Source: Halogranum rubrum
Lineage (GTDB): Archaea; Halobacteriota; Halobacteria; Halobacteriales; Haloferacaceae
NCBI RefSeq assembly: GCF_900114455.1
Contig: NZ_FOTC01000010.1
Coordinates: 35,738-99,737 of the forward strand
Reading direction: 5' to 3'
Length of the DNA: 64,000 nt
Shown: piece by piece, positions 1-64,000 of the stretch
Layout: each line of letters begins with the position of its first letter
Position numbering within the stretch: the first letter of the stretch is position 1
The notes under the pieces: generated by a model
Seen by the model: only the letters and a program-made list of their open reading frames with translations
The model's database searches: none
What the model was told of the DNA's origin: nothing
Made by a program: the position numbers and the translations under genes

Positions 1-1
1 A

Positions 2-3000
2 ACGCTCTCGCTCCTGATCTACGAGGAGCTGGGGAATCAGCTCAACTACCCGACTGACCCGCTCTGGTTACTCGAGTGGATATGGACCTTAGAAATCGAG
101 CACGGGCTCTGGGAAGCCGTACGCTCAGTAGAGCACAACGGTATGTCGCTGCAGGAAGCTGCACAAGACAAGGCTGCGCTTCGTCCCTGGCTCTATGAAG
201 CTCTTCCCGAGATGGACGAGACTGATGGCACGCCCTACGCAACGGAAGAGGGCGTCAAGGAATCGATCCAGCAAGCCACGGGCCAAATCAGTACTGAAGC
301 GTTCACGCCCGATGAACTCGTAGAACGACTGGACCGAACGAAGCGCTACTTACAGGAATCGGGCGAGACGTACGAGTTCCTCATTGGACTCGACGAAGTC
401 GCCATCTACGTTGGTGACCAGCAACACCGCTATCGAGAGTTCTTAGAAACAGTCGATACGCTCATCGCCGACATCAATCCCCCAATTCTGGGGACAGGAC
501 AGTGGTCGCTGCGGGACATGCAGCAGGACTTCATGGGAGAGGTCGATCCTGAAGCGTGGTACACGAACGAAATTCCGCTCCGTGGTGCTGACACCGAGAT
601 CATCGTCAGAAAGCGGTGGCTCAGAAAGTCAGATTCCGGTACTGAAACGGTGCACGACCTGCTCGACCGAACTCCGGATTTCGAGCCAGAACTTGCCGAC
701 GCATCCGAGTACACCGACGTTGGAGACCCCCTAGAGGCGTACCCCTTCCGTGAACACGACCTCTGGTTGCTCCGCGAGGTCATGCAGAGCCTCAAGAAAG
801 AAGACTTGGAAGTGGACAGGGAGTATGTTCAGGGACGCGCACTGCTGATTCTCGTCCGTTCTCTCTTCACGAGCTTCGATTGGGCCCAGAAGGAACCGGG
901 AGCGGTCGTTGCGTGGGATGAAATCTATGACCTAATTGAGCGTGAAACGACGGACATTCCGGGGTGGGCAAAGGACCAAATCCAGAAAGTCGAGAACACG
1001 ACCAACGAGATGGGAGTGAGCGTCGCGAAGGTCCTCTATCTCCTTGGTCAAGTCGACGCCGTCCCGACAACGAAGAAGAACATCACGCGACTTCTGGTTG
1101 GTTCAGTAGATACTGACATCGATCAGCTCGAAAGCGATGTCGAGGAAGCCCTCGAAGCGCTGATGGAGGACAACTTCGTCCGAACTGACGAGAGTGTCCA
1201 ACCGCAGACGTACCGAATTCTGTCGAAGGAGATCGTCGAATTCTGGGATCAGGTCCATCGAGAGGCCGCAGGACTCCCCAAACACCAAGTTCGTTACAAT
1301 ATCGAGGATCTTCTTAGAGAGGCGGACCGTGGTCGGTTGACCGCCGATGATTCGCTCCGCACGCGGAACATCGACGGGATCTCCGACGCCCCGTACACGT
1401 TCCGCTACACCGTATTAGATCAAGTCGACGCATCACCGGAACCTCGTTTCGATGGTGTGGTTGCCAGAGTACTCGCAGCAGACTCGGATACAATAGAAGA
1501 ATCGCGAACGACATGGCAGGAAGCAAACGCTGGTGAACAAGGAGTTGAAGACGTCCTTGTCGTTATTGAGCTTTCGGAGGGGCTTCGCGAAAGTATTCGG
1601 CATCTGATTGCGTTGGATTCGTTATTGGAACCAGGGGCGAGCGCAGAGCTCCGGATCGAGCAACAACAAGAGGAGGAGACTGTCGAAGACGAGATCGAGG
1701 AGCTCCTCTATGGTGCGAAGCTCTATACGCCAGACCATAACACGACGCGAGGGACCTATCTAAGCAACATCGATAGTGTGCTCGCTGATGCGGTCAGGGA
1801 TAAGTTCAAGAACAGGAAGACGCTCGATACGCGGCTGCAGGAAGTCGACGACGCTCGCACCCTCTTCGAGTTCTTCAATGGGAACGGTACGTGGCCGTTC
1901 TCAGCCGACGATGCAGAAAGGCTCGGAGTAAAGACAGTTCCGAGAGAGATTAGCGATGGGTGGGCTGAAGAGTTCCTCAACGATTACGCTGGAGAGGAAT
2001 TAGTGAGCGGAGAGACTGTCCTCGAAGAAATCGCGGGTCGGCGTGGGAAATATCTTGGTACGCCACGCGAAGCACTTGCCGCGCTTCTGATCACGCTCGC
2101 CGCGGCAAACAAAATCGAAATCAGACGCGATGGTGTCCGCATTGAGGACCCTGGTGAGATCGGTCGTTCAATGATACGCCTTTCCGATATCCGTGACATC
2201 GATATTGGATTCGATCCGGTGGACATTGAGGGTAGTAGCAATCTAAAAGCGGTCTATCAATCACTCCGAGGATTCGCACCGCAAGGGAATGATCCAACCG
2301 CTTGGCTCTCCAATCTAGCATCCTGGGCAGAAAAGAATAGTTCGGACATTCGGAATACCTGTGCTCGTGTGGATCTCGAATTCGACGAGGAAATCACGCT
2401 GGATGCACTTCGTGACGCGTTAGAACCAGGGATGGCTGGTGGCGAGCTTGACGATGCAGTATTGACTGAATCACCAGTACCAACGCAGGCAGAGTGGTTC
2501 CACAAAGCAGAACCATTATTCGAGGGCGATGAGCCGCTCTGGGACGAGTTCACAAGTTCACTCGAGACGATGCGGTCACTGTACCCTGATGCTGCGATCA
2601 CCTACAAGATGGAGGACGCCGTCGATGGGTCACGCATCCCGTCCAAGGAGAGCCTCGCTACACTCCAGGCAAAGGCTCATGACTTCCGCGCGTCACAGAT
2701 TAGTGAACTCCATCATCTTCTCACGGGAACCACACCTGAAGCAGATTCGATCTCTGACCTCTGTTCAGCGGTCGAGCAAGTATTCCTGGATCACGATGTA
2801 ATCGTGGATATCGATGCTGCCACCGAGACGATTTCAGGAGTGACTTTCGAGTCGCTCAGAGAACTCGAGGAGATTGCGGCATCCGCGGAAGACATCTCCG
2901 AATCAGATATCGCATCGGGGAACGCAGTCAGCGAAGCTGGCCAGCTTGAGAAAGCACGAGGACTACTCGAGGACCAACCAGACGGGTCACTCTACGACCA

Positions 3001-3286
3001 GCTCGAATCTCGGTACGAGAAACTCAAGGCAGAACACTCGGATGCGTTCATTACGAAGCAGGTGAAGCGTGCGCTAAGCGGGCCAGACCTCGTCACACCG
3101 TCTCGATCAGAAGCGCTGGTAAAACAGGCCGATGCAAAGCTCCAGTCAAAAGACGATGACGAGGACGACGAAGACGATGATGATCAAGAGGACGATGGAC
3201 CATCAGTCGACGAGCTCTGGGCAGAGGTAACAGAACCAGGTGACGGAACTATCGTGGTTATCGATACAGAGGAGAGAGACCGATGA
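2..3286 (+). CDS. brxC: BREX protein BrxC/PglY, 5'-truncated by the window edge
   Basis: The frame is open to the left edge, so the start lies outside the window; a methionine at 143 is internal. About 1094 residues are present. The segment near 380-410 reads FLIGLDEVAIYVGD, a Walker B strand with the DE pair typical of BrxC/PglY P-loop proteins; the Walker A motif must lie upstream of the window. The C-terminus ends in a run of Asp and Glu, a common haloarchaeal tail. The stop overlaps the pglZ start by four bases (ATGA), so the two are translationally coupled. BrxC is the large ATPase of BREX phage defence, which methylates host DNA and blocks phage replication. The family call rests on the Walker B segment, size and the adjacent pglZ. 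The BREX type cannot be set because the remaining genes are off-window. Confidence 0.75.
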   Translation, partial: TLSLLIYEELGNQLNYPTDPLWLLEWIWTLEIEHGLWEAVRSVEHNGMSLQEAAQDKAALRPWLYEALPEMDETDGTPYATEEGVKESIQQATGQISTEAFTPDELVERLDRTKRYLQESGETYEFLIGLDEVAIYVGDQQHRYREFLETVDTLIADINPPILGTGQWSLRDMQQDFMGEVDPEAWYTNEIPLRGADTEIIVRKRWLRKSDSGTETVHDLLDRTPDFEPELADASEYTDVGDPLEAYPFREHDLWLLREVMQSLKKEDLEVDREYVQGRALLILVRSLFTSFDWAQKEPGAVVAWDEIYDLIERETTDIPGWAKDQIQKVENTTNEMGVSVAKVLYLLGQVDAVPTTKKNITRLLVGSVDTDIDQLESDVEEALEALMEDNFVRTDESVQPQTYRILSKEIVEFWDQVHREAAGLPKHQVRYNIEDLLREADRGRLTADDSLRTRNIDGISDAPYTFRYTVLDQVDASPEPRFDGVVARVLAADSDTIEESRTTWQEANAGEQGVEDVLVVIELSEGLRESIRHLIALDSLLEPGASAELRIEQQQEEETVEDEIEELLYGAKLYTPDHNTTRGTYLSNIDSVLADAVRDKFKNRKTLDTRLQEVDDARTLFEFFNGNGTWPFSADDAERLGVKTVPREISDGWAEEFLNDYAGEELVSGETVLEEIAGRRGKYLGTPREALAALLITLAAANKIEIRRDGVRIEDPGEIGRSMIRLSDIRDIDIGFDPVDIEGSSNLKAVYQSLRGFAPQGNDPTAWLSNLASWAEKNSSDIRNTCARVDLEFDEEITLDALRDALEPGMAGGELDDAVLTESPVPTQAEWFHKAEPLFEGDEPLWDEFTSSLETMRSLYPDAAITYKMEDAVDGSRIPSKESLATLQAKAHDFRASQISELHHLLTGTTPEADSISDLCSAVEQVFLDHDVIVDIDAATETISGVTFESLRELEEIAASAEDISESDIASGNAVSEAGQLEKARGLLEDQPDGSLYDQLESRYEKLKAEHSDAFITKQVKRALSGPDLVTPSRSEALVKQADAKLQSKDDDEDDEDDDDQEDDGPSVDELWAEVTEPGDGTIVVIDTEERDR

Positions 3287-5436
3287 AGTCGCAACCGACT
3301 ACGACACTCGAAAGTCAAGCGAAAGCCCATCTCGAGGATGAATTCCCTGATGAACACGCAACGGCTGTTCGGGTCGTCTGGTGGGACGAGGGCGGGCACC
3401 TCCGGGAGGTTGTCCGTGCTGCTGCCGATCAGATTGGAGTAGGATTCTCGGAGGCAGAACGGTTCCCTCTCGAACTGAGGAGAACCGCAGCAAAAGAGCC
3501 GGAATCACCCCACGTCTGGTACATCCCGGAAGCGAAAACAGTCGAAGATTCAGAGGAGGGGCTGATTGAGCGGGACTGGTTCAGAGACATTCGTGAAACT
3601 GGCGGTGAAATCGAACTCACGATCGAACAGCTGACTGCCGAGCTGTATGAGGTGAATCCCTGGGACATCTACGATGTTGAACGAGGAACGGAGTCCGATC
3701 GCGAAACTGCAGCGAATGTAATCAAGAATCAGTTTGCGAGCGGTGGAATCCCACGCTACGGAGATCTAATCGGTGAGATCATCACCAAGGGAGAGGGCCA
3801 GATTTTAGAGCACCTCCTCGAGGGAGGATGGCCAGAAATCGACAAGGATGACGAGACGATCGCCCGGGTACAAAAATCACTGAAAGACAGGCACGTCGCT
3901 CCTGCAGACAGTGCTGAGACACCGGAAGAGATCGAGGACGTCGTCTGGAAGTGGGCCGTTGCCCGTTGGCTCGTCGCCGAAGGAATAGACGTCGACGCAT
4001 TCCCCGAGGGATATGGAAACGTGGGTAGCACTCTCGGCGACATCAACCCGCTAAAACGAATTGTCGATACCCGACAGAGCACGCGGTTGGCAAAACGCTA
4101 TCTAAGCGAGAGCTACTGGGAAGGCGTAATCGGAGCGTACGACGATGCTTGGGAACTCGCAGCGTGTCCAGTTGATGGGGCGCTTGACGCAGCACTGTGG
4201 GATGCGTGGCTCGAATCACTAGAAGAGGAGGAGTACACGAAATGTATCGAAAGAGCGAACGAGCGCCAACGAGCCCTTGAGGTGTATCCGGACGATATTC
4301 CGTGGACGACGCTCTGGAAACAGGCCGAACAAGTGGCCAAGTTGAAATCGCGGTTTACAGCTTGGGAAGAACGTCCCAAATCGTTCGACCCCTTCGACCA
4401 GTATTCCGCACAGGATGATGGGACCTGGAAGATCGACTACGGTGTACTGGAACTCGAGATAACTGGCGAACCCGAACAAGATAGGCTGCTCAACTCTCAT
4501 CCGGCGACGGGAACACTCCCCGAGCTTCGCTCCGAGCTCTTAGAGACGCGGTATCTAAACTATCTCGAGGAGATGAGTAAGGCCGTAATCAGTTCGTTCA
4601 GTACTGGATCTCCTTTGGCGGGGAAAGACGCTGCCTACGAGTGGTGGACTGACAACGAGAATGAGCTCGCAACAGGGGAGACAGTCGCCCTGTTCCTAAT
4701 CGATGCGTTGCGGTTAGACCTCGCTCGGGAGCTGGCTAACCGTCTTCGAGAAGACTATTCGATCACCGAAGATACCAGGGTTAGCACGCTTCCGTCGGAA
4801 ACCAAGTTCGGAATGGCTGCACTCACGCCGGGACGAGCTCACAGGTTCCGTATCAAACTCCGGAACGGGAAGCTATCTGTCGAACGGGGTGGCCAGCGCC
4901 TCGACAACAAAGGGAATCGAGTGAAAGTCCTCGAGCGAGAGGGATGGGACGTACCGGAGGACAGCGATTCGGGGTGGCAGCGTAACCAAGTCGCCTACTA
5001 CGACAAAGACATCGACGACATTGGGGAAAACGAACTCGACAACCCAGAGAGCCACTTCACCGATTACATCGACGAACTCTATGATCTGATCACTGAGGAA
5101 CTTGAGAACGGGAACAGGGATCGAATTTACGTCGTGACGGATCACGGGTTTGTCCTGTTACCGAAAGGGACTACGATGGAATCGATTTCCAGTTACAACG
5201 GCGATGGTGAAGTGAAATATCGACGAATCGCTGGAGACGACATTGAAGACGCAGGGACAGGCGTCCGAGTCACGGGTCAGACACCCGGGACAGAATATCT
5301 GAATACGTCAGTTCGATTGCTCGCCAAACCTCGGCAGTACAACAGCAAAAGCGGGCTAACCGACGCCAGATATTACCACGGTGGGATCCTTCCACAGGAA
5401 TGTATGCTGAACTTCCTCCGGGTAGAAAAAGAATAG
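3283..5436 (+). CDS. pglZ: BREX protein PglZ
   Basis: A 717-residue protein of the alkaline-phosphatase superfamily. The PglZ domain is in the C-terminal half: ALFLIDALRLDLARELANRL at about residues 468-488 holds the metal-binding Asp, and YVVTDHGFVLLP at about 617-628 holds the second metal-binding Asp and His. The C-terminus has the HGGILPQE segment common in PglZ proteins. PglZ is a universal BREX subunit that works with BrxC and a PglX methyltransferase; no PglX is visible here, so it must lie to the left. The start ATG overlaps the brxC stop by four bases. The gene is convergent with the CoiA-like gene, 46 bases away, and marks the right end of the BREX locus. Confidence 0.85.
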   Translation: MKSQPTTTLESQAKAHLEDEFPDEHATAVRVVWWDEGGHLREVVRAAADQIGVGFSEAERFPLELRRTAAKEPESPHVWYIPEAKTVEDSEEGLIERDWFRDIRETGGEIELTIEQLTAELYEVNPWDIYDVERGTESDRETAANVIKNQFASGGIPRYGDLIGEIITKGEGQILEHLLEGGWPEIDKDDETIARVQKSLKDRHVAPADSAETPEEIEDVVWKWAVARWLVAEGIDVDAFPEGYGNVGSTLGDINPLKRIVDTRQSTRLAKRYLSESYWEGVIGAYDDAWELAACPVDGALDAALWDAWLESLEEEEYTKCIERANERQRALEVYPDDIPWTTLWKQAEQVAKLKSRFTAWEERPKSFDPFDQYSAQDDGTWKIDYGVLELEITGEPEQDRLLNSHPATGTLPELRSELLETRYLNYLEEMSKAVISSFSTGSPLAGKDAAYEWWTDNENELATGETVALFLIDALRLDLARELANRLREDYSITEDTRVSTLPSETKFGMAALTPGRAHRFRIKLRNGKLSVERGGQRLDNKGNRVKVLEREGWDVPEDSDSGWQRNQVAYYDKDIDDIGENELDNPESHFTDYIDELYDLITEELENGNRDRIYVVTDHGFVLLPKGTTMESISSYNGDGEVKYRRIAGDDIEDAGTGVRVTGQTPGTEYLNTSVRLLAKPRQYNSKSGLTDARYYHGGILPQECMLNFLRVEKE

Positions 5437-5482
5437 CGTACTATTGGAGGTTTGGCGATTCAGATAGCAGACGTTGAGTGAA

Positions 5483-6673
5483 TCACGGATTCGTCTCGCC
5501 ACAATCCGGACAATACTCGAACCACGCTCCTTCCTTGTGACTTCTGTGTTGGCAGCGTTCTGGTTTCTCTTCGAGTGTCACGAGATTCAGGTCTGGATCC
5601 GGCGGTCCACCGAAGAAGATGTCCGTCCGCTCGTCTGCGTAGCCTCGAAGGTTCGTGAGGAGGCGAACCGGGCAGTGCTGACATTCCCGAAGCTCGATCT
5701 TCGGTTGATCATCGAAATTCGTCCAAACCGCCTCCGTTGATTCCCACTCGTGGAACCCTTTCGGACCGCGGCATCGATCGATTTCAGGCCGGTCAGCAAG
5801 TGCCTTCTCCAAGACTGCATCATGATAGCGCTGGGTCAGTGGCTCCTCGAAATCGGAGGTGTACTCGACGACCAGCGTATTCTGGAGCACGCGTAATGGT
5901 AGGTCTGGAGTCGTAATCGACTCCGGATTGTACACGTACTCGCCGGCGTTCTCATCGTATTGACGGCGAAGGGTGCAGGGACGGCTGGTACAGATTTCGT
6001 AGTCTTCCTCGCAGGTGAGGACGTACCCAGGGACAGTTCCCCAGGTGTGCTCGCCGGAATACTGGTAGCTCTCACACTCGATGAATCGCCTCGCCGAGTA
6101 GTCGCGAACGCTGTATCCGGGGGCGTCCTTCGAAGCGAAGGCGTCGTTAACGATTGAGTAGTCGAGCTGCTCAGTTCCGAAGTCTTGGGAGGAGAGCCAC
6201 GCGACGGAGTACCCGGCGGTCAGGTAGTCGTGGGTCGTCGTTCGGATATCCTTCTCGTGGTGTCTGTGCTGAACTTCGATGATGACGCCGTTACCGAAGA
6301 AAGCGTTCGGCGTTTTGAACTCTAAGAGTGCGTCGGCCCGTCGAGTACTGTGTTCACTCCCGCTGTCGGAGACGTCGAGTGTCACCTCCGGCGCACACTG
6401 TGCGGCCTGGTCGCCGAACTGTTCGGTAAGCGCTGCGACTGCGAGGGCGACACAGCGAGCATGGGTGTCTGACTCTCCTGTCGCGGCGATCGAGCAAGAT
6501 GTCCGAGCGTCTGTACTGGGATGGTAGAAGTGGCGAGCACGTCCGTCGCCGTCGCGTGGATACATTACGTCCCGGCATTCCGGACACTCGACGGCCTCCT
6601 GATCCGGGATCATTGCCGGTACGACGACGGTACCGTTCTGCAGCGCACGGAAGGGCACGTTGTTGAAAGTCAC
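5483..6673 (-). CDS. CoiA-like nuclease-fold protein with zinc-binding Cys pairs
   Basis: A 396-residue protein. An N-terminal CPEC pair followed by GRARHFYHP resembles the CoiA zinc-finger-like start. Residues about 95-140 contain RRADALLEFKTPN and GVIIEVQHRHHEKD, which fits the D...ExQ form of the PD-(D/E)XK fold seen in CoiA-like competence/nuclease proteins. A CPDCGETNP pair ends the protein. The first codon used is GTG; a GTG at 6658 is an alternative. It faces pglZ and is likely transcribed alone. CoiA-like proteins recur near defence loci, but a functional link to BREX is only inferred from position. Confidence 0.65.
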   Translation of the reverse strand: MTFNNVPFRALQNGTVVVPAMIPDQEAVECPECRDVMYPRDGDGRARHFYHPSTDARTSCSIAATGESDTHARCVALAVAALTEQFGDQAAQCAPEVTLDVSDSGSEHSTRRADALLEFKTPNAFFGNGVIIEVQHRHHEKDIRTTTHDYLTAGYSVAWLSSQDFGTEQLDYSIVNDAFASKDAPGYSVRDYSARRFIECESYQYSGEHTWGTVPGYVLTCEEDYEICTSRPCTLRRQYDENAGEYVYNPESITTPDLPLRVLQNTLVVEYTSDFEEPLTQRYHDAVLEKALADRPEIDRCRGPKGFHEWESTEAVWTNFDDQPKIELRECQHCPVRLLTNLRGYADERTDIFFGGPPDPDLNLVTLEEKPERCQHRSHKEGAWFEYCPDCGETNP

Positions 6674-6833
6674 TCAAAGGATGGATTTGAGTGTATCGCT
6701 GATTGACAAGTGAGTGTCTGAGTGGGGATCGAGAATGAGTCTAATTTGGAGAAAGGCGGTCTTCAGGCCGCACTACGTGAATTCACAGCGGTATTCGATT
6801 TCTCAGCCGTCGGGATGGAAGGTGATTCTGGAA

Positions 6834-6947
6834 GTTTCCGGAAACAGGCGGGTGCAGAGACGGAAACCGCTCGACTGCGTACGGTCGTCACGACTCTCAG
6901 AAGACACACTAGCTACTTTCCGGAAAGGACCCGGTCATGCTTATAAG
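6834..6947 (+). promoter_or_regulatory. Promoter region of the Orc-like/CBASS operon with two perfect palindromes
   Basis: GTTTCCGGAAAC at 6834-6845 and CTTTCCGGAAAG at 6916-6927 are perfect 12-bp palindromes sharing the core TTTCCGGAAA. A TATA-like CTTATAAGT at 6939-6947 follows and lies about 30-35 bases before the ATG at 6979, the usual spacing for a near-leaderless haloarchaeal transcript. The palindromes may be operators or ORB-like sites for the Orc-family protein encoded next. The rest of 6674-6978 shows nothing else recognisable. Confidence 0.55.
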
Positions 6948-6978
6948 TCTTGACGAGAAATCAGTCTGTCACTACCGC

Positions 6979-8007
6979 ATGATTCGCGATGCTCGCGTCC
7001 TTCGTGCCGGGTTTGTTCCCAGAGAAGTCGAGCATCGCGACCAGGAGGTCAACCACCTCTCCAGCGTTCTCGAACCGATCACGAACGAGGAGCCTGCCGA
7101 CACTGCGATCGTCACCGGCCCCAGCGGAGCCGGGAAAACCTGCATCTCCCAGTTTGTCACCGAACGCCTCCGTGAAGAGGTGCTCGACGTCGAAGCCACC
7201 TACGTCAACTGCTGGCGCAACTACACTAGATTCCGCACTCTCTACCAGATTCTCGATGGGCTCGGAGAAACCATCGACATTCATCGCCAGTCGACACCCC
7301 ACGACGAACTGGTCGACCGGCTCCAGCAGTACGACGGTCCCCGGAGAGTCGTCATCCTCGACGAGGCCGACCAACTCGAGGATGCCAGCGTCATCTACGA
7401 CTTGCACAGTCTCCCTCAGTTTGCGATCATCTGTATCGCCAATCAGGAACAAGAGCTGTTCAGCCGCGTCGACGATCGCCTTGTGAGTCGGCTCCGCTCC
7501 AGCGAGCACGTCCGAATGGACAGCTACCACGACGAGCAACTGTACGACATCCTGCAGGCTCGTGCAAAGTGGGGCCTCGACCAAGACGTCATCGCCGACG
7601 ATCAGCTTTACCGGATTGCAGACGCGGCCGCTGGTGATGCCCGTCTCGCCATCGGGATTCTCCGCTCGGCGGCCAGTAAGGCTGACCGCGAGAACAGTGA
7701 GAGAATCACCGACGACATTCTCCTCGATGCTGCAACCGATGCTCGGGCCCAGATCAAGCAGAAGAGCCTCGATTCGCTCACGCCCCACCAGCGGATTGTC
7801 TACGACATCGTTCGCGAACACGGTCCGCTTGGGCCAAGCGACATCCACGACCGCTACACTGAGGAAGTCGATGACCCCCGGACGAAACGGACCGTCCGGA
7901 CGTATCTCTCGAAGATGGCGCAGTACAATCTCCTCAAGGCGGAGGGCACGAGTCGAGATAGAGAATACTCGATCGTAACGACCTCAGTTGCTTCAGCAAC
8001 CGCTTAA
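6979..8007 (+). CDS. Orc1/Cdc6-like AAA+ ATPase, first gene of the CBASS operon
   Basis: A 342-residue protein when started at the ATG matching the TATA spacing (an upstream in-frame ATG at 6937 overlaps the TATA box and is rejected). AAA+ motifs are clear: GPSGAGKT (Walker A, about residue 47) and RVVILDEAD (Walker B, about 120), then a sensor-like strand and a C-terminal winged-helix region (RIVYDIVREHGPLGPSDIHDRY). It resembles haloarchaeal Orc1/Cdc6 paralogues but is shorter than the 441-residue initiator at the origin in this window. Only 25 bases separate it from the CD-NTase gene, with no promoter between, so it is co-transcribed with CBASS. It may be an orphan initiator paralogue used as a regulator or DNA sensor; that is inference. 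Confidence 0.8.
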   Translation: MIRDARVLRAGFVPREVEHRDQEVNHLSSVLEPITNEEPADTAIVTGPSGAGKTCISQFVTERLREEVLDVEATYVNCWRNYTRFRTLYQILDGLGETIDIHRQSTPHDELVDRLQQYDGPRRVVILDEADQLEDASVIYDLHSLPQFAIICIANQEQELFSRVDDRLVSRLRSSEHVRMDSYHDEQLYDILQARAKWGLDQDVIADDQLYRIADAAAGDARLAIGILRSAASKADRENSERITDDILLDAATDARAQIKQKSLDSLTPHQRIVYDIVREHGPLGPSDIHDRYTEEVDDPRTKRTVRTYLSKMAQYNLLKAEGTSRDREYSIVTTSVASATA

Positions 8008-8032
8008 AAGATCACAGAACATCAACAACATC

Positions 8033-9157
8033 ATGACCACACTCCCCACACTGTTCGAGACGTTCCTGTCAGACATCCGGCCGCAGGAGAATCACAAAGA
8101 CGCCTACAAGGAGGGCCACGAAACTCTCCGCGATCGCTTGCAGAATGACGACGACATCGACGAGTTCTACGTTGCAGATTTCCTCCAAGGGAGCTATCGT
8201 CGGTGGACGGCCCTCAGACCCCAGGAAGACGAGAAATCCGACGTTGACGTCGTCTTCGTCTCAGACCTCAACAGCGACATCGATGCCGACGCAGCGCTGG
8301 AAAAATGTGAACCGTTCCTGAAGGAGCACTATGAGGGACAGTGGGAACCAAATGCGCACTCCTACAAGATCGAGGAAGAAGAGGTTGAAATCGATCTCGT
8401 CTTGACAGCCGCACCCAGCGAGGCAACACGCGAAGTCGTGAAATCTCTGGGTTCACTGGACGTAGGAACAGCACTGAGTCCGGACGACCTTTCGACGGTT
8501 GCAGAGGCCCTCAATATCTCGGCAGATGGCGACGACGAGTGGAAGGACGAACCGCTCAAGATCCCACATCGAGATGAGAACGAGTGGGAGAATACCCATC
8601 CCCTCGCGACTATCGCCTTCACTGTAAATAAGAACGATATCACGGATGGTCACTACGTGAACGTCGTCAAGGCCATCAAATGGTGGCGGCGAACGAAGAC
8701 TCCCGACGTTGAGGGACCGACGAGCTATCCCCTCGAACACATCGTTGGCCATTGCTGTCCTGATGATATCGACAGCGTCGCCGAGGGCGTGACGAGAACG
8801 CTCGAAGCAATCACACGGCAGTTCAAGACCGAAGCACTGACTGAGGAAACCCCTACCCTGCCTGCTCACGGTCTCCCAAAGACTCCAGAGAATAACGCCC
8901 TCAAGCAAATCGACGGGGGAGATTTCGCGGCGTTCTACGATGAGGTAGAGGATGCCGCTGAGCTAGCGCGAACGGCACTGAATGAGGAGGACAAAGAAAC
9001 GTCGAGAGAATACTGGTTTCAGCTCTTCGGTGAGAAATTCCCTCCATTCGGGAGTGACGACGATTCTGACGATGGAGGGGAGAAAGCGATGTCATTGGGG
9101 TCGTCGTCGCAAGTAGACGACCCATCGGACCACCAGTTCGCCGAGACGGACAATTGA
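8033..9157 (+). CDS. cdnA: CBASS cyclic-oligonucleotide synthase (CD-NTase)
   Basis: A 374-residue nucleotidyltransferase of the cGAS/DncV-like superfamily. The catalytic core shows GSYRRWTALRP at about residues 53-63, DVDVVF with the paired metal-binding Asp at about 70-72, and a third acidic strand EVEIDLVLT near 118-126. The family makes cyclic di- or trinucleotides upon phage infection. The ATG at 8033 is chosen because the upstream ATG at 7988 overlaps the Orc-like gene. The C-terminal tail is flexible and acidic, which fits the part that type II Cap2 enzymes conjugate. It is followed by the E2-E1-JAB gene after 8 bases and by a TIR-SAVED effector, giving a complete CBASS operon. Which nucleotide it makes cannot be read from sequence. 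Confidence 0.9.
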   Translation: MTTLPTLFETFLSDIRPQENHKDAYKEGHETLRDRLQNDDDIDEFYVADFLQGSYRRWTALRPQEDEKSDVDVVFVSDLNSDIDADAALEKCEPFLKEHYEGQWEPNAHSYKIEEEEVEIDLVLTAAPSEATREVVKSLGSLDVGTALSPDDLSTVAEALNISADGDDEWKDEPLKIPHRDENEWENTHPLATIAFTVNKNDITDGHYVNVVKAIKWWRRTKTPDVEGPTSYPLEHIVGHCCPDDIDSVAEGVTRTLEAITRQFKTEALTEETPTLPAHGLPKTPENNALKQIDGGDFAAFYDEVEDAAELARTALNEEDKETSREYWFQLFGEKFPPFGSDDDSDDGGEKAMSLGSSSQVDDPSDHQFAETDN

Positions 9158-9165
9158 CTCGATAA

Positions 9166-11502
9166 ATGCCTCCCCGCGAAATTACAGAAGCAGTCGCAGC
9201 CATTGCCGAACAGGACGGTGTCACCGTCCTCAATGACCCATATCGACACGATAGCAACGAACGGTGGGTTGTTAAGATCCGGCTTTGTCCAGACGACTTA
9301 GAACCCCATCCGGAGGTGCCACGCGAGACGGAGTGGTATCTCCATCTGCGGGATACGTACCCCGCTGGCTCAATTGGGATCTATCCTGCGGATCAAGAAG
9401 AGAACACCATTACCGCCACATTCCCCCACCAGAAGCTGAACGTTGCTGGAAGTGACGATACCCCGTGGCGAAGAGGAGATATCTGCGTTGCTCGGTATGG
9501 ACACACTCTCAGTCAAACGGGAGCCACCGGCGAACCCAGCACAGGTCGTGATCGCCTCTGCTGGCACATGGACCGAGCATTGCGGTGGTTGAGTAATGCT
9601 GCCCAAGGGGAACTTCGGAAACCGGATGAACCGTTTGAAATCCCGGCGTTCGATACGAGTTCGGACTCGGCTCCGACCATCGCGTTCAACGAGACGCAGG
9701 AGGCGTTCTCAGACTGGAAGCAGAGGTATGGACAGTGGGGTACGGTCAATCTCTGCTCGTTGCCGACCGCCGAAGAGACATACGCGACTGGAACGTTCAA
9801 CGACTGCGACGATGGAGTCGTCTATCAGCCACAATGGGGAGGATACATCGATGCGAATCCTGATGACTCTATTTCCGGGGCGTGGGCACTGTTAGAAGAG
9901 GTGCCGATTGAACCACCGTGGCAGGCTCCGGAAACGTGGGAAGATTTAGACGTGTTTTTCGATGGCACCGAGACCGACCCGTACGAACTACGGGCAAATA
10001 TCAAGCCCGTGTTAGACGATGAACCGGTCAAGATCCTTCTAATCGGGTTCCCCATCCCAGCAACGGTCGACGGCGATCCTGAGATTATTTATTGGCAACC
10101 AATCGAGATACAGGGGTTCAAAGATCCGAATGACCTCTCCGGCGGATTTCGAGATACTGGAAAGGGACCAGAGATAGCTGAACGGCGGGAAGCGAGAGAG
10201 GAACAGATTCGGTGGCTGGACTCGGACAACTGGTCGCATGAGCAGCTCACCCGACGCGGACATATGACGGAGTGGTTTCTGGATCGCAGTATCGTGCTCA
10301 TCGGGGCGGGAGCGCTCGGCAGTGCAGTTGCTGAAAATCTAGTTCGAGCCGGCTGTCAGCAGCTTACCATCGTCGACAACGACAAGTATGAGATCGGCAA
10401 CGTAGCTCGCCACACGCTAACAATTGATGACGTGGGGCGAAACAAGGCGTCAGCAATAGCAGACCGGCTCCAGTCAGTTGCGCCGTACGCGCAGGTCATC
10501 GATGTAGATAGCGCCTTTCCACCGAGCGGGGAGTTTCCAGAGCCAGTTAAAGACGCAGAGGTAGTGATTGACTGTACTGCTTCACGGGGAGTTCGGCGCG
10601 CTCTCGATGAGATTCGATGGGATCACCCGGTCGTGTTTTGCTCCGCTGCCATGGGACGGCGAGCAAATCGGTTGTTCTGCTTCACTGCCTACTCACATAC
10701 CTTCCCGTACAGCGATTATAACGAAGCGTTCGATCCATGGCGGTTGCAAGAACAGATCGAATGGGACGAAGACGAGGATGCGATTCCCGAGCGAGTTGGC
10801 TGCTGGCACCCAGCATCGGTTATCCGAACTGACCGGGTGATGACCTGGGCTGGAACAGTGACACGGCTCCTCGATCAGGCGACGACATTGAGTCTGCGCG
10901 AGAATAACCTCACCGTGCTCGAGACCGGTGGTGACGACGAGTTGCCGACGATTTCGCGGGCAGCACAACCCTTCCAAGACGGAATAATATGGCAGGCGCC
11001 AGAATCGCCAATCACCGTACAGATTCCGTCCACCTGTCTCGAATCGATGTACGATCGCTGCCGAAAAGAGCATCCCTGTGAGACGGGCGGTATTCTCGCT
11101 GGAACCGACCGGATCGATGGACCAGCACTGGTAGTCAATGCTCGAGACCCACCGCGGGACTCCATTCAAGAACCAACGCGATTCCTCCGGGGAACCGACA
11201 AAGTCGAGGAATGGCTCAAAGACGCCAGGGAGAGCATCGGCATCGAATATCTCGGCGAATGGCACTTCCATCCCGACGCCCCGCCCGAGATCAGTAGAGA
11301 AGATCGCAAAGCAATGAATGAGATTGCTACCGACGACGGCTACGACTGCCCTCATCCCCTCCTTTTCATCGTTGGTCAGGACGAGGATAGCCAGTTCACG
11401 ATCAACGCCTATCTCTTCCACGATAGTAAGGAATACGAACAATTAGAACAGATTGACAACCCAGATGCTGCTACAACTCTCGATGTCGGTGATGACAGAT
11501 GA
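9166..11502 (+). CDS. Fused CBASS Cap2-Cap3: E2, E1 (ThiF) and JAB domains in one chain
   Basis: A 778-residue protein with three parts. Residues 1-165 look like a bacterial-type E2 fold with a candidate catalytic Cys at about 107 in RGDICVARYG. Residues about 370-560 form an E1/ThiF adenylation domain: SIVLIGAGALGSAVAENL nucleotide-binding loop, IVDND, NVARHTL and GRNKASA, with a candidate catalytic Cys in RVGCWHP near 545. Residues about 625-740 are a JAB/JAMM peptidase: HPCETGGILAGT supplies the Glu, GEWHFHPDAPPEISREDRK supplies HxHP, Ser and Asp. Type II CBASS normally has E2-E1 (Cap2) and JAB (Cap3) as separate genes that conjugate and release the CD-NTase C-terminus; here they are one polypeptide. 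It overlaps the effector start by four bases. Confidence 0.88.
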   Translation: MPPREITEAVAAIAEQDGVTVLNDPYRHDSNERWVVKIRLCPDDLEPHPEVPRETEWYLHLRDTYPAGSIGIYPADQEENTITATFPHQKLNVAGSDDTPWRRGDICVARYGHTLSQTGATGEPSTGRDRLCWHMDRALRWLSNAAQGELRKPDEPFEIPAFDTSSDSAPTIAFNETQEAFSDWKQRYGQWGTVNLCSLPTAEETYATGTFNDCDDGVVYQPQWGGYIDANPDDSISGAWALLEEVPIEPPWQAPETWEDLDVFFDGTETDPYELRANIKPVLDDEPVKILLIGFPIPATVDGDPEIIYWQPIEIQGFKDPNDLSGGFRDTGKGPEIAERREAREEQIRWLDSDNWSHEQLTRRGHMTEWFLDRSIVLIGAGALGSAVAENLVRAGCQQLTIVDNDKYEIGNVARHTLTIDDVGRNKASAIADRLQSVAPYAQVIDVDSAFPPSGEFPEPVKDAEVVIDCTASRGVRRALDEIRWDHPVVFCSAAMGRRANRLFCFTAYSHTFPYSDYNEAFDPWRLQEQIEWDEDEDAIPERVGCWHPASVIRTDRVMTWAGTVTRLLDQATTLSLRENNLTVLETGGDDELPTISRAAQPFQDGIIWQAPESPITVQIPSTCLESMYDRCRKEHPCETGGILAGTDRIDGPALVVNARDPPRDSIQEPTRFLRGTDKVEEWLKDARESIGIEYLGEWHFHPDAPPEISREDRKAMNEIATDDGYDCPHPLLFIVGQDEDSQFTINAYLFHDSKEYEQLEQIDNPDAATTLDVGDDR

Positions 11503-12746
11503 CTGACCCAACTGGGCGTGTATTTCTCAGCTATAAGCACGAACAGACGGACGTCGCCAACTTCCTGCAATCAGAACTGGAGCGACACGGTGTCCCGATT
11601 TGGCGGGATATCTTCGATTTGAAGCCGGAGCCACTCAGAGATGAGATCATCGAACAGTTGGAGAACCCGAGAACGGCCAGTGGCATCGCGCTCGTCAGTG
11701 AAGAAGTGTCTGACTCTGACATCATCCTCAACGACGAGCTACCAGGGTTCAAAAATCGATGGGACTCCGATGACGACTTTTTCGTGGTCGTCGTGCCGTG
11801 TCCCGACATCAAAGTTAGTGAAGCCAAATCAATTCTCAATGAAGCCCCGATTCTACACGACTTCTCTGCCTGGAAGATGGTCCCCCTTGAAGCGACCACT
11901 TCTGACGAAGCTGCAGATATCGTCGATTCAGTATTATCAGAGCGTATAGAGCGTATTGATGGATATCTACCAGAAGGTGAGCCTATCGAGTGTTCACTCG
12001 ACACCTACGAATCACCAGCTCATGATATCGATCCCGCGATTGCTATCGACTGGTCCAGTTCCTTCGAACAAGGACTGCCTTCAGAAGAGGAGTGGAATCA
12101 ACGTCTGATCCCGGCGTTATCTACGGTCACCGACTGCCTCAGCCAGAAAGCGTCAGGCCGCCGCCTCCGGTTCCGCGGTCGAACGCATCTTCCGGCTGCA
12201 TTCGCAGCCGGGTACTGTCTCCCGACCACACGCCGTATCCCAGCATCGTGGGTGCAACCCAGAGGTACTGACGGAGGTACAGAATGGACGCTTGAAATCG
12301 ATGGAGAGGATAGTGGAGTGGAAGGCGCTCTTCAACGACGTCCGAACCACGGGTCCGAGCTAGCTGTTCTCGTCAATGTTGCCGCCGATGTACAGCCCGA
12401 GATAGATCAGATGCACGATCAGCTTCCGGATTTCAACGGAGTTCTCAAATTGACACCCGAGGATGGCCCCGGTATAGAATTAACCCCAGCAGAGGCAGTT
12501 CATGCTGCCGATGTGTTCCGTACCGAGGTTCGGAACGCAATCAAACAGCTGCCAAAAACATCGACCATACATCTCTTCATGGCGGGTCCCATGGGGCTTG
12601 CCTTTCTATTCGGCCAACAATCGAATACACTCCGGCCGATCCAGACCTACCTCTTCAACAAAGACGATGGGCAATACTATCCTGCTGGTCGTTTACAGAC
12701 CCAGCCACTCTCAAACGACTCAGATACACCATCTGAAGAGCAGTAG
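11499..12746 (+). CDS. CBASS effector, TIR-SAVED (NADase type)
   Basis: A 415-residue protein. The N-terminal TIR domain (about 1-145) starts VFLSYKHEQTDVANFLQSEL and contains a candidate catalytic Glu near residue 80 in IILNDELPGF. The C-terminal half (about 200-400) is SAVED-like, ending in IHLFMAGPMGLAFLFGQQ and a PIQTYLFNK strand, the usual last part of SAVED sensor domains. In known TIR-SAVED effectors, the cyclic nucleotide drives filament assembly and the TIR domain degrades NAD+, stopping growth. A purine-rich GGTGAT lies 6 bases before the ATG, an SD-like site suited to reinitiation at the four-base overlap. It is the last gene of the operon. Confidence 0.87.
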   Translation: MTDPTGRVFLSYKHEQTDVANFLQSELERHGVPIWRDIFDLKPEPLRDEIIEQLENPRTASGIALVSEEVSDSDIILNDELPGFKNRWDSDDDFFVVVVPCPDIKVSEAKSILNEAPILHDFSAWKMVPLEATTSDEAADIVDSVLSERIERIDGYLPEGEPIECSLDTYESPAHDIDPAIAIDWSSSFEQGLPSEEEWNQRLIPALSTVTDCLSQKASGRRLRFRGRTHLPAAFAAGYCLPTTRRIPASWVQPRGTDGGTEWTLEIDGEDSGVEGALQRRPNHGSELAVLVNVAADVQPEIDQMHDQLPDFNGVLKLTPEDGPGIELTPAEAVHAADVFRTEVRNAIKQLPKTSTIHLFMAGPMGLAFLFGQQSNTLRPIQTYLFNKDDGQYYPAGRLQTQPLSNDSDTPSEEQ

Positions 12747-12805
12747 CAACCTCGGCTGTACTCCTCGCTTTTTGACTGTATAGCGGTGAAAATCCCCCAT
12801 CGGAC

Positions 12806-12846
12806 TTAACCAACATTCCTCCATTTCGTCCGCAGTTGTTGGTTAA
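12806..12846. repeat. TTAACCAACA inverted-repeat element, copy a
   Basis: Half-sites TTAACCAACA (12806-12815) and TGTTGGTTAA (12837-12846) are exact inverted repeats with a 21-base spacer. It lies between the CBASS stop and the next operon. One of seven copies in the window. Confidence 0.85.
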
Positions 12847-12877
12847 TAGTTTTGAGGTAGGAATGATTCAGGAACCC

Positions 12878-12986
12878 TTCCTGGAAACGTCGCACTGGAA
12901 CTCAAAACACGGTGACAGAACCGCCGTACTCACCCTATTAGTTCCGTTTCCTGAAACGCGGAAGCGACACGCCGCGGCTTATCGGC
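12878..12986 (+). promoter_or_regulatory. Probable promoter and TTTCC/GGAAA dyads before the RadA-like/polB operon
   Basis: TTCCTGGAAAC at 12878-12888 and GTTTCCTGAAAC at 12946-12957 are imperfect relatives of the palindromes before the Orc-like gene at 6834 and 6916. A weak TATA-like CTTATCG at 12978-12984 stands 24-30 bases before the ATG at 13008. The shared dyads suggest that the CBASS and polymerase operons answer to the same DNA-binding protein; this is inference. Confidence 0.4.
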
Positions 12987-13007
12987 CCGGTCGGCATCTA
13001 GTTGAGT

Positions 13008-13976
13008 ATGTTCGAAGACTCCACGTCGACGTCGAGCACGTCGTCGAAGCAGCTAGCGGTGAGTCCACCATCACGGGGGGCAGATCGGAATCAGAATCTC
13101 GTCGACAAAGCCGATCCGGGGGGCGAAAACATCCTGTTTCCCTCGCTCGACGACGGCATCACGCTTCTAGATATCAAGGGTGGTCGTGGGGTCCCGATAC
13201 TCCAGTCCATCGTCCTCGATCATTTGCTCATGCACGACGGGCCCGCCTTCTGGGTCGATGCTTACGGGCACGCTACAACGACTGCGCTCGCGCGGATATC
13301 GCCTAGCCAACGGCTGCTCGACCGTATCCACGTTGCGCGGGGCTTCACTGCCTATCAGCATTTTGGAGCGGTCTGCGATCTCCCAAGGGCGGTAAATCAG
13401 CACGTCCAACAGACCACGGCAACAGAGGCCAGCGCGACGAATTCCCAGTCATCTGGACGCGACGACGAGACAGCTCAGTACACCCCTTCACTCATGGTCG
13501 CCCCAGTCGTCGACGCGCAATACCGTGCCGACGACACGCTTGGGGAAACCCATGCAGCGACACTCCAAGCGCGTACGCTCGCACGGCTCGCGACCTACGC
13601 CGAAGGTTACGACATCCCGGTTCTCGTTACCCGAACCAAGCCCGATGGGTTCACGGCATCTGTCGCCACGGCGGCTGAGCACCACTTAGAGTGCGAGCAA
13701 ACGCGGATGGGGCCACGGTTCGTCGGTGACGAGTTCGAAACGCTCGTCTATCCCGTCGACAGCGGCGCCTACTACCAGACGACGTTTGCCTACTGGCGGC
13801 AGCTGCTCGGTGCTCGTGCGAAACAGGTCGGACTGGAACCGGCCGCGCCCCCGACCCCGACAGATGCCACCGACGGCATCGGACTGGGCGTGACGGCCGA
13901 CGGATCGACCGCATCGCTCACCGCAAACCCACTCCTCGATGCGTGGACTGGCACTGTCGGTGCTGGAGGCCAATAG
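13008..13976 (+). CDS. RecA/RadA-superfamily-like protein with a degenerate P-loop
   Basis: A 322-residue protein beginning with a Ser/Thr-rich stretch. Residues about 50-110 (DDGITLLDIKGGRGVPILQS, then HDGPAFWVDAYGHATTTAL) follow the layout of a RecA/RadA core, but the Walker A Gly-x4-GK[ST] is replaced by KGGRGVPI with no Lys-Ser/Thr, so ATP binding by the usual route is doubtful. The segment YDIPVLVTRTK looks like a later core strand. Haloarchaeal plasmids and proviruses often place such a protein just before a family B polymerase gene, as here. The ATG at 13008 is preferred over a TTG six bases earlier. The function is unknown; a role in loading the polymerase is plausible. Confidence 0.6.
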   Translation: MFEDSTSTSSTSSKQLAVSPPSRGADRNQNLVDKADPGGENILFPSLDDGITLLDIKGGRGVPILQSIVLDHLLMHDGPAFWVDAYGHATTTALARISPSQRLLDRIHVARGFTAYQHFGAVCDLPRAVNQHVQQTTATEASATNSQSSGRDDETAQYTPSLMVAPVVDAQYRADDTLGETHAATLQARTLARLATYAEGYDIPVLVTRTKPDGFTASVATAAEHHLECEQTRMGPRFVGDEFETLVYPVDSGAYYQTTFAYWRQLLGARAKQVGLEPAAPPTPTDATDGIGLGVTADGSTASLTANPLLDAWTGTVGAGGQ

Positions 13977-13978
13977 CG

Positions 13979-14284
13979 ATGGGGCGGACCAATCCGACGT
14001 ACCGGGACGCACTACGAGCCATCGAGGACCGGTGGGCGGACTTCCGTCGTGCGCTTCGTCGTCGCGACCAACCACGGTTCGATCAGTTGTTCACCTACGC
14101 TCGCGAGCACGCCGATGCAAGTGGGCTATTGAATCACCAGAACCCGTTCCTGCCGGCGCTCCTCAGCATCGATCTCGAACAGGAAGCACGACTCGAAAGC
14201 CTCGAAGATCGCCTCAAGAATCTCGAGGAAGCACGCGAAGCCGAATACGACCCGGAGGCCGACCCGCGCGATGGAAACGAGTAG
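13979..14284 (+). CDS. Small conserved-looking protein between RadA-like and polymerase genes
   Basis: A 101-residue highly charged, probably helical protein, with a predicted C-terminal coiled coil (LEQEARLESLEDRLKNLEEA) ending in acidic residues. I do not recognise a family. The ATG at 13979 is two bases after the upstream stop, and its own stop is two bases before the polymerase ATG, so the three genes form one tightly packed operon. The position suggests a polymerase accessory or bridging factor, which the sequence alone cannot show. Confidence 0.7.
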   Translation: MGRTNPTYRDALRAIEDRWADFRRALRRRDQPRFDQLFTYAREHADASGLLNHQNPFLPALLSIDLEQEARLESLEDRLKNLEEAREAEYDPEADPRDGNE

Positions 14285-14286
14285 CC

Positions 14287-16452
14287 ATGCCGTTCACAAT
14301 CGACTATCTCGATGACGGCCGCATCCTCGAATGGAAGACGGGAGCCGACGGTGCCGTCGTAACCGAGTATGACGACTACACACCGCGTTTCTACGTCGCC
14401 CCGCGCTCCCCCGACGTAGATATCGACCTCACGAACCTTCGAACGGTCTACGAGCGTCACCCCGATGTTGTCGCGACCGAGGTCGTCCCCCGGCGGCCCG
14501 GCTTCCGTCGCGGCGACGAGGATGTCCTCGCTGTTGACGTCAGCCACATCGACCGAGTCACATCGCTTGCTCGGCAGGCACGCCAGTTGTCCGACTACCC
14601 GGTTGGGGATCTCGCCTGCTTCAACGTCGACCTCTCACGAGAGTTCAGGTACTGTCTCGAGAACAATGTGAACCCGACGCCAGCGAGGGATCTCTCCACA
14701 CTCCGACTCAGCGTCCCGCTGACGGAGACGAGCGGCGACGAGTACACTGAACTGTCCGTCGCCGGCGAGACGGTTACAGGCCCGCCAGCGGACATCCTGA
14801 CGGCAGTACAGGCGGCGCTCGACCAACACGACCCGGATGTCCTCGTGTGCTCGACAAGCCAAATCATTCCGACCCTGTACGGGATGGCTGCCAGCGCCGG
14901 CGTCGACGACTTCTCGCTGAGCCGGTGGGCCGATGTTGACTACCAGCAGCTTGCGAGCCGATCGACCTACGCGAGCTACGGACGAGTCGGGCACTCTCCA
15001 GCGCGATACAATGTGCCCGGGCGAGCAATTATCGACAAGAGTAACACCTTCTTTTTCGGTGAGACCAACATCGACGGCGTCCTCGACCTCGTCTCGCGGT
15101 CGCGCAAACCGATTCAGGAGGCAGCCTGGGCATCGATTGGCAACATACTCACCGCCATCCAGATCTGCGAAGCCCACAAGCGAGGAGTTCTCGTCCCGTG
15201 GAACTCTTGGCGGCACGAGGAGTACAAATCGATGGGAACGCTCCACGACGCCGACCGTGGTGGGTTCATTTTCGCGCCGGAAGTCGGCCTACACGAGGAC
15301 GTCCACGAACTCGACTTCTCGTCGTTGTACCCGAACATCATCTGTACGAGGAACGTGTCTCCCGACGTGATCCGGTGTGAGTGCCATCGCGGCCGCGACG
15401 ATGTCCCCGACCTCGGCTATTCGATCTGTGACGAACGCGGCTATCTCGTCGACGTCCTCCAGCCGATCATCGATGCGCGTGACGAGATCAAGGCCGCGAT
15501 CCGTCGCGAACAAGAACGCGACGACCCTGACGAGGAACGCCTCGAAGAACTTGAAGGGCGGTCGGGAGCCCTGAAATGGATCCTCGTCGCTTGCTTTGGG
15601 TATCAAGGATTCAACAACGCGAAATATGGGAGAATCGAGTGCCATGAGGCAATCAACGCATTCGCTCGCGAAATTCTGTTGACGGCGAAGCAATGCTTCG
15701 AAGCCGGTGGCTGGCGTGTCGTCCACGGCATCGTCGATTCGATTTGGGTGACACCGGATCCGGGCGTCGACGACAACCAGCGAGAGAATCTCACGGAACT
15801 CGCGACCGAAATCACCGAAGCAGTCGACATTCGGCTCGAGTACGAAGCTCACTACGACTGGGTGGCGTTCGTACCACAACGTGAGAGTGACGTCGGCGCG
15901 CTGACGAAGTACTTCGGAAAGGTCGCTGGCGATGACGAGTTCAAAGTCCGTGGCATTGAGGCTCGACAGCGGTCGACGCCGCCGTTCATCGGGAACGTCC
16001 AGCGGGAGTGTCTCGAACGGCTCGACGCAACTCGATCCCCAAGAGCCGTCCTCGGCTGTCTCAAACGGGCGATCACCAGCCTCGAAGCGGGTGAGGTGCC
16101 GGTGGAGCAGCTCGTCGAGCGGAATCGTGTTTCCAAACCACTCGAAGGCTATACACAGAACACACAGAACGTCGCGGCGCTGAAGCGTGCTCGCGACCAG
16201 GACCTCGCAGTTCATCCTGGCCAAGATATCAGGTACGTGGTCGTCGACGACAACAAAACTTCGCGGGAGCGTGTCGCCCTCGCCCACGAAGAGTTCGATA
16301 CGTACGACTCGTCGTACTACGAAACCCAGCTCGTCCGTGCTGTCGAAAGCATCCTCTCCCCGCTCGGGTGGGATCGAACAGATATTCGACGGGAGCTCGC
16401 TGAGACACGGAAGTTGGATCTGACCGAGTTCACTGCTGTCGATCCCAAGTAA
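14287..16452 (+). CDS. polB: Family B DNA polymerase, plasmid type
   Basis: A 721-residue polymerase. Motif A is DFSSLYPNII (about residues 342-351, catalytic Asp present). Motif B is the LKWILVACFGYQGFNNAKYG segment (about 427-446), with the Lys and the NxKYG end kept. Motif C is HGIVDSIWV near 480: the second Asp of the usual YGDTDS is present, but the first is Ile. The N-terminal half keeps the overall length of an exonuclease region, but I find no DxE exo I motif where it should be (LRLSVPLTET), so proofreading is probably lost. It is last in the RadA-like/small protein/polB operon and probably serves plasmid replication or repair. It is not the cellular replicase, which is longer. Confidence 0.85.
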   Translation: MPFTIDYLDDGRILEWKTGADGAVVTEYDDYTPRFYVAPRSPDVDIDLTNLRTVYERHPDVVATEVVPRRPGFRRGDEDVLAVDVSHIDRVTSLARQARQLSDYPVGDLACFNVDLSREFRYCLENNVNPTPARDLSTLRLSVPLTETSGDEYTELSVAGETVTGPPADILTAVQAALDQHDPDVLVCSTSQIIPTLYGMAASAGVDDFSLSRWADVDYQQLASRSTYASYGRVGHSPARYNVPGRAIIDKSNTFFFGETNIDGVLDLVSRSRKPIQEAAWASIGNILTAIQICEAHKRGVLVPWNSWRHEEYKSMGTLHDADRGGFIFAPEVGLHEDVHELDFSSLYPNIICTRNVSPDVIRCECHRGRDDVPDLGYSICDERGYLVDVLQPIIDARDEIKAAIRREQERDDPDEERLEELEGRSGALKWILVACFGYQGFNNAKYGRIECHEAINAFAREILLTAKQCFEAGGWRVVHGIVDSIWVTPDPGVDDNQRENLTELATEITEAVDIRLEYEAHYDWVAFVPQRESDVGALTKYFGKVAGDDEFKVRGIEARQRSTPPFIGNVQRECLERLDATRSPRAVLGCLKRAITSLEAGEVPVEQLVERNRVSKPLEGYTQNTQNVAALKRARDQDLAVHPGQDIRYVVVDDNKTSRERVALAHEEFDTYDSSYYETQLVRAVESILSPLGWDRTDIRRELAETRKLDLTEFTAVDPK

Positions 16453-16514
16453 TCAGCCGTCGGAAACAGATCAACCCGCCTCATTTCACAGTTCTCGACA
16501 ATGCCTCCATGGCA

Positions 16515-16521
16515 TTTATTA
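16515..16521 (+). promoter_or_regulatory. TATA box of the sacsin-like gene
   Basis: TTTATTA lies 25-31 bases before the ATG at 16546, which fits a leaderless transcript and favours that start over an in-frame ATG at 16501 that precedes the TATA box. Confidence 0.5.
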
Positions 16522-16545
16522 ACGATTTACGCATCTGTCGATAGC

Positions 16546-19500
16546 ATGGCAAGTCAGTCGGCGGTTGTTGACCACCTTTCGGAAGCGGAACTCTTCGAGC
16601 GGTGGAGCGATCGTTGGGACCATTTCCTCGATGACTTTTCTGCGGTGTCGACCTCAGGCACGATTTCTGAACGCCTCCGAGACAAGGTGAAAAGCGGGAA
16701 TGCAGAGCGGGCAATCGCCGGCGGTCACGAAGGGCGAGAAATCCTGGAACTCCTCCAGAACGCCCGTGACGCAATCCCTGGAGACACTGATGGTGGCCGC
16801 GTCTACGTTGGAGTGTACGACGAAGGCGTTCTCGTCGCGAACACCGGCCATCCCTTCGATATGTTCGACCCGGATGTCGAGGACGCCGTCACGATGATTG
16901 GCGAATCCTCGAAGGGGAATAGCGACCAGGAAATCGGACACAAGGGGGTTGGGCTGAAGTCAATACTCGCTACTGGGGATGCATTCGAGATCTGGACGCG
17001 CCACGAGAGTGCTACAAATGAAACGCTTCGCGTTAGGCTTAGTCGGTCGTACGTCACTGCTGCGTTGCTCTCGTCATTAGGATACGATACATCTGGGTTC
17101 GATCTTCGTGGGGCTGTCTCGAACGAAGCGATCCAGTCACTCACCACTGCTTCGAATGCTGATCAGCGAACCGAGGAGCTGACCCAAGACGCTCGGGAGG
17201 ACATCGGCAAGCTCCCGCTATTCGATTTTCCAGTTCCCCTGACGACCGCTTCTGGGGCAGACGATCCCGTTGCCGACCGGGCATCGGCGCTCCTCACTGG
17301 CGATGTCGACGAATGGTACGGTGAGCCCTTCCGCACGGCTGTTTTCGTTGAGTACGAGGACACGGAGTGGCGCGATCTCCTCGAGGCGTTCGATATTCCA
17401 CTGCCTGAATCGTCCGACAGAGGCAGTGCTGGTCGGGCCGAACGGCTCTGGTCGTATCTCTCGAAGGAGGCTGACGATGAAGGCGCGACGAGTGAAACGC
17501 TGACACCCGAGACGCTCATCCAGTTTGGCGGGATAGAGTCATTGCTGCTCGAACGCGTCGACGGCACGGAGCAACCAAGCCGGGAGCGGTGGGATGTCGA
17601 CCGTACCCCTGGGCCACTCGATAGCGAGACAGTGCGCCATGAGACAGTTACAGTGGCTGTCGAGGGAACGGACGCATCGTTCGCGGACGAGCAGTTTGAC
17701 CAGTTCGGGTTTGCTGACGCCGACGCACCCACGCAGTTGCTCGTTCCACAGACGAGAACTAAACGAGAGCGGCCACAGGAATATCCGCTATACCTCTACT
17801 ATCCGATTGAGAATACACGGGATGTTTCGCTCCCGTTCTGTCTCCATGGGCACTTCACGGTCGAGACGAATCGGAAAGATCTCAGTCTCAACAGCCTCGA
17901 TGAGAACCAGGCAGTCCTCGAACGAGGAGTGGAGCTCGTTGCTCGAGTTGCCGAGGCAGCAGGCGGGAGCAACTTTGGCGACCGCTATCCGTGGATTCTC
18001 CTCCCGTCACCACCGAAGAGCTACCCGGACGACCCGAGTTCACAGGCGAGCTTGCTCACGTGGTTCCGTGCCGCAGTCTATGAGGAACTCCGTGAGCGGC
18101 CGTGCGTTCCCACAGTTAGCGATGAAGACGGGGTATCGACACCTGTTGTACCCGGTGAGTCGCTTCTCCATTGGGACGGCACCGTGCGCGATGGCTTCCT
18201 CGCACTGTTCGATGTGACCGACTCGCTTGATGAATCAGTTTCCGACGCTGTCGTCGACCGTCATTTTCCGACGAAGAAAACACTCGAAGGTTGTCGTTCC
18301 GTCCCGGCCACATGGGAGGAGAGAATCGAAGCGCTCCTCTGGGTTGACGATGCAGAACAGTTCTCAACCGAGATTGCCCGCTCATGGGGCGCGATCCTTG
18401 GCAGCCACCTCGACCGGCAAATGGTCGGGCAGGATGCGTCACATCTTGTCTGTGACTCCGGTACTGCTCGGGCACTATTTGTCGGTACTATCGAGACGAT
18501 ACTCCGCTCTGGCTCGAACGATGATGAGCTGTCAGCAACGCTCGACATGCTCTCCTCGCACCTGGAGGGCGTATACCTCCTCCCCTGCCGTCGCACGAGC
18601 GAGAACGGAGTAGTCGGTGACGTCGCCGAAGAAACACGCTCTGAGAGTGATGCGGCGGATAGTACCCTCCTCGTTCCCATCGAGGCACGATCGGGGCCAA
18701 ATCCGAACGAGCGTGGGACGAGCCGCACACGGTCAGTCATCTGGGACATCAACTCTCCGGAACGAGACACCCAACCGCCAGAAGTACCGCGTGAGAAGTC
18801 GAGTTTCCGAGTCTACTTCTTGGATCGAGCGGTCGAACAGAACGAACGCGCCCGTCGCGTTCTGGACCTCGCTGGTCGGCCGTGGGGAGTCCGTGTCTAC
18901 GATGGCACGCCGAGCTATTTCCGCGAACTCCTGGACACGTTCGCGATGGATGACTCGGCGCGTGTGAAGGCGCTGGACTTCTACTTCCTCGCGAAGCAGA
19001 TCAACAAGCTCGGGAGCGAGTCGACGGACCTTCAGACAGACGAAGGTTCGTTTGTTCCGACTGAATACGTGAAATCCGCGGTTGCGCGGTCAGAAGGTGA
19101 CCAGCGGCAAAACCTCCGCCGACGCCTGAATCTCCGAAATAATCGCCTCACCCTCCCGCGAGAGGGAGGCACCCATACCATCCGGGAAACGATACTCGAC
19201 GATGATTGGCAGCGTATCCTGGCGCTAGCCCACGGAGAGGATGCGACTGAAGACTGGGACACGTTCGATGGGGATGCAACTGCGACATGGCCAGCGCCGA
19301 CTGAAGAGGCGTGGGTTCCGATTGCCGGTGCGCTTGAGACTGACGACGCTCACGAGCGAATCGCGAAAACACTCTCGTTGTTCGGTGTCTCGGTACTTCC
19401 CGATATCCGGACGGTATGGATGTATGGGTCCGGGCATCCACGAACTCGAGGCGACGCATCCTGGGATCCCGTCGAGTGGTCTGCAGGCGACTTTCTGGCG

Positions 19501-22500
19501 GGCGACGGCGTCCCGGAGAGTGCTGGCGCACTCCAGCGTTCTCTAGCAGATGCAGGAAACGTCTATCAACAGTGGATCACGGCGCCGGGAAGACACCCCC
19601 AGACGACAGCCGAGCACTCGAACGCATGTAACGTCAAGACGGATGGTGTCCTCAGAGACGTCTTCCTCGCAACGTGGATCTGGTTCGACGACCTCGACGC
19701 AGTTCAGCAGCTCGGCGAAGAGAATCTCCTCGAACTTCTTCACCGGTACGAAGGCCAGTTCACCAAGTCGATACTTGAGACGGGATGGACCTGCTCGCAT
19801 GGTCATCAGCGTGACGGCTACGGATGGTCGAAGTCAGTCCCGACGCTCCTGAACTGGCAGCTTCGCCAACTGGAAGTCTGGGACGCGACCGTAACAACGA
19901 ATCCAGAACTCAAAGACCGGTGGGGAGATGACGCTGCACGATTTGCCTACACAGTCGTAAAGACTGGGTCGCGTGGGGCTAGAGCCTCGCGACTCTTCCC
20001 GCACATCGATCCGGATGACCTCGATCTCTCTGAAGAACTGCTCCGAAAGCTGGGAGTGAAACCAGTCGGTTCGTTCGATGCTACTGAAGCTGCGTGGCAC
20101 CTGCACCGGCTCCTCGAGGTCCTCGCCGTCGACGGCCCAAACGAGGAACCGGTCGCTCTCGATATCCCTGACGACCGGGATAATGATTGGAACGCGGCTT
20201 ACACGGCGCTCCTAGAACCGATTCTGCGCCAGCTACCTGCAGAGGACCCAGAAGCAGAAGACGTCGACTTGCCGTTCCTGACTCACCTCCCGATTAAGCG
20301 TAGCGGTGAGTGGCAAGTCGCGTCGCTAGAGTGGCTGGCAGAGAACGCCGACAAGGGTCGCTACTACGAGGACCAGTCACCGAAGCCGTGGGAACGCCGT
20401 GCCGTCGAACAGGGCGGACACTGGCTCCTAGCCAGAACTGCGTCAGGGCCGTTTACCCGGCTCACCAACGCTCTCGGGATTGCGCGAGTCGACGCGTCGA
20501 AGCCAATCTTCGAAGCGGACGAGTTGACATTCACGGACGAGTCGGTCGTCGAATTCCGTTCGGCACTCCGTGATCGGATGGTGCTCCTCGTTGCATCACT
20601 CGAGCAGCGGAGTGAGGATCGAATCCGCGAATTTGCAGATGATTTAGACGCCGCAATCGCAGAGCTGCGAGTGGCTGAACAGTTCCCCGAAGTAATCGAA
20701 GACGACCTCGACGCCCCGAAATCGGGCCTCTATGCACCTCGGAGCGGTGAGGAAGCCTTCGTGTTCAATTCAGCAGCCTTCGACGACGGACTCACCCTCG
20801 ACGGGCTCGCGAACGCTGTCTCGCTGCTTGCCGAACAACCGACGACAATTGCGACGTTCCGAGAGGCACTCGACGGTGATCTCTCACCAGCAGAGCTCAC
20901 GAAGCGATGGCAGCGGCGAACCTTCCCCGTCGATGACGTCGCACGGATACTAGGTACGAGACGACGTCGAGACCTTCGGCAACGGCTTGACGCTATTGTC
21001 ACCTTGGTCGAGCACTTCGACGGCACGGTTGCTCCGACCGTCGACGAAGTCGTTGAAGCAATCGAGCGCGAGGAGGACATCGCTGTCAAAGACTTCAAGC
21101 GGGCCTTGTGCGGCCTTGAAGTCACTACTCTAGATGGGACATCGCCCCAGGGAGCGTTCGTTCGCGACGTTCGGGAAAGTCTTCCTCACGATCTTAGATT
21201 CGTTCTCGATCGGCTCTTTGGCGAGGATCGGCGACCGTGGCGGGAGATAATCTTGGAGTCCGACAGCGGCCGCGAATCGGATGTGATTGAGTGGCTGGCG
21301 AAGAACGCGAGAGCGCTCGACGCGACAGCGTGTTTCCCACAGTCAGTTCCGTCCGCCTACGTCCGTGTGCTCGCTGTGATGAACGTCTGGGACCGTACGG
21401 AGACGACGGAACTCAACGACATCGATGTGTGGCGGTCGCGGCTTCGCACCTTATCGACGGAGTCAAACGTTCAGTGGGTTGACCGACTCCCCGACCGATT
21501 ACAGAATGAGGACGCAGACGGCGAGCTGTTATTCTACTATTCCCCCGAAGATCGGTTCCGGTCGCAGGTCGTCACTCCCTTCCTCGAGGGACTTTCCGGA
21601 GCTATCGCGAGCGAAACAGCGAATCTGGAGACAATGCTGCGACGGTATATCCTTGAGGGAGAGCTACCGGAAGATGAAGCGACGGTCTCCGCTGCCGACC
21701 ACCAAGACGGCGCACTTGCTGACCTCCAGTCTGCGGCCATGAGTGGCCAGCAATTCTCAACCGAGAGCCTTCTCGATGCAGGGTTCGAGGTGCAAAGCGC
21801 TTCGACGCGGACAACTGGCAGTGGCGGTGGTGGCGGGAGTACGCAGTATCGTGGTCGCGGTCAGCAAGGCGAGGCTGCGACGCTCGTCGCGATACTGGAT
21901 GATGCTGCACGCTGGCTTGACGACCAGCCCATCGGAATGATTCGGACGGTCCGCTCGACGTTCCGTGCGTTGCACGACGATCAGCAGAACGGCGATCACA
22001 ACTGGCATCTCGACCGAGTCTGGGACCAGGAACTACTACCGCTCTTGTCGGGCGGTGGGTTAACGCGGGAATCTATCGTCGACTGGCGTGATCACCTTGG
22101 AAATGGGCGGCTTCGGGATCATCCGCTGGTCAGACTCTGTAACGTCACGCTTGAACAGGGCCCCGGGTTCGACGTAATCGACCCGTTCGGTCCATTATCG
22201 GGTCCACGACGAGAATTCGATCTCGGCCAGTTCGTTCCTGTCGAGGTGAAGGCGGTCGGCGGCCGTTCCCCACCATTCCACTTCCGACTAACGACCAACG
22301 AATACCGTCGCTGCAAGGCATTTCTCCGAGGAGATCGGTCGTACGTGATTCGGCTCGTCCACGTCCCTGAGCCAGGGACACCCAACTGGGCGTCAGAGAC
22401 GCGTTTCGTTTCTGAGATAGTACTCGAAGATGAGTCAGACGCTGAATCCCTAGTTCGTGGAAATCCCTTCGAGGAAGTCGTTAAAGGCGGCTACATGAAT

Positions 22501-22518
22501 ATGAGCGTAGACCAGTGA
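16546..22518 (+). CDS. Giant sacsin-like GHKL ATPase with C-terminal DUF3883-type domain
   Basis: A 1990-residue protein. The N-terminal 250 residues hold an Hsp90-type (GHKL) ATP-binding site of the sacsin kind: ILELLQNARDAI (N box, about 66-77), GVLVANTGHPF (G1-like, about 95-105) and IGHKGVGLKSIL (G2, about 131-142). A long middle of 1500 residues has no motif I recognise, apart from a Gly/Ser-rich linker (SGSGGGGGS) near 1760. The C-terminus (about 1870-1960) has GFDVID then VPVEVKAVGG and a TTNEYRRC helix, the D...ExK plan of DUF3883, a PD-(D/E)XK-like domain. Proteins joining these ends are frequent in defence islands and neighbours here support that role, but the mechanism is unknown. 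It has its own promoter and is not part of the polB operon. Confidence 0.8.
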   Translation: MASQSAVVDHLSEAELFERWSDRWDHFLDDFSAVSTSGTISERLRDKVKSGNAERAIAGGHEGREILELLQNARDAIPGDTDGGRVYVGVYDEGVLVANTGHPFDMFDPDVEDAVTMIGESSKGNSDQEIGHKGVGLKSILATGDAFEIWTRHESATNETLRVRLSRSYVTAALLSSLGYDTSGFDLRGAVSNEAIQSLTTASNADQRTEELTQDAREDIGKLPLFDFPVPLTTASGADDPVADRASALLTGDVDEWYGEPFRTAVFVEYEDTEWRDLLEAFDIPLPESSDRGSAGRAERLWSYLSKEADDEGATSETLTPETLIQFGGIESLLLERVDGTEQPSRERWDVDRTPGPLDSETVRHETVTVAVEGTDASFADEQFDQFGFADADAPTQLLVPQTRTKRERPQEYPLYLYYPIENTRDVSLPFCLHGHFTVETNRKDLSLNSLDENQAVLERGVELVARVAEAAGGSNFGDRYPWILLPSPPKSYPDDPSSQASLLTWFRAAVYEELRERPCVPTVSDEDGVSTPVVPGESLLHWDGTVRDGFLALFDVTDSLDESVSDAVVDRHFPTKKTLEGCRSVPATWEERIEALLWVDDAEQFSTEIARSWGAILGSHLDRQMVGQDASHLVCDSGTARALFVGTIETILRSGSNDDELSATLDMLSSHLEGVYLLPCRRTSENGVVGDVAEETRSESDAADSTLLVPIEARSGPNPNERGTSRTRSVIWDINSPERDTQPPEVPREKSSFRVYFLDRAVEQNERARRVLDLAGRPWGVRVYDGTPSYFRELLDTFAMDDSARVKALDFYFLAKQINKLGSESTDLQTDEGSFVPTEYVKSAVARSEGDQRQNLRRRLNLRNNRLTLPREGGTHTIRETILDDDWQRILALAHGEDATEDWDTFDGDATATWPAPTEEAWVPIAGALETDDAHERIAKTLSLFGVSVLPDIRTVWMYGSGHPRTRGDASWDPVEWSAGDFLAGDGVPESAGALQRSLADAGNVYQQWITAPGRHPQTTAEHSNACNVKTDGVLRDVFLATWIWFDDLDAVQQLGEENLLELLHRYEGQFTKSILETGWTCSHGHQRDGYGWSKSVPTLLNWQLRQLEVWDATVTTNPELKDRWGDDAARFAYTVVKTGSRGARASRLFPHIDPDDLDLSEELLRKLGVKPVGSFDATEAAWHLHRLLEVLAVDGPNEEPVALDIPDDRDNDWNAAYTALLEPILRQLPAEDPEAEDVDLPFLTHLPIKRSGEWQVASLEWLAENADKGRYYEDQSPKPWERRAVEQGGHWLLARTASGPFTRLTNALGIARVDASKPIFEADELTFTDESVVEFRSALRDRMVLLVASLEQRSEDRIREFADDLDAAIAELRVAEQFPEVIEDDLDAPKSGLYAPRSGEEAFVFNSAAFDDGLTLDGLANAVSLLAEQPTTIATFREALDGDLSPAELTKRWQRRTFPVDDVARILGTRRRRDLRQRLDAIVTLVEHFDGTVAPTVDEVVEAIEREEDIAVKDFKRALCGLEVTTLDGTSPQGAFVRDVRESLPHDLRFVLDRLFGEDRRPWREIILESDSGRESDVIEWLAKNARALDATACFPQSVPSAYVRVLAVMNVWDRTETTELNDIDVWRSRLRTLSTESNVQWVDRLPDRLQNEDADGELLFYYSPEDRFRSQVVTPFLEGLSGAIASETANLETMLRRYILEGELPEDEATVSAADHQDGALADLQSAAMSGQQFSTESLLDAGFEVQSASTRTTGSGGGGGSTQYRGRGQQGEAATLVAILDDAARWLDDQPIGMIRTVRSTFRALHDDQQNGDHNWHLDRVWDQELLPLLSGGGLTRESIVDWRDHLGNGRLRDHPLVRLCNVTLEQGPGFDVIDPFGPLSGPRREFDLGQFVPVEVKAVGGRSPPFHFRLTTNEYRRCKAFLRGDRSYVIRLVHVPEPGTPNWASETRFVSEIVLEDESDAESLVRGNPFEEVVKGGYMNMSVDQ

Positions 22519-22628
22519 ATCAACTCCGGCAGTAGGCTGGCGGAGCGGCACCACTTGTGCCCCATATTTCGAGGACAGTATAGAACAAATGTCGCCTGAG
22601 AATACCGTAGATTAGAGCGAGACAGACG

Positions 22629-22746
22629 CCTCTATCGATTTGTTGTGTGAGAAACCACCAAGCACCTGGGGCACACCTCTATCGACTTGTTCTCGATGTC
22701 GAGTGAGCTAGGTTGTTGCCGCACCCTCGCCCCTATCGATTTGTTC
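22629..22746 (+). repeat. Three origin iterons downstream of orc1/cdc6
   Basis: Three near-identical 16-17 base repeats of the type CCCCTATCGATTTGTTC: 22629-22644 (CCTCTATCGATTTGTT), 22676-22692 (with GACTTG) and 22730-22746 (full match). They are spaced 47 and 54 bases apart, in the same orientation as the three copies at 24259-24580. They are likely Orc1/Cdc6 binding sites of the adjacent origin. Confidence 0.85.
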
Positions 22747-22756
22747 CGAGAAGAAG

Positions 22757-24082
22757 CTACTTATTGATCTGAGCCTTCACGACGGTCCGTAGTTCGTCCA
22801 CGTTGACGTCCTTCAGTCGCGAATCTTCTCGAAGTGTCTCGATGATGGTGTTCGGGTTCTCTCCAAACGTAAACTCGAGATAACTTCCCGAATGCGGTCC
22901 CTGGCTTTTCCGCTCGGTCTCGACCAAGGAATACGTCGTGAGTTCCTTCATCTTGTTCACGTACGTCTCCTGGTGATACTGATCTGCATCGAGTGTCCCC
23001 GTCAGATATTGATACACGCGATAGCCGAGCGGACTTTTCGCTGCACCAGTCCCGGTTTCCCGAGCAACCGCAGCAGTCGCAAAGAGACAGAGCTTCTTCT
23101 GGGTGCTAATCCCACGAGTCACTTCGAGTACGCGGTTCTTCTCGACTTTGTCTTGGGCTTCTCGGATGTGCTCTTCGCGAACCTGGTCCGCATTTGCTTT
23201 CTCAGCGATCGATCCTGCTGTTCGCATGAGGTCGATCGCCTTCCGTGCGTCCCCGTTCGTTTGAGCAGCGAACGCGGCAGCTAGCGGAATCACGTCGTTA
23301 CTGAGTGCGTTTTCGTGGAAAGCATCTTCCCGAGCCCAAAGAATCTCTCGGAGCTGGTTGGCGTCGTAGTCGCTGAAGTGGACGTCCTCGGGTGTAAACG
23401 AGCTGAGTGCTCGACTGCCAACGTTTTCCATCATCTTCGTGTCGTTGGTGATGGCGGTCACCGAAACCTGGGCAGTGATCTCGTCCGTGCTCCCAGCACG
23501 AGATAGCTGGTACAGAAGACGAGAGAAAGCCGGCTCGTCCATATCTCGGCGACCGACGAGCATATCGAGTTCGTCGAGGATGAAGACGACTGTGTCGTAG
23601 TGCTCGTTGATTAGACGATAGAGTTCTCGCCATTTCTTCTTGTTCGGGATACCGTGTTCTGGGACCTCAACGGTCGCTCCGACGTCGTTCGCGACTTTTC
23701 GGGCTAGCTCGTAAACGGCTGAGCCGAGAGTCCCGACGTTCTGGCAGTTCATCTGGATTACGCCGAATCTGATGTCACGACTTTCACAGAGTTCGAGGAT
23801 GTTCGAACAGACGGCGTTGATAATGAGCGATTTCCCAGTCCCTGACGGTCCGTAGAGGAAGAGATTTGGGGGACGTTCGTTGCTGATCGCGACGCGAAGA
23901 TGTTGGGTGATGTCAGTAAGCTGGGAGTCGCGACCGACGATACGTTCCTCGTCGACGATCTCGTTCGGTTCGAGAAGAGATCGGTTCTTGATGAGACTCG
24001 CGGCTTCTTCCTGCTCGAGGATGAGATCTTTGATAGAACCCGTGGACTCGGGTGTTTCCTCGGGACCAGGATCCGTGGGCAT
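22757..24082 (-). CDS. orc: Orc1/Cdc6 replication initiator of the plasmid origin
   Basis: A 441-residue AAA+ protein of normal length for a haloarchaeal Orc1/Cdc6. Motifs: LYGPSGTGKSL (Walker A, about 80-90), VVFILDELDML (Walker B, about 170-180), SVTAITNDTKMM (sensor 1), and a C-terminal winged-helix region. It is surrounded by nine copies of one iteron, six on its 5' side and three on its 3' side, which identifies it as the origin-binding initiator of this replicon. ATG at 24082 is preferred because a TATA-like stretch (TCTTTTAGTATCC on this strand, about 24100-24112) stands at leaderless spacing; a GTG four codons upstream is the alternative. Confidence 0.92.
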   Translation of the reverse strand: MPTDPGPEETPESTGSIKDLILEQEEAASLIKNRSLLEPNEIVDEERIVGRDSQLTDITQHLRVAISNERPPNLFLYGPSGTGKSLIINAVCSNILELCESRDIRFGVIQMNCQNVGTLGSAVYELARKVANDVGATVEVPEHGIPNKKKWRELYRLINEHYDTVVFILDELDMLVGRRDMDEPAFSRLLYQLSRAGSTDEITAQVSVTAITNDTKMMENVGSRALSSFTPEDVHFSDYDANQLREILWAREDAFHENALSNDVIPLAAAFAAQTNGDARKAIDLMRTAGSIAEKANADQVREEHIREAQDKVEKNRVLEVTRGISTQKKLCLFATAAVARETGTGAAKSPLGYRVYQYLTGTLDADQYHQETYVNKMKELTTYSLVETERKSQGPHSGSYLEFTFGENPNTIIETLREDSRLKDVNVDELRTVVKAQINK

Positions 24083-24258
24083 ACCCCACCTCACTCTATC
24101 AGGATACTAAAAGATTCCCCTGTCGATTTCTTTTCTACCGCTATGAGGCTCATCAGTGTAGAATCAAAGAGTTATAGCGTTCTGCTCGCAGACCTCCGAC
24201 GATTTGTTAGAGAGGCTTTCTTTGGACGACATCACGAGAAATGAACAACACCCTCTCA

Positions 24259-24930
24259 CCCCTATCGATTTGTTCTACCCACAAAGGAGGGGTAGGGGTC
24301 ACTCGATGCCGATCACGCTGTCACCACCCCTAAGCCGAATTTTCGTTGGATGAGCTGTTGTCCTCTCTATCTATTCTTCTTTCTTCTAGTTCTAGTACTA
24401 GACTAGCTAGAGTAGACACACCCCTATCGATTTGTTCTAATCGATTGGAGTCGTTCGATTTGGCTTCGTTTCTTGACTTAAACAGGTTCCTGTAACGTGG
24501 GTGTAGTCAGCCTCGACATCTCCAATACAAGTCCTTAGACTTGCTTCTGAGCTCAACCAGTCTCCCCTATCGATTTGTTCTACTTCGTCCTCGTCTCCCG
24601 AAATAGTCGAAAAACAATCTTATAAAAGCGTAGAATATAGGAGAGAACTCCTGATCACCGTATTTCTCATTACTTCCACCGGTGTCAAACAGCTCCGGTG
24701 GTGCTCTTTCCCGGGAGAACAAATCGATAGGGGTGAGAGGGTGGTTCCAAAGTCAGTACCGTAATATGCAGAATCCGTTCCCCAGCGAGGCCTTCCGCGT
24801 TCATAATTCTATCCTGGAATTCAGGAACTTCTCTCCTCAACGATCGAACTGCCCATAGCTACGCCCCTGAACAAATCGATAGGGGTGACTCTGTGTACGT
24901 ACGTGGTCTCGGTGAACAAGTCGATAGGGG
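24259..24930. other. Replication origin: iterons around AT-rich DNA
   Basis: Three iterons CCCCTATCGATTTGTTC in the forward direction (24259-24275, 24421-24437, 24564-24580) face three in reverse (24717-24733, 24869-24885, 24914-24930, the last with one change). AT-rich tracts lie between them: a pyrimidine-rich stretch at about 24361-24390 and a TTATAAAAG-containing stretch at about 24598-24645, the latter at the point where iteron direction flips and the best candidate unwinding site. The iterons carry a run of four G or C and a dyad ATCGAT, in keeping with ORB-type Orc1/Cdc6 sites. No gene is visible in 24083-25098. Confidence 0.88.
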
Positions 24931-25047
24931 TGAGCCTCCGCTTCCTGGCGATTAGAATGCAATCCATCGGATTCTACGTCACTGCAGGGTCGATGCGTAC
25001 AGTCCATGTGTCACCGATTGCAAGACGATTTGAGTCTCTCTCGCTAG

Positions 25048-25089
25048 TTAACCAACGCGAAGATGTCTTCCGGCAGACTTGTTGGTTAA
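25048..25089. repeat. TTAACCAACA inverted-repeat element, copy b
   Basis: TTAACCAACG (25048-25057) and TGTTGGTTAA (25080-25089), 22-base spacer. It ends nine bases after the stop codon of the leftward gene at 25099. Confidence 0.85.
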
Positions 25090-25098
25090 GGGCGTCGG

Positions 25099-25413
25099 TC
25101 ACATCTCCCGATCGATTTCGAGCTTCCGCATAGCTCGTTCGAATACGTCCGGGTGACGATGGGCGAGATTCTCGAGATGATTACGAATGGACTGGGCCGG
25201 ATTGACGTCGACATCATCCGTGTCCTGGAGTTCACGCCAGAACTGATGCATTTCTTCGCTTACGGAGACGCCTATTGTATGGTCCTTCACGCCAGTATTG
25301 AGTGCGTCGTAGTAAGGTTCTGTATCGAAGTCCGACGAACCTTGCTGGTCCACTCGGTCTTTTTCCTCCGCTGCGTCATCCATCGCTTCGCCGAATGGAT
25401 TGTCGTTGCTCAT
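25099..25413 (-). CDS. Small acidic protein beside the origin, possibly partition or regulatory
   Basis: A 104-residue protein: an acidic, disordered N-terminal half, then HTIGVSVSEEMHQFWRELQ and a helical C-terminus (AQSIRNHLENLAHRHP). The strand VSVS followed by two helices recalls ribbon-helix-helix DNA-binding proteins such as plasmid CopG/ParB-like factors, but the match is weak and I give no family. It lies 24 bases after the AAA ATPase gene, probably in the same operon, and an AT-rich repeat element sits in that gap just before its start. Next to the origin, this pair could serve partition or copy control. Confidence 0.6.
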   Translation of the reverse strand: MSNDNPFGEAMDDAAEEKDRVDQQGSSDFDTEPYYDALNTGVKDHTIGVSVSEEMHQFWRELQDTDDVDVNPAQSIRNHLENLAHRHPDVFERAMRKLEIDREM

Positions 25414-25422
25414 ACGCTCTTG

Positions 25423-25443
25423 TTCTTAAGCTTAATATTAAAG
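25423..25443. repeat. AT-rich TTAATCTTA-type element, copy 1
   Basis: TTCTTAAGCTTAATATTAAAG, related to seven other AT-rich elements between 25.4 and 40.4 kb. It occupies the gap between the AAA ATPase stop and the start of the gene at 25413. Confidence 0.6.
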
Positions 25444-26367
25444 ATATTCGTCTAACGTCTCGTCCGTGATTTGGACGTCTTGTTCGGCTGCGAATTGCTG
25501 CGCACCAGCCCGGAATGCATGATAGCACTTCTGTCGAGTATTACGCGGAGTCCCATCGCTGACTTCGACGACAGTCTCGATGGCACTCGCCGTGTAGGGG
25601 TCGGACGGATATCCAGAATCGTACTCTTCCTCACGGGCCCAGGCAAGCCACCTGGCGATGAGTTCTTCTGTTTCTGCGAACCCGAACCGTTCCAGCGTCC
25701 GATCCTTCGCGACGAGTCGCGAACTGAGTGTCTCGCGCAGTTCGTCGATTCGATCACCAGCACGCTCTGTTCCGAACAGGAAGAGAATGAAAACTGGTTC
25801 ACTTTCTCCGAGGTCACCGACACTCTGCAACGCGGCTAGTAGCTGCTCGAAGGTCCGTGTATTCCGAGCTGCATCCTCGAGTTGGTCGACCTGAATAATA
25901 CACGCGATATCGAGGGCTTCGAGCTGGTCGGCAACCTCCTCGACGAGCTGTCGAACTTCGTCTGTGGCGTGAGGGTACGTCTCTGGAATCTCGAGGTCAT
26001 CGTACTCACTGAGCTCGTCGAGAAGGCGTGTATAGAAGCGACGTGTCGTGATGGACTCCACTTCGCGTATTCGAGCGACTCGGAACTCCTCGCTCCGAGG
26101 GCCATCTGAAAGAGCATCGTACACGAGATCACGGAAGTGAGATTTCCCAGCGCCCCGTTCATCGATGATCGAGATGTGGCCTGCTCGATTTAGGATGTGG
26201 CTCGCGACTTCGTTGAGTAGATCTTGATTCGCACGCACCGCAATCCTCGCGTCAGGAAGTGTTTCAGCCGTGAACGGAATTCGCTCTGGCTTGATCCCGA
26301 GTTGATTCGCATAGGTCTCCTGTGCCTCCTCTGTTTTATCGAGGGCCTCGGTGAATTGGTCGCTCAT
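25438..26367 (-). CDS. AAA+ ATPase of Orc1/Cdc6-like type
   Basis: A 309-residue protein with IIDERGAGKSHFRDLVYDAL (Walker A at about 70-80) and ACIIQVDQLEDAA (Walker B variant with a single acidic residue, about 153-165). A sensor-like FILFLFGTERAGDR strand follows, then an Arg-rich segment and a C-terminal helical part. The plan fits a small Orc/TniB-like AAA ATPase; a canonical winged helix is not obvious. An exact 16-bp palindrome lies 43-58 bases upstream and is a likely operator. It may be a second replication or partition ATPase. Confidence 0.65.
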   Translation of the reverse strand: MSDQFTEALDKTEEAQETYANQLGIKPERIPFTAETLPDARIAVRANQDLLNEVASHILNRAGHISIIDERGAGKSHFRDLVYDALSDGPRSEEFRVARIREVESITTRRFYTRLLDELSEYDDLEIPETYPHATDEVRQLVEEVADQLEALDIACIIQVDQLEDAARNTRTFEQLLAALQSVGDLGESEPVFILFLFGTERAGDRIDELRETLSSRLVAKDRTLERFGFAETEELIARWLAWAREEEYDSGYPSDPYTASAIETVVEVSDGTPRNTRQKCYHAFRAGAQQFAAEQDVQITDETLDEYL

Positions 26368-26397
26368 AGTGGCTCCACATACTGAACCGACTTAAAT

Positions 26398-26426
26398 CTA
26401 ATCTGAATATTAATCTTAAGATTAAC
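26398..26426. repeat. AT-rich TTAATCTTA-type element, copy 2, with a perfect palindrome
   Basis: Contains TTAATCTTAAGATTAA at 26410-26425, a perfect 16-bp palindrome, preceded by the related CTAATCTGAATATTAA. It lies in the promoter region of the leftward AAA ATPase gene. Confidence 0.75.
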
Positions 26427-26551
26427 TACGGCCGTTTCAGCTACTCTCAGAATCGAGTCACTATCGAAATCTGATTCTCTCGAATACGCGGAAGACATCC
26501 ATTCTACGGTAAGATATTGATACTGGAATCGGCAGCAACAAGTCCACCTGG

Positions 26552-26592
26552 TTAACCAACAGACACGCCAGTATTCTGCACTTGTTGGTTAA
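26552..26592. repeat. TTAACCAACA inverted-repeat element, copy c
   Basis: TTAACCAACA (26552-26561) and TGTTGGTTAA (26583-26592), 21-base spacer. It ends three bases from the stop codon of the single gene at 26596, which copy d bounds on its other side. Confidence 0.88.
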
Positions 26593-26595
26593 TCT

Positions 26596-26919
26596 CTACT
26601 CGCTCGGATTCACTGGCCCCTTGTATTGTGATTTGATTTTGTCACCTTCTCTCCACTGCCAGTAGTAATACCGATTTCCGTTGATCTCCTTCTCAGTCAG
26701 TGTGGCTTTGGTAGGGACGTCTTCAGGCAAATCCTCAGGGCGTTCTTGAGGATCGTCTTCATCATCAGCTTCGTTTAACCGCGCCTCTCGCTCTCGATAC
26801 TCTGCGAGTGCATCAGCATACTTGGCGATAGACCGGAGCGTTTCCGCATTACACTCCTCGAGTGAGGACGCTACTTCTCCTGGAACCTCGGGTGGGGTCG
26901 CTGGTTCTGAGTACGACAT
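26596..26919 (-). CDS. Small conserved-looking haloarchaeal protein bracketed by two repeats
   Basis: A 107-residue protein: a helical N-terminus (EVASSLEECNAETLRSIAKY), a central acidic Pro-rich part, and a beta-rich end NRYYYWQWREGDKIKSQYKG. Such ends, with aromatic residues followed by KSxYxG, recur in short plasmid proteins of haloarchaea, but the function is not known to me. It stands alone between repeat copies c and d, 3 bases from one and 9 from the other, like a single-gene cassette. Confidence 0.7.
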   Translation of the reverse strand: MSYSEPATPPEVPGEVASSLEECNAETLRSIAKYADALAEYREREARLNEADDEDDPQERPEDLPEDVPTKATLTEKEINGNRYYYWQWREGDKIKSQYKGPVNPSE

Positions 26920-26928
26920 GGGGGCACT

Positions 26929-26971
26929 TTAACCAACAGATGGGGCTCGAAGGCTTAATTTTGTTGGTTAA
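26929..26971. repeat. TTAACCAACA inverted-repeat element, copy d
   Basis: TTAACCAACA (26929-26938) and TGTTGGTTAA (26962-26971), 23-base spacer. It lies immediately upstream of the start of the gene at 26919. Confidence 0.88.
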
Positions 26972-27105
26972 GCGGGGGACCTTCGATTACGACTGTCCTG
27001 CGCTTCCCGACCCACTTCTCCGCATATGAAGGGGATTGATGTCTTAGCCGGCGACTTCTTTCTCATCGATACCAAGTGATCGCTATCAAGTACACACTTG
27101 GCGAT

Positions 27106-27113
27106 AATTATAT
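27106..27113 (+). promoter_or_regulatory. TATA box of the AddB/AddA-like operon
   Basis: AATTATAT is 27-34 bases before a GTG at 27140, giving a leaderless transcript and supporting the GTG start. Confidence 0.5.
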
Positions 27114-27139
27114 GAATTATTGGCTGAGTTGTTGTTGCC

Positions 27140-29722
27140 GTGCCAGTTACGCGGGCGAAACCACTTGACTCTCTCTACGACGAAGTCCGAGACTATGACC
27201 TCGTCATCGTTCCTGATGCGCCGCTTGCCAGTGGCCTGAACCGACGTCTTGACCGGGCTCATCTCGGTATATTTGCCATCACGCCGCGTCGACTCGCAGC
27301 AGGCCGTCGCGAACGCGCCGAGGATCGGAGTGCCTTTCTCGAACTCGTTACGACCACCGACCTCGAGTGGAAGCAGGCTGCATACGCGATCGGCAACACG
27401 CTCCAATGCTGGGAGCACCAGGGACGCGTCGATGCCGTTCTCGACTACGACGCATACGCCGACACCGCGACGGAGACCACCGTCGAACAGCTCTCAACGC
27501 TCGATACGACTTCCCGGCGACTCGGCGAGTACCAAATCGACGACAGCAAAGATGTTGCCGTCGTCGGCCACGACCAACTCACGACCCTCGAACAATCGAT
27601 TCTCCCCACGCAGTACGATACGTTCGATCCATTCACCGATGCCGCATTCGACCGACCGCCGTTCCACATCTTCGATTCAAGTACAGCAATCGTCGACGCT
27701 GTGCTCGGCATAGTCTCCGCCGACAATGCGGAGGACGTCGCGGTCGTCTCGGATCGCGGTAGTGAGTATGCGACGCTGGTCCCGAGCGCGCTCGAGGCCG
27801 CCGATATTCCGTTTATCGGTGGCCCCGGGTTCGCTGATGAACAGCACCACCGTGGATTCGTCCAGTTCCTTCGCGCCGCTACTCGCGGGACAGAGACGCG
27901 TGTGAAGACAATTCGTTCAGTCCTCTCCAGCCTCGGGATCGCTGTCGACGTTGAGCACGACGATAAGCGGCTACAGGATGTCGACGCCGACAGTCTCACT
28001 TGGTTCCAGGAGTTCAGCGCGCTAATCGGCGAGACAACGTTCGCTGGAGCACTTACTGCATACGAACGACAGGCCGGGATCAGCCTCGATGCGTTCCGAG
28101 ATGAACTCGAGGCGCTCGGTATCGCTACCGACTACGTCATCAGACAGGGAATTGATCGGCTCGAATACTACCTCCAGAGCTACGAAGTCCCCGTCGACCG
28201 CGAACACGAAGGGGTTCTCCTGGCCGACGCGAAGTCAGCAGCCTACGTGGACCGCCCCGTCGTATTCTACCTCGGCCTCGACGAAGCGTGGACTCACTCC
28301 CCACCACGTCGTCCGTGGGTTGACCGTGACGCCGAATTCACTCGGAACCTGACGCAGTTTCAGCTCCTCCTCCAGAACGGCGTCGAACAGTACTACCTCG
28401 TTCAGGACACGATCGGCGGCTCACCCGCAACGCCGTGTCTCTACTTCGAGGACCTCCTTGATGATGACTTCGAACGGTTCAGCGATCTCGACACGGTGAC
28501 TCACGGACGGACCTTCAGTGCGACCCAAGATGGGTTCGAGAAGGAATCGCTCGACGTCTCACCGACGCAAATCGACACCGTCAGCCAGTCCAGTCTGAGT
28601 ACGTACGTCAACAGCCCCCGTGACTACCTCTTCAGTCGGCTCGTCGACGGCCCCGATAAGGACTACTTCAAGGAGGGGAATCTCTTCCATGACTTCGCCG
28701 AGTTCTACGTCAATCATCCCGACCTGATCGACGAGGAGACCATCGAAGACCTCGTCGACGTAATGCTTGAGGAGGCGGAATCGTTCGTTCGCCGCGTCGA
28801 CCGTCCAACGCGCCGTACCAAGTACCGGATCGGGCTCGAAACCATCGTCGAGCTGCTCGACGAACGCACCCCGGAAGGCGACGACCTGCTCACTCCCAAC
28901 AGCGGGTGGGGGCAGAATTTCTTCGCGGCCCATTTTGACAGAGACGTCGACTCGCCGTTCACGGAGCGCTGGTTCGAGAACGAGGATCTCGGACTGAAGG
29001 GTAAGATCGACCTCGTTCATGGTCCGACTCACCTCCTCGACTACAAGAGTGGGAGTCGGAAACGAGCGTCTCGCGTCGTCAAGAACTCCGCGCTCGATCC
29101 ACCAAGCGATACGCCGAACTTCCAGGCACTTCTCTATCTCGCCCACCGCCGAAGTGAGCGCCCGGGCGAGCGCCTACAGTTCACGTTCTTCCACTTTCTC
29201 GAGACGCTCGACGACGTCGTCGCCGGCGAGGCGGACTTAGATGAGACGCTGACGACCGTTGAGTATCATCCGACCCAGTTCGAGGAGCACGCCCGGTCGC
29301 GAGCGACGTTCGAGAAGCTCCGCGATGACGGGGCGAAGAATTGCCAGAAGACGCTCTCGAAGATTGAGTACACTGATTATCAAGCTGCGTTCGAGTCGGT
29401 CCCGCTACCGGCGACACGCGATAGTGACGAACTCATCGACTCCGAGTTCGGGCAGGCGATGCAAACTCGACTCCAGGAGTGTGTCGGCGAGTACAAATAC
29501 GTCTCGTCGGGCTGTAAACAGCTGCTTCGTCAGCTGGCACGAGTTCGGAGTCAGAACTACTTCGAAGAGGATCTCGACGCCTTCGAGACGTTCGTCACCG
29601 AGCGTATGATGGAACTTAACCACCGACGTGCTGGCGAAGAACGCTTCCCTGTGAACGGACTCGCCGGTGAACCGAACTACCGTCGCGTGGACAACCGCGA
29701 CCTCCTTCTTGACCATGACTGA
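27140..29722 (+). CDS. AddB-like PD-(D/E)XK nuclease, partner of a UvrD/AddA-like helicase
   Basis: An 860-residue protein. The N-terminal two-thirds look like an inactive helicase scaffold with no Walker A motif. The C-terminal nuclease domain starts around SQSSLSTYVNSPRDYLFSR (about 480-500), has GNLFHDFAEFY, and the catalytic segment KGKIDLVHGPTHLLDYKSG (about 620-640) with Asp and D-x-K. This is the plan of the AddB subunit, although I see no clear four-Cys iron-sulfur signature. The next gene overlaps by eight bases (ATGACTGA), so the pair is coupled. AddAB enzymes resect DNA double-strand ends for recombination and destroy linear foreign DNA. Confidence 0.75.
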   Translation: MPVTRAKPLDSLYDEVRDYDLVIVPDAPLASGLNRRLDRAHLGIFAITPRRLAAGRRERAEDRSAFLELVTTTDLEWKQAAYAIGNTLQCWEHQGRVDAVLDYDAYADTATETTVEQLSTLDTTSRRLGEYQIDDSKDVAVVGHDQLTTLEQSILPTQYDTFDPFTDAAFDRPPFHIFDSSTAIVDAVLGIVSADNAEDVAVVSDRGSEYATLVPSALEAADIPFIGGPGFADEQHHRGFVQFLRAATRGTETRVKTIRSVLSSLGIAVDVEHDDKRLQDVDADSLTWFQEFSALIGETTFAGALTAYERQAGISLDAFRDELEALGIATDYVIRQGIDRLEYYLQSYEVPVDREHEGVLLADAKSAAYVDRPVVFYLGLDEAWTHSPPRRPWVDRDAEFTRNLTQFQLLLQNGVEQYYLVQDTIGGSPATPCLYFEDLLDDDFERFSDLDTVTHGRTFSATQDGFEKESLDVSPTQIDTVSQSSLSTYVNSPRDYLFSRLVDGPDKDYFKEGNLFHDFAEFYVNHPDLIDEETIEDLVDVMLEEAESFVRRVDRPTRRTKYRIGLETIVELLDERTPEGDDLLTPNSGWGQNFFAAHFDRDVDSPFTERWFENEDLGLKGKIDLVHGPTHLLDYKSGSRKRASRVVKNSALDPPSDTPNFQALLYLAHRRSERPGERLQFTFFHFLETLDDVVAGEADLDETLTTVEYHPTQFEEHARSRATFEKLRDDGAKNCQKTLSKIEYTDYQAAFESVPLPATRDSDELIDSEFGQAMQTRLQECVGEYKYVSSGCKQLLRQLARVRSQNYFEEDLDAFETFVTERMMELNHRRAGEERFPVNGLAGEPNYRRVDNRDLLLDHD

Positions 29723-32594
29723 CCCCAACCCTCAACAGCAGGACCTCATCGACAGCACCGACGGCTTATACCTCGTTGACGCCGGCGCAGGCACGGGGAA
29801 GACGTTCACCATCACGCGCCGCTATGCGAACATCGTCGACGAGGACGACGTCGTCCCTGAGGACGTGCTGCTGGTGACGTTCACGAACAACGCTGCAACC
29901 GAGATGAAGGACCGGATCGTCGGCCACTGCGAGTACGGAATGCGCGATCTCGCGGACGCGCCGATTCAGACGTTCCACTCGCTCTGCCACGATCTCCTCC
30001 AGGAGCACGGCTATGCCGCGCCGACGCACCTCGGGATCGACGACCGCATCACGGGCTCGACGCGCATCGTCGAAGACGACCTCGTCGAGGAAGCCCTGTT
30101 CGGAGAGTTCATCGACCGGTTCAGCGACGACCACCCCGAGTACGATGACTACTTCCGCATCGTCTCGAACCCGACGGAACTCCTCGGACTCGTCTCACAA
30201 CTCGCCTCGAAGGGTGTGTTCCCGACAGCCGACGGCTGGTATCGGAACGGCGAACGGTATCTCGACGGCAACTTTGAGGCGTTCAAATCGCTGTTCGATG
30301 AGGTAAATGAGCCACAGAATGGCGGGAGCAAGCAGTCACAGCTTCGATCGAAGCTCAATCGCTATGGGAAGAACAAGTGCTACCTGCCAAACGCCCCTGA
30401 GAAGGCCGATATTCGCGGGCAGGGCACGAAGCGCGTCCCCGATGCCGTCGCTCGGATGGTATTCGACGCTGACCGCGAGGGACTCAAGGCATTCGTCCAC
30501 GACGTCTTCTACGAGTACCTCGAATTCGCGCTCGGCCGGAACTACCTCAACTTCGGGTTCCTCCAATTGTTCGCGTTCATCCTGCTCTGTGAGGACCACG
30601 CGCTTCGTGAATCCATTGCGTTCGACTACGCGATGGTTGACGAGTTCCAGGACTCCAGCGAGATTCAGTTCAAGCTGACGCTGCTGCTCGCGGGGACAAA
30701 CAACCTCTGTGTCGTCGGTGACTGGAAGCAGAGCATCTACGGCTTCCAGTACGCCGAAGTCGAGAACATCACTGCCTTCGAGGACCGACTCAATCGGTTC
30801 GTCGACGAACTGAACGCCGACCACGAACGGGTCACCTTCGACACCCGTCCCATTCACACCATCGAGCTTATCGAGAACTACCGCTCCACCCAGGAGATCC
30901 TCGACTTCTCGGAGCACGGGCTACTCGTTCCGGCGGCGAACCGGGACAACGTCGATGTCGAGGCCATCCAGGATCGAATCGTCTCACTCTCGACCAACAC
31001 CGAACACGAGAACACCCAGATCGAAGCGATCGCGAGCCCAGAGGAACACGAGTCGGTGGTCGCGAAGATTCAGGATATCGTCGGCAACGATGCCTACCAG
31101 GTTGAGGCCGATGACGGGTCGCTTCGGACGCCCGAGTATCGAGACGTCGCAGTTCTCACGCGAACACGAGAGTTCGGCCGCGACCTGCTGCAGACCGCCG
31201 AGGAGTACGGACTGCCGATGGCGTACGAGGGCGGGATCGAGCTGTTCCGCACGCCTCAGGCGAAGTTACTGCTAGCGTGGCTCCGCATCCTCGAATCCGA
31301 CACCGACCGCGGCTGGGCGGTCGTCCTCGAGCAAGCAGGCTACGCACTCGATGAGATCAAGCACGTCCTGGAGACTGAGGCGTATCCCGAGAACATGAGC
31401 TCGTTCCGCGAGAAGCTGGCAGAACTGGAGACGCTCGGCGGGGTGGCCGAACGCGTCTTCTCGCGTTACGGGTACGACGGTGCTACGGCCGACGTCGTTC
31501 TCCACACGATTCAGTCAGTGCACACCGCGACGACACTGACTCGGGGAGACCTTATCCGGTTCATCCAGCGCGGCATCGAAGCGGGCAGTACCCACGATGT
31601 TCATGCGAACGCCGGTGCAAACTCAGTGACGGTCCAGACGATTCACGCAGCGAAGGGGCTCGAACATCCTATCGTCGTGCTCGCCAACATGAACAGTGGG
31701 CGATTCCCGCCGTCGGGCGGCGGGAGTGGAACGATTACGTTTCAGGATCCGGTCGGACTCCGACAGCGGAAACGCTACGCCGAGGCTGACGGCCTTCCTC
31801 ACGTATACGATGACTGGCGGACTGACGTCCTCCGCCGGTGTTTACCCAGGGAGTACGACGAGGAGCGCCGACTGCTCTACGTGGCAATTACGCGCGCCGA
31901 GAGCCACGTGATCTTCTCGGCCGGGGAGGACCCAAACACGTTCCTCGAAGAACTCCCGGTTGAAATCGAAGCGTGGGACACTGAACCCGATGCAGACACC
32001 GTCGACGACACCGAGCAGACAGAGTTGCTGATTACGGTACCGACACCGGAGGGACCGGTCGGACACTCACCGCATTCACTGATGCGTGAGGACGTTTTCG
32101 AGGACGTCGACGATGGTATGGGGAAGGCGTTCGGCACCGACGTCCACGATTTTGCGGAAGCGTACGCGCGCGGCGATGATGTAGAACTGAATCGGGATGA
32201 CCCCGGATGGGACGACAAACAGCACGTGATGTCGTTTCTCGATGGCCTGTCGGGCGACCTGCTCGTCGAGGAGGACGCCTACCTTCCGCTGGACGTCGAC
32301 GGGACTCGCGTGATGATCTCCGGGATTATCGATCTCGTTCACGTTCGAGCCGACCGCATCGAAGTGGTCGACTACAAGACCGACCGTGGTCGGCACGCGG
32401 AAGCCGAGTACCGAAAACAACTCAGTGTCTACTATCACGTACTTCGGGAGCTGTATCCTGAGCGTGAGATTTCGGCATCGATTCTCTATACAGTCGACGG
32501 CGTTCGCGAAGAGATCGACCCCCTCTCACGGGACGCCCTGACTGATATCGTGAAGGCTGTTTCTGGCTTGGAATCCGCTCCGACCGTTCAGTAG
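29715..32594 (+). CDS. UvrD-family (AddA/RecB-like) helicase-nuclease
   Basis: A 959-residue SF1A helicase with a C-terminal nuclease. Motifs: DAGAGTGKT (motif I, about 21-29), TFTNNAATEM (Ia), YAMVDEFQDSSE (II, about 305-316), CVVGDWKQSIYGFQ (III), and RLLYVAITRAESH (VI). The end has MISGIIDLVH and IEVVDYKTDRG (about 865-890), then YRKQLSVYYHVL, a PD-(D/E)XK nuclease of the RecB/AddA type. The start at 29715 is chosen over an upstream ATG at 29667 because it overlaps the AddB-like stop in a standard coupled form. Together with the preceding gene it should form a two-subunit end-processing enzyme, unusual for archaea, which normally use Mre11-Rad50 and HerA-NurA. Confidence 0.85.
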   Translation: MTDPNPQQQDLIDSTDGLYLVDAGAGTGKTFTITRRYANIVDEDDVVPEDVLLVTFTNNAATEMKDRIVGHCEYGMRDLADAPIQTFHSLCHDLLQEHGYAAPTHLGIDDRITGSTRIVEDDLVEEALFGEFIDRFSDDHPEYDDYFRIVSNPTELLGLVSQLASKGVFPTADGWYRNGERYLDGNFEAFKSLFDEVNEPQNGGSKQSQLRSKLNRYGKNKCYLPNAPEKADIRGQGTKRVPDAVARMVFDADREGLKAFVHDVFYEYLEFALGRNYLNFGFLQLFAFILLCEDHALRESIAFDYAMVDEFQDSSEIQFKLTLLLAGTNNLCVVGDWKQSIYGFQYAEVENITAFEDRLNRFVDELNADHERVTFDTRPIHTIELIENYRSTQEILDFSEHGLLVPAANRDNVDVEAIQDRIVSLSTNTEHENTQIEAIASPEEHESVVAKIQDIVGNDAYQVEADDGSLRTPEYRDVAVLTRTREFGRDLLQTAEEYGLPMAYEGGIELFRTPQAKLLLAWLRILESDTDRGWAVVLEQAGYALDEIKHVLETEAYPENMSSFREKLAELETLGGVAERVFSRYGYDGATADVVLHTIQSVHTATTLTRGDLIRFIQRGIEAGSTHDVHANAGANSVTVQTIHAAKGLEHPIVVLANMNSGRFPPSGGGSGTITFQDPVGLRQRKRYAEADGLPHVYDDWRTDVLRRCLPREYDEERRLLYVAITRAESHVIFSAGEDPNTFLEELPVEIEAWDTEPDADTVDDTEQTELLITVPTPEGPVGHSPHSLMREDVFEDVDDGMGKAFGTDVHDFAEAYARGDDVELNRDDPGWDDKQHVMSFLDGLSGDLLVEEDAYLPLDVDGTRVMISGIIDLVHVRADRIEVVDYKTDRGRHAEAEYRKQLSVYYHVLRELYPEREISASILYTVDGVREEIDPLSRDALTDIVKAVSGLESAPTVQ

Positions 32595-32729
32595 CAGCTT
32601 CCCTTCGACGCTCTTTCGACGCCTGTTGATAGCTAAGTGTTCAACAGCGGTTCAGATTGGGGAACTAATATCGCCATTCTTGGACGCTCGGAGTGTTAAT
32701 GCCTGACGCCTCGTTGTGGGGGGTGCTAC

Positions 32730-33323
32730 ATGACCTACCCACGAACCCATGTTGACCATCGCGATCCCGATCACCACGAGGCAATCCACCCAACCCGGAA
32801 TATCGGCAACGCCCATGTCGTCGCTGGCGAATTTCTAACGTCGCGGTACCACGATGCACTCCAAACTGTCCTCCATCCGCTCGGTGAGTCTCTTGACACC
32901 CACGACCAACACGCCCTCAACGATCTCGGCATTGTCCACGCAAATGGCACCCTCAATGACCTTTCTCCGATTGTCCGCACCTACGTCAGGCTCGACGATT
33001 ATTGGACACGCACCCATCGTACTGCACTCAATGAGTTATTCGCTGTCCGGCGTGCCCACGTGCTAGGCTGCTGTACCCGCAGTTTTCTTTCCCAATTTCC
33101 ACGTCATACACTCGAAGTCGAGTCTGGGCGTACCGGTGCTGCGCTAGATGCTACGCTAGCTCCGCTTCTCGACAGCGACTTCCTCTCTCGGACAGAGGAT
33201 GAGGAGTCCACTTACACCGTTGATGAACATCATGCGTTATATCGGCCTACTGAACGCCTCTTCGACTCGCTCCTCGAACAAGCACCCATCCTCTGTGACC
33301 TCCTTCCGCCAACCGACCTCTAA
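32730..33323 (+). CDS. Unrecognised haloarchaeal protein
   Basis: A 197-residue His-rich protein without signal peptide or membrane segment. The start MTYPRTHVDHRDPDHHEA is followed by mostly helical sequence; the C-terminal 60 residues (LDSDFLSRTEDEESTYTVDEH) could be a winged helix by pattern, which is weak evidence. It lies 135 bases after the helicase gene in the same direction, and convergent with the HEPN gene. I assign no function. Confidence 0.6.
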   Translation: MTYPRTHVDHRDPDHHEAIHPTRNIGNAHVVAGEFLTSRYHDALQTVLHPLGESLDTHDQHALNDLGIVHANGTLNDLSPIVRTYVRLDDYWTRTHRTALNELFAVRRAHVLGCCTRSFLSQFPRHTLEVESGRTGAALDATLAPLLDSDFLSRTEDEESTYTVDEHHALYRPTERLFDSLLEQAPILCDLLPPTDL

Positions 33324-33439
33324 TAGACCTGTTCCGTTGGTTCTCTCACTCATATGCAATCCCCAAGACATCGTGCGACCGACACTCGCCTCGACCTATT
33401 TTATCCTCAGAATCGACTCAAGAGGGCGAAGTTGACTGA

Positions 33440-33466
33440 TTAATCTTAATATTAGACTTAAGCTTA
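33440..33466. repeat. AT-rich TTAATCTTA-type element, copy 3
   Basis: TTAATCTTAATATTAG followed by ACTTAAGCTTA, in the 143-base gap between two convergent genes; it abuts the stop codon of the HEPN gene. Confidence 0.65.
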
Positions 33467-33961
33467 TCAACCTCGATTGCAGATGCACTCGTGGCCGATG
33501 GAAAGATAGTCGAGAATATACTGATGAACCGCGGTCGCGAGCTCGAGCATGGCGTCGGCCTGTGTTTCTCCACCGACGGCTTGTCGATAGTAGGTTTTCG
33601 AGCGGTTCTCCCGCCAGAGTTGGAGGAACTGGTCTCCCAACGACTCGCTGTACAAGTTCGCCTCGGCGCCACGTTCATAGACATCAGAGTGAGTGACGAA
33701 CTCGGTGCTGCCCATCCCTGTCGCGTGGAGTAGATAGAAGTGAATACTGCGCTCGATGGCGATGAACGAACTTTCGATGACGACGGTATAGTATCCGTTC
33801 TGTGTCCGCAGGAAACGGGCAGCATCGAGGAGACGACATGCCTTCCGGAGCTGCAGGAGTGCGTCGTCGTCGGTGTCGAGTCCAGATTCTTTGTGGGCTG
33901 GCTCACGCTCGAACGATCGCTGGGCGTCCGTGAGTGCGTCTTCGACGTAACTACTGTCCAT
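33467..33961 (-). CDS. HEPN-like protein of an MNT-HEPN pair
   Basis: A 164-residue, mostly helical protein. The segment RENRSKTYYRQ near residues 113-123 stands where HEPN toxins carry R-x4-6-H, but the His is replaced (Tyr-Tyr-Arg). The order MNT-type nucleotidyltransferase then HEPN, with an 11-base overlap, is the standard arrangement of HEPN-MNT toxin-antitoxin modules, in which HEPN is an RNase toxin and MNT modifies it. I infer HEPN from length, helical content and partner; the atypical motif leaves the RNase activity open. Confidence 0.6.
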   Translation of the reverse strand: MDSSYVEDALTDAQRSFEREPAHKESGLDTDDDALLQLRKACRLLDAARFLRTQNGYYTVVIESSFIAIERSIHFYLLHATGMGSTEFVTHSDVYERGAEANLYSESLGDQFLQLWRENRSKTYYRQAVGGETQADAMLELATAVHQYILDYLSIGHECICNRG

Positions 33962-34631
33962 TCGTCAGGACCTCTTGCTTGGCCGTTTGGAGTTCCTCAG
34001 TTTCGTAGAGAACGATACCCTCAGTGAAGATCTCGCGGAGTCGATCGCCGATGTTGGTAACACTCTCCATTGATTCGGCGAGGACCTGGAACTGGTAGCG
34101 GTCGCCAGCGAACCGTTGTTCCTCCAAGTCGCGTGCGACTTCGTGAGCGATTCGCTGGGCGGTCGCCTTCTCATCGGTGACGAGTACAAAGCAGTCAATG
34201 TCGCTCGAACGGTCAGCCTCGCCACGGGCGACGCTGCCGAAGATGAGGATGCCGGCGATATTGTCGACCCGACTGCGCAAACTCTCCTCGAGGGTTCGAA
34301 CCGGATCGTGGAACTCGGACTGCGGGATCTGGAGAACCGGGTCGTCTGGCTTTGTGAGGCGCTCGCGATTGATCTGGACGAGCTTCCTGTTCCCTTCTCG
34401 TGTAATTTGGACGAGGTCGGTTTCAGCTAACAGGTCGACTGTATCGGTCACGCTGCTCGGGCTGTGATCAGTCGCCCGTCGGATGTCCCTGATGCTGAAC
34501 CGTGTATGTGGGTTGTTGGCGAGCAGTGTGAGGATGTCGCCTGTTGCTGCGTATCGGAATAGCCGGCTGTTCGGCACCGGCAATGGGACTGTAAGCTCCA
34601 TCCCCAATGTTTGTTCGCTGAGGGCTACCAT
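33951..34631 (-). CDS. Winged-helix plus MNT nucleotidyltransferase (antitoxin-like)
   Basis: A 226-residue protein with two parts. Residues about 25-95 form a helix-turn-helix of the winged type (SIRDIRRATDHSPSSVTDTV, then ETDLVQITREGNRKLVQI). Residues about 125-200 are a minimal nucleotidyltransferase: ILIFGSVARGEADRSSDIDC with GSxxRG and the Asp pair. In MNT-HEPN modules the MNT protein neutralises the HEPN toxin by adding nucleotides; the fused DNA-binding domain suggests it also represses its own operon. An AT-rich inverted repeat lies 86-107 bases upstream. A second ATG ten codons in is an alternative start. Confidence 0.82.
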   Translation of the reverse strand: MVALSEQTLGMELTVPLPVPNSRLFRYAATGDILTLLANNPHTRFSIRDIRRATDHSPSSVTDTVDLLAETDLVQITREGNRKLVQINRERLTKPDDPVLQIPQSEFHDPVRTLEESLRSRVDNIAGILIFGSVARGEADRSSDIDCFVLVTDEKATAQRIAHEVARDLEEQRFAGDRYQFQVLAESMESVTNIGDRLREIFTEGIVLYETEELQTAKQEVLTNGQ

Positions 34632-34716
34632 GGTCGCTCTTAGCTACCGATACTCTTGTAGATTTTGGTGGGGTCTCGAGTGGGACTGCGAGAAGAGACG
34701 ACTCAAACCACGAAAC

Positions 34717-34738
34717 CTAATCTTAAGAATAAGATTAA
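34717..34738. repeat. AT-rich TTAATCTTA-type element, copy 4
   Basis: TAATCTTA and TAAGATTA are exact inverted half-sites separated by AGAA (34718-34737). It lies upstream of the winged-helix/MNT gene, in a 341-base gap (34632-34972) that has no gene. Confidence 0.75.
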
Positions 34739-34863
34739 AACAGGTCGTCTACTACTTAGTGCTGCTGTAGACCAATACTGGTTTGTCGTTCACTGGGACG
34801 GCTAGTATTGAATTACTGATGGTCCAGTCCACTTCACCCGATTACTATTCTCAAAGGTTTAAC

Positions 34864-34883
34864 CTTATTCTTAAGATTAATCA
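34864..34883. repeat. AT-rich TTAATCTTA-type element, copy 5
   Basis: CTTATTCTTAAGATTAATC, a near-palindrome of the same family, 126 bases from copy 4 in the same gap. Confidence 0.7.
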
Positions 34884-34972
34884 TGCTCCCTCAATTGGAG
34901 TTCCTCTGTCCGAAAGGCTACGTGTGAACAGGAAGCAGGTAGGGCTCGACAGTGATGGACGCCGTGGCAGGC

Positions 34973-35359
34973 TCAATCCTCGATTTCAGTCGCGGCACGA
35001 GTCAGTATTTCGTTAAAATCGTGACGGAGGCGGGCCGGTTTGGTTTCATACTCGCCAGCATCCTCGTATATGTTGAGAACACAGGCTCGAATGTCACCTT
35101 CACTTCGATCCATAGCCTCGGCAACATCGTTCCAGGCCCTGTCCATCCGTGTTTCATCAATCGAGCGGAGATGTCCGTTGTCATCTCGCCTCGGTGGATT
35201 CCCATCGCGCTTCCGATAGCTCTCCAGCAGGTGCTCTCTGTACTTCGGAGCAACTTGGCCTTCGATGAAGAATCCCGGAATGACGTCTGCCGCTGCGTCT
35301 CCCACTTCTTCGGGGAGAACTCTACTCCGCCGCTGTTTGATCAGGTCTCTGAGACCCAT
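34973..35359 (-). CDS. Unrecognised small protein
   Basis: A 128-residue charged protein beginning MGLRDLIKQRRSRVLPEE, with a helical middle and no Cys pair or membrane segment. The ATG at 35359 is preferred because CTATATGT on the same strand (about 35383-35392) lies 24-33 bases upstream; an in-frame ATG at 35386 overlaps that TATA box. The segment DVIPGFFIEGQVAPKYREHL hints at a DNA-associated or regulatory role, but this is not firm. No partner is evident. Confidence 0.55.
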   Translation of the reverse strand: MGLRDLIKQRRSRVLPEEVGDAAADVIPGFFIEGQVAPKYREHLLESYRKRDGNPPRRDDNGHLRSIDETRMDRAWNDVAEAMDRSEGDIRACVLNIYEDAGEYETKPARLRHDFNEILTRAATEIED

Positions 35360-35523
35360 ATGATTGATATAAACCCAGGAGGACATATAGGGTCTAACCT
35401 GTGTTATCGATTTCTAGGAGGAGTAGAGCCAGATTCAGATAATACGGGCACCATGCTTTATATGGGACTTCCTCAGGTACGTCTCTGGATTCTCTCGGGC
35501 CCCTCCAAAGGCAACTAATAACC

Positions 35524-35551
35524 ATAATCTTAATATTAGGATTAACATTAG
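35524..35551. repeat. AT-rich TTAATCTTA-type element, copy 6
   Basis: TAATCTTAATATTAGG followed by ATTAACATTAGG, 16 bases before repeat copy e of the TTAACCAACA family: the only place where the two families are adjacent. Confidence 0.65.
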
Positions 35552-35566
35552 GGTTCCGATGCCTCC

Positions 35567-35605
35567 TAAACCAACGCCCTACTGCTGCATCCACGCGTTG
35601 GTTGA
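35567..35605. repeat. TTAACCAACA inverted-repeat element, copy e, beside the recombinase gene
   Basis: TAAACCAACG (35567-35576) and CGTTGGTTGA (35596-35605), 19-base spacer, each half with a change from consensus that keeps most of the pairing. It ends one base from the stop codon of the tyrosine recombinase gene. Confidence 0.75.
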
Positions 35606-35606
35606 T

Positions 35607-36731
35607 TCACTCCCCGAGGAGATCGTCGACTTGCTTCGCCGTCTCTGCTGCCTGGATGTCGGAGTACGACTCGTGGGTTGTCTCGATGCTCGCGTGTCGG
35701 AGCGCTGATTGGGCCAGTTCAGCGTGGCCACTCGCGTAAAGTTCGTGGCCGAGCCCTCGACGAGCACCGTGTGGCTTCAGGTAGTCACCGTCGACGTCAA
35801 GGTCAGCGTCCTCACACAGCCGCTTCATCAGGTTGCGAGCACCGTTCGTCGAGAGCGCTGGTGGGACGACCTCATGTTCTCGGAGCACTGTGTCGATATC
35901 ACTGTCGTCGAGGATGGTCTCGATCTCGTCGTCCGAAATTCCCTCGTGGGCCAGCTGCTCGCGAACGGCGCGATATTTCGACGGAGCGTGCCCGCTGGGA
36001 AAGACCGGCCACTCGTTGGTTGGGGGATCAAGGACAGTCCTGTACCGCTCTAATGCCGTGGCGGCCCGCTCGGGCAGCTGTGCATACTCGTACTCTCGTG
36101 ACTTCCCGAGGACGCGGACTGCACCGGCGTCGAGTTGGATGTCTCCCCAGGTGATGCCGTTGCGCTTGTCGTCCGAGGGTTCAGCGAACACCTCCGCGCC
36201 GCGAACGCCTGAGAGTCCTAGGAGATAGACGATTGCTCGGTCGCGAAAGGCCCGATTACGACTCACGTCCGCTTCCTCGTCAAGGGCGTGGTCGACACGT
36301 TCGTCGACGTAGCGCATGATCGCCCGCCGCTCCTTTTCCCGCCAGAACTGCCGGTCGGCGTCACCGAGATCCTCGGGGAGCTCGTCGGTAGCACGCTTCG
36401 CTTTGGCCGGATTCGTATCGAGGAGCTCGTCGGCGACACAGAACGTGAGGAACGCGCGGACGTACGCGTAGTAGGTGGTCGCGGTACTCGCTTTCAAATC
36501 GCCGTCGCGGGCCTGCTTTTTGAGATGGCGAGCGTACCGTCGACAGTCGAGGACGTCCAGGTCCTCGAGGCTCGTCACACTGCGCTCCTCGCGCAGCCAG
36601 GTGCGCCACGTCGCGAGGGTCGACGCGAAGTTCTTCCTGGAGTTGCCAGCCTCGACGCTGTCGAGGTACTGCTGGATGGCAGTCTCGACTGGTGTTCCCC
36701 CGGGTGTAGCGTCGCCCTCGTCGGGTTCCAT
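35607..36731 (-). CDS. Tyrosine recombinase (XerC/D-like integrase)
   Basis: A 374-residue protein. An N-terminal SAM-like domain (about 15-110) is followed by the catalytic domain. Catalytic residues are visible: Arg in LSGVRGAEVF, Lys in VLGKSREYEY, HGARR (His and Arg) and the tyrosine in ASIETTHESYSDI near the C-terminus. The ATG at 36731 is chosen because a longer frame runs through the operator-like palindrome. It could maintain plasmid monomers or integrate DNA. Copy e of the TTAACCAACA element touches its 3' end, which makes that family a candidate recombination site, although the 19-23 base spacer is longer than in Xer sites. Confidence 0.9.
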   Translation of the reverse strand: MEPDEGDATPGGTPVETAIQQYLDSVEAGNSRKNFASTLATWRTWLREERSVTSLEDLDVLDCRRYARHLKKQARDGDLKASTATTYYAYVRAFLTFCVADELLDTNPAKAKRATDELPEDLGDADRQFWREKERRAIMRYVDERVDHALDEEADVSRNRAFRDRAIVYLLGLSGVRGAEVFAEPSDDKRNGITWGDIQLDAGAVRVLGKSREYEYAQLPERAATALERYRTVLDPPTNEWPVFPSGHAPSKYRAVREQLAHEGISDDEIETILDDSDIDTVLREHEVVPPALSTNGARNLMKRLCEDADLDVDGDYLKPHGARRGLGHELYASGHAELAQSALRHASIETTHESYSDIQAAETAKQVDDLLGE

Positions 36732-36768
36732 GGTTCGTGCTCGACCGACGGCGGCGACCCACGTAAAT

Positions 36769-36800
36769 CTACTGTGTACAACTGGGATAATACACAGTAG
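36769..36800 (-). promoter_or_regulatory. Operator-like palindrome before the recombinase gene
   Basis: CTACTGTGTA (36769-36778) and TACACAGTAG (36791-36800) are perfect 10-bp inverted repeats with a 12-base spacer holding a TATA-like TGTATTATCC on the gene strand. A repressor bound here would block the recombinase promoter. Confidence 0.6.
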
Positions 36801-36972
36801 AATTGAATTGGCCGATATGCCAATATTTGGGCGATTCACGGCCTGTAGCCCTAATATTCCATATCATAAACTACATGGAGCTATACATAATGAATGGGGG
36901 TGCGCTCGAAGACGAGAAGACTGTCGATATATAATTAGTTCCTGAGGATGAAGCTAGTCTAACTTCAACATC

Positions 36973-38238
36973 ATGGGAAAATGCGAGGAATGCGAAAGGG
37001 AGGTGGATGCTCAGACATCCACATTCGAGCAGTTCCCCTACTGCATAGAGTGTTTTATCAAACATAGGGAGCCAATACGACAATTCTCGATAGACACAGC
37101 AGAAGACCCTGATAGATATTCCGTCAATATGGAATACGATGGTCCATTAGGGTCTTGGCAAAATTCCTCTACATTCGACACCCTCGAGGAAGCCGAAGCC
37201 CATCGAGACAAAAGGCAGCGGCTACTAAGCTGGGTATTATTGCTAGAACTCACAGAAGACCAGTTCATTGTTTGTTTGTCAACCAGCAAAGGAGACGCTG
37301 AGATCGTCACTACGAGTTTGCTGGATTCTGCACTTGGCGAGTGGATCGAAAACACAGAGCTATTCCCGCTTTGGAATCTCCGAGAACAGGGGTTCAGCTG
37401 GTTATTCTGTATTCGACTTGCACTTTGGCGAACTGGATTTTCACGACTGGGTACGCAGACTGTGTCTATTGACGACGCACTAGTGAAAATCGACTCAAGA
37501 GCCTATATTAGTGAAGAATTGCGAATAGAAATCGAGGACGAACTCAAAGAACGAGCCATCGGTAGCGTCGACTTCAACGAAATTGAAACGCTTCAAGATG
37601 CGAAACAAGCAGGTAGTGACCTATATCAGACTGAATCGAAGGTATTTCACACCCTTTCGTATGTTGTAGAAAAATACGCCAGAAACAACCGCGAGGTATT
37701 GAGCCCCGTGAGCCTGCGTATGGCCTCGAATAATGTGAAGGGGCGAGAATTTGAATCCTTCTTTGCCGATCTAACGACGGAAAAGGACATTTCAGTTGAT
37801 CGTGGAAGACAGACGTATTTTTGGGTCACTCGGTTTGAGAGGCTCAAGGAGCGCGAACAGAACTACCCTGACACGGTTTCTGATCAAGATCGACGACGAG
37901 CTGAATCAAAAGTGAATCAACTCCCCTCTCTATGTCAGGAAGTTCTCAGCGACCTTCCACGGGCCTCGGGCCTCCCAGACTTCTACTTACACGGTCCGAA
38001 GGACGTGCTAGAGACGTACATTAGTAAGCATCACAATGCTGGTTCCGTCAAGATAGAAAATCCCTCTGTGTATGTCGAAGTGAAATACACTGAAACCTCT
38101 CCGAGAAAGCCACACATCACTGATAATCAGCGTGAGGTCATTCCAAAGCTAACGGAAGCCGGTATTGACGTTTTCTTCTTTATCGGAGAGCCAGAACAAT
38201 TTCACTTTGAGCGCTCCTCACTTTCTCCAAGGGAGTAA
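36973..38238 (+). CDS. VRR-NUC-like nuclease with N-terminal zinc site
   Basis: A 421-residue protein, more AT-rich than its neighbours, suggesting recent transfer. The N-terminus has CEECEREV and CIECF, a zinc-ribbon-like pair. The C-terminal third has REFESFFADL (about 257-266), GLPDFYLHGP (about 335-344), VYVEVKYTET (about 365-374) and TDNQREVIPKLTEAGIDVFF, the order of the VRR-NUC nuclease: Glu, Asp, E-x-K, then the Gln-containing helix. A TATA-like GATATATAATTAG precedes it at about 36927-36939. VRR-NUC enzymes act on branched DNA or serve in phage and defence modules; the context does not decide. Confidence 0.7.
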   Translation: MGKCEECEREVDAQTSTFEQFPYCIECFIKHREPIRQFSIDTAEDPDRYSVNMEYDGPLGSWQNSSTFDTLEEAEAHRDKRQRLLSWVLLLELTEDQFIVCLSTSKGDAEIVTTSLLDSALGEWIENTELFPLWNLREQGFSWLFCIRLALWRTGFSRLGTQTVSIDDALVKIDSRAYISEELRIEIEDELKERAIGSVDFNEIETLQDAKQAGSDLYQTESKVFHTLSYVVEKYARNNREVLSPVSLRMASNNVKGREFESFFADLTTEKDISVDRGRQTYFWVTRFERLKEREQNYPDTVSDQDRRRAESKVNQLPSLCQEVLSDLPRASGLPDFYLHGPKDVLETYISKHHNAGSVKIENPSVYVEVKYTETSPRKPHITDNQREVIPKLTEAGIDVFFFIGEPEQFHFERSSLSPRE

Positions 38239-38264
38239 CTCGGAATTCGATACAGTGTTTCGAC

Positions 38265-38290
38265 TCATTAATCTCAATCTTAATATTAAA
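38265..38290. repeat. AT-rich TTAATCTTA-type element, copy 7
   Basis: ATTAATCTCAATCTTAATATTAA-like sequence in the 64-base gap between the stops of two convergent genes, so it is not a promoter operator. Confidence 0.65.
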
Positions 38291-38302
38291 TACTGAGAAG
38301 AG

Positions 38303-39319
38303 TCACAATGGGTGCGTTTTGCGCTGAACTGCTCCCTTTTCAACCGTGATCATTTCGACGCTCGGTTCCAATTCTTCGGTCAGACGCTCAGTCGCACCAC
38401 CACAGAACGCTGTACAATCGGTTAGAGTCTTCTCTGCCTTTGTATGGAGATGGCCGAGAGCGAGTGCATCAATGGCGATGGTACTCTCCTCAAGAATCTC
38501 CTGGAGGTGACAATCTGGTTGTGAATTACCCGTAAGCGGTGCGACTGACTGATGCATACAGAGGAGAGTCGCAACTCCGCTTGGTGGACGCTCAAAGCCT
38601 AGCTGACCGTGGTCCCACGATTTCTGATAGTCGACTCCATAGAGTGCGACGGCATCACCGATCACAATGGGGCGGGAGCGAAGATGCGTAGCCAATCCTG
38701 CGTCACAGAACTGTTCGAGACAGACTTTCCCCTTCTTCCGCGCATGGTTGCCGTAGATGAAGTAGAACGGAATCTCGGCGTTCGCCAGCTCAGTGAGACC
38801 ATCATGGCATGCTTCTTCGATTGAATCCGGAATTCCGTTCGTGGTATCGTTATGGAAGACGTCGCCAGTATGAACAACGGCATCGACACGATGCTCGATC
38901 GCGAGGTCAATCGCAGCGTTGAATCCAGCGACCGTGTCTAATTTCCAGGAATTGTTCTTGTGACCGCCTGTTTGCTTTCCCAGGTGAGTATCAGTCAGGT
39001 AGAGAACCTTCGCACGGCGGTCGGTCGGGCGAACGCCTTTGTGTTCAATCTCGAGTTTGCCCGTCCCATGCAACTCTCGGCCAGCTGGCCACACCTCCCC
39101 GTATGCAGAGTGAAGCCGATACCAGTGCCCCTCCTGCCACGGGTAGTCCCGACCATTCGGGCTTTTCGCCCATACTGTAAATGAAAATGAGGTCCCATCA
39201 ACGTCCTCGACAGTCATCTCGAAGGCGCGTCGAGAACCTGAACCCGGTCTGCACGTCACAACCTTGACTGTGATATCGAGATGCTGCTTTTTTCGAATAT
39301 CAGCATACGTATTCTCCAT
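38303..39319 (-). CDS. Metallophosphoesterase with N-terminal OB-like domain
   Basis: A 338-residue protein. The N-terminal 105 residues (DITVKVVTCRPGSGSRRAFE, TSFSFTVWAKSP, WYRLHSAYGEVW) look like an OB fold. The rest is a calcineurin-like phosphoesterase: LTDTHLGKQ, HTGDVFHND, YGNHARK, MHQS and LGHLHTKAE provide the metal ligands. This order resembles haloarchaeal DNA exonucleases related to Mre11. The ATG at 39319 is chosen; 39346 is an alternative that falls in the shared promoter. It is divergent from the ADP-ribosylglycohydrolase gene. Confidence 0.8.
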   Translation of the reverse strand: MENTYADIRKKQHLDITVKVVTCRPGSGSRRAFEMTVEDVDGTSFSFTVWAKSPNGRDYPWQEGHWYRLHSAYGEVWPAGRELHGTGKLEIEHKGVRPTDRRAKVLYLTDTHLGKQTGGHKNNSWKLDTVAGFNAAIDLAIEHRVDAVVHTGDVFHNDTTNGIPDSIEEACHDGLTELANAEIPFYFIYGNHARKKGKVCLEQFCDAGLATHLRSRPIVIGDAVALYGVDYQKSWDHGQLGFERPPSGVATLLCMHQSVAPLTGNSQPDCHLQEILEESTIAIDALALGHLHTKAEKTLTDCTAFCGGATERLTEELEPSVEMITVEKGAVQRKTHPL

Positions 39320-39339
39320 AGCGATTGCTGATACCACTG

Positions 39340-39365
39340 CTGTCACTGATTAATAGTTTTATCAC
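39340..39365. promoter_or_regulatory. Divergent promoter between phosphoesterase and ADP-ribosylglycohydrolase genes
   Basis: AT-rich stretch with TTAATAGTTTTATCA that can serve as TATA box in both directions: about 24-33 bases before the ATG at 39386 on the plus strand and about 25 bases before 39319 on the minus strand. Confidence 0.45.
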
Positions 39366-39385
39366 CGAATCTCAAAGAAGGGTAT

Positions 39386-40324
39386 ATGTCGTCAACAGAT
39401 GCCGAGGCCGGCGTTCTTCTAGGACTTGCTTGTGGCGACGCCCTCGGACGTCCCGTCGAATTCCGTTCTTCAAACCAGATTTCGCAGACGCACGGAATGG
39501 TTACAGAGATGCTGGGCCACGGGACGCACAATCAGCCTGCAGGGACCATTACTGACGATACCGAAATGGCGCTCTGTGTTGCCCGAAGCCTTGCCGAGCA
39601 TCACGCGTTCAGGCCGGACGATATCGCTGAGCGCTTCGTCGCCTGGTACGACAGTGGCCCGTTCGACATTGGCCTGATGACCAGCGATGCCCTCCAGAAA
39701 ATCAAACACGGAGCATCCTGGCGTGATGCTGGCCAGCAGGTGTGGGAGTCCCGCGCCGAAGGGAGCAATGCTGGGAATGGGAGCGTAATGCGCTGTGCGC
39801 CGTATTCGATCGCCTTTCGGGACGAGTGGAGTGACCTTGCACGTATGAGTGCGACGTCTTCAGCGATCACGCACGCGGATCCGCGCTGCACGTATGGCTG
39901 TATCGTGCTCAATCTCACTTTGGCAGGGTTACTTACCCAGCGACCAACCCCTCTCAGAGACGCTCTCGACCATATCGAAGCCGATGCTCCCGAGGAACTC
40001 CTCACAGCGTTACGATCGGTTTCGGACGGTATCAATCACGACACGCTCAGTGCAAGCGGCTACGTGGTCGATACGCTGCAAACATCGCTGTATCACGGAC
40101 TTACAGCGGACACGGCGGAGGATGCCATCGTCTCTGCTGTAAATATGGGAGATGACACCGACACCGTCGGTGCAGTTACGGGAGCTATCGCGGGAGCTCG
40201 ATTCGGAGCAGATGAACTCCCCGATCGATGGATCGGCGAGTTGGAGTGTGCCGATGAAATCGCGCGCCTCGAGTCGGTACTTATGACTGCAGAATTCATC
40301 GTGGATGAGAGTTCCGTTAGCTAG
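39386..40324 (+). CDS. ADP-ribosylglycohydrolase (DraG/ARH family)
   Basis: A 312-residue enzyme that removes ADP-ribose from proteins or nucleic acids. Signature segments: LLGLACGDALGRPVEF at the N-terminus, GTITDDTEMALCVA (magnesium-binding T-D-D), EGSNAGNGSVMRCAP in the middle, and GDDTDTVGAVTGAIAGARFG near the C-terminus (second D-D-T-D metal site). Length and all motifs are normal. On a plasmid it may reverse ADP-ribosylating toxins or serve in NAD metabolism; no partner transferase is visible nearby. Confidence 0.92.
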   Translation: MSSTDAEAGVLLGLACGDALGRPVEFRSSNQISQTHGMVTEMLGHGTHNQPAGTITDDTEMALCVARSLAEHHAFRPDDIAERFVAWYDSGPFDIGLMTSDALQKIKHGASWRDAGQQVWESRAEGSNAGNGSVMRCAPYSIAFRDEWSDLARMSATSSAITHADPRCTYGCIVLNLTLAGLLTQRPTPLRDALDHIEADAPEELLTALRSVSDGINHDTLSASGYVVDTLQTSLYHGLTADTAEDAIVSAVNMGDDTDTVGAVTGAIAGARFGADELPDRWIGELECADEIARLESVLMTAEFIVDESSVS

Positions 40325-40351
40325 CTTCCCAGGGCTTCGGTCTAGCCCTAC

Positions 40352-40375
40352 CTTAATGTTAAGAATAAGATTAAG
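40352..40375. repeat. AT-rich TTAATCTTA-type element, copy 8
   Basis: TTAATGTTA and TAAGATTAAG around AGAA, nearly the same as copy 4. It lies in the 71-base gap between convergent stops. Confidence 0.7.
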
Positions 40376-40395
40376 CCTAGCTGGCTGCTGACAGC

Positions 40396-41262
40396 CTACA
40401 GTATCGAATTTGGCTGCTGTTCCGATTCTGTGCAAGGGAGACGTCCGTCTGGTCGGGGAACGTGCCCTGCCTCGATTTCGATATCGACGCGGCGCATATG
40501 CTTACAACCCCCTTCAGGTTCGCGTCGCTGCCAGTCGAGACAAGTGCACGTCTCAGCAGCGACATCGACATCGTAGAAATTTCCGGACTCTGAATGAACC
40601 TCGTACACGCCACCCTTCTTCAAGAGTGAGACATCCATCTCTTCGTCGCATGCTCGCCGCGTTCGCGGTGTGAGTTCATCGGCTGACGGTTCTGCCGAAA
40701 CCGTATCTGTCTCTGGTTTGATGGCGCTCTGGGTGTCTCTGGTTGCCACCCATCCACCGTCTGGGGCGAGAGCGGGGTCGTTGGGTTCCACGAGGCGAGC
40801 CAGGTGCTCCTCAATCGGGTGATTGTAGTGGAGGAGAAAGTGTGCTTCGCGTCGACCGCGGTGATCGTAGGAGCCACACGCTGCAGCTGGCCCCTCCCAG
40901 ACGCGCCACGCGCCGAGCGCCGTCATCACCTCCAACGCCTGTCGCGGCAACTCGTCCTGGTCTAACTGCTCGTAGAAGATGCGAAACCGAGTACAGTGCT
41001 CTTGCGGTTCGATGTCGGTCCACCACTCAACCTCGTCTCTCCAGTGATCGAACATCGCCGCATCGTTCCCGTACCCGACAGTGATCCCTGGAACACGTGA
41101 TTCGCCCGTATGGGTGTCTTCAGCCTCGTTCTCCAGCAGCCGGAGTACCGCGAAACGCAGGTGTTCGTGGAGTGGCTGTTCGGTTCCGTAGCCGACTTGC
41201 GGATGGCTCTCGATTGTCTGGCGGGCTTCGTCGAGAACCGTCGTGAGGTACTGTTCAGTCAT
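40396..41262 (-). CDS. SWIM zinc-finger protein
   Basis: A 288-residue protein. The C-terminal part (about 205-270) is a SWIM domain: FYDVDVAAETCTCLDWQ followed by GGCKHMRRVDIEI, which gives CxC...CxH. The N-terminal 160 residues contain WW, EHCTRF and WEGPAA segments without a fold I recognise. SWIM domains bind DNA or protein. It is the left end of a leftward block of plasmid genes and has a hairpin leader of the shared type upstream (41298-41329). Confidence 0.75.
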   Translation of the reverse strand: MTEQYLTTVLDEARQTIESHPQVGYGTEQPLHEHLRFAVLRLLENEAEDTHTGESRVPGITVGYGNDAAMFDHWRDEVEWWTDIEPQEHCTRFRIFYEQLDQDELPRQALEVMTALGAWRVWEGPAAACGSYDHRGRREAHFLLHYNHPIEEHLARLVEPNDPALAPDGGWVATRDTQSAIKPETDTVSAEPSADELTPRTRRACDEEMDVSLLKKGGVYEVHSESGNFYDVDVAAETCTCLDWQRREPEGGCKHMRRVDIEIEAGHVPRPDGRLPCTESEQQPNSIL

Positions 41263-41297
41263 GGATTCGTTCTATCCCGGTCGACGCACGATCAGGC

Positions 41298-41329
41298 GCG
41301 CCGCCACCCTTCCACGGCGCAATAGAAAC
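41298..41329 (-). repeat. GGGTG hairpin leader, copy 1
   Basis: On the minus strand: TTTCTATT, then stem GCGCCG / CGGCGC (41315-41320 with 41298-41303) around a loop with AAGGGTGG. It lies upstream of the SWIM gene. Confidence 0.65.
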
Positions 41330-41372
41330 TCCCGGCGACGTGGAGAGCTGCTCATCGACGCGCTACACTGAC

Positions 41373-42299
41373 CTACCCGTCGATCACGTCGATGATCTCC
41401 TCTGCGGTGCTGCTAATCCGTCCGAACCGATCTTGGATCGACTCTGGTTCGTCATCCTGCCACGCGGCGAGATAGAACGCTGAGCCGCTCGTTTCAAGGC
41501 CGCAATACCGACCAACGATGTACGCGACGGCTTCTGCTTCGACTTCGCGCTTTGATCGTTCGGCCTCGTCGTCGACGTCGAAATGGAGCAGCGCGTGAGC
41601 GAACTCGTGAATTAGCGTAACTGCGAGGTCGGCCTGGTTCGTCCGTGCTTTCGCCTCAACGATCGGCGTGAAATCATGGATATCCCGCTGTTTGCAGACG
41701 CCCTTTGCGTCGCCGTGTGCCCACTCGTCAGCGTCGACGATGCGAACCGTCACGCCGAGCTCATCCGCTGCCTCAGTGAGTGCGGGTACGAGGCCCTCAG
41801 CGTCGCCAGTCGCCTCGGTCTCCAGCTCGGGAAGCGGCTCTCCCTCAGTCTGCGAGATATCGAACACAGCAGTGGGTTTGAACCCGACCAGCCCTTTCGA
41901 CCACTCCTCGGGTGGTGTCTCGTCGTATTCACAGTCGATGTCCTCGTGGTAACTGGGCGAGTTCTCGCATTCGGGGCACTGCTTCGTAATGATCGGTGCC
42001 CAGATCCAGATCGCCTGTTCGCCCTCCTGGACGTGCCGATCGAACTCATTCAGCCAGGTGTTGAAGCCAGCGACCTTCGTCGCCTCGGGACATTGGAGTT
42101 TGATGAGCAGCGTGTTGCGATGGGAGTAGTCGTGGAACCGACTCTGGACGTCGAGCCACTCTTGGAACTCATCGCTGGCCTGCGCCGCATCAACGTCGCC
42201 AACGAGTTCGTCGATCCATGCTTCAATCGTACTATGCATCTCGTCTGTTCGCGTGTCGGTCTCCTCGAAGGAGGCCGACGAGTCGTTCGTCGTAGCCAT
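41373..42299 (-). CDS. ArdC-like protein: ssDNA-binding N-terminus and zinc peptidase motif
   Basis: A 308-residue protein. The N-terminal 120 residues (SRFHDYSHRNTLLIKLQCPE, KVAGFNTWL) match the ArdC-type ssDNA-binding domain, which often starts with YSxxNxxLI and then W. A CPEC motif sits in the middle. The C-terminal half has TLIHEFAHALLHF, an HExxH-type zinc peptidase motif, and EVEAEAVAYIVGRYCG as the third ligand region. ArdC proteins are antirestriction or ssDNA-protecting factors carried by conjugative plasmids; this suggests horizontal transfer of the element. Confidence 0.82.
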   Translation of the reverse strand: MATTNDSSASFEETDTRTDEMHSTIEAWIDELVGDVDAAQASDEFQEWLDVQSRFHDYSHRNTLLIKLQCPEATKVAGFNTWLNEFDRHVQEGEQAIWIWAPIITKQCPECENSPSYHEDIDCEYDETPPEEWSKGLVGFKPTAVFDISQTEGEPLPELETEATGDAEGLVPALTEAADELGVTVRIVDADEWAHGDAKGVCKQRDIHDFTPIVEAKARTNQADLAVTLIHEFAHALLHFDVDDEAERSKREVEAEAVAYIVGRYCGLETSGSAFYLAAWQDDEPESIQDRFGRISSTAEEIIDVIDG

Positions 42300-42343
42300 G
42301 ATATTCTGAAATTCGCCTTACTGCGATCGCTTCAATTCAGCCC

Positions 42344-42372
42344 GCGCCGCACCCCTGACGGCGCATAAAAAC
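42344..42372 (-). repeat. GGGTG hairpin leader, copy 2
   Basis: Minus strand: GAGTTTTTAT, stem GCGCCG / CGGCGC around TCAGGGGTG. It starts 45 bases before the ArdC-like start codon and uses the same stem as copies 1 and 13. Confidence 0.7.
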
Positions 42373-42384
42373 TCATGACGGCGG

Positions 42385-42744
42385 TTAGCGGAGGGCGGCT
42401 TTCTCATCAGCGAAGCCGACTGTGACGAGGTAGTCGAGAAATGAATCGAACTGGTTGACGTCGCTGGGCCTGTCGGTCGCGAGGTGCCGCGTCCACTCGA
42501 TGGCCCACTGGAACACCGGATCAGTGCCGCCCGTACCGTGGATATACCACCAGCGGGCGGCCTTCAGCGCGACGAGCGGATTCGTCGGTGGCTGCTCGGG
42601 CGCGAGCGCTTGCGTAATCGAATGGATTTCCTCGGGGACATCTTCTGGTTCGACCCCGGTTGATTGGCTGTTCGCTACGTCGACTGGAATTGCATCGATC
42701 GAGACGTCGTTCGAATGCTGTTGTTGGCTCACGGAAATCACCAT
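42385..42744 (-). CDS. Unrecognised small haloarchaeal protein
   Basis: A 119-residue protein with a disordered N-terminus rich in Ser, Asp and Pro and a helical C-terminus (NPLVALKAARWWYIHGTGG, FQWAIEWTRHLA). No motif is recognised. It lies between the ArdC-like and DUF6610-like genes with hairpins on both sides, so it appears to be a separately led unit of the block. Confidence 0.65.
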   Translation of the reverse strand: MVISVSQQQHSNDVSIDAIPVDVANSQSTGVEPEDVPEEIHSITQALAPEQPPTNPLVALKAARWWYIHGTGGTDPVFQWAIEWTRHLATDRPSDVNQFDSFLDYLVTVGFADEKAALR

Positions 42745-42765
42745 CTTGGAGGGCCTGATCTAGCA

Positions 42766-42799
42766 CGCCCTCGTCCTCTCCGGAGGGCGCGAAAAACAG
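42766..42799 (-). repeat. Hairpin leader, copy 3 (no GGGTG)
   Basis: Minus strand: CTGTTTTTCG then stem CGCCCTC / GAGGGCG (42783-42789 with 42766-42772). Same position and T-rich lead as the other copies, but the loop lacks GGGTG. Confidence 0.5.
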
Positions 42800-42808
42800 G
42801 ACGCTGCG

Positions 42809-43819
42809 TCACGCAGGCGGGATGTAGACGCTCCGATCGCCAGCAATCTCCTCAAGGTTGTTCCGATGCCGGTGCGAGAAGTAGCACTCATAGCAGCAGT
42901 ACCCACAGACCGCTCCCGTGTCGTACTCGGCGACGTACGGGCCACGATCGGTCGTCCACACGTTCGCGCGGCACTCGGTACACGCCGCGCTCTCGATATC
43001 GCTTGGCGTGGGCCCGGAATAGGTGAGTGCGGTCTCGTCCGTCTGTGGTGTCGAATCGGGCCAGACGCCGTGGTCCTGCCAGAATTCTTTGAGCCGGCTG
43101 AGACTATGCCGGACCGTCTTTCGGACCGTGACGTGATCGGCGTCGCGACCACTGTCGTCCCAACCGTCGGCCGTCCAGAACTCGCCGAACTGTGCCCCGC
43201 GATGCAGACCATTCCAGTCGAGGCCGACGATGTCGGCCGGCGGGTCACCCGTCAGCGTTGGTTGGGTGAGCTGCTCCACGACTTCGAGTTGCTTGGGTGG
43301 ACTGCCACCGAGGATGTGGACGCGACGGCCCCGCCAATCGACGGGGTCGGAGAACTCGTGTGCAAGTCTGTCCGCATACCCTCGCGAGTAGCCGAGCACG
43401 ATATCGTCGGGAATTGCCTCGATGGCGGCCCGGCATTTTGGGACGATAATGAACTCCGTCTCGGGCAGTCTCTTCTGGACTTCTCGAATCTTAGCGACGT
43501 ACGACTGTACTTCTGCAGCGTCGTAGGCGTCACCGATGATACCCACGTCGGGCTCGTACTTGAGTGCCCGATTGACGTACCGGTCCAGGTCAGGATTCCG
43601 AAAATCGTTATCGAGCATTCCGACCGGGCACTCGAGGGTATCAAATTGCGACTGTTGATACGTGCAGTCCTCGCGAAACCCAGGGAGAAAGCCGAGAGTC
43701 AGCGCATCGATCGCAAACGGAACCCGATGGAGGAACGCCACGTATGCCGCTTGTCGAGCGTCAGAGTATGTCTCAGTCGAACTGTTGCTAACTGGGTCTG
43801 CGCTGTCGTGAATGGCCAT
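42809..43819 (-). CDS. DUF6610-like protein with C-terminal zinc site
   Basis: A 336-residue protein. The middle has alternating strands and helices (DVGIIGDAYDAAEV, TEFIIVPKCRAAIEAI, DDIVLGYSRGYADR, RRVHILGGSP) as in a TIM-barrel, then DIVGLDWNGLHRGAQFGEFW. The end has CTECRANVW and CGYCCYECYFSHRHR, a two-pair zinc site. I recall this family as DUF6610, known from haloarchaeal plasmids and viruses without an assigned reaction; the barrel-like pattern and sugar/queuine-enzyme-like loop order are only suggestive. Confidence 0.7.
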   Translation of the reverse strand: MAIHDSADPVSNSSTETYSDARQAAYVAFLHRVPFAIDALTLGFLPGFREDCTYQQSQFDTLECPVGMLDNDFRNPDLDRYVNRALKYEPDVGIIGDAYDAAEVQSYVAKIREVQKRLPETEFIIVPKCRAAIEAIPDDIVLGYSRGYADRLAHEFSDPVDWRGRRVHILGGSPPKQLEVVEQLTQPTLTGDPPADIVGLDWNGLHRGAQFGEFWTADGWDDSGRDADHVTVRKTVRHSLSRLKEFWQDHGVWPDSTPQTDETALTYSGPTPSDIESAACTECRANVWTTDRGPYVAEYDTGAVCGYCCYECYFSHRHRNNLEEIAGDRSVYIPPA

Positions 43820-43844
43820 GAGGAGTCTCCTGCGGGACTCCGTC

Positions 43845-43876
43845 GCCCCGCAGGGCTCTCCGGGGCAAGATAGACC
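43845..43876 (-). repeat. Hairpin leader, copy 4 (no GGGTG)
   Basis: Minus strand: GGTCTATCTT then stem GCCCCG / CGGGGC. Upstream of the DUF6610-like gene and next to repeat copy f. Confidence 0.5.
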
Positions 43877-43885
43877 TCGCTAGCA

Positions 43886-43926
43886 TTAACCAACAGAAGT
43901 AGAAACTGGGACTGCGTGTTGGTTAA
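43886..43926. repeat. TTAACCAACA inverted-repeat element, copy f
   Basis: TTAACCAACA (43886-43895) and TGTTGGTTAA (43917-43926), 21-base spacer. The stop codon of the gene at 43923 is part of the right half-site. Confidence 0.88.
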
Positions 43927-44222
43927 TCTCCGAACAGGCACTGCATCGCTGCCTCGTCACCGGTGAGCGTCTGTTGGTCGGCGTCAGTATCCGCGAAGAG
44001 CGTCGACTGATCTCCTGTTGAGGACTGCGTTACTTCTGGCCGGTCGTCGACGCCGAACTCACTAGCTTCGGGGCGATCGAGCCGCGAGTCTCGGTCGCGA
44101 TGATCGACGTCTGCACCGAAGTCCTCGAGCGAGGTCTCGACGTTCGTCTCGGCCAGTTCGAGCTGGCCGTCCTCACCGAACGCAGTCTGTTGTTGAATCT
44201 CGATCTCAGGTCGGTCGCTCAT
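43923..44222 (-). CDS. Small acidic Gln/Asp-rich protein
   Basis: A 99-residue, very acidic, largely disordered protein ending DEAAMQCLFGD. No family is recognised. Its stop codon TAA lies inside repeat copy f. A weak hairpin leader precedes it (44233-44262). The short conserved-looking C-terminal QCLFGD could be a docking peptide; that is speculation. Confidence 0.6.
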   Translation of the reverse strand: MSDRPEIEIQQQTAFGEDGQLELAETNVETSLEDFGADVDHRDRDSRLDRPEASEFGVDDRPEVTQSSTGDQSTLFADTDADQQTLTGDEAAMQCLFGD

Positions 44223-44232
44223 CTATTTTGAA

Positions 44233-44262
44233 GCCTCCACCCCTGACGGCGCCGACAAACAG
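44233..44262 (-). repeat. GGGTG hairpin leader, copy 5 (weak stem)
   Basis: Minus strand: GCTGTTTGTC then GGCGCCGTCAGGGGTGGAGG; the loop matches copy 2 but the stem is only GCC / GGC. It lies 11-40 bases before the start at 44222. Confidence 0.5.
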
Positions 44263-44276
44263 CCCGCGAGCGTCAT

Positions 44277-44498
44277 TTAGGTATCTTCTGACCGAAGCTC
44301 GCTGGCTCGGTCATCGAGTCGGCGTAGGATCTGGACACGTTGCTCGTTGGCGTTCTCGTAGGCAACGCACGCTCGCAGCGTCTCCATGTCGTTGATCGTC
44401 GCGATGCCGGCGTTGATGAGTCGTGTATTCGGTGGGTCGAGACGCTGTTCTGGGGACAGTTCGGCCGAATCTGGATCGTCCTCTCCTGTGTCGCTCAC
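44277..44498 (-). CDS. Small helical protein
   Basis: A 73-residue protein with a GTG start. The second half (TRLINAGIATINDMETLRACVAYENANEQR) is helical and resembles a short coiled-coil or helix-hairpin-helix-like unit. No family is recognised. It shares the leader type with its neighbours. Confidence 0.6.
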   Translation of the reverse strand: MSDTGEDDPDSAELSPEQRLDPPNTRLINAGIATINDMETLRACVAYENANEQRVQILRRLDDRASELRSEDT

Positions 44499-44505
44499 TC
44501 CTGGT

Positions 44506-44537
44506 CGCCTCCACGCCTCCTGAGGCGACGAAAAACA
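44506..44537 (-). repeat. Hairpin leader, copy 6
   Basis: Minus strand: GCTGTTTTTCGT then CGCCTC paired with GAGGCG, two alternative stems (44514-44527 or 44506-44527). Upstream of the gene starting at 44498. Confidence 0.5.
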
Positions 44538-44548
44538 GCACCCGCCCG

Positions 44549-44824
44549 CTACTCGTCGTCTCTTGGTTGGATCTGGCGAGCGTCCTCGGCGAGGTCGTGG
44601 ATGTACTCCCGAAGCGTCTCCATGTCCTCGCGGGCCTCTTCGAGCGTTTTCGCCTTCACTTTGGCCGTGAGCTTATCCTGATCGCGGGTGCCAGTACCGC
44701 GAGTGAGCTTCACGGTGAGTGAGACGCCGACATCGCTTCGCTCGACGTATTCAGTAGGAGTCTGTCGCGTACTGTTCTCGGTCGATTCTGCGTTCGTACG
44801 GGACTGCTGGGTGGGTTCTGACAT
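44549..44824 (-). CDS. DUF7389-like small protein
   Basis: A 91-residue protein. A Ser/Thr/Gln-rich N-terminus is followed by VGVSLTVKLTRGTGTRDQDK and a helix (KTLEEAREDMETLREYIHDL). The strand with RGTGTRDQDK is typical of a haloarchaeal family I recall as DUF7389; the function is unknown. The ATG at 44824 is preferred, since a longer frame would overlap the next gene by about 60 bases. Confidence 0.7.
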   Translation of the reverse strand: MSEPTQQSRTNAESTENSTRQTPTEYVERSDVGVSLTVKLTRGTGTRDQDKLTAKVKAKTLEEAREDMETLREYIHDLAEDARQIQPRDDE

Positions 44825-44843
44825 GGATTGCTCTCTGTAATCG

Positions 44844-45248
44844 TTAGTTGACGGACGGTGCGATTGGTTCGTCGACTGTCTCACGAAGGGCTGCATCGAT
44901 CTCACGCCTGGTGAGTCGCCAGCAGCCGTCTGGCTCTGTACACTCCAGCTGGCTCACCACCTCGGTCTTGAATTCCATGTACTCCGACAGGGCCACCTCC
45001 TCGTCGTCGGTGTAATCGAGTAGGAGGGCAAGCGCGAGTTGGGCCGGACCGCTCCCACCATATCCCCATTCGAAGCCTGAGGGGCTGTGGTTCGCCAACT
45101 CGAGACTCCGATCGGGTGTGAGCTGTTCCTGGCCAGGCTGTTTCTCGACGATGGCGCGGCCTCGACGACGGTAGCCGACGTAGACGACGTCGGAATCATC
45201 CGAAGGACGTGACTGTTCGCTCGGCTGTGGATCACTAATTCCACTCAT
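44844..45248 (-). CDS. DUF6166-like protein
   Basis: A 134-residue protein. VVYVGYRRRGRAIVEKQ, then SPSGFEWGYGGSGPAQLALA and LLDYTDDEEVAL are the usual segments of the DUF6166 family, found on plasmids and in phages of bacteria and archaea, without known activity. It sits 19 bases from the DUF7389-like gene, so those two may share a transcript. Confidence 0.72.
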   Translation of the reverse strand: MSGISDPQPSEQSRPSDDSDVVYVGYRRRGRAIVEKQPGQEQLTPDRSLELANHSPSGFEWGYGGSGPAQLALALLLDYTDDEEVALSEYMEFKTEVVSQLECTEPDGCWRLTRREIDAALRETVDEPIAPSVN

Positions 45249-45275
45249 AGTTCTGTTCGAGGGGGCTCGTTCGAG

Positions 45276-45306
45276 CACCCCCGCACCCTTCAGGGGGTGA
45301 AAAAAC
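45276..45306 (-). repeat. GGGTG hairpin leader, copy 7
   Basis: Minus strand: GGTTTTTTCACCCCC, loop TGAAGGGTGC-like, then GGGGGTG. Stem 45276-45282 with 45293-45299. Upstream of the DUF6166-like gene. Confidence 0.6.
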
Positions 45307-45326
45307 CCCCCACCGAACGCCTCTCC

Positions 45327-45722
45327 TTACGCCAAGTGAGACACGTCGGCAGGTTCTTCGATGTCAGCGAATTCACCGCGCTCGACCGGCTCCCAGTCCT
45401 CGCTGGGTTCGGGACTCCACCAGTCGACCTCGTAGGCGTCCGGTGCGCCGAGGATCTTCATCCTCGCCGACCCGTCAGGCAGGTCACGACGAAGTTTTTC
45501 GTCGACGTGGAGATTCCAGGTCGTGTCGGTATCGAAGCAGGCGAGGACGGCTTCCTCGTAGCCACGATCCTCATGTGATTCTTGGAGTTCCACCTGTGTG
45601 TTGCAGTTCTTGCAGAACACGCCCTCGAAGGGGATATGACTGAACACCTCGTGCCCGCAGACCGGACACCAGAGGAACTCGAACAGTGCCTCACTGTGAC
45701 GGTTGAGTACTTCGAGGCTCAT
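45327..45722 (-). CDS. DUF7567-like zinc protein
   Basis: A 131-residue protein. The N-terminus has WCPVCGHEVFSH and FCKNCNTQVEL, a zinc ribbon, followed by YEEAVLACFDTDTTWNLHVD and a C-terminal WWSPEP...EEPADVSHLA. I recall near-identical proteins as DUF7567, in haloarchaea only. The ATG at 45722 is used because the longer frame runs into a hairpin leader. Confidence 0.72.
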   Translation of the reverse strand: MSLEVLNRHSEALFEFLWCPVCGHEVFSHIPFEGVFCKNCNTQVELQESHEDRGYEEAVLACFDTDTTWNLHVDEKLRRDLPDGSARMKILGAPDAYEVDWWSPEPSEDWEPVERGEFADIEEPADVSHLA

Positions 45723-45731
45723 CGTTGAACC

Positions 45732-45778
45732 GCCCCGGTCAAACCGGGGCATCCTCTCCTGCCCGGACGATAAACAGC
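45732..45778 (-). repeat. Hairpin leader, copy 8
   Basis: Minus strand: GCTGTTTATCGTCCGGGC, then stem GCCCCGGT / ACCGGGGC with a three-base loop (45732-45750). Located between the DUF7568-like stop and the DUF7567-like start. Confidence 0.6.
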
Positions 45779-45799
45779 TCCCAACGCATTCTCGACCGA

Positions 45800-46165
45800 T
45801 TAGCGCTCGGCGCCGTACACGATCTCTGAGGGTGCTTCGTACCCACAGTTCCGACACTCGAACCAGCGCTGGACTTTCGCGCGGTCAGCTGTTTTCCCTC
45901 CGACGACCACGTCGCCGTTCAGACACTCTGGACAACTCAGTTCGGGCGCTGGCCTGTCACGGAGCGCGTTCCGAAACGCCGTCGCGTCCTTTGTCTCATA
46001 CCCTCGCGACCAGACCGGGTAGCCGTCGACGAGGATCGCTCCACGCCATTTGTACCGGTAGGAGTCCGGGGCTCGATGCAGGACAGCTCGGGCACCCGTC
46101 TCAGTGTTCCGATACTCGAGAGTAGGCGTGCGATTTCTCCGTCGCCAGTTTGTGATTCGGGGCAT
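45800..46165 (-). CDS. DUF7568-like zinc-ribbon protein
   Basis: A 121-residue protein: N-terminal strands RITNWRRRNRTPTLEYRN, GARAVLHRAPDSYRYKWRGA, then a C-terminal ribbon CPECLNGDVVV and WFECRNCGYEAP. I recall this family as DUF7568. It is three bases downstream of the next gene (46169), with which it is likely co-transcribed. Confidence 0.72.
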   Translation of the reverse strand: MPRITNWRRRNRTPTLEYRNTETGARAVLHRAPDSYRYKWRGAILVDGYPVWSRGYETKDATAFRNALRDRPAPELSCPECLNGDVVVGGKTADRAKVQRWFECRNCGYEAPSEIVYGAER

Positions 46166-46168
46166 CGA

Positions 46169-46660
46169 TTAGAAGTGGACGTCGGCAGGCACGATCCAGA
46201 GGTCCTCGCTTTCCTCCAGAATTCGATCCAACTGTTCGCGATGGCGGATGCCGCTCGCGTGCTCGGTGTACAGGAAGATCGTCGGGCCGTCGTACGCACC
46301 GACCTGGTGGAAGGCGTGCCGGGCGAGGTCCCCGTCGCGCATGATCTCCTTGTCGGAGAGCTCGCCGATGGCTTCTTTCACCCGCTCGAGATTCCGCTCG
46401 AACTCCTCCTTCGTCGCCTCCCAGCCGCGTTCCAGCAGTTCCTCTCCATCGTTGGAATCCACGGGCGCAGCCACCGGCAGGTCACCCCAGCGGGCTGAGC
46501 CGGCAACTGATGTTCCATCTTCGTCGAACGTCACATAGTAATCGAAGACAGCGCCAGCGTGGGGGGCCGCGCCGACGAGTCGATCGAACACCGTCTTACC
46601 AGTGGCGAGAGCGTCGTCTCGCGTTGATGCCTCTACGAGCGTGTAGATGACCATATGCAT
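46169..46660 (-). CDS. Unrecognised haloarchaeal protein (ferredoxin-like pattern)
   Basis: A 163-residue protein beginning MVIYTLVEASTRDDALATGK, then FDYYVTFDEDG and helix EELLERGWEATKEEFERNL, ending ILEESEDLWIVPADVHF. Alternating strands and helices at both ends suggest a ferredoxin-like fold, with no catalytic motif. The segment EQLDRILEESEDLWIVPADV is similar in pattern to one in the protein encoded at 48405-49286 (EQLTRLLDDTDDEVWLVPAI), so the two may share a domain. A second ATG at 46654 is possible. Confidence 0.65.
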   Translation of the reverse strand: MHMVIYTLVEASTRDDALATGKTVFDRLVGAAPHAGAVFDYYVTFDEDGTSVAGSARWGDLPVAAPVDSNDGEELLERGWEATKEEFERNLERVKEAIGELSDKEIMRDGDLARHAFHQVGAYDGPTIFLYTEHASGIRHREQLDRILEESEDLWIVPADVHF

Positions 46661-46714
46661 TGGTTTTCACCTCGGTCTGCCGACGCACCCAACAGTGCTC
46701 TCCGCCGCAACTGG

Positions 46715-46751
46715 GAGCGCCGGCACCCATCGCCGGCGCTCAATAAACACC
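46715..46751 (-). repeat. GGGTG hairpin leader, copy 9 (strongest stem)
   Basis: Minus strand: GGTGTTTATT then a 10-bp perfect stem GAGCGCCGGC / GCCGGCGCTC around GATGGGT. Upstream of the gene starting at 46660. Confidence 0.7.
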
Positions 46752-46768
46752 GCCTGAAGAGCCGCTCG

Positions 46769-47206
46769 CTACATTTCGTCCCGTCGTAGCTCACTCACCT
46801 CCTCAACGGTGATCGTCAGATTCTCAGTTTCGTAGTCAGCATCGAATGTAACCGTGAATGCATTCGATTCGTAGGCGGCGTGGTAGGCACGGTGCCGTCT
46901 GAGCGACCCTGTCGCCTTGAAGTGAAAGAATGCGGCTGCGGTGTACGGTTTGCTCGCGGTCTCAACCTGCGCCTCGACCGATGCAGGGAGTGCGATCTGT
47001 GGAGTGTCCGTGTCGATACCGGCAGCGAAGGCTTTGGCCTCATCGAGGGTTGCTCGCGAGTGCTTGGGCGTTTCCCCGGTCAAGACGTTCACTGGTGTTT
47101 CCGTCTCGTCGGTGAACAGGACATCCTCGAAGGTTTGGGTTCCGAGGATTGCATCGGAGCCGAGTTTACAGTCTGTGAATGGGTCATCGTAAGGCCGTTT
47201 GGTCAT
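46769..47206 (-). CDS. Unrecognised protein of the plasmid block
   Basis: A 145-residue protein. The start MTKRPYDDPFTDCKLGSDA is followed by LDEAKAFAAGIDTDTPQIAL and a C-terminal beta-rich part FTVTFDADYETENLTITVEEV. No family is recognised. It has hairpin leaders on both sides and is therefore probably a single-gene unit. Confidence 0.65.
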   Translation of the reverse strand: MTKRPYDDPFTDCKLGSDAILGTQTFEDVLFTDETETPVNVLTGETPKHSRATLDEAKAFAAGIDTDTPQIALPASVEAQVETASKPYTAAAFFHFKATGSLRRHRAYHAAYESNAFTVTFDADYETENLTITVEEVSELRRDEM

Positions 47207-47224
47207 GGGATCACCAAGCCCCAG

Positions 47225-47258
47225 AGGGGCTCAGTACTCCCAGCCCCTGATAAACAGC
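47225..47258 (-). repeat. Hairpin leader, copy 10
   Basis: Minus strand: GGCTGTTTATC then AGGGGCT / AGCCCCT around GGGAGTACTG. Upstream of the gene starting at 47206. Confidence 0.6.
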
Positions 47259-47307
47259 CTTTGTCGTTCAACGGGCCGACTAGGCCTGCCACTCCAGCGG
47301 TCACTAC

Positions 47308-47787
47308 TCAGTGGTCTTCGATCTCGATGGAGACCGATACATCCTCGAAAGAGGTGTCGGAGTCCTGGAGATGGAGCAGGACACTAAATTCGAGGATTTT
47401 GGTGTATCGGTCGATTCCTGCTGCGTTGAGCATAAATCGAGATGGGCAGGTAAGTCGGGCAAGCTTCTCGATCTCCTCCCAATCGTCCGGTGAGATCTCG
47501 TTATCGGGGAGATCGCCGAACAGCGCTTCGCTGTTGTCGAATGCTTCCCATCGATCCAGGAGACAGAAATCGGCGAGTGCGTGCCGTACAGTTTCGTGTA
47601 ACCGATCGTGGTATCTTGGCGGGAGCGACTCGTTCCCGTCAATGGCCTCCTGGATGTGGCCGCGATCGACTAATGAGAGGAACCCATCCGACCAGTCCTT
47701 GCGGGTCGGATTGAGTTCTGACCCGCATTCGGGGCAGTAGTTCGCTGTAGGTTCGACCGCGGTATTACAGCTCTCACAGACTACCAT
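47308..47787 (-). CDS. Zinc-ribbon protein
   Basis: A 159-residue protein. Two Cys pairs at the N-terminus (VVCESCNTAVEP, NYCPECGSEL) make a zinc ribbon; the rest is helical (RYHDRLHETVRHALADFCLL) and ends with strands EFSVLLHLQDSD and DVSVSIEIED. The function is unknown. No hairpin leader is visible before it. Confidence 0.7.
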   Translation of the reverse strand: MVVCESCNTAVEPTANYCPECGSELNPTRKDWSDGFLSLVDRGHIQEAIDGNESLPPRYHDRLHETVRHALADFCLLDRWEAFDNSEALFGDLPDNEISPDDWEEIEKLARLTCPSRFMLNAAGIDRYTKILEFSVLLHLQDSDTSFEDVSVSIEIEDH

Positions 47788-47862
47788 ACGTCCGATTTAG
47801 ATGCGACCAGCCATCAAATCGACGTGCGAACGTCTGATTGCTTCGTTCAGAGCTGTCCGATG

Positions 47863-48243
47863 CTACTCGTCGATTGGTTCGGGGGCGCTGAGATCCGCGT
47901 ACATGACTTCCCCTTCCCGGATTACGTAGCGCGTTGCGAGGACTGGGAATCGGCACTTCGTGAACCCTGCTGTCTGGATATCGAGTTCCTCGTCGGGTTG
48001 GAGGTAGTCAGCGAGTGTACGTAGAAATTCTTGCGTCATGACCCCGCCTTCGTAATCGGGAAGTCCGTCTTCTTGGGCTTCGTAGACCTCGAAGTCGTCG
48101 AAGCCCCAGATCGTGAGCTCTCCATCCTGGTCCACCTCCCAATTGAGGGTTCCGAAGCAATAGTTCTCACAGAGCTGGCGGACCGCCTGTGCATCCGTTA
48201 CGAGCGCACCGGTCGATGTCGTCGCTGCTTGGAGTGTAGCCAT
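47863..48243 (-). CDS. Unrecognised small protein
   Basis: A 126-residue acidic alpha/beta protein (NWEVDQDGELTIWGFDDFEV, FPVLATRYVIREGEVMYADL) with no recognised family. It has a weak hairpin leader upstream and belongs to the same leftward block. Confidence 0.62.
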   Translation of the reverse strand: MATLQAATTSTGALVTDAQAVRQLCENYCFGTLNWEVDQDGELTIWGFDDFEVYEAQEDGLPDYEGGVMTQEFLRTLADYLQPDEELDIQTAGFTKCRFPVLATRYVIREGEVMYADLSAPEPIDE

Positions 48244-48267
48244 CGGTTGTACTCAGGACGTTTGTGC

Positions 48268-48298
48268 GCCCTGCACCCTTCTCGGGGCTAACAGACCA
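48268..48298 (-). repeat. GGGTG hairpin leader, copy 11
   Basis: Minus strand: GGTCTGTTA then GCCC, loop CGAGAAGGGTGCA, GGGC. Upstream of the gene starting at 48243. Confidence 0.55.
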
Positions 48299-48344
48299 TG
48301 GCAGAGGCGGCCAGGTGGGACTCAATGAGACAAACCCAACCAGA

Positions 48345-48384
48345 TTAACCAAAGCCAACCACCGTAATTACCATTGTTGGTTAA
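48345..48384. repeat. TTAACCAACA inverted-repeat element, copy g
   Basis: TTAACCAAAG (48345-48354) and TGTTGGTTAA (48375-48384), 20-base spacer. It lies 20 bases after the stop of the gene at 48405. Confidence 0.78.
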
Positions 48385-48404
48385 GCCGGAGCTGCTTTCA
48401 CCAG

Positions 48405-49286
48405 CTATGTCGGAGTCGGTCCATATCGATTGGTGCCGCACACGTCGCACTCCCAGATGGGTTGGCCTGACCACGTCTCGTCGGGGAGTGACTCGAAGTC
48501 ACTGAATCGATGACCAGTTTCTCGTCCGCACTGCTGGCACTCAAGGGAGTCTCCGGTCGACGTCCCATCTTCCTGGTTGTCGCTCCCGGTCTCATCAGTT
48601 GTATGTTGGAGAGCGATCGCCGGCACCAGCCACACCTCATCATCGGTGTCGTCGAGTAGTCTCGTGAGCTGCTCCTCGTCGCGAATACCACCACCGCGTT
48701 CGTCGTAGAGGACTGTCTCGCCCTCCTGAGCGCCGTCCGATGTTGGCTGGTCACTCCACTCGATCCGGTCTTGCGCTGCGGCCAAGAGTCGCTCACCGTC
48801 GCCTGACGCAATCTGGACTGCAGTAGGGAGTGTCGGCCACTGGTCAGCCAGCTGGGGCGCAGGGTCTTCGTCGAGATCGTAGATGAGCGTACAGTCGTCG
48901 ACGGCCTGTTCCGCTTCGTTCGAAGCGAGGAGCATCGCGGCGGCACTGCCCTTCGCGAGGGCACCGTAGTACGTCGATGACTTGACGAACATATGGACGA
49001 TTCCGAGGAGTGTTGCCGATGTCGTATCGTCCGGGTCGGCGGACTCATCACCGAGATGGTTAGCGAGACAGAATCGGCATTTCGTCTGCGATGCTGGGAT
49101 TGACGCGCCACAGGAACGACACTCATGGTCAGCGCCTGGCGGTTGTTCGGGATACCCTCCTGTGCTCGCTGCAACGCGTTGCCGTCTTGGATCGCCGCCA
49201 CAACTCGTGCTGATCTTCTCGTCCGGAATTTGGACGGCTTCGCCGGTCGGACGCAGTTCCTCGAAGTCGGAGTAGCGGCCGGTCAT
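48405..49286 (-). CDS. Double zinc-ribbon protein of the plasmid block
   Basis: A 293-residue protein. An N-terminal ribbon HECRSCGASIPASQTKCRFC (about 54-73) and a C-terminal ribbon ECQQCGRETG...IWECDVCGTNRYG flank a helical middle (SSTYYGALAKGSAAAMLLAS) and LIYDLDEDPAPQLA. Similar haloarchaeal proteins have been given the label biosurfactant protein, which I do not trust. The ATG at 49286 is chosen; 49307 is possible. A TATA-like TTTAAATA precedes it at about 49321-49330. Confidence 0.68.
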   Translation of the reverse strand: MTGRYSDFEELRPTGEAVQIPDEKISTSCGGDPRRQRVAASTGGYPEQPPGADHECRSCGASIPASQTKCRFCLANHLGDESADPDDTTSATLLGIVHMFVKSSTYYGALAKGSAAAMLLASNEAEQAVDDCTLIYDLDEDPAPQLADQWPTLPTAVQIASGDGERLLAAAQDRIEWSDQPTSDGAQEGETVLYDERGGGIRDEEQLTRLLDDTDDEVWLVPAIALQHTTDETGSDNQEDGTSTGDSLECQQCGRETGHRFSDFESLPDETWSGQPIWECDVCGTNRYGPTPT

Positions 49287-49382
49287 AGAGAGATCTACTG
49301 CGAACATGCCTCGTCTTTGGATTTAAATAGTAGTCTCAGGCGTCTGCTTGGTCAGTTCGGTTCGATAGAAATCGTTCACTCC

Positions 49383-50309
49383 TCAGACCACCTGTTCATC
49401 CAACGTATCTCGGTGTGTCCGGACCGTCGCCTTCGAGGCGTTTGCCACGTCCGCGGCTTCAGATTGCGTCAGCCATTGGCTCTCCTCGCGACCGGCCTTG
49501 TAGAGGCAGGCCGCTGCGAACCCGGCTGGATGGACCCCGGTCGTCACGCCGCGCTCTTCAGCCTGCTCGGCAAGGGCTCGTGCCCGCAGCCGGATTGTAT
49601 CAGGACATTCAAGGTCCGAGGCGAGCCGCGGAACGTACATACTGGGAGAGACGGGCTTGGTAGGGAGGCCGAGTTCCTCGTTCAGCGTTTTGTACGCGTT
49701 CGTAACTCGTGACTCCGTGACGCGGGCCATTTCGCTGACTTCGCCCAGCAACCGCGAGAGGCCGTTGCACCGGCAGGCCCCGTACACGCTGGCCGCGGCG
49801 ATGGCCTCGATGGATCTGCCACGAAGCAGATCCTCATTCTGGGCACTCCGGAAGAGCTGACACGCCTGGTCACGGACCGAATCGGAGAGCTCGAGCGCAC
49901 TCGCCAACCGGCGCACTTCGCCCAGGCCGTGGGCGAGATTCCGCTCCGCTTTTGACCGCCAGCGACCCCGAGTCTGTTCGCGACGCATCCGCGCGAGTCG
50001 CCGTCGCTTCTGCCCAGAGATCTCGTTCCCGTTCGCGTCGGTGCCGCGACCGATTTTCGTCGACAGGCCGCGATCGTGGCGGGCGGCAGTGAGTGGGGCG
50101 CCCGTTCGTTCACACTCCTCGTCGTCGTACGCCCGCCACTCCGGCCCATGATCGATACGCTGTTCGTCGATTACCAGGCCACAGTCTTCGCAGACTGTTT
50201 CGACTGTGTTCGTCGTGACCCATCCGTCGCACTCGGGACATTGGTTCGCGCTCGACTCTGCTCGGACGTCCTCGTCGAAGCCAGTTTCGTAGATGTCTCT
50301 AGTTGCCAT
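49383..50309 (-). CDS. tfb: Transcription initiation factor TFB (TFIIB homologue)
   Basis: A 308-residue TFB. Zinc ribbon: NQCPECDGWVTTN and TVCEDCGLVID (about 20-45). B-finger/linker: RIDHGPEWRAY...RTGAPLTAARHDRGLSTKIG. Two cyclin-fold repeats follow, SIEAIAAASVYGACRC and GVHPAGFAAACLYKAG being the matching helices, ending in a helix-turn-helix (SQSEAADVANASKATVRTHR-like). Plasmid-borne TFBs in haloarchaea can direct transcription of their own gene sets. The ATG at 50309 is used because the upstream extension includes a hairpin leader. Confidence 0.93.
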   Translation of the reverse strand: MATRDIYETGFDEDVRAESSANQCPECDGWVTTNTVETVCEDCGLVIDEQRIDHGPEWRAYDDEECERTGAPLTAARHDRGLSTKIGRGTDANGNEISGQKRRRLARMRREQTRGRWRSKAERNLAHGLGEVRRLASALELSDSVRDQACQLFRSAQNEDLLRGRSIEAIAAASVYGACRCNGLSRLLGEVSEMARVTESRVTNAYKTLNEELGLPTKPVSPSMYVPRLASDLECPDTIRLRARALAEQAEERGVTTGVHPAGFAAACLYKAGREESQWLTQSEAADVANASKATVRTHRDTLDEQVV

Positions 50310-50348
50310 CGTTCTCACCGTGGTCAGGGAAACCGCCAGTAGAGCGAT

Positions 50349-50377
50349 CCCCTCACCCATCGAGGGGTAAATAGACC
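50349..50377 (-). repeat. GGGTG hairpin leader, copy 12
   Basis: Minus strand: GGTCTATTTA then CCCCTC / GAGGGG around GATGGGT. 40 bases upstream of the TFB start. Confidence 0.65.
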
Positions 50378-50405
50378 CTCCGGAGTATCGCGTCTCCAAT
50401 TCCAA

Positions 50406-51134
50406 TTAGTCCTCGATATCGGCCGTAGTGGAGAGCCAGAACGTGTCGTAGTCTACATTCCAACGCGCCGCATTCGAGGCGACGCCCTGAACATGGTTCT
50501 CACCGGTAATCAGAACAACCTGTGAACAATCGTGCTTCTCGCAGGCTGAGACAATATTCTCAAACATTCGTTCGTCCCGGATTGGTCGACGAACATCGCC
50601 GAGTCTCGTCCCTATCGTCGTCGCGAAGGCAACCGATCCTAAGGCTGCAATCATCCAAGGAATCGAACCGCTAAATGCCAGTGTCACCGTGATCAGGAGA
50701 AAAATGACTGCAAGCCAGCTCATCAACGTCAAGTGTCGAGGGACCAACTTGGCACGTTCTATTAGAGAGACGTCTACTGCTTCCCATTCCACTTCGTGTT
50801 TATCGGAGAGCTGTTTGGCAGCCTGAAGACATTGTGTCCGTCCGCCACTCTTCAACGTGAGCTGATTGGCTTTTCCTGAAGCGACCATCTTCGCTGCGAA
50901 AGCTAGATTGCCGACGGCAAATGCAGCCAACCGAAGTATGCCGAAAATCACTGCTAACGGGTTCTTCACTACGGTCCACGCAGAATATTTTATCTTCGAC
51001 GAGTCTCCCTCTGGTGATTCATGGAAAATTCGGTCGAACTCTCCATCGACTTTCTCATCAACTAATGACGGAACACGACGATCGGGATGGCGCACTCCTA
51101 AAATCAATAGGTGGTTCGGTTTTTCAGCGCTCAT
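50406..51134 (-). CDS. TraB/PrgY-like membrane protein
   Basis: A 242-residue protein. Start HLLILGVRHPDRRVPSL, then three probable membrane segments: PLAVIFGILRLAAFAVGNLA (about 58-78), LTLMSWLAVIFLLITVTLAF (about 135-155) and IPWMIAALGSVAFATTIGT (about 157-175). The end RPIRDERMFENIVSACEK and VVLITGENHVQGVA has the R...R-x-x and GxxH pattern of TraB/PrgY proteins, which act in peptide or pheromone inactivation in bacteria. Similarity is partial. It is more AT-rich than its neighbours. Confidence 0.5.
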   Translation of the reverse strand: MSAEKPNHLLILGVRHPDRRVPSLVDEKVDGEFDRIFHESPEGDSSKIKYSAWTVVKNPLAVIFGILRLAAFAVGNLAFAAKMVASGKANQLTLKSGGRTQCLQAAKQLSDKHEVEWEAVDVSLIERAKLVPRHLTLMSWLAVIFLLITVTLAFSGSIPWMIAALGSVAFATTIGTRLGDVRRPIRDERMFENIVSACEKHDCSQVVLITGENHVQGVASNAARWNVDYDTFWLSTTADIED

Positions 51135-52516
51135 TTCACGTTCATTTTGTGGTGACTGGTTGACGGGGTGTACAAGTCATAGGAGTCAATCTATGGGCTA
51201 CACTCTGGACTAAGGCTGAAGAAATCGAAATCGAAGCTGGAAGACTCGAGTTCCTCTTCATCCAGCGCTTCGACTCGTTCTACTTCGCTTTCGTCCAGGA
51301 AGTCGTATCCTTCGCCGATTTCACGGGTAATCCGCTTAATCACAGCTAAAACCTCTGAGATGCCCGATCGAGTCAGTGTGAGAAGCTCCTTGAGCAACAC
51401 TACGTAAGCCTTCAAACCTAGCGTCCGAGCAACGAACCCGAGCAAGTATTTTCGCGCCATACCCACAAGGAAAGACGCTACACGACCTGTAACGCCAAAC
51501 GCTGTTGCAAGAAGGTCAGCGATTAAGATTCCGAGACTCAACAACATATTCTCGATCTCACTTACTGCTTCTTCTGGATCTGCCTCGGTTACCGCACATG
51601 CATCATCAACTAATTGACTGAGACTGCTGACTACAGGAAGGAGTGACATACTCCACCGTGTCCAGCTCGTTGTTCGGGTTGTCAATTGGTACGCCAACGA
51701 AGCATCGTACCCTAACTGATCCTCGACGAGGCCTAGGACGATTTTGAGACCGGAGAGAACTTGAGCTGCTTCAGGTACGGACTCTTCCAAATTACTTCCA
51801 TGGAACTTCTCGGGGACTTCGACACAGATGGCAGATGCCAAGTCCCGTCCTGCCTCCACTAATGGTGATTCTTCCTCTGGGAGTCCAGTATACAGTTCCT
51901 CCATCTTCGTCGGTACCTGGTTCTCCACCTTTTCTAAGGCAGGATTGACTGCTCGAACAGAGACATCTACCGACACCCTGTCCTTTGAGGTAGATTCTAG
52001 TACATCATCTGTCCAATCGAATACAGCAAAGTAGTCACCTGGTTCCACCACATGTGACTCCATCAACGCACTGGACGATTCCCGGGTTAGACACTCCAGA
52101 GCATACATATCTACTTGAGGAGAGCCTTCTCCCCAATCCAGCTGGCTATCTCCCCACTTTGGGATATTAGCTAGATGTATATTCTCGCGGTGGGTTTTTG
52201 TCGGCAGAGAGATCTGCCCTAACGGTCCCAGCGAGTACGTATTATCCGTTAGAAGCGGTCCATCTACAATCGGGAACCGACCGACTTTCGTCTTGTACTC
52301 CCCGAAACCGTCCTCATCAAATATCAAGACGTCCGGCGTATCGAAGCCCTCGTTCGGGTTTACTTCGTACTCAATCAGCATAGGTTCCTCCCATCCGCCA
52401 TCAATCTCAAACGCCCAGTAACGACGCTCAGGCGACAGCACAAGTTCGCCATATGCTTCTGAGTGGCTCTGTTGAAACCCTCAGAGAGTTACAGGTTGGG
52501 CCGGTAGTCTGACCGG

Positions 52517-53338
52517 ATGGAAGCCCTCCCGAAGTCACGGTTGCTCCGGTTCGTTGAGCAGGCGTATCACTTGGCTCGACGAGCTGTTGCTCGCTACTCC
52601 TCAAAGTTCTCGAAACGACGGTACACACTTCATCAACACATCGTCCTCCTCTGTCTCAAGGTTCGGAAGAATACGACGTATCGAACGCTTCTTGACGAAC
52701 TTATCGAGATGCCCCGGATTCGGAGTGCCATTGATCTGACGGAACTCCCCTCACCTTCGACGTTGTGTAAGGCGTTCAAGCGACTCGACATGGCTGTTTG
52801 GCGGGTTCTTCTCAACCTCTCAGTCACGCTTCTCCCGACCAATGGTGTCGTTGGGATTGATGCCTCCGGTTTCGACCGGAGTCACGCCTCGAAACACTAT
52901 ACAAAGCGAACGGAGATGACGATTCAGCAGTTGAAAGTCACGCTCCTCGTAGACACAAGGTCGAACGCAATCATTGACTTACACGTGACGACGACACGAA
53001 AACACGACTCACAGATCGCACCGTCGCTCATCAAGCGGAACTACGGTGACGTAGAGATTCTCCTCGGTGACAAGGGATACGACGATCAGAAGATTCGTGT
53101 CTTAGCTCACGAGGAGGGTGTTCGCCCGCTCATCAAGCACCGCGAGTTTTCGTCGCTACACAAGGCGTGGAACGCTCGGTTGGACGCTAACCTCTATGGT
53201 CAACGGAGTCAGAACGAGACAGTAAACTCCCGCCTCAAGCGCAAATACGGTGCATTCGTCCGCTCACGCTACTGGTGGAAACAGTTCCGTGAACTCGCTA
53301 TTGGCTGTCTCACACATAACATCGACAAGACACTCTGA
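52517..53338 (+). CDS. IS5-family DDE transposase
   Basis: A 273-residue transposase. An N-terminal helical DNA-binding part (residues 1-100) is followed by the RNase H-like catalytic core: VVGIDASGFDRS (first Asp, about 115), ILLGDKGYDDQKI (second Asp, about 184), and SQNETVNSRLKRKYGAF (Glu, about 240, in the YREK-like region). The frame is complete, so the element may be active. The ATG is 36 bases inside the left inverted repeat. Confidence 0.92.
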   Translation: MEALPKSRLLRFVEQAYHLARRAVARYSSKFSKRRYTLHQHIVLLCLKVRKNTTYRTLLDELIEMPRIRSAIDLTELPSPSTLCKAFKRLDMAVWRVLLNLSVTLLPTNGVVGIDASGFDRSHASKHYTKRTEMTIQQLKVTLLVDTRSNAIIDLHVTTTRKHDSQIAPSLIKRNYGDVEILLGDKGYDDQKIRVLAHEEGVRPLIKHREFSSLHKAWNARLDANLYGQRSQNETVNSRLKRKYGAFVRSRYWWKQFRELAIGCLTHNIDKTL

Positions 53339-53413
53339 GCGTTAGATACCGGTAGTACACTTATCGCGCTGTACAAGCCAATTATATAATGGATGGGGAG
53401 CATAGTATTCGAC

Positions 53414-53665
53414 ATGGGCGACTCCGACAACCTCCCCGAAGCCGAAATTCGGCGCGCTGTGCGAGAAGAGATGTCAAGAGCGGGGCGGTCAGTTCTCTCA
53501 ACTGTCTTTTGGACGATACTAGCAGCATTCACGGTTCTCGTTGGCCTTCAAGCGGTTCAAATGGCATTCTACACAACTGGCTTGGCTGCTGTGGCCTTTA
53601 TTGCGGTTGGTATACTCGTTACGGGCGCTAGCATCTATCTCCTTTATCTCCTTCACTGGGCCTAG
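53414..53665 (+). CDS. Small two-helix membrane protein carried by the insertion sequence
   Basis: An 83-residue protein. The N-terminal 30 residues are charged (LPEAEIRRAVREEMSRAG), followed by two membrane segments: VFWTILAAFTVLVGLQAVQM and AAVAFIAVGILVTGASIYLL. A TATA-like TTATATA at about 53381-53387 is 27-33 bases upstream of this ATG, so it has its own leaderless promoter and the in-frame ATG at 53393 is rejected. It is not a transposase accessory by any motif I know and could be cargo. Confidence 0.75.
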   Translation: MGDSDNLPEAEIRRAVREEMSRAGRSVLSTVFWTILAAFTVLVGLQAVQMAFYTTGLAAVAFIAVGILVTGASIYLLYLLHWA

Positions 53666-54040
53666 CAACGTGATGATACGATTGTAGAATTGAATCGACC
53701 ATCCGCAGTCCTATCTAACGGCAGATTCATCCGGGGAGCTATCAAAACAATAGGGTTTCAACAGAGCCTTCTGAGTATACTATATCAAGGGTCTCGCCAT
53801 CCGGAGGTTGGGGTGTGGGTAGACCGCTTTCAGAGTCTGCTCCTTGAACCCCACCCGTCCCGAGGAGATATGTACCTCCGATGACTGCACCAGATTTAGT
53901 CAGAAACTGTCGACGAGACCTATCCATTCAAATCCCAATTTATAGCCCACTCAAAAATGTCTATCCCTGAGGTATCTACGAATCTGTATGATATTCACTG
54001 AGCCACATCTATTTTATTACATTCCGAACATACCGTCTCT

Positions 54041-55243
54041 ATGACTCTTAAAGAGGGCATCTGTGGTCACCAACCCGATCACACGATGGGGAACATGCTG
54101 CATAAGATGTTTCCGCGCCATCTGCTCCAGAGCGACGAGGACTATGTCTGTCAGCGTCCGGAATGGAACGACACTGGCCGCTGCATCCTTCATGCCGAGG
54201 TAGAGTCCAAACCAGCGGATGAAGTCCGCGAAGCGCTGAACCAAGATGGCCGCCTTGACGACCTCTATCTTCGAAACACTCGCGTCGACGACGTCACTAT
54301 CGCGGACCAGGCGATCGTCAATGCAGATTTCCGGCGTGCGATTCTAACTGATGTTTCTTTTTCCAACTGCTATCTCTGGGATGTCGACTTCTCAAACGCC
54401 GGCCTGAAACAGGTCAGGTTCTCCAACGCAAATATCTTCCAAACATATTTTCAGGGGGCAACATGTCGAGGAATCAGCTTTCGAGAAGCAAGACTACCTG
54501 ACACTCGGTTCGATGGCGCACATCTTCGAGGAGCGAACTTCGAACGGGCTAACGTTGAGGAGTGTACCTTCGATAACACGGATCTTCGAGATGCCGACTT
54601 CGTGGGCGCGGCACTTTACCACACCTCGTTTCAGAACGCCCGAATTGACAATGACACGGATTTCGGTCGCCAAACGTGGTACGAGGGCGGCGGCTTAGTC
54701 CAGTCCATGGTCGGTCAGCGTCCCGGGATCGACGACGGCGAGCTCATGATGCACGACCACCGGGACCCGAATGAGGATCCGTATGAACGGGCGGCGTGGC
54801 AGTACCGAATGTTGTCGCAATTGTATCGAGACAGCTCTGAGCCGGAGCAGGCCCGGGAGTACTACATCGATGAAAAGAATGCTCGCCGCGTGCTGTATCG
54901 CCGGAAGCGGAAGTTTCGGTCATATGTGAAGGCGGAGCTGTCGCGGTGGGTCACACGATATGGGGAGAGTCCATGGTTCGTAGTCGGGTGGTCGTTCGCG
55001 GTGATTGCGGCAGCTGCGGTGTTGTTCTCGCGTTTCGGTGGTATTCGGCAGGGTGGGGAGGTGGTAACCTCTGATCCGATGCAGCTGTTGTATTTCAGTG
55101 TGGTGACCTTCACTACGCTAGGATATGGTGATTATCAGCCAGCGACAGGCCTGACACAGCTTATTGCCAGTACAGAAGCCTTGCTTGGAGCTTTACTGAT
55201 GGCTCTATTGGTATTCGTATTGGGACGTCGAGTGACGTGGTAA
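54041..55243 (+). CDS. Pentapeptide-repeat protein fused to a two-helix potassium channel
   Basis: A 400-residue protein. The N-terminus has a CGHQ...CQRP...GRCILH Cys/His cluster (about 8-50). Pentapeptide repeats A(D/N)FxxA run from about 85 to 205 (ADFRRAILTDVSFSNCYLWD, GAHLRGANFERANVEECTFD). A helical linker follows, then two membrane segments (about 318-338 and 375-395) around the filter TFTTLGYGD, the K+ channel signature. The combination suggests a soluble sensor controlling an ion channel. TATA-like CTATTTTATTA at about 54006-54016 supports the start. Confidence 0.88.
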   Translation: MTLKEGICGHQPDHTMGNMLHKMFPRHLLQSDEDYVCQRPEWNDTGRCILHAEVESKPADEVREALNQDGRLDDLYLRNTRVDDVTIADQAIVNADFRRAILTDVSFSNCYLWDVDFSNAGLKQVRFSNANIFQTYFQGATCRGISFREARLPDTRFDGAHLRGANFERANVEECTFDNTDLRDADFVGAALYHTSFQNARIDNDTDFGRQTWYEGGGLVQSMVGQRPGIDDGELMMHDHRDPNEDPYERAAWQYRMLSQLYRDSSEPEQAREYYIDEKNARRVLYRRKRKFRSYVKAELSRWVTRYGESPWFVVGWSFAVIAAAAVLFSRFGGIRQGGEVVTSDPMQLLYFSVVTFTTLGYGDYQPATGLTQLIASTEALLGALLMALLVFVLGRRVTW

Positions 55244-55357
55244 TCGGTGAGCGAGGTTGTGGCTGCGCGCGCAGCGAAGCGAGCACGGAGCGGAGGGTGG
55301 GGCGGCGGGGTCTGGGTCGGTCCGGCACACAATAAAAAAGAACGGCTCTCATCCGGC

Positions 55358-56224
55358 CTATTCTTCCCACCACCGACCGCGCTCTGGGAACTCGATTCGC
55401 GACCAGCCCGTAATTGCGAGACTGCATCGGCCCTGGTACCAGTTCTTCTTGACCGCCCTGAACCTGACTGTCTGCCCCTCTCGAACCACCGTTTTTCCAC
55501 TCTTCTCCCAGACCGTGAACTTCGTTCGCCCGCTTTCGTCTTCGATCAGTCCGACTTGTTGGATGTTCGACGACGAGGGAGTCCAGAGCTGCGTGATTTC
55601 GCCTTCGACCGTCACCTCCCCGACCGGGACGTCCGGCACATCCGCGATGGGCACGATTGCTCCGGGGACCGCCTTCTGCTCCTTCAATGTCTCCAACACC
55701 GCCTTCGTCACGTCCTGCCCGCGCTGCACCTTCTCGGCCAGCTGCTCCGCGACGACCGCTCTCGACCAGCCACCATCGATACGCTCACTGATCCGCATCG
55801 CCTGTTTGTTGACTTCCGCGAGCTCGCTCTGTGCGAGATTCTCTCGGGGATCCGTTCGGGCTTCGGCTTCCGGCTCGTCACGACCACACTGCTCGCTGAC
55901 GACCTCTCGCGTGCGCTCCTCACGTCCGTCCTGCGTCCCCAATTCGGCCTGAGCACTGATGCGCTCCAGTTCGGCTTCCCGCGCCTGAATGCGCTCTTCC
56001 TGCTCGAGGGTGGCACCGTGAATCCGGTCCTCGCTCGTATCCGCGATCCCGTCCGGGTGGTTCGCATCCACCTTTGCCTGCGTCTCCTGCTCGACCGTCG
56101 CCTCGAACTCCGGCGTCTCGTCGACGACCTCAAAGCCGTCTTCATCGACCGTCTGCTTATCCGCCTGTTCGAACGCCTGTTCATCGACCGAAACTACATC
56201 CGTGGTGACGTTGTTACTTGACAT
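55358..56224 (-). CDS. RPA-like OB-fold ssDNA-binding protein
   Basis: A 288-residue protein. The N-terminal 110 residues are acidic and Gln/Glu-rich, probably disordered. The C-terminal 95 residues form an OB fold: VPVGEVTVEGEITQLWTPSS, VGLIEDESGRTKFTVWEKSG, GQTVRFRAVKKNWYQGRCSL, AITGWSRIEF. This is typical of haloarchaeal plasmid ssDNA-binding proteins related to RPA. The ATG at 56224 is used. A GC-rich region with strong hairpins lies upstream. Confidence 0.82.
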   Translation of the reverse strand: MSSNNVTTDVVSVDEQAFEQADKQTVDEDGFEVVDETPEFEATVEQETQAKVDANHPDGIADTSEDRIHGATLEQEERIQAREAELERISAQAELGTQDGREERTREVVSEQCGRDEPEAEARTDPRENLAQSELAEVNKQAMRISERIDGGWSRAVVAEQLAEKVQRGQDVTKAVLETLKEQKAVPGAIVPIADVPDVPVGEVTVEGEITQLWTPSSSNIQQVGLIEDESGRTKFTVWEKSGKTVVREGQTVRFRAVKKNWYQGRCSLAITGWSRIEFPERGRWWEE

Positions 56225-56983
56225 TGGAATCACTTACAGGGTGATTTCCGACGAAGGCGCTCACGCGCCGACACCGCGATGCTATGACATCGCGGTTTTC
56301 CGACGACACCGACCGACAGAACCATCTGCGCGCTCTCGCTCGCGCCTTCGCGAGCGCCCTATGGGCGCGAGCGAGAGCGCGCCCTAGTGAGGCGAATCAT
56401 CCAGCACCGCGCGCCGACCCGCCCGGAGCGAGCGGCCAGCGGGATATGCCCGCTCGTGTCCGGCCCGGACTGCGGGTCCGTGTCCAGGGCGACTGTCGCC
56501 GAGAACGCGCGCCGCGGTGTGGCGCGCGCCAGCGCAGGCGGCACCAAGCCCTGGAACGCGAAAGCCCGCGAGGGGCGCAACCGACGGGGATACCCGCTGG
56601 CGTCGAGGGCACATGCATTTTAGCCCGGAACGGGCGCGGGCGGTGCGGAGAGCGCCCGCATGCCCGGAATGGTCGGTCGCGAGCGACGCGGAGGGCGGCA
56701 GCGGCGAGCGGGGCGGGCCGTAGAGAAACACGGTTCAACCGGGCCTGGCGCTCAGTGACACAGCTGATATCCTGGTGGACTCAGAAAGGGCGAGGCCGTC
56801 TCGGTCGTCCCCCGACCCCGCAAGCACCACAGGCACGAGGAGCGCAGCGTGGGTCGCGGGATGCCGAGCGGTCGAGGGCTTTCGTTGCGCTTGAAACGAC
56901 GGATTCGGGTCAGAAGCCAACCATTGCTCGTTCCTCTAGCTCCTGGTATTCGTCGTACTCGAAGGAGATTCTAGTTCCTCGAT
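56225..56983. other. GC-rich region without a convincing gene, with strong hairpins
   Basis: No frame in this 759-base stretch looks like a haloarchaeal protein: all give low-acid, Arg-rich translations. It holds a perfect 19-bp inverted repeat, GCGCGCTCTCGCTCGCGCC at 56328-56346 with its complement at 56364-56382 (17-base loop), and a shorter one at about 56273-56295 (CCGCGATG / CATCGCGG). These are upstream of the ssDNA-binding protein gene. It could be a structured leader RNA, an sRNA gene, or a second origin-like or transfer-related site. Confidence 0.55.
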
Positions 56984-58438
56984 TCAGATTAGCGGCATAT
57001 CCGCGAAATATCGCTCGAAAATCGGCTCAATTTCTTTCTCGGATGCCAAACAGCGTTGTAGCTGTTTCTCAACTACACGACGGTGGACAATCAACAGCCT
57101 TGGACGCTGGAGGTACCTGTCTCGGTAATCCTCTTGCAACTGGCCGACTTCCCGCTCAACACGAGCAAGACCAGCGTCTCTGAACGCTGTTGGCTCGAAC
57201 AGCGGGTAAATTGCTGAACGAAAGTCACCTCGAATGAGCTCGAGTTCGTTCGCGACAGTCGCTGCCAGATATGCTGCCATGAGCATTGCCAGCGCATCGG
57301 CAGTAAAGATCACGAGATGAGTCTCTTCATCGTAGAACTCGTCCATCTTATCGAAAAACTCGATTTCCTGTTGACCCTTGAATTCCAATATGACGAACGC
57401 ATGTGCGACCTGGTCGGTGTTGATTGATTCTCGCTCCGCCCGTTCGAGATACTCGTCGTGTTTCCCACGAGCTTCCTCCCGACCGAATTTCGCACGATCT
57501 GCGGACTTGGCGTCGACGACGCCAAGAATCGATTCTGAATACTTGCTCGAATCGAGGGCTGGAATATGAAATAGGTTATCGGGGACGCTCTGACCACTGT
57601 CGTCTTCCCCGCCTTCTCCTGGATAGGTCGAGAACAAGTGTGAGAAGACGAGTTCGGTGACCGTCTCTAAGCGATCACCGCCAGAAAGATGTCCTGTCTT
57701 CCGGAGCAATCGCATATGATTGAGTTCCGTGAGAATGTATCGCGGGTTCATATTCACCCGGTGAACGAGATCGCCAGCCTCCTCGTATCGCTCGTCGACG
57801 AACTTCTGTTCCATTGCCTGAATCGCTTGGGCGGTCTCGGTCATCGTCGAAAGATGCCCGGATGTCTCTGCTAAGGCCGAGAGTGGTGTTGCGTAGACGA
57901 GACTCCCAGTCGAAAACAGTGAAGCGAGTTCAAGGAGGTCCTCTAGCTTCCCTTCTGTTGTAAGCAACAGTGTTGGTTGGTCGTCTCGGAGCGCCTCCGC
58001 GTATATCTCCATTACCTCCCGCTCAAAGCGAGCCGGAGCGACTGGCATCGTGAGGCGCAATCCAGAATCGGTTATTGCGGTGACTCGGCGTGGCAGATCA
58101 AACGCTACTGAGCTGATATCCTCTCCGATGTGGTCGGCGACAGTCCGGAGGAGAGATTCGAATTCGATATCATAGAAGGTGTACTCAGCGCTATTGATGG
58201 TGAATGTGTGTGGATATTCTTCTCGCCGACATTCCAACTGTACGTCTCCGCCATTCCGTTCGACTACTTGGCAGCTTATCCGACACCCGTCGTGCTGGCA
58301 CCTGTTCGGGAGTTCTTCGCTCGCAGTGACGAATTCCGTTCCTGCGAGGGGTTCTGGGAGGTTTTCATCTGTGTACCGACCGTCGCTCCCTCGTCTATCG
58401 ATGACTGACTCAAGTGCTTCGACTGTGTTTTCGTTCAC
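56984..58438 (-). CDS. Nuclease-like second protein of an uncharacterised two-gene operon
   Basis: A 484-residue protein. Residues about 45-70 have CQHDGCRISCQVV...LECRREE, a possible zinc site. Around 300-350, LFHIPALDSSKYSESILGVVDAKSADRAKF has Asp followed by D-A-K, and AFVILEFKGQQEIEFF follows, compatible with a PD-(D/E)XK core. The remainder is helical. It starts with GTG, overlapping the stop of the upstream gene (GTGA). I do not recognise the family. A tightly coupled pair with a nuclease-like subunit in a plasmid rich in defence genes is a candidate defence system. Confidence 0.6.
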   Translation of the reverse strand: MNENTVEALESVIDRRGSDGRYTDENLPEPLAGTEFVTASEELPNRCQHDGCRISCQVVERNGGDVQLECRREEYPHTFTINSAEYTFYDIEFESLLRTVADHIGEDISSVAFDLPRRVTAITDSGLRLTMPVAPARFEREVMEIYAEALRDDQPTLLLTTEGKLEDLLELASLFSTGSLVYATPLSALAETSGHLSTMTETAQAIQAMEQKFVDERYEEAGDLVHRVNMNPRYILTELNHMRLLRKTGHLSGGDRLETVTELVFSHLFSTYPGEGGEDDSGQSVPDNLFHIPALDSSKYSESILGVVDAKSADRAKFGREEARGKHDEYLERAERESINTDQVAHAFVILEFKGQQEIEFFDKMDEFYDEETHLVIFTADALAMLMAAYLAATVANELELIRGDFRSAIYPLFEPTAFRDAGLARVEREVGQLQEDYRDRYLQRPRLLIVHRRVVEKQLQRCLASEKEIEPIFERYFADMPLI

Positions 58439-59736
58439 AATACCCCCTCTTGATCGAAGAAATACGAAAGCGCGAGTTGTGTCTCCGAGCCGAGCCGAGA
58501 TCCATCGACCGACTGTGGTCCTGTTTTACGGGCAGCAACGTGTCGCCCGTCGACGTTGAGGACGAGGGCTAGACTTTCGTTGCTTGCTCGCTCGAGAAAC
58601 TGAAGAAAGCCGTCTTCGATGTCTACCTGCTTGAACACTTCATCGAGATTTGTTCTGCCGATTAGTCGGAACTCCTCGGTGCCGAGATTGGGGTCGTCCT
58701 CGATCTCTGAGCCGGATAGTTCGATATTTTGAATCTTAGATTTGAGTCGCTGTTTCCGTTCGGCCCCGTGTGGTGACGCGTCGACTGCATCGAGAGCAGC
58801 TTCCGAACGGTCGTCGATCAACCCTGTCATGTGTTCAATTGGGTTGTCGCTGATATCGACCGATTCATGCGCCTCTTCACGGAGTTCGGCTGCCTCAGTA
58901 ACGGTCTGCTTTTCTATCGTGCTCGTGACCGACTCGATATCGAAGGCGTGCTCGAAAAATCCATTGAGGACGCCAGTCCACCCGCGCCTATGCTCGTCCG
59001 TGAAAACAATGAGTGTCTTGTCCGACTCGACTTTTAAGAGCACCCGCATCTGTTTGAGCTCTCGATAACGGACCGTCGACAGTTCCGGACGCTCTGGAAT
59101 CTCGGTGTCACCGTTATTCTCTCCCTCTCGGAACTTAAACGTCAGTTCTTCAGTTACACCGGCTCCTTTCTCTGCGAAGATCTGGAGGGACGCTACAGAC
59201 TCGTCGGTGAGTTCCTGCTGTACGAGCACTGCCTTCGCTCGATTCTCCCGCTGGTTCCACGACTTATGAAAAGAACTGATCCGATTGGTTAGGTTCGATA
59301 GCGAGATCTTTTCGTCGAGGACCCACGTTCGCTTCATCTCGTTCTGTTTGATCCGTGCGGAGACGATGAGCTGCGCTAGCTGCTCCTCCAGTTCGAGTTC
59401 ATGGATCAAAATCGCCAGTTCATACAACGTGTCCGGATCTCGTTTCTCCTCAGGGACGTTGTACGCCTCGTTGAGATATGCGACAGCATGGACACGATCT
59501 ACGTTCTCGTCTGCGACCTGGGCGTGAGTCTGGATCCAACTTCGCGTCTCCTCGGGCAGTGCACCTGCCAGAAGACGTCGCCAGCCTTTCGGGTCGTATT
59601 CGTCTGGATCGCAGTACTCCTCGACACTCTCAAAGTAGAAGTGGTTGAACACCCGGCAGAGCACATCAGATGACCGATGCTCAAGTCGGTCGTAGAGTTC
59701 GACGTCTTCTACATCTGAAACGGTCGGTACGCCCAT
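58435..59736 (-). CDS. First protein of an uncharacterised two-gene operon
   Basis: A 433-residue protein with no membrane segment or Cys pair. The first 150 residues are helical (LYELAILIHELELEEQLAQL). Around 235-300 there is LKQMRVLLKVESDKTLIVFTDEHRRGWTGVLNGFFEHAFDIESV, a strand-strand-helix unit, and the end has SLALVLNVDGRHVAARK. No family is recognised; a sensor or adaptor role is possible. TATA-like CTTATATG on this strand (about 59762-59769) is 26-33 bases upstream of the ATG, giving a leaderless operon. Its stop overlaps the next start. Confidence 0.65.
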   Translation of the reverse strand: MGVPTVSDVEDVELYDRLEHRSSDVLCRVFNHFYFESVEEYCDPDEYDPKGWRRLLAGALPEETRSWIQTHAQVADENVDRVHAVAYLNEAYNVPEEKRDPDTLYELAILIHELELEEQLAQLIVSARIKQNEMKRTWVLDEKISLSNLTNRISSFHKSWNQRENRAKAVLVQQELTDESVASLQIFAEKGAGVTEELTFKFREGENNGDTEIPERPELSTVRYRELKQMRVLLKVESDKTLIVFTDEHRRGWTGVLNGFFEHAFDIESVTSTIEKQTVTEAAELREEAHESVDISDNPIEHMTGLIDDRSEAALDAVDASPHGAERKQRLKSKIQNIELSGSEIEDDPNLGTEEFRLIGRTNLDEVFKQVDIEDGFLQFLERASNESLALVLNVDGRHVAARKTGPQSVDGSRLGSETQLALSYFFDQEGVL

Positions 59737-59820
59737 ACAATCAGTTTCATTTTAACAATCAACATATAAGCATATCGGCGTCGGTTTATTGATCTGTTCT
59801 AACAGGGGCGTGACCGGCGT

Positions 59821-60144
59821 CTATTCTACGAAATGCTCGTCGAGGTCGTGGGTCCAGTACGTTGCAGGCCCACCGGGACTACAGCGAGCACAGAGCTGTA
59901 ACGGTCCTTCGAGATGCCCGAGTTCAACACGGAATCGCGTGAGTGCAGTGAGCGCGTCGACGACGAGTCCACAGCTATCACAGGCGTGGTGATCCCGATC
60001 GTCGGGATCGGGATGCTCTTGGACGGCACAGTCGACGCAGATCTGGTGGGTGACTCGCTCGTCTTTCCCCCATGTATGCGCCGTGCCTGCCGCGGATCCG
60101 GGTACTGCCTCGCAGAAGGCACACCCGGAGAGCGTCTGCTGCAT
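59821..60144 (-). CDS. DUF7558-like zinc protein
   Basis: A 107-residue protein with three Cys-x2-Cys pairs: GCAFCEAVP, ICVDCAVQ, HACDSCGLVVD and LCARCSPGG, plus several His, implying two zinc sites. I recall this family as DUF7558, haloarchaeal only. The ATG overlaps the upstream stop by one base (TGATG), so it is coupled to the small gene at 60144-60434. Confidence 0.72.
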   Translation of the reverse strand: MQQTLSGCAFCEAVPGSAAGTAHTWGKDERVTHQICVDCAVQEHPDPDDRDHHACDSCGLVVDALTALTRFRVELGHLEGPLQLCARCSPGGPATYWTHDLDEHFVE

Positions 60145-60434
60145 CACTCGTCCGCCTCGCCGGTGTCGCGGGCAGCCGACCAGCCGCGATGGAAGACAGC
60201 GAGCTGTAGAATCGAGTCAAAGGCTTCGCCACTTGGTTCGTGAACCAGCACTCGCTGCTCGATGACCGCCGTCACGACACCGTCGTCGACGAGGTCACTG
60301 ACGACCTGTCGCGCCGTCGTCTCGTCGACGTCTGCCGTCGACACTCGGGCCGCATCTCGGTCCTGTGCGAGGAGTTCGGTTTCGAGCCGTTCGTAATCGG
60401 CTGCCGTATCATCGAATGCGTCTGAACCAGTCAT
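60144..60434 (-). CDS. Small winged-helix-like protein
   Basis: A 96-residue protein. DRDAARVSTADVDETTARQV then DDGVVTAVIEQRVLVHEP has the helix-turn-helix and beta-wing order of a small winged helix. It is the first gene of a coupled pair with the DUF7558-like gene. The ATG at 60434 is chosen; the upstream extension falls in a hairpin region at 60471-60494. Confidence 0.62.
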   Translation of the reverse strand: MTGSDAFDDTAADYERLETELLAQDRDAARVSTADVDETTARQVVSDLVDDGVVTAVIEQRVLVHEPSGEAFDSILQLAVFHRGWSAARDTGEADE

Positions 60435-60470
60435 GTGAATGCACGCTCCGGCACGCTCGTAGGCGCGCCT

Positions 60471-60494
60471 CACGCCTTTCGGCGTCGACAGACC
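60471..60494 (-). repeat. Hairpin leader-like element before the small winged-helix gene
   Basis: Minus strand: GGGTCTGTCGACGCC then GAAAGGCGTGAGG; stem ACGCC / GGCGT. Resembles the leaders of the 41-50 kb block. Confidence 0.45.
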
Positions 60495-60689
60495 CTGTTC
60501 CTTGACTGGGGGAGTACTGGGAGACTCACCGCTTCGGAGAAGGGATAATGCACAACTTTCTTTCACCGTAGTTGGCGGCGAGTCGTCTCCTAGAGACAGA
60601 GCGTGAGTTGAGCAGATACTCGCCGAGAGCGATCTGCTCCGAACAAAATCGTGGGTGTCTCACTGGGTTGAGGCACTTGATAAACGCCA

Positions 60690-62099
60690 TCATACGCCAA
60701 GTTTCACCTTCCGGAAGCTCGTGCCGTCGAAAACCATCTCGTAAAACTCGACAGGTGGGGAATCGCCGTCTTGACTGCTTTCGGAGAGGATCCGCATTAC
60801 CTCAAAACGGTCCTCGAGGCAGGTTCGTAGCCCAAATACAACTCCTGCAAGTTGGGATAAATCAAATGTGACCTTCCGACGAGGACCTTCTGAATCTAAC
60901 AAATCGGGAAGTACCATGCGTATTTCTTGTTCATGTTCCCACTGCTCCAGTTTCGTCGTTGTCATACTGCGGAAGTGATCCCACAGGTCATCACGCCAGG
61001 ATTCCTCATCCTCTAAGATCTCGTCCACAATTGGGCTGGTCTCTCCGTCCGCTGTGGAATGCCATGCCGACTCGAGCGTCGGGCGTGGAAGATTACCTAA
61101 GAACTTAAAGAAGTTCACCTGGGGAGGAGGGGATTCATAGTCAACAGCGTACAGCGATGCCTGAATCTGATCAAATATGGGCTCCGAGCCCTGCCATCCG
61201 GTCCTCCCATTCACATTGAGCTCTGACCATGCCCCATCAGATTGGCTGTCAGTGCGGAACATCAAGGCAGCGCCTCGGTGTTCGTCTGCATATGTAGCCC
61301 ACATGGAAGGATTTGTGCATTCCCTTGCAAAGCATAGCGTGTGCCAATTCGGATGGATGAGCGAATCACAGACTTCCCTCACGTATCGGCCAGGAAATGA
61401 CGCGAATAAGAGAATTTTCTTCTTCATGTGCAGTTCAAGCTCATCGGCCCCAGTCTGCAAGGCTTGCTGTAGGAACGCATGCGATTTGTGGGAGCCAACG
61501 TGCGATGCCATAGACTCTAGCCATTGCGTTTCGTCCTCGTCATCCATGACGGCAGAAAGACTATCCAGAATCTCCAAAACGGTGTCTGGGTCTGCTGAAT
61601 TCGGGACCTCGAACAATGTTTCAGGAATAATATTTGAATCTCGCAATATATCCAACACAGATGCGAGCGCCGGAAAGTGGAGAGCCGACAAGACCAGTTG
61701 CAGACTTTTCCTTCTCAGCGGTTCTGGAAGGGAAGCTAAGCTCGAAGGGACTCTTGCGAATCCTCGCTCATGGAAGAAGGATTGACAGACGGAATCGAAG
61801 AGTTCACGATATTCATCGGTGGGGAGGCTGTCACGAGTGAGTTCGGGTTGGATGGCATAGTCATCGAAACCGTCGTCATCGAATATTAGGCAAGTATTGG
61901 CCGCCGAAAGGAGATTCAAGAGATAATGCCGGAGCAGATTCTCCCACAGGACCTCATCCCCTTCCCAAAACACGTCCTGATAACCCTCAATCGGGTCGTT
62001 AAAATCTCGCGGTGAGGAGAGTACCAGTTCCTGGTTCTCAAGCTCGTGGTATCTATTGAGTAAGTTCTCCATTGGGCGAAACCGATAGACAGTGGTCAT
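60690..62099 (-). CDS. DUF2971-domain protein
   Basis: A 469-residue protein, more AT-rich than its neighbours. The N-terminus TVYRFRPMENLLNRY and LVLSSPRDFNDPIEG, the middle CFARECTNPSMWATYADEHR and FRTDSQSD, and the end EHEQEIRMVLPD fit DUF2971, whose core has CFS...xxxxMWxxYAxxHxG and W..E.E.R. The family is common on mobile elements and in defence neighbourhoods, with no proven reaction. A long insertion (about 120-230) makes it longer than usual. The ATG at 62099 is used; 62105 is possible. Confidence 0.8.
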   Translation of the reverse strand: MTTVYRFRPMENLLNRYHELENQELVLSSPRDFNDPIEGYQDVFWEGDEVLWENLLRHYLLNLLSAANTCLIFDDDGFDDYAIQPELTRDSLPTDEYRELFDSVCQSFFHERGFARVPSSLASLPEPLRRKSLQLVLSALHFPALASVLDILRDSNIIPETLFEVPNSADPDTVLEILDSLSAVMDDEDETQWLESMASHVGSHKSHAFLQQALQTGADELELHMKKKILLFASFPGRYVREVCDSLIHPNWHTLCFARECTNPSMWATYADEHRGAALMFRTDSQSDGAWSELNVNGRTGWQGSEPIFDQIQASLYAVDYESPPPQVNFFKFLGNLPRPTLESAWHSTADGETSPIVDEILEDEESWRDDLWDHFRSMTTTKLEQWEHEQEIRMVLPDLLDSEGPRRKVTFDLSQLAGVVFGLRTCLEDRFEVMRILSESSQDGDSPPVEFYEMVFDGTSFRKVKLGV

Positions 62100-62539
62100 A
62101 CCCAACCATCCTCATGTGGCGTTTAACGCTTTGCGGTGGGACGGCCAGCAAAGACAAGCGGTCCACCAAACCCACGGCAGGAGCTTTCTGGGGTCGCGAT
62201 GTCGGAGCTACAAGTCCACGAAGAACTCGATACGTAGGGGGAGCGTAATCTGAACCCAGCAATATTATTATATAATTATAAAATTATGAGTTTATTATGG
62301 ATGAACTAGCTATTTGGCTCTAATTATTGATGGCAACACTACTGCACGAAATGCGCTCTGTATTTTGCAGGAGATTCAGACAGCTGCCGCACAGTTCTGA
62401 ACAGCAAACATGGACTGACGCTCCGTCTCTAGGAGCAGAGTCACTAGTAACTACGGTGAAAGAAAGTCTCGAATCAACCCTATCCCCTGAAGCTGTGAGA
62501 CCCCAATCATCAAATCGGGAGACACCGATACACTATGTA
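62100..62539. other. Intergenic, AT-rich, no gene identified
   Basis: The stretch 62260-62320 is strongly AT-rich (ATTATTATATAATTATAAAA-like) and probably holds a promoter. An open frame from 62327 runs in phase into the gene at 62540, but its translation (Cys-, His-, Arg-rich, few acidic residues) does not look haloarchaeal, so I treat it as non-coding. Confidence 0.45.
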
Positions 62540-62773
62540 ATGGAGAACTCGCGGACGCCGCTCACCTCCAGCGAGGAAGCCGCGCTCGACCACCTCGAGC
62601 AGTACTTCGACGCTGCAGACGATGACAAGACCCCGACGAGAGAGGACGCCGTCGCCCATCTCCTCGACCAGGGCAATGAGCGTGCCGACGCGCGGGCACA
62701 TATCGAGCAGTTGCTGTTGAAGGGCTACCTCTACGAAGTCGAAGACGAACTGCGGCTGCCATCGCGACTCTGA
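62540..62773 (+). CDS. Small helical protein, winged-helix-like
   Basis: A 77-residue acidic protein: SSEEAALDHLEQYFDAADDD, TREDAVAHLLDQGNERADAR, HIEQLLLKGYLYEVEDEL. Three helices followed by a short hairpin fit a minimal winged helix or an EF-like helical unit. The ATG at 62540 marks where haloarchaeal composition begins. It converges with the gene at 62807. Confidence 0.6.
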   Translation: MENSRTPLTSSEEAALDHLEQYFDAADDDKTPTREDAVAHLLDQGNERADARAHIEQLLLKGYLYEVEDELRLPSRL

Positions 62774-62806
62774 CGAGAGCTGACTGCCGTTCCATGTGGC
62801 CAGCTG

Positions 62807-63289
62807 TTACAGCCAGAATATCGCGACGACGATTGCGAAGACCACGAGCGCACCCCACGACTTCATCTCCCAGAGCCGTCGCCCGACTCGCCGACACAAC
62901 CGTCGGAGCTGATCTCGGAGGGCTGCACGGCGTTCTGCCTCTAGGACGTTGACCTCGTCGTAGTAGTCGCGTCGATCCGCAGGCAGCCTCCGGAGTGTTG
63001 TCTGGCACTCGCTACAGGTGTACTCGAACTCCGCCCGAACATGTTGCCGACGGAACTCTCGCTCACCGCCCTCGTCGAAGCTCGTCACCTCATACACCAG
63101 GAGTTTCGAGACGAAGCGGCGTGCCCCGCACTCTGGACACCGATCCATCTCGAGCGTTGGTGTCCCGTCGTCGCTGCTCCCTTCGTCTAGCCATCCAGAC
63201 TGCCGAGATTGCTCGCCAGTATCTCGTGGACTCGCGTGGTTCTCTGAAGACGATGCGGTCGCTGACTCGGAGTTACTGAACGTCGACAT
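62807..63289 (-). CDS. Zinc-ribbon protein with C-terminal membrane anchor
   Basis: A 160-residue protein. A Ser-rich N-terminus is followed by RCPECGARRFVSKLLVYEV and YTCSECQTTLRRL (zinc ribbon, about 50-105), a basic helix (RRAALRDQLRRLCRRVGRRL), and a hydrophobic end SWGALVVFAIVVAIFWL, a tail anchor. The function is unknown. A GGGTG hairpin leader is 80-112 bases upstream. Confidence 0.68.
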   Translation of the reverse strand: MSTFSNSESATASSSENHASPRDTGEQSRQSGWLDEGSSDDGTPTLEMDRCPECGARRFVSKLLVYEVTSFDEGGEREFRRQHVRAEFEYTCSECQTTLRRLPADRRDYYDEVNVLEAERRAALRDQLRRLCRRVGRRLWEMKSWGALVVFAIVVAIFWL

Positions 63290-63368
63290 GGTATCACTCA
63301 CTGACCGCACTCAGCTGTCCAGGCTCCTTCGCACGCCAGGAATCAATCCGAATGATCGTGACTGCTGA

Positions 63369-63401
63369 GCGCCGTCACCCTTCGTCGGCGCGAACAACAG
63401 C
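63369..63401 (-). repeat. GGGTG hairpin leader, copy 13
   Basis: Minus strand: GCTGTTGTTC, stem GCGCCG / CGGCGC around ACGAAGGGTGA. Same stem bases as copies 1 and 2, 22 kb away. Confidence 0.68.
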
Positions 63402-63561
63402 TCTCTGACCACACGCCCTCTATTTACGTCCATATGCAGACTGACACAAAACGCGAAGGACTCATCCTCTCATGGAGGACGTCATATGCTCCCCACTCCC
63501 GTTACACCGTCAGCTAACACCCTGGCTTCACGGTGGAGTATCTCTAGTCCTCTTCCCACAT

Positions 63562-63777
63562 TCATACGCACTCTGAAAAATCAATCTCCGCAAATTGAGT
63601 GACCTCAACCAGTCCTGTCCAGTCCTCGCCTCTCTGCCCACTCCCGACCGATACCTCATCACCTGTCTCTCTCCATCTCACCACTCGCCCAACGCCGCTC
63701 GCTGTGTTATCCGCAGCTGATAACTTTCCAAGTTCCACCCCTACTCCGATCTTCCCTGAATCCCCTCCTTGCAACAC
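63562..63777 (-). CDS. Possible small protein or gene remnant
   Basis: A 71-residue frame with a GTG start. The translation VGVELGKLSAADNTASGVGR, WRETGDEVSVGSGQRGEDW has alternating beta-strand character and a haloarchaeal Glu/Asp content, unlike the other frames here, but no family is recognised and there is no evident promoter. It may be a remnant. Confidence 0.3.
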   Translation of the reverse strand: MLQGGDSGKIGVGVELGKLSAADNTASGVGRVVRWRETGDEVSVGSGQRGEDWTGLVEVTQFAEIDFSECV

Positions 63778-64000
63778 ACCGGATTCACACCTCGTACCCC
63801 ACCCTTCCTTTGGACGAATATCGAGGTGCGAACTCCGACTTGACGGCTACAGAATTGCATAGGATAGCGGAGGACTATTTTGAGGTCGTTATTTGTTATA
63901 TGAAAACGAGACTCGAGATTCTCGTCGATATATGCAACGTGTGACGGCCGCTACCCGCTGAATATCGGCGAAACGGGAAATTAGGCGAATAAGGTTACCT
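63778..64000. other. No gene identified at the right edge
   Basis: Apart from the possible small frame at 63562-63777, nothing recognisable is seen from 63402 to the window end. The last 110 bases are AT-rich and may be the promoter of a gene beyond the edge. Confidence 0.4.

What the first reader, a model, noticed from the sequence alone, without database searches (positions are those of the whole stretch)
41298..63401. A recurrent GGGTG hairpin leader in front of at least thirteen separate plasmid genes
Seen directly: between head-to-tail genes of the 41-50 kb block, the minus strand repeatedly reads a T-rich TGTTTAT-like tract, then a 5-10 bp GC stem, most with loop GA(A/T)GGGTG. Examples: 42344-42372, 46715-46751, 50349-50377, 45276-45306, 63369-63401. 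The stems differ in sequence but still pair (GCGCCG/CGGCGC, GAGCGCCGGC/GCCGGCGCTC, CCCCTC/GAGGGG), i.e. covariation, which points to a structured RNA. The loop GGGTG could pair with the 3' end of 16S rRNA, so a sequestered ribosome site or a protein-bound leader is possible. Genes led include ArdC-like, SWIM, zinc proteins and TFB, so this may be one regulon.
Basis: partly seen in the sequence, partly recalled or inferred. Interest (0 to 1): 0.78.

Follow-up and report, generated by a model that had tools for sequence, protein, structure and literature searches.

The report
Bistable hairpin leader of plasmid genes
Plasmids of salt-loving archaea carry one recurring short T run plus hairpin just before many of their genes, and one strand of that hairpin can instead pair with a stretch close to the start codon, so the element likely acts as an RNA switch that would tune the translation of a set of plasmid genes together.

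Summary
A T run (GTTTWT) and a G+C hairpin (P1) with loop GA(G/T)GGGTG precede 14 minus-strand genes here, two of them weak. Sites picked on T run and loop alone fold into P1 in 293 of 365 cases (reversed control 1 of 32). The element occurs in 62 of 116 sampled Halobacteria genomes, mostly in one-direction arrays of plasmid genes, and lies on the same strand as a VirB4/HerA-type transfer ATPase (49 same, 2 opposite). Rfam has no match.

New: in leaders long enough, P1's 3' arm is also complementary to a segment ending a median 11 nt before the start codon (P2). P2 exceeds shuffles in 20 of 21 families (17 of 20 under a stricter test; mirror control 5 of 20) and holds many more G-T (283) than A-C (55) pairs, as RNA would; P1 shows no such bias. 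P1 and P2 exclude each other. Leaders too short for P2 put P1 5-9 nt before the start codon.

Best reading: a bistable leader RNA, predicted to gate translation of a plasmid-wide gene set. There is no transcript evidence, no usual promoter was found upstream, and within-family covariation is weak. Main rival: P1 as a DNA-hairpin promoter.

The parts
41297..41329 (-). T run + P1 before gene 40396-41262; P2 strands 41303-41296 and 41289-41282
   Evidence: R1 36.6 bits; P2 reached by 15 of 200 shuffles
42343..42374 (-). T run + P1 before the ArdC-like gene 41373-42299; no supported P2
   Evidence: R1 33.7 bits; P2 reached by 116 of 200 shuffles; ArdcN 23.0 bits, cut-off 22.6
42764..42801 (-). T run + P1 before gene 42385-42744; P2 strands 42772-42764 and 42757-42749
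   Evidence: R1 14.8 bits; P2 7 of 200 shuffles
43843..43877 (-). T run + P1 before the DUF6610 gene 42809-43819; P2 strands 43851-43845 and 43838-43832
   Evidence: R1 15.1 bits; P2 23 of 200 shuffles
44230..44264 (-). weak short-leader copy before gene 43923-44222
   Evidence: R1 17.2 bits; imperfect stem
44504..44540 (-). short-leader copy (no P2) before gene 44277-44498, P1 ends 5 nt before GTG
   Evidence: R1 24.3 bits
45276..45308 (-). T run + P1 before the DUF6166 gene 44844-45248; P2 strands 45283-45273 and 45268-45258
   Evidence: R1 39.2 bits; P2 1 of 200 shuffles
45743..45779 (-). T run + P1 before gene 45327-45722; P2 strands 45751-45743 and 45739-45731
   Evidence: descriptor; P2 5 of 200 shuffles; alignment with 21 relatives
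46715..46752 (-). T run + P1 (10 bp) before gene 46169-46660; P2 strands 46725-46710 and 46693-46678
   Evidence: R1 40.7 bits; P2 0 of 200 shuffles
47225..47259 (-). T run + P1 before gene 46769-47206; P2 strands 47232-47226 and 47222-47216
   Evidence: descriptor; P2 8 of 200 shuffles
48268..48298 (-). T run + P1 before gene 47863-48243; P2 strands 48273-48267 and 48260-48254
   Evidence: R1 19.6 bits; P2 3 of 200 shuffles; P1 alone folds no better than shuffles
50349..50378 (-). T run + P1 before the TFB gene 49383-50309; P2 strands 50352-50343 and 50337-50328
   Evidence: R1 32.1 bits; P2 7 of 200 shuffles; TFIIB 121.4 bits
60461..60500 (-). weak copy before the gene ending at 60144
   Evidence: R1 13.1 bits, E 0.76
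63369..63401 (-). T run + P1 before the gene starting at ATG 63289 (end 62807); P2 strands 63375-63364 and 63315-63304
   Evidence: R1 29.4 bits; P2 2 of 200 shuffles

Best explanation
The element is a recurrent gene leader whose one strand (the 3' arm) is complementary both to the 5' arm (hairpin P1, loop GA(G/T)GGGTG, behind a T run) and to a segment close to the start codon (hairpin P2), and it likely works as a bistable RNA that is predicted to gate translation of the plasmid gene behind it. Shown: T run, P1, conserved loop, the second complementarity and its mutual exclusion with P1, the place before same-strand genes, the spread over Halobacteria plasmids. Inferred: that the whole leader is transcribed; that a factor, probably an RNA-binding protein of plasmid or host, reads the U run plus the loop and so holds P1; that holding P1 breaks P2 and changes access to the start codon in long leaders, while in short leaders P1 itself sits 5-9 nt from the start codon; that the genes form one regulon. 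The sign (on or off) is open and may differ between long and short leaders.
For: P1: 293 of 365 anchor-selected sites against 1 of 32 reversed; covariation between copies. P2: 20 of 21 class I families above shuffles, p=7e-5, and 20 of 21 above other families' leaders; stricter arms and dinucleotide shuffles 17 of 20, p=8.5e-4, mirror control 5 of 20; 10 of 13 window leaders beat at least 177 of 200 shuffles. P2 holds 283 G-T against 55 A-C pairs. The stretch from the 3' arm to ATG folds better than shuffles (mean z -1.05 over 20 families), the stretch after P1 does not (-0.14). P2 ends a median 11 nt before ATG (223 leaders). Families are either at 27-36 nt from T run to start or at 45 nt and more, none at 37-44, as expected if a leader has P2 or no room for it. 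No TTTT after P1 in 253 class I leaders, so a terminator is unlikely.
Against: No transcript data. No usual promoter upstream of the T run, even where the upstream gene is divergent. P1 shows no G-T preference (gain with G-T 22, with A-C 25 of 491 sites). Within one family neither P1 nor P2 exceeds shuffles in cells paired (368/500 and 254/500), and P2's extension in the 46169 family does not covary. The G-T of that family (70 of the 283) sits at one fixed position. P2 is not seen in one family (FAM 18) and is weak in FAM 11 and in the window's ArdC leader. RNA folding alone favours P2 (0.61) over P1 (0.23), and only 8 of 20 class I families show both above 0.1.
Confidence: 0.5

Rival explanations
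1. P1 acts as a DNA hairpin: T run plus hairpin form an unusual promoter that works on single-stranded or supercoiled DNA, letting a block of establishment genes be read as the plasmid enters a new cell; P2 would then belong to the RNA made from it.
For: No usual promoter upstream; T run resembles TTWT in 219 of 308 sites and lies about where a TATA box would for a start just past P1; P1 has no G-T bias; strand lock 287 of 723 against 1 of 134 genes; same strand as the transfer ATPase 49 to 2; ArdC-like gene in the block.
Against: P2 uses P1's 3' arm, which such a start would leave out of the RNA, and P2 has the G-T pairs of RNA. The T run tolerates G rather than A and has no BRE-like neighbour more often than chance would need (14 of 308 against 8 of 57 canonical boxes). 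The T run is not paired in a larger hairpin. Strand lock and polarity could be inheritance of one block. No oriT or relaxase was looked for.
Confidence: 0.2
2. A fixed leader RNA without switching: P2 (or P1 in short leaders) is a plain hairpin that sets a stable structure just before the start codon, for RNA stability, processing between genes of a long transcript, or start-site choice; P1 is a second, independent protein site.
For: P2 dominates in RNA folding; P2 and short-leader P1 end at similar distances from the start codon; genes are head to tail.
Against: P1 is the more conserved part and shares its 3' arm with P2, which a fixed fold would not need.
Confidence: 0.2
3. Mobile cassettes: the hairpins are recombination sites between gene cassettes, as attC sites of integrons.
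For: Small genes of unknown function in one direction with a hairpin between them.
Against: Gene order looks the same in the annotated plasmids compared by eye; the hairpin keeps a set distance to start codons; leaders carry P2.
Confidence: 0.03

Closest known systems
Bistable 5'-leader RNAs (attenuators, riboswitch-type and protein-controlled leaders; recalled as a class)
   Same: Two helices that share one strand, the second near the start codon
   Different: One design in front of many unrelated plasmid genes; no T run after the second helix; no known ligand; no Rfam match
Frpo/ssi single-strand promoters of conjugative plasmids (PMC11541004, passages read)
   Same: Hairpins before one-strand genes of a plasmid region with anti-restriction-type genes, near transfer genes
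   Different: Short hairpin, no bacterial -35/-10 elements, archaeal host, a second RNA-like helix downstream; transfer as single strand not shown
Phage N4 virion RNA polymerase hairpin promoters (PMC4496689, passages read)
   Same: Conserved loop, variable but paired stem bases
   Different: Longer stem and loop, no such polymerase looked for or found, T run in front, P2 behind
Canonical haloarchaeal promoter (TTWT, CGAAA, WW; PMC4983044, passages read)
   Same: TTWT within the T run in 219 of 308 sites
   Different: No BRE-like sequence, G+C instead of AT downstream

Membership tests
Bistable leader RNA | Two mutually exclusive helices sharing a strand | tested here: met
   20 of 21 class I families above shuffles; 17 of 20 under a stricter test; the four short-leader families have no P2
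Bistable leader RNA | Leader is part of the transcript | not testable with these tools
   No RNA data; only indirect, G-T 283 against A-C 55 in P2
Bistable leader RNA | Compensatory changes within orthologous leaders | tested here: inconclusive
   not above shuffles; one compensated pair in the window's 45327 leader
Transcription attenuator | T run after the second helix | tested here: not met
   0 of 253 class I leaders have TTTT between P1 and ATG
Rfam families | Match to any of 4227 models | tested here: not met
   0 at gathering score for the window; in 41000-51500 one chance-level match, mir-375 at E 0.99
Frpo/ssi single-strand promoter | Hairpin carrying promoter elements of the host polymerase in double-stranded form | tested here: not met
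   The T run is outside the stem and not paired by flanks
Frpo/ssi single-strand promoter | Genes on one strand of a region tied to transfer genes | tested here: met
   287 of 723 against 1 of 134 genes; 49 same, 2 opposite to the ATPase
Frpo/ssi single-strand promoter | Transcription from single-stranded DNA | not testable with these tools
   Needs in vitro transcription
Canonical haloarchaeal promoter | TATA box TTWT with BRE and AT at -10 | tested here: not met
   TTWT in 219 of 308, BRE-like 14 of 308, G+C-rich where -10 would lie; a trained motif scores >=6 on 3% of T runs
Integron cassette array | Shuffled cassette order with an attC-like site per gene | tested here: inconclusive
   Gene order compared by eye only, looks conserved

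The most novel reading that the evidence does not exclude
A two-layer control unit of archaeal transfer plasmids: P1 in the DNA serves as a hairpin promoter that fires while the plasmid arrives as a single strand, and the RNA it makes folds through P2, so that one short element gives a whole establishment region both early transcription and translational gating. I know of no hairpin promoter described for an archaeal plasmid.
Probability: 0.12. Interest if true: 0.93.

Novelty: new variant of a known kind. Interest (0 to 1): 0.72.

Why it matters
Structured leaders were called untypical for haloarchaea on the evidence of Haloferax volcanii (PMC4983044, passage read). One leader design before 22 gene families with two or more members (38 clusters with singletons), on plasmids found in about half of the sampled Halobacteria genomes, would be a large, unrecognised RNA regulon. 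It would mark a module tied to archaeal transfer genes, with an ArdC-like gene and many unknown small proteins that may help a plasmid settle in a new host, and would give a simple tag for finding such genes.

Tried and rejected
Promoter at a fixed distance upstream: AT profile flat after weighting (an apparent small rise in the unweighted profile did not survive), trained motif no better than controls upstream of hairpin genes (the motif is impure, it partly learned a repeated sequence). Larger hairpin that would pair the T run: absent. Terminator of the upstream gene: the T run is as conserved where the upstream gene is divergent. Integron-like cassettes: order looks conserved. Double-stranded operator: arms too variable. 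Leader peptides starting at GTG in the loop: looked at by eye only, dropped. I first leaned to a DNA-hairpin promoter and moved to RNA after P2. Results against my reading: (P1 weak in RNA folding).

Counting notes: loci overlap in part (L020/L071, L025/L026, L047/L053, L049/L053 share more than half of sampled 60-mers; L001 is part of L016 and was left out of the scripts from then on). Sequence tests used unique leaders; the gene and strand counts did not remove such overlaps. The 60 loci were chosen round strong R1 matches, so densities are not unbiased. One search counts sites directly before same-strand genes, with every site, has 399 on the array strand and 11 on the other. P2 tests used leaders with a P1 of at least 3-4 Watson-Crick pairs and a start codon within about 80-90 nt; others were dropped. 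In one search I copied 86 of 87 ATPase rows, 76 of 78 array-marker rows (fragments left out) and 20 of 31 helicase rows (the other 11 lie on contigs without an array marker). Genes in fetched loci come from my own codon-usage caller, compared by eye with one annotated plasmid. Gene 45327-45722 was never scanned against Pfam.
Full report
WHAT IS THERE. On the minus strand of 41.3-63.4 kb, genes are preceded by a T run (G-TTTWT), a G+C stem and a loop GA(G/T)GGGTG. A model (R1) built from 27 copies of the window and three related plasmids finds 12 minus-strand copies in the window (7 of them in the training set); two more were found by descriptor. Named genes behind it are ArdC-like (ArdcN 23.0 bits, cut-off 22.6), DUF6610, DUF6166 and a TFB.

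NOT CHANCE. With sites picked by T run and loop alone, 293 of 365 unique sites have a Watson-Crick helix (score 4 or more) round the loop; reversed sequence gives 1 of 32. Arms are diverse (76 distinct inner 5' arms among 310 sites) yet pair. In the 27 training copies no shuffle of 500 reaches the observed cells paired or covariation score, while two other measures are ordinary (221/500 and 49/500).

WHERE ELSE. In the window's genome 35 matches at E<=10 lie on six contigs: C10 (window) 10 minus and 1 plus, C11 11 plus and 1 minus (E 8.3), C13 6 plus, C3 4 minus, C15 and C8 one each. 62 of 116 genomes drawn from the class, in 28 of 45 genera, have a match at E<=0.001. In a phylum-wide draw 14 of 148 genomes match, all in the window's order; the list shows 24 genomes of that order, so about 124 lie outside it, none with a match (34 of 148 rows are listed, the rest are stated to have none). 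126 plasmid records share DNA with the block.

GENE COUPLING. Of 425 sites in fetched loci 375 lie directly before a same-strand gene, a median 29 nt before the start codon; 20 lie inside a same-strand gene, 5 inside an opposite one, 18 before an opposite one, 7 at an end. Within array spans 287 of 723 genes on the array strand carry the element, 1 of 134 on the other strand; none of 166 genes with an upstream gap under 45 nt has one; 57 of 59 loci with three or more sites have them on one strand. The genes form 38 protein clusters, 16 of them singletons. A VirB4/HerA-type ATPase (DUF87 34.5 bits) with a primase-like gene beside it (DNA_primase_S 25.5 bits, below the cut-off of 26.8) lies on the same strand in 49 cases and opposite in 2, upstream in 46 of 51, a median 31 kb away; a control helicase gives 8 and 3, a small control. 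TFB genes of this kind lie on many array contigs (read by eye, not counted).

SECOND HELIX. In leaders with room the 3' arm of P1 also matches a segment further down (P2). It was first seen in 136 leaders (6 or more pairs in 17.6% against 2.9% own-shuffled). By family: 20 of 21 class I families above shuffled (p=7e-5) and 20 of 21 above other families' leaders; with stricter arms and dinucleotide shuffles 17 of 20 (p=8.5e-4), mirror control on the upstream side 5 of 20. The stretch from the 3' arm to ATG folds better than shuffles (mean z -1.05 over 20 families), the stretch after P1 alone does not (-0.14). P2 ends a median 11 nt before ATG (223 leaders). In the window 10 of 13 leaders tested beat at least 177 of 200 shuffles, best 46169 (0/200), DUF6166 (1/200) and the 63289 gene (2/200); ArdC (116/200) and the two short leaders do not. 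P2 holds 283 G-T against 55 A-C pairs; 70 of the 283 come from one family at one fixed position. P1 has no such bias (22 against 25 of 491). RNA folding gives P2 0.61 and P1 0.23 on average, and in several families the 5' arm then pairs with the loop.

TWO CLASSES. By family, T run to start codon: 5 clusters below 37 nt, none at 37-44, 13 at 45-60, 4 at 61-80. The short class (FAM 10, 13, 14, 15) has no P2; its P1 ends 5-9 nt before the start codon (by eye), and 89% of 28 unique leaders at 36 nt or less have GGAG, GAGG, AGGT or GGTG in the ribosome-site window, part of the 3' arm itself.

HOW IT LIKELY WORKS. Two stems that share a strand, one with a conserved loop and T run, the other close to the start codon, are the layout of a bistable leader. 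I propose that a factor reads the U run and loop, holds P1, and so opens or shifts P2; in short leaders P1 itself sits at the start codon. No TTTT follows P1 in 253 class I leaders, so translation rather than termination is the likelier step. This paragraph is inference.

WHAT DOES NOT FIT. No usual promoter was found upstream of the T run, also where the upstream gene is divergent; the search is of limited power, since usual promoters are faint in these loci too. The T run stands about where a TATA box would for a start just past P1. P1's lack of a G-T bias, the strand lock and the transfer-gene polarity would suit a DNA-hairpin promoter as in Frpo or N4. Within-family covariation is not above shuffles.

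LITERATURE. Nine searches of the held library (listings only) showed no title or abstract describing this element; ArdC with haloarchaea returned one paper, unrelated by its abstract. Passages, not whole texts, were read in PMC11541004, PMC4983044 and PMC4496689.

Noticed in passing
window 43875-43942 and 48320-48390: TTAACCAAC / GTTGGTTAA type repeats, in part inverted, upstream of the leaders of the 42809-43819 and 47863-48243 genes; similar TTGGTTAA stretches precede relatives in L001 and L002.
   Followed up: no
G000 contigs C3, C10, C11, C13: The window's host carries at least four separate arrays of this element on different contigs, each almost wholly on one strand.
   Followed up: partly
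L014 (C10:285-15466, -): A VirB4/HerA-type ATPase, a primase-like gene, an AAA ATPase and several large genes without Pfam matches form a transfer-like block on the same contig and strand as the array.
   Followed up: partly
window 56607-56646 (+): Single plus-strand R1 match (21.3 bits) with a stem but an untypical loop; probably chance.
   Followed up: partly
G106:C1 843 kb and G065:C1 217 kb: The only two cases where the nearest array marker runs opposite to the transfer ATPase; G065:C1 holds three array markers.
   Followed up: no
C-rich families such as FAM 1, 3, 7: The 5' arm can also pair with the GGGG of its own loop, giving a third alternative hairpin next to P2.
   Followed up: partly
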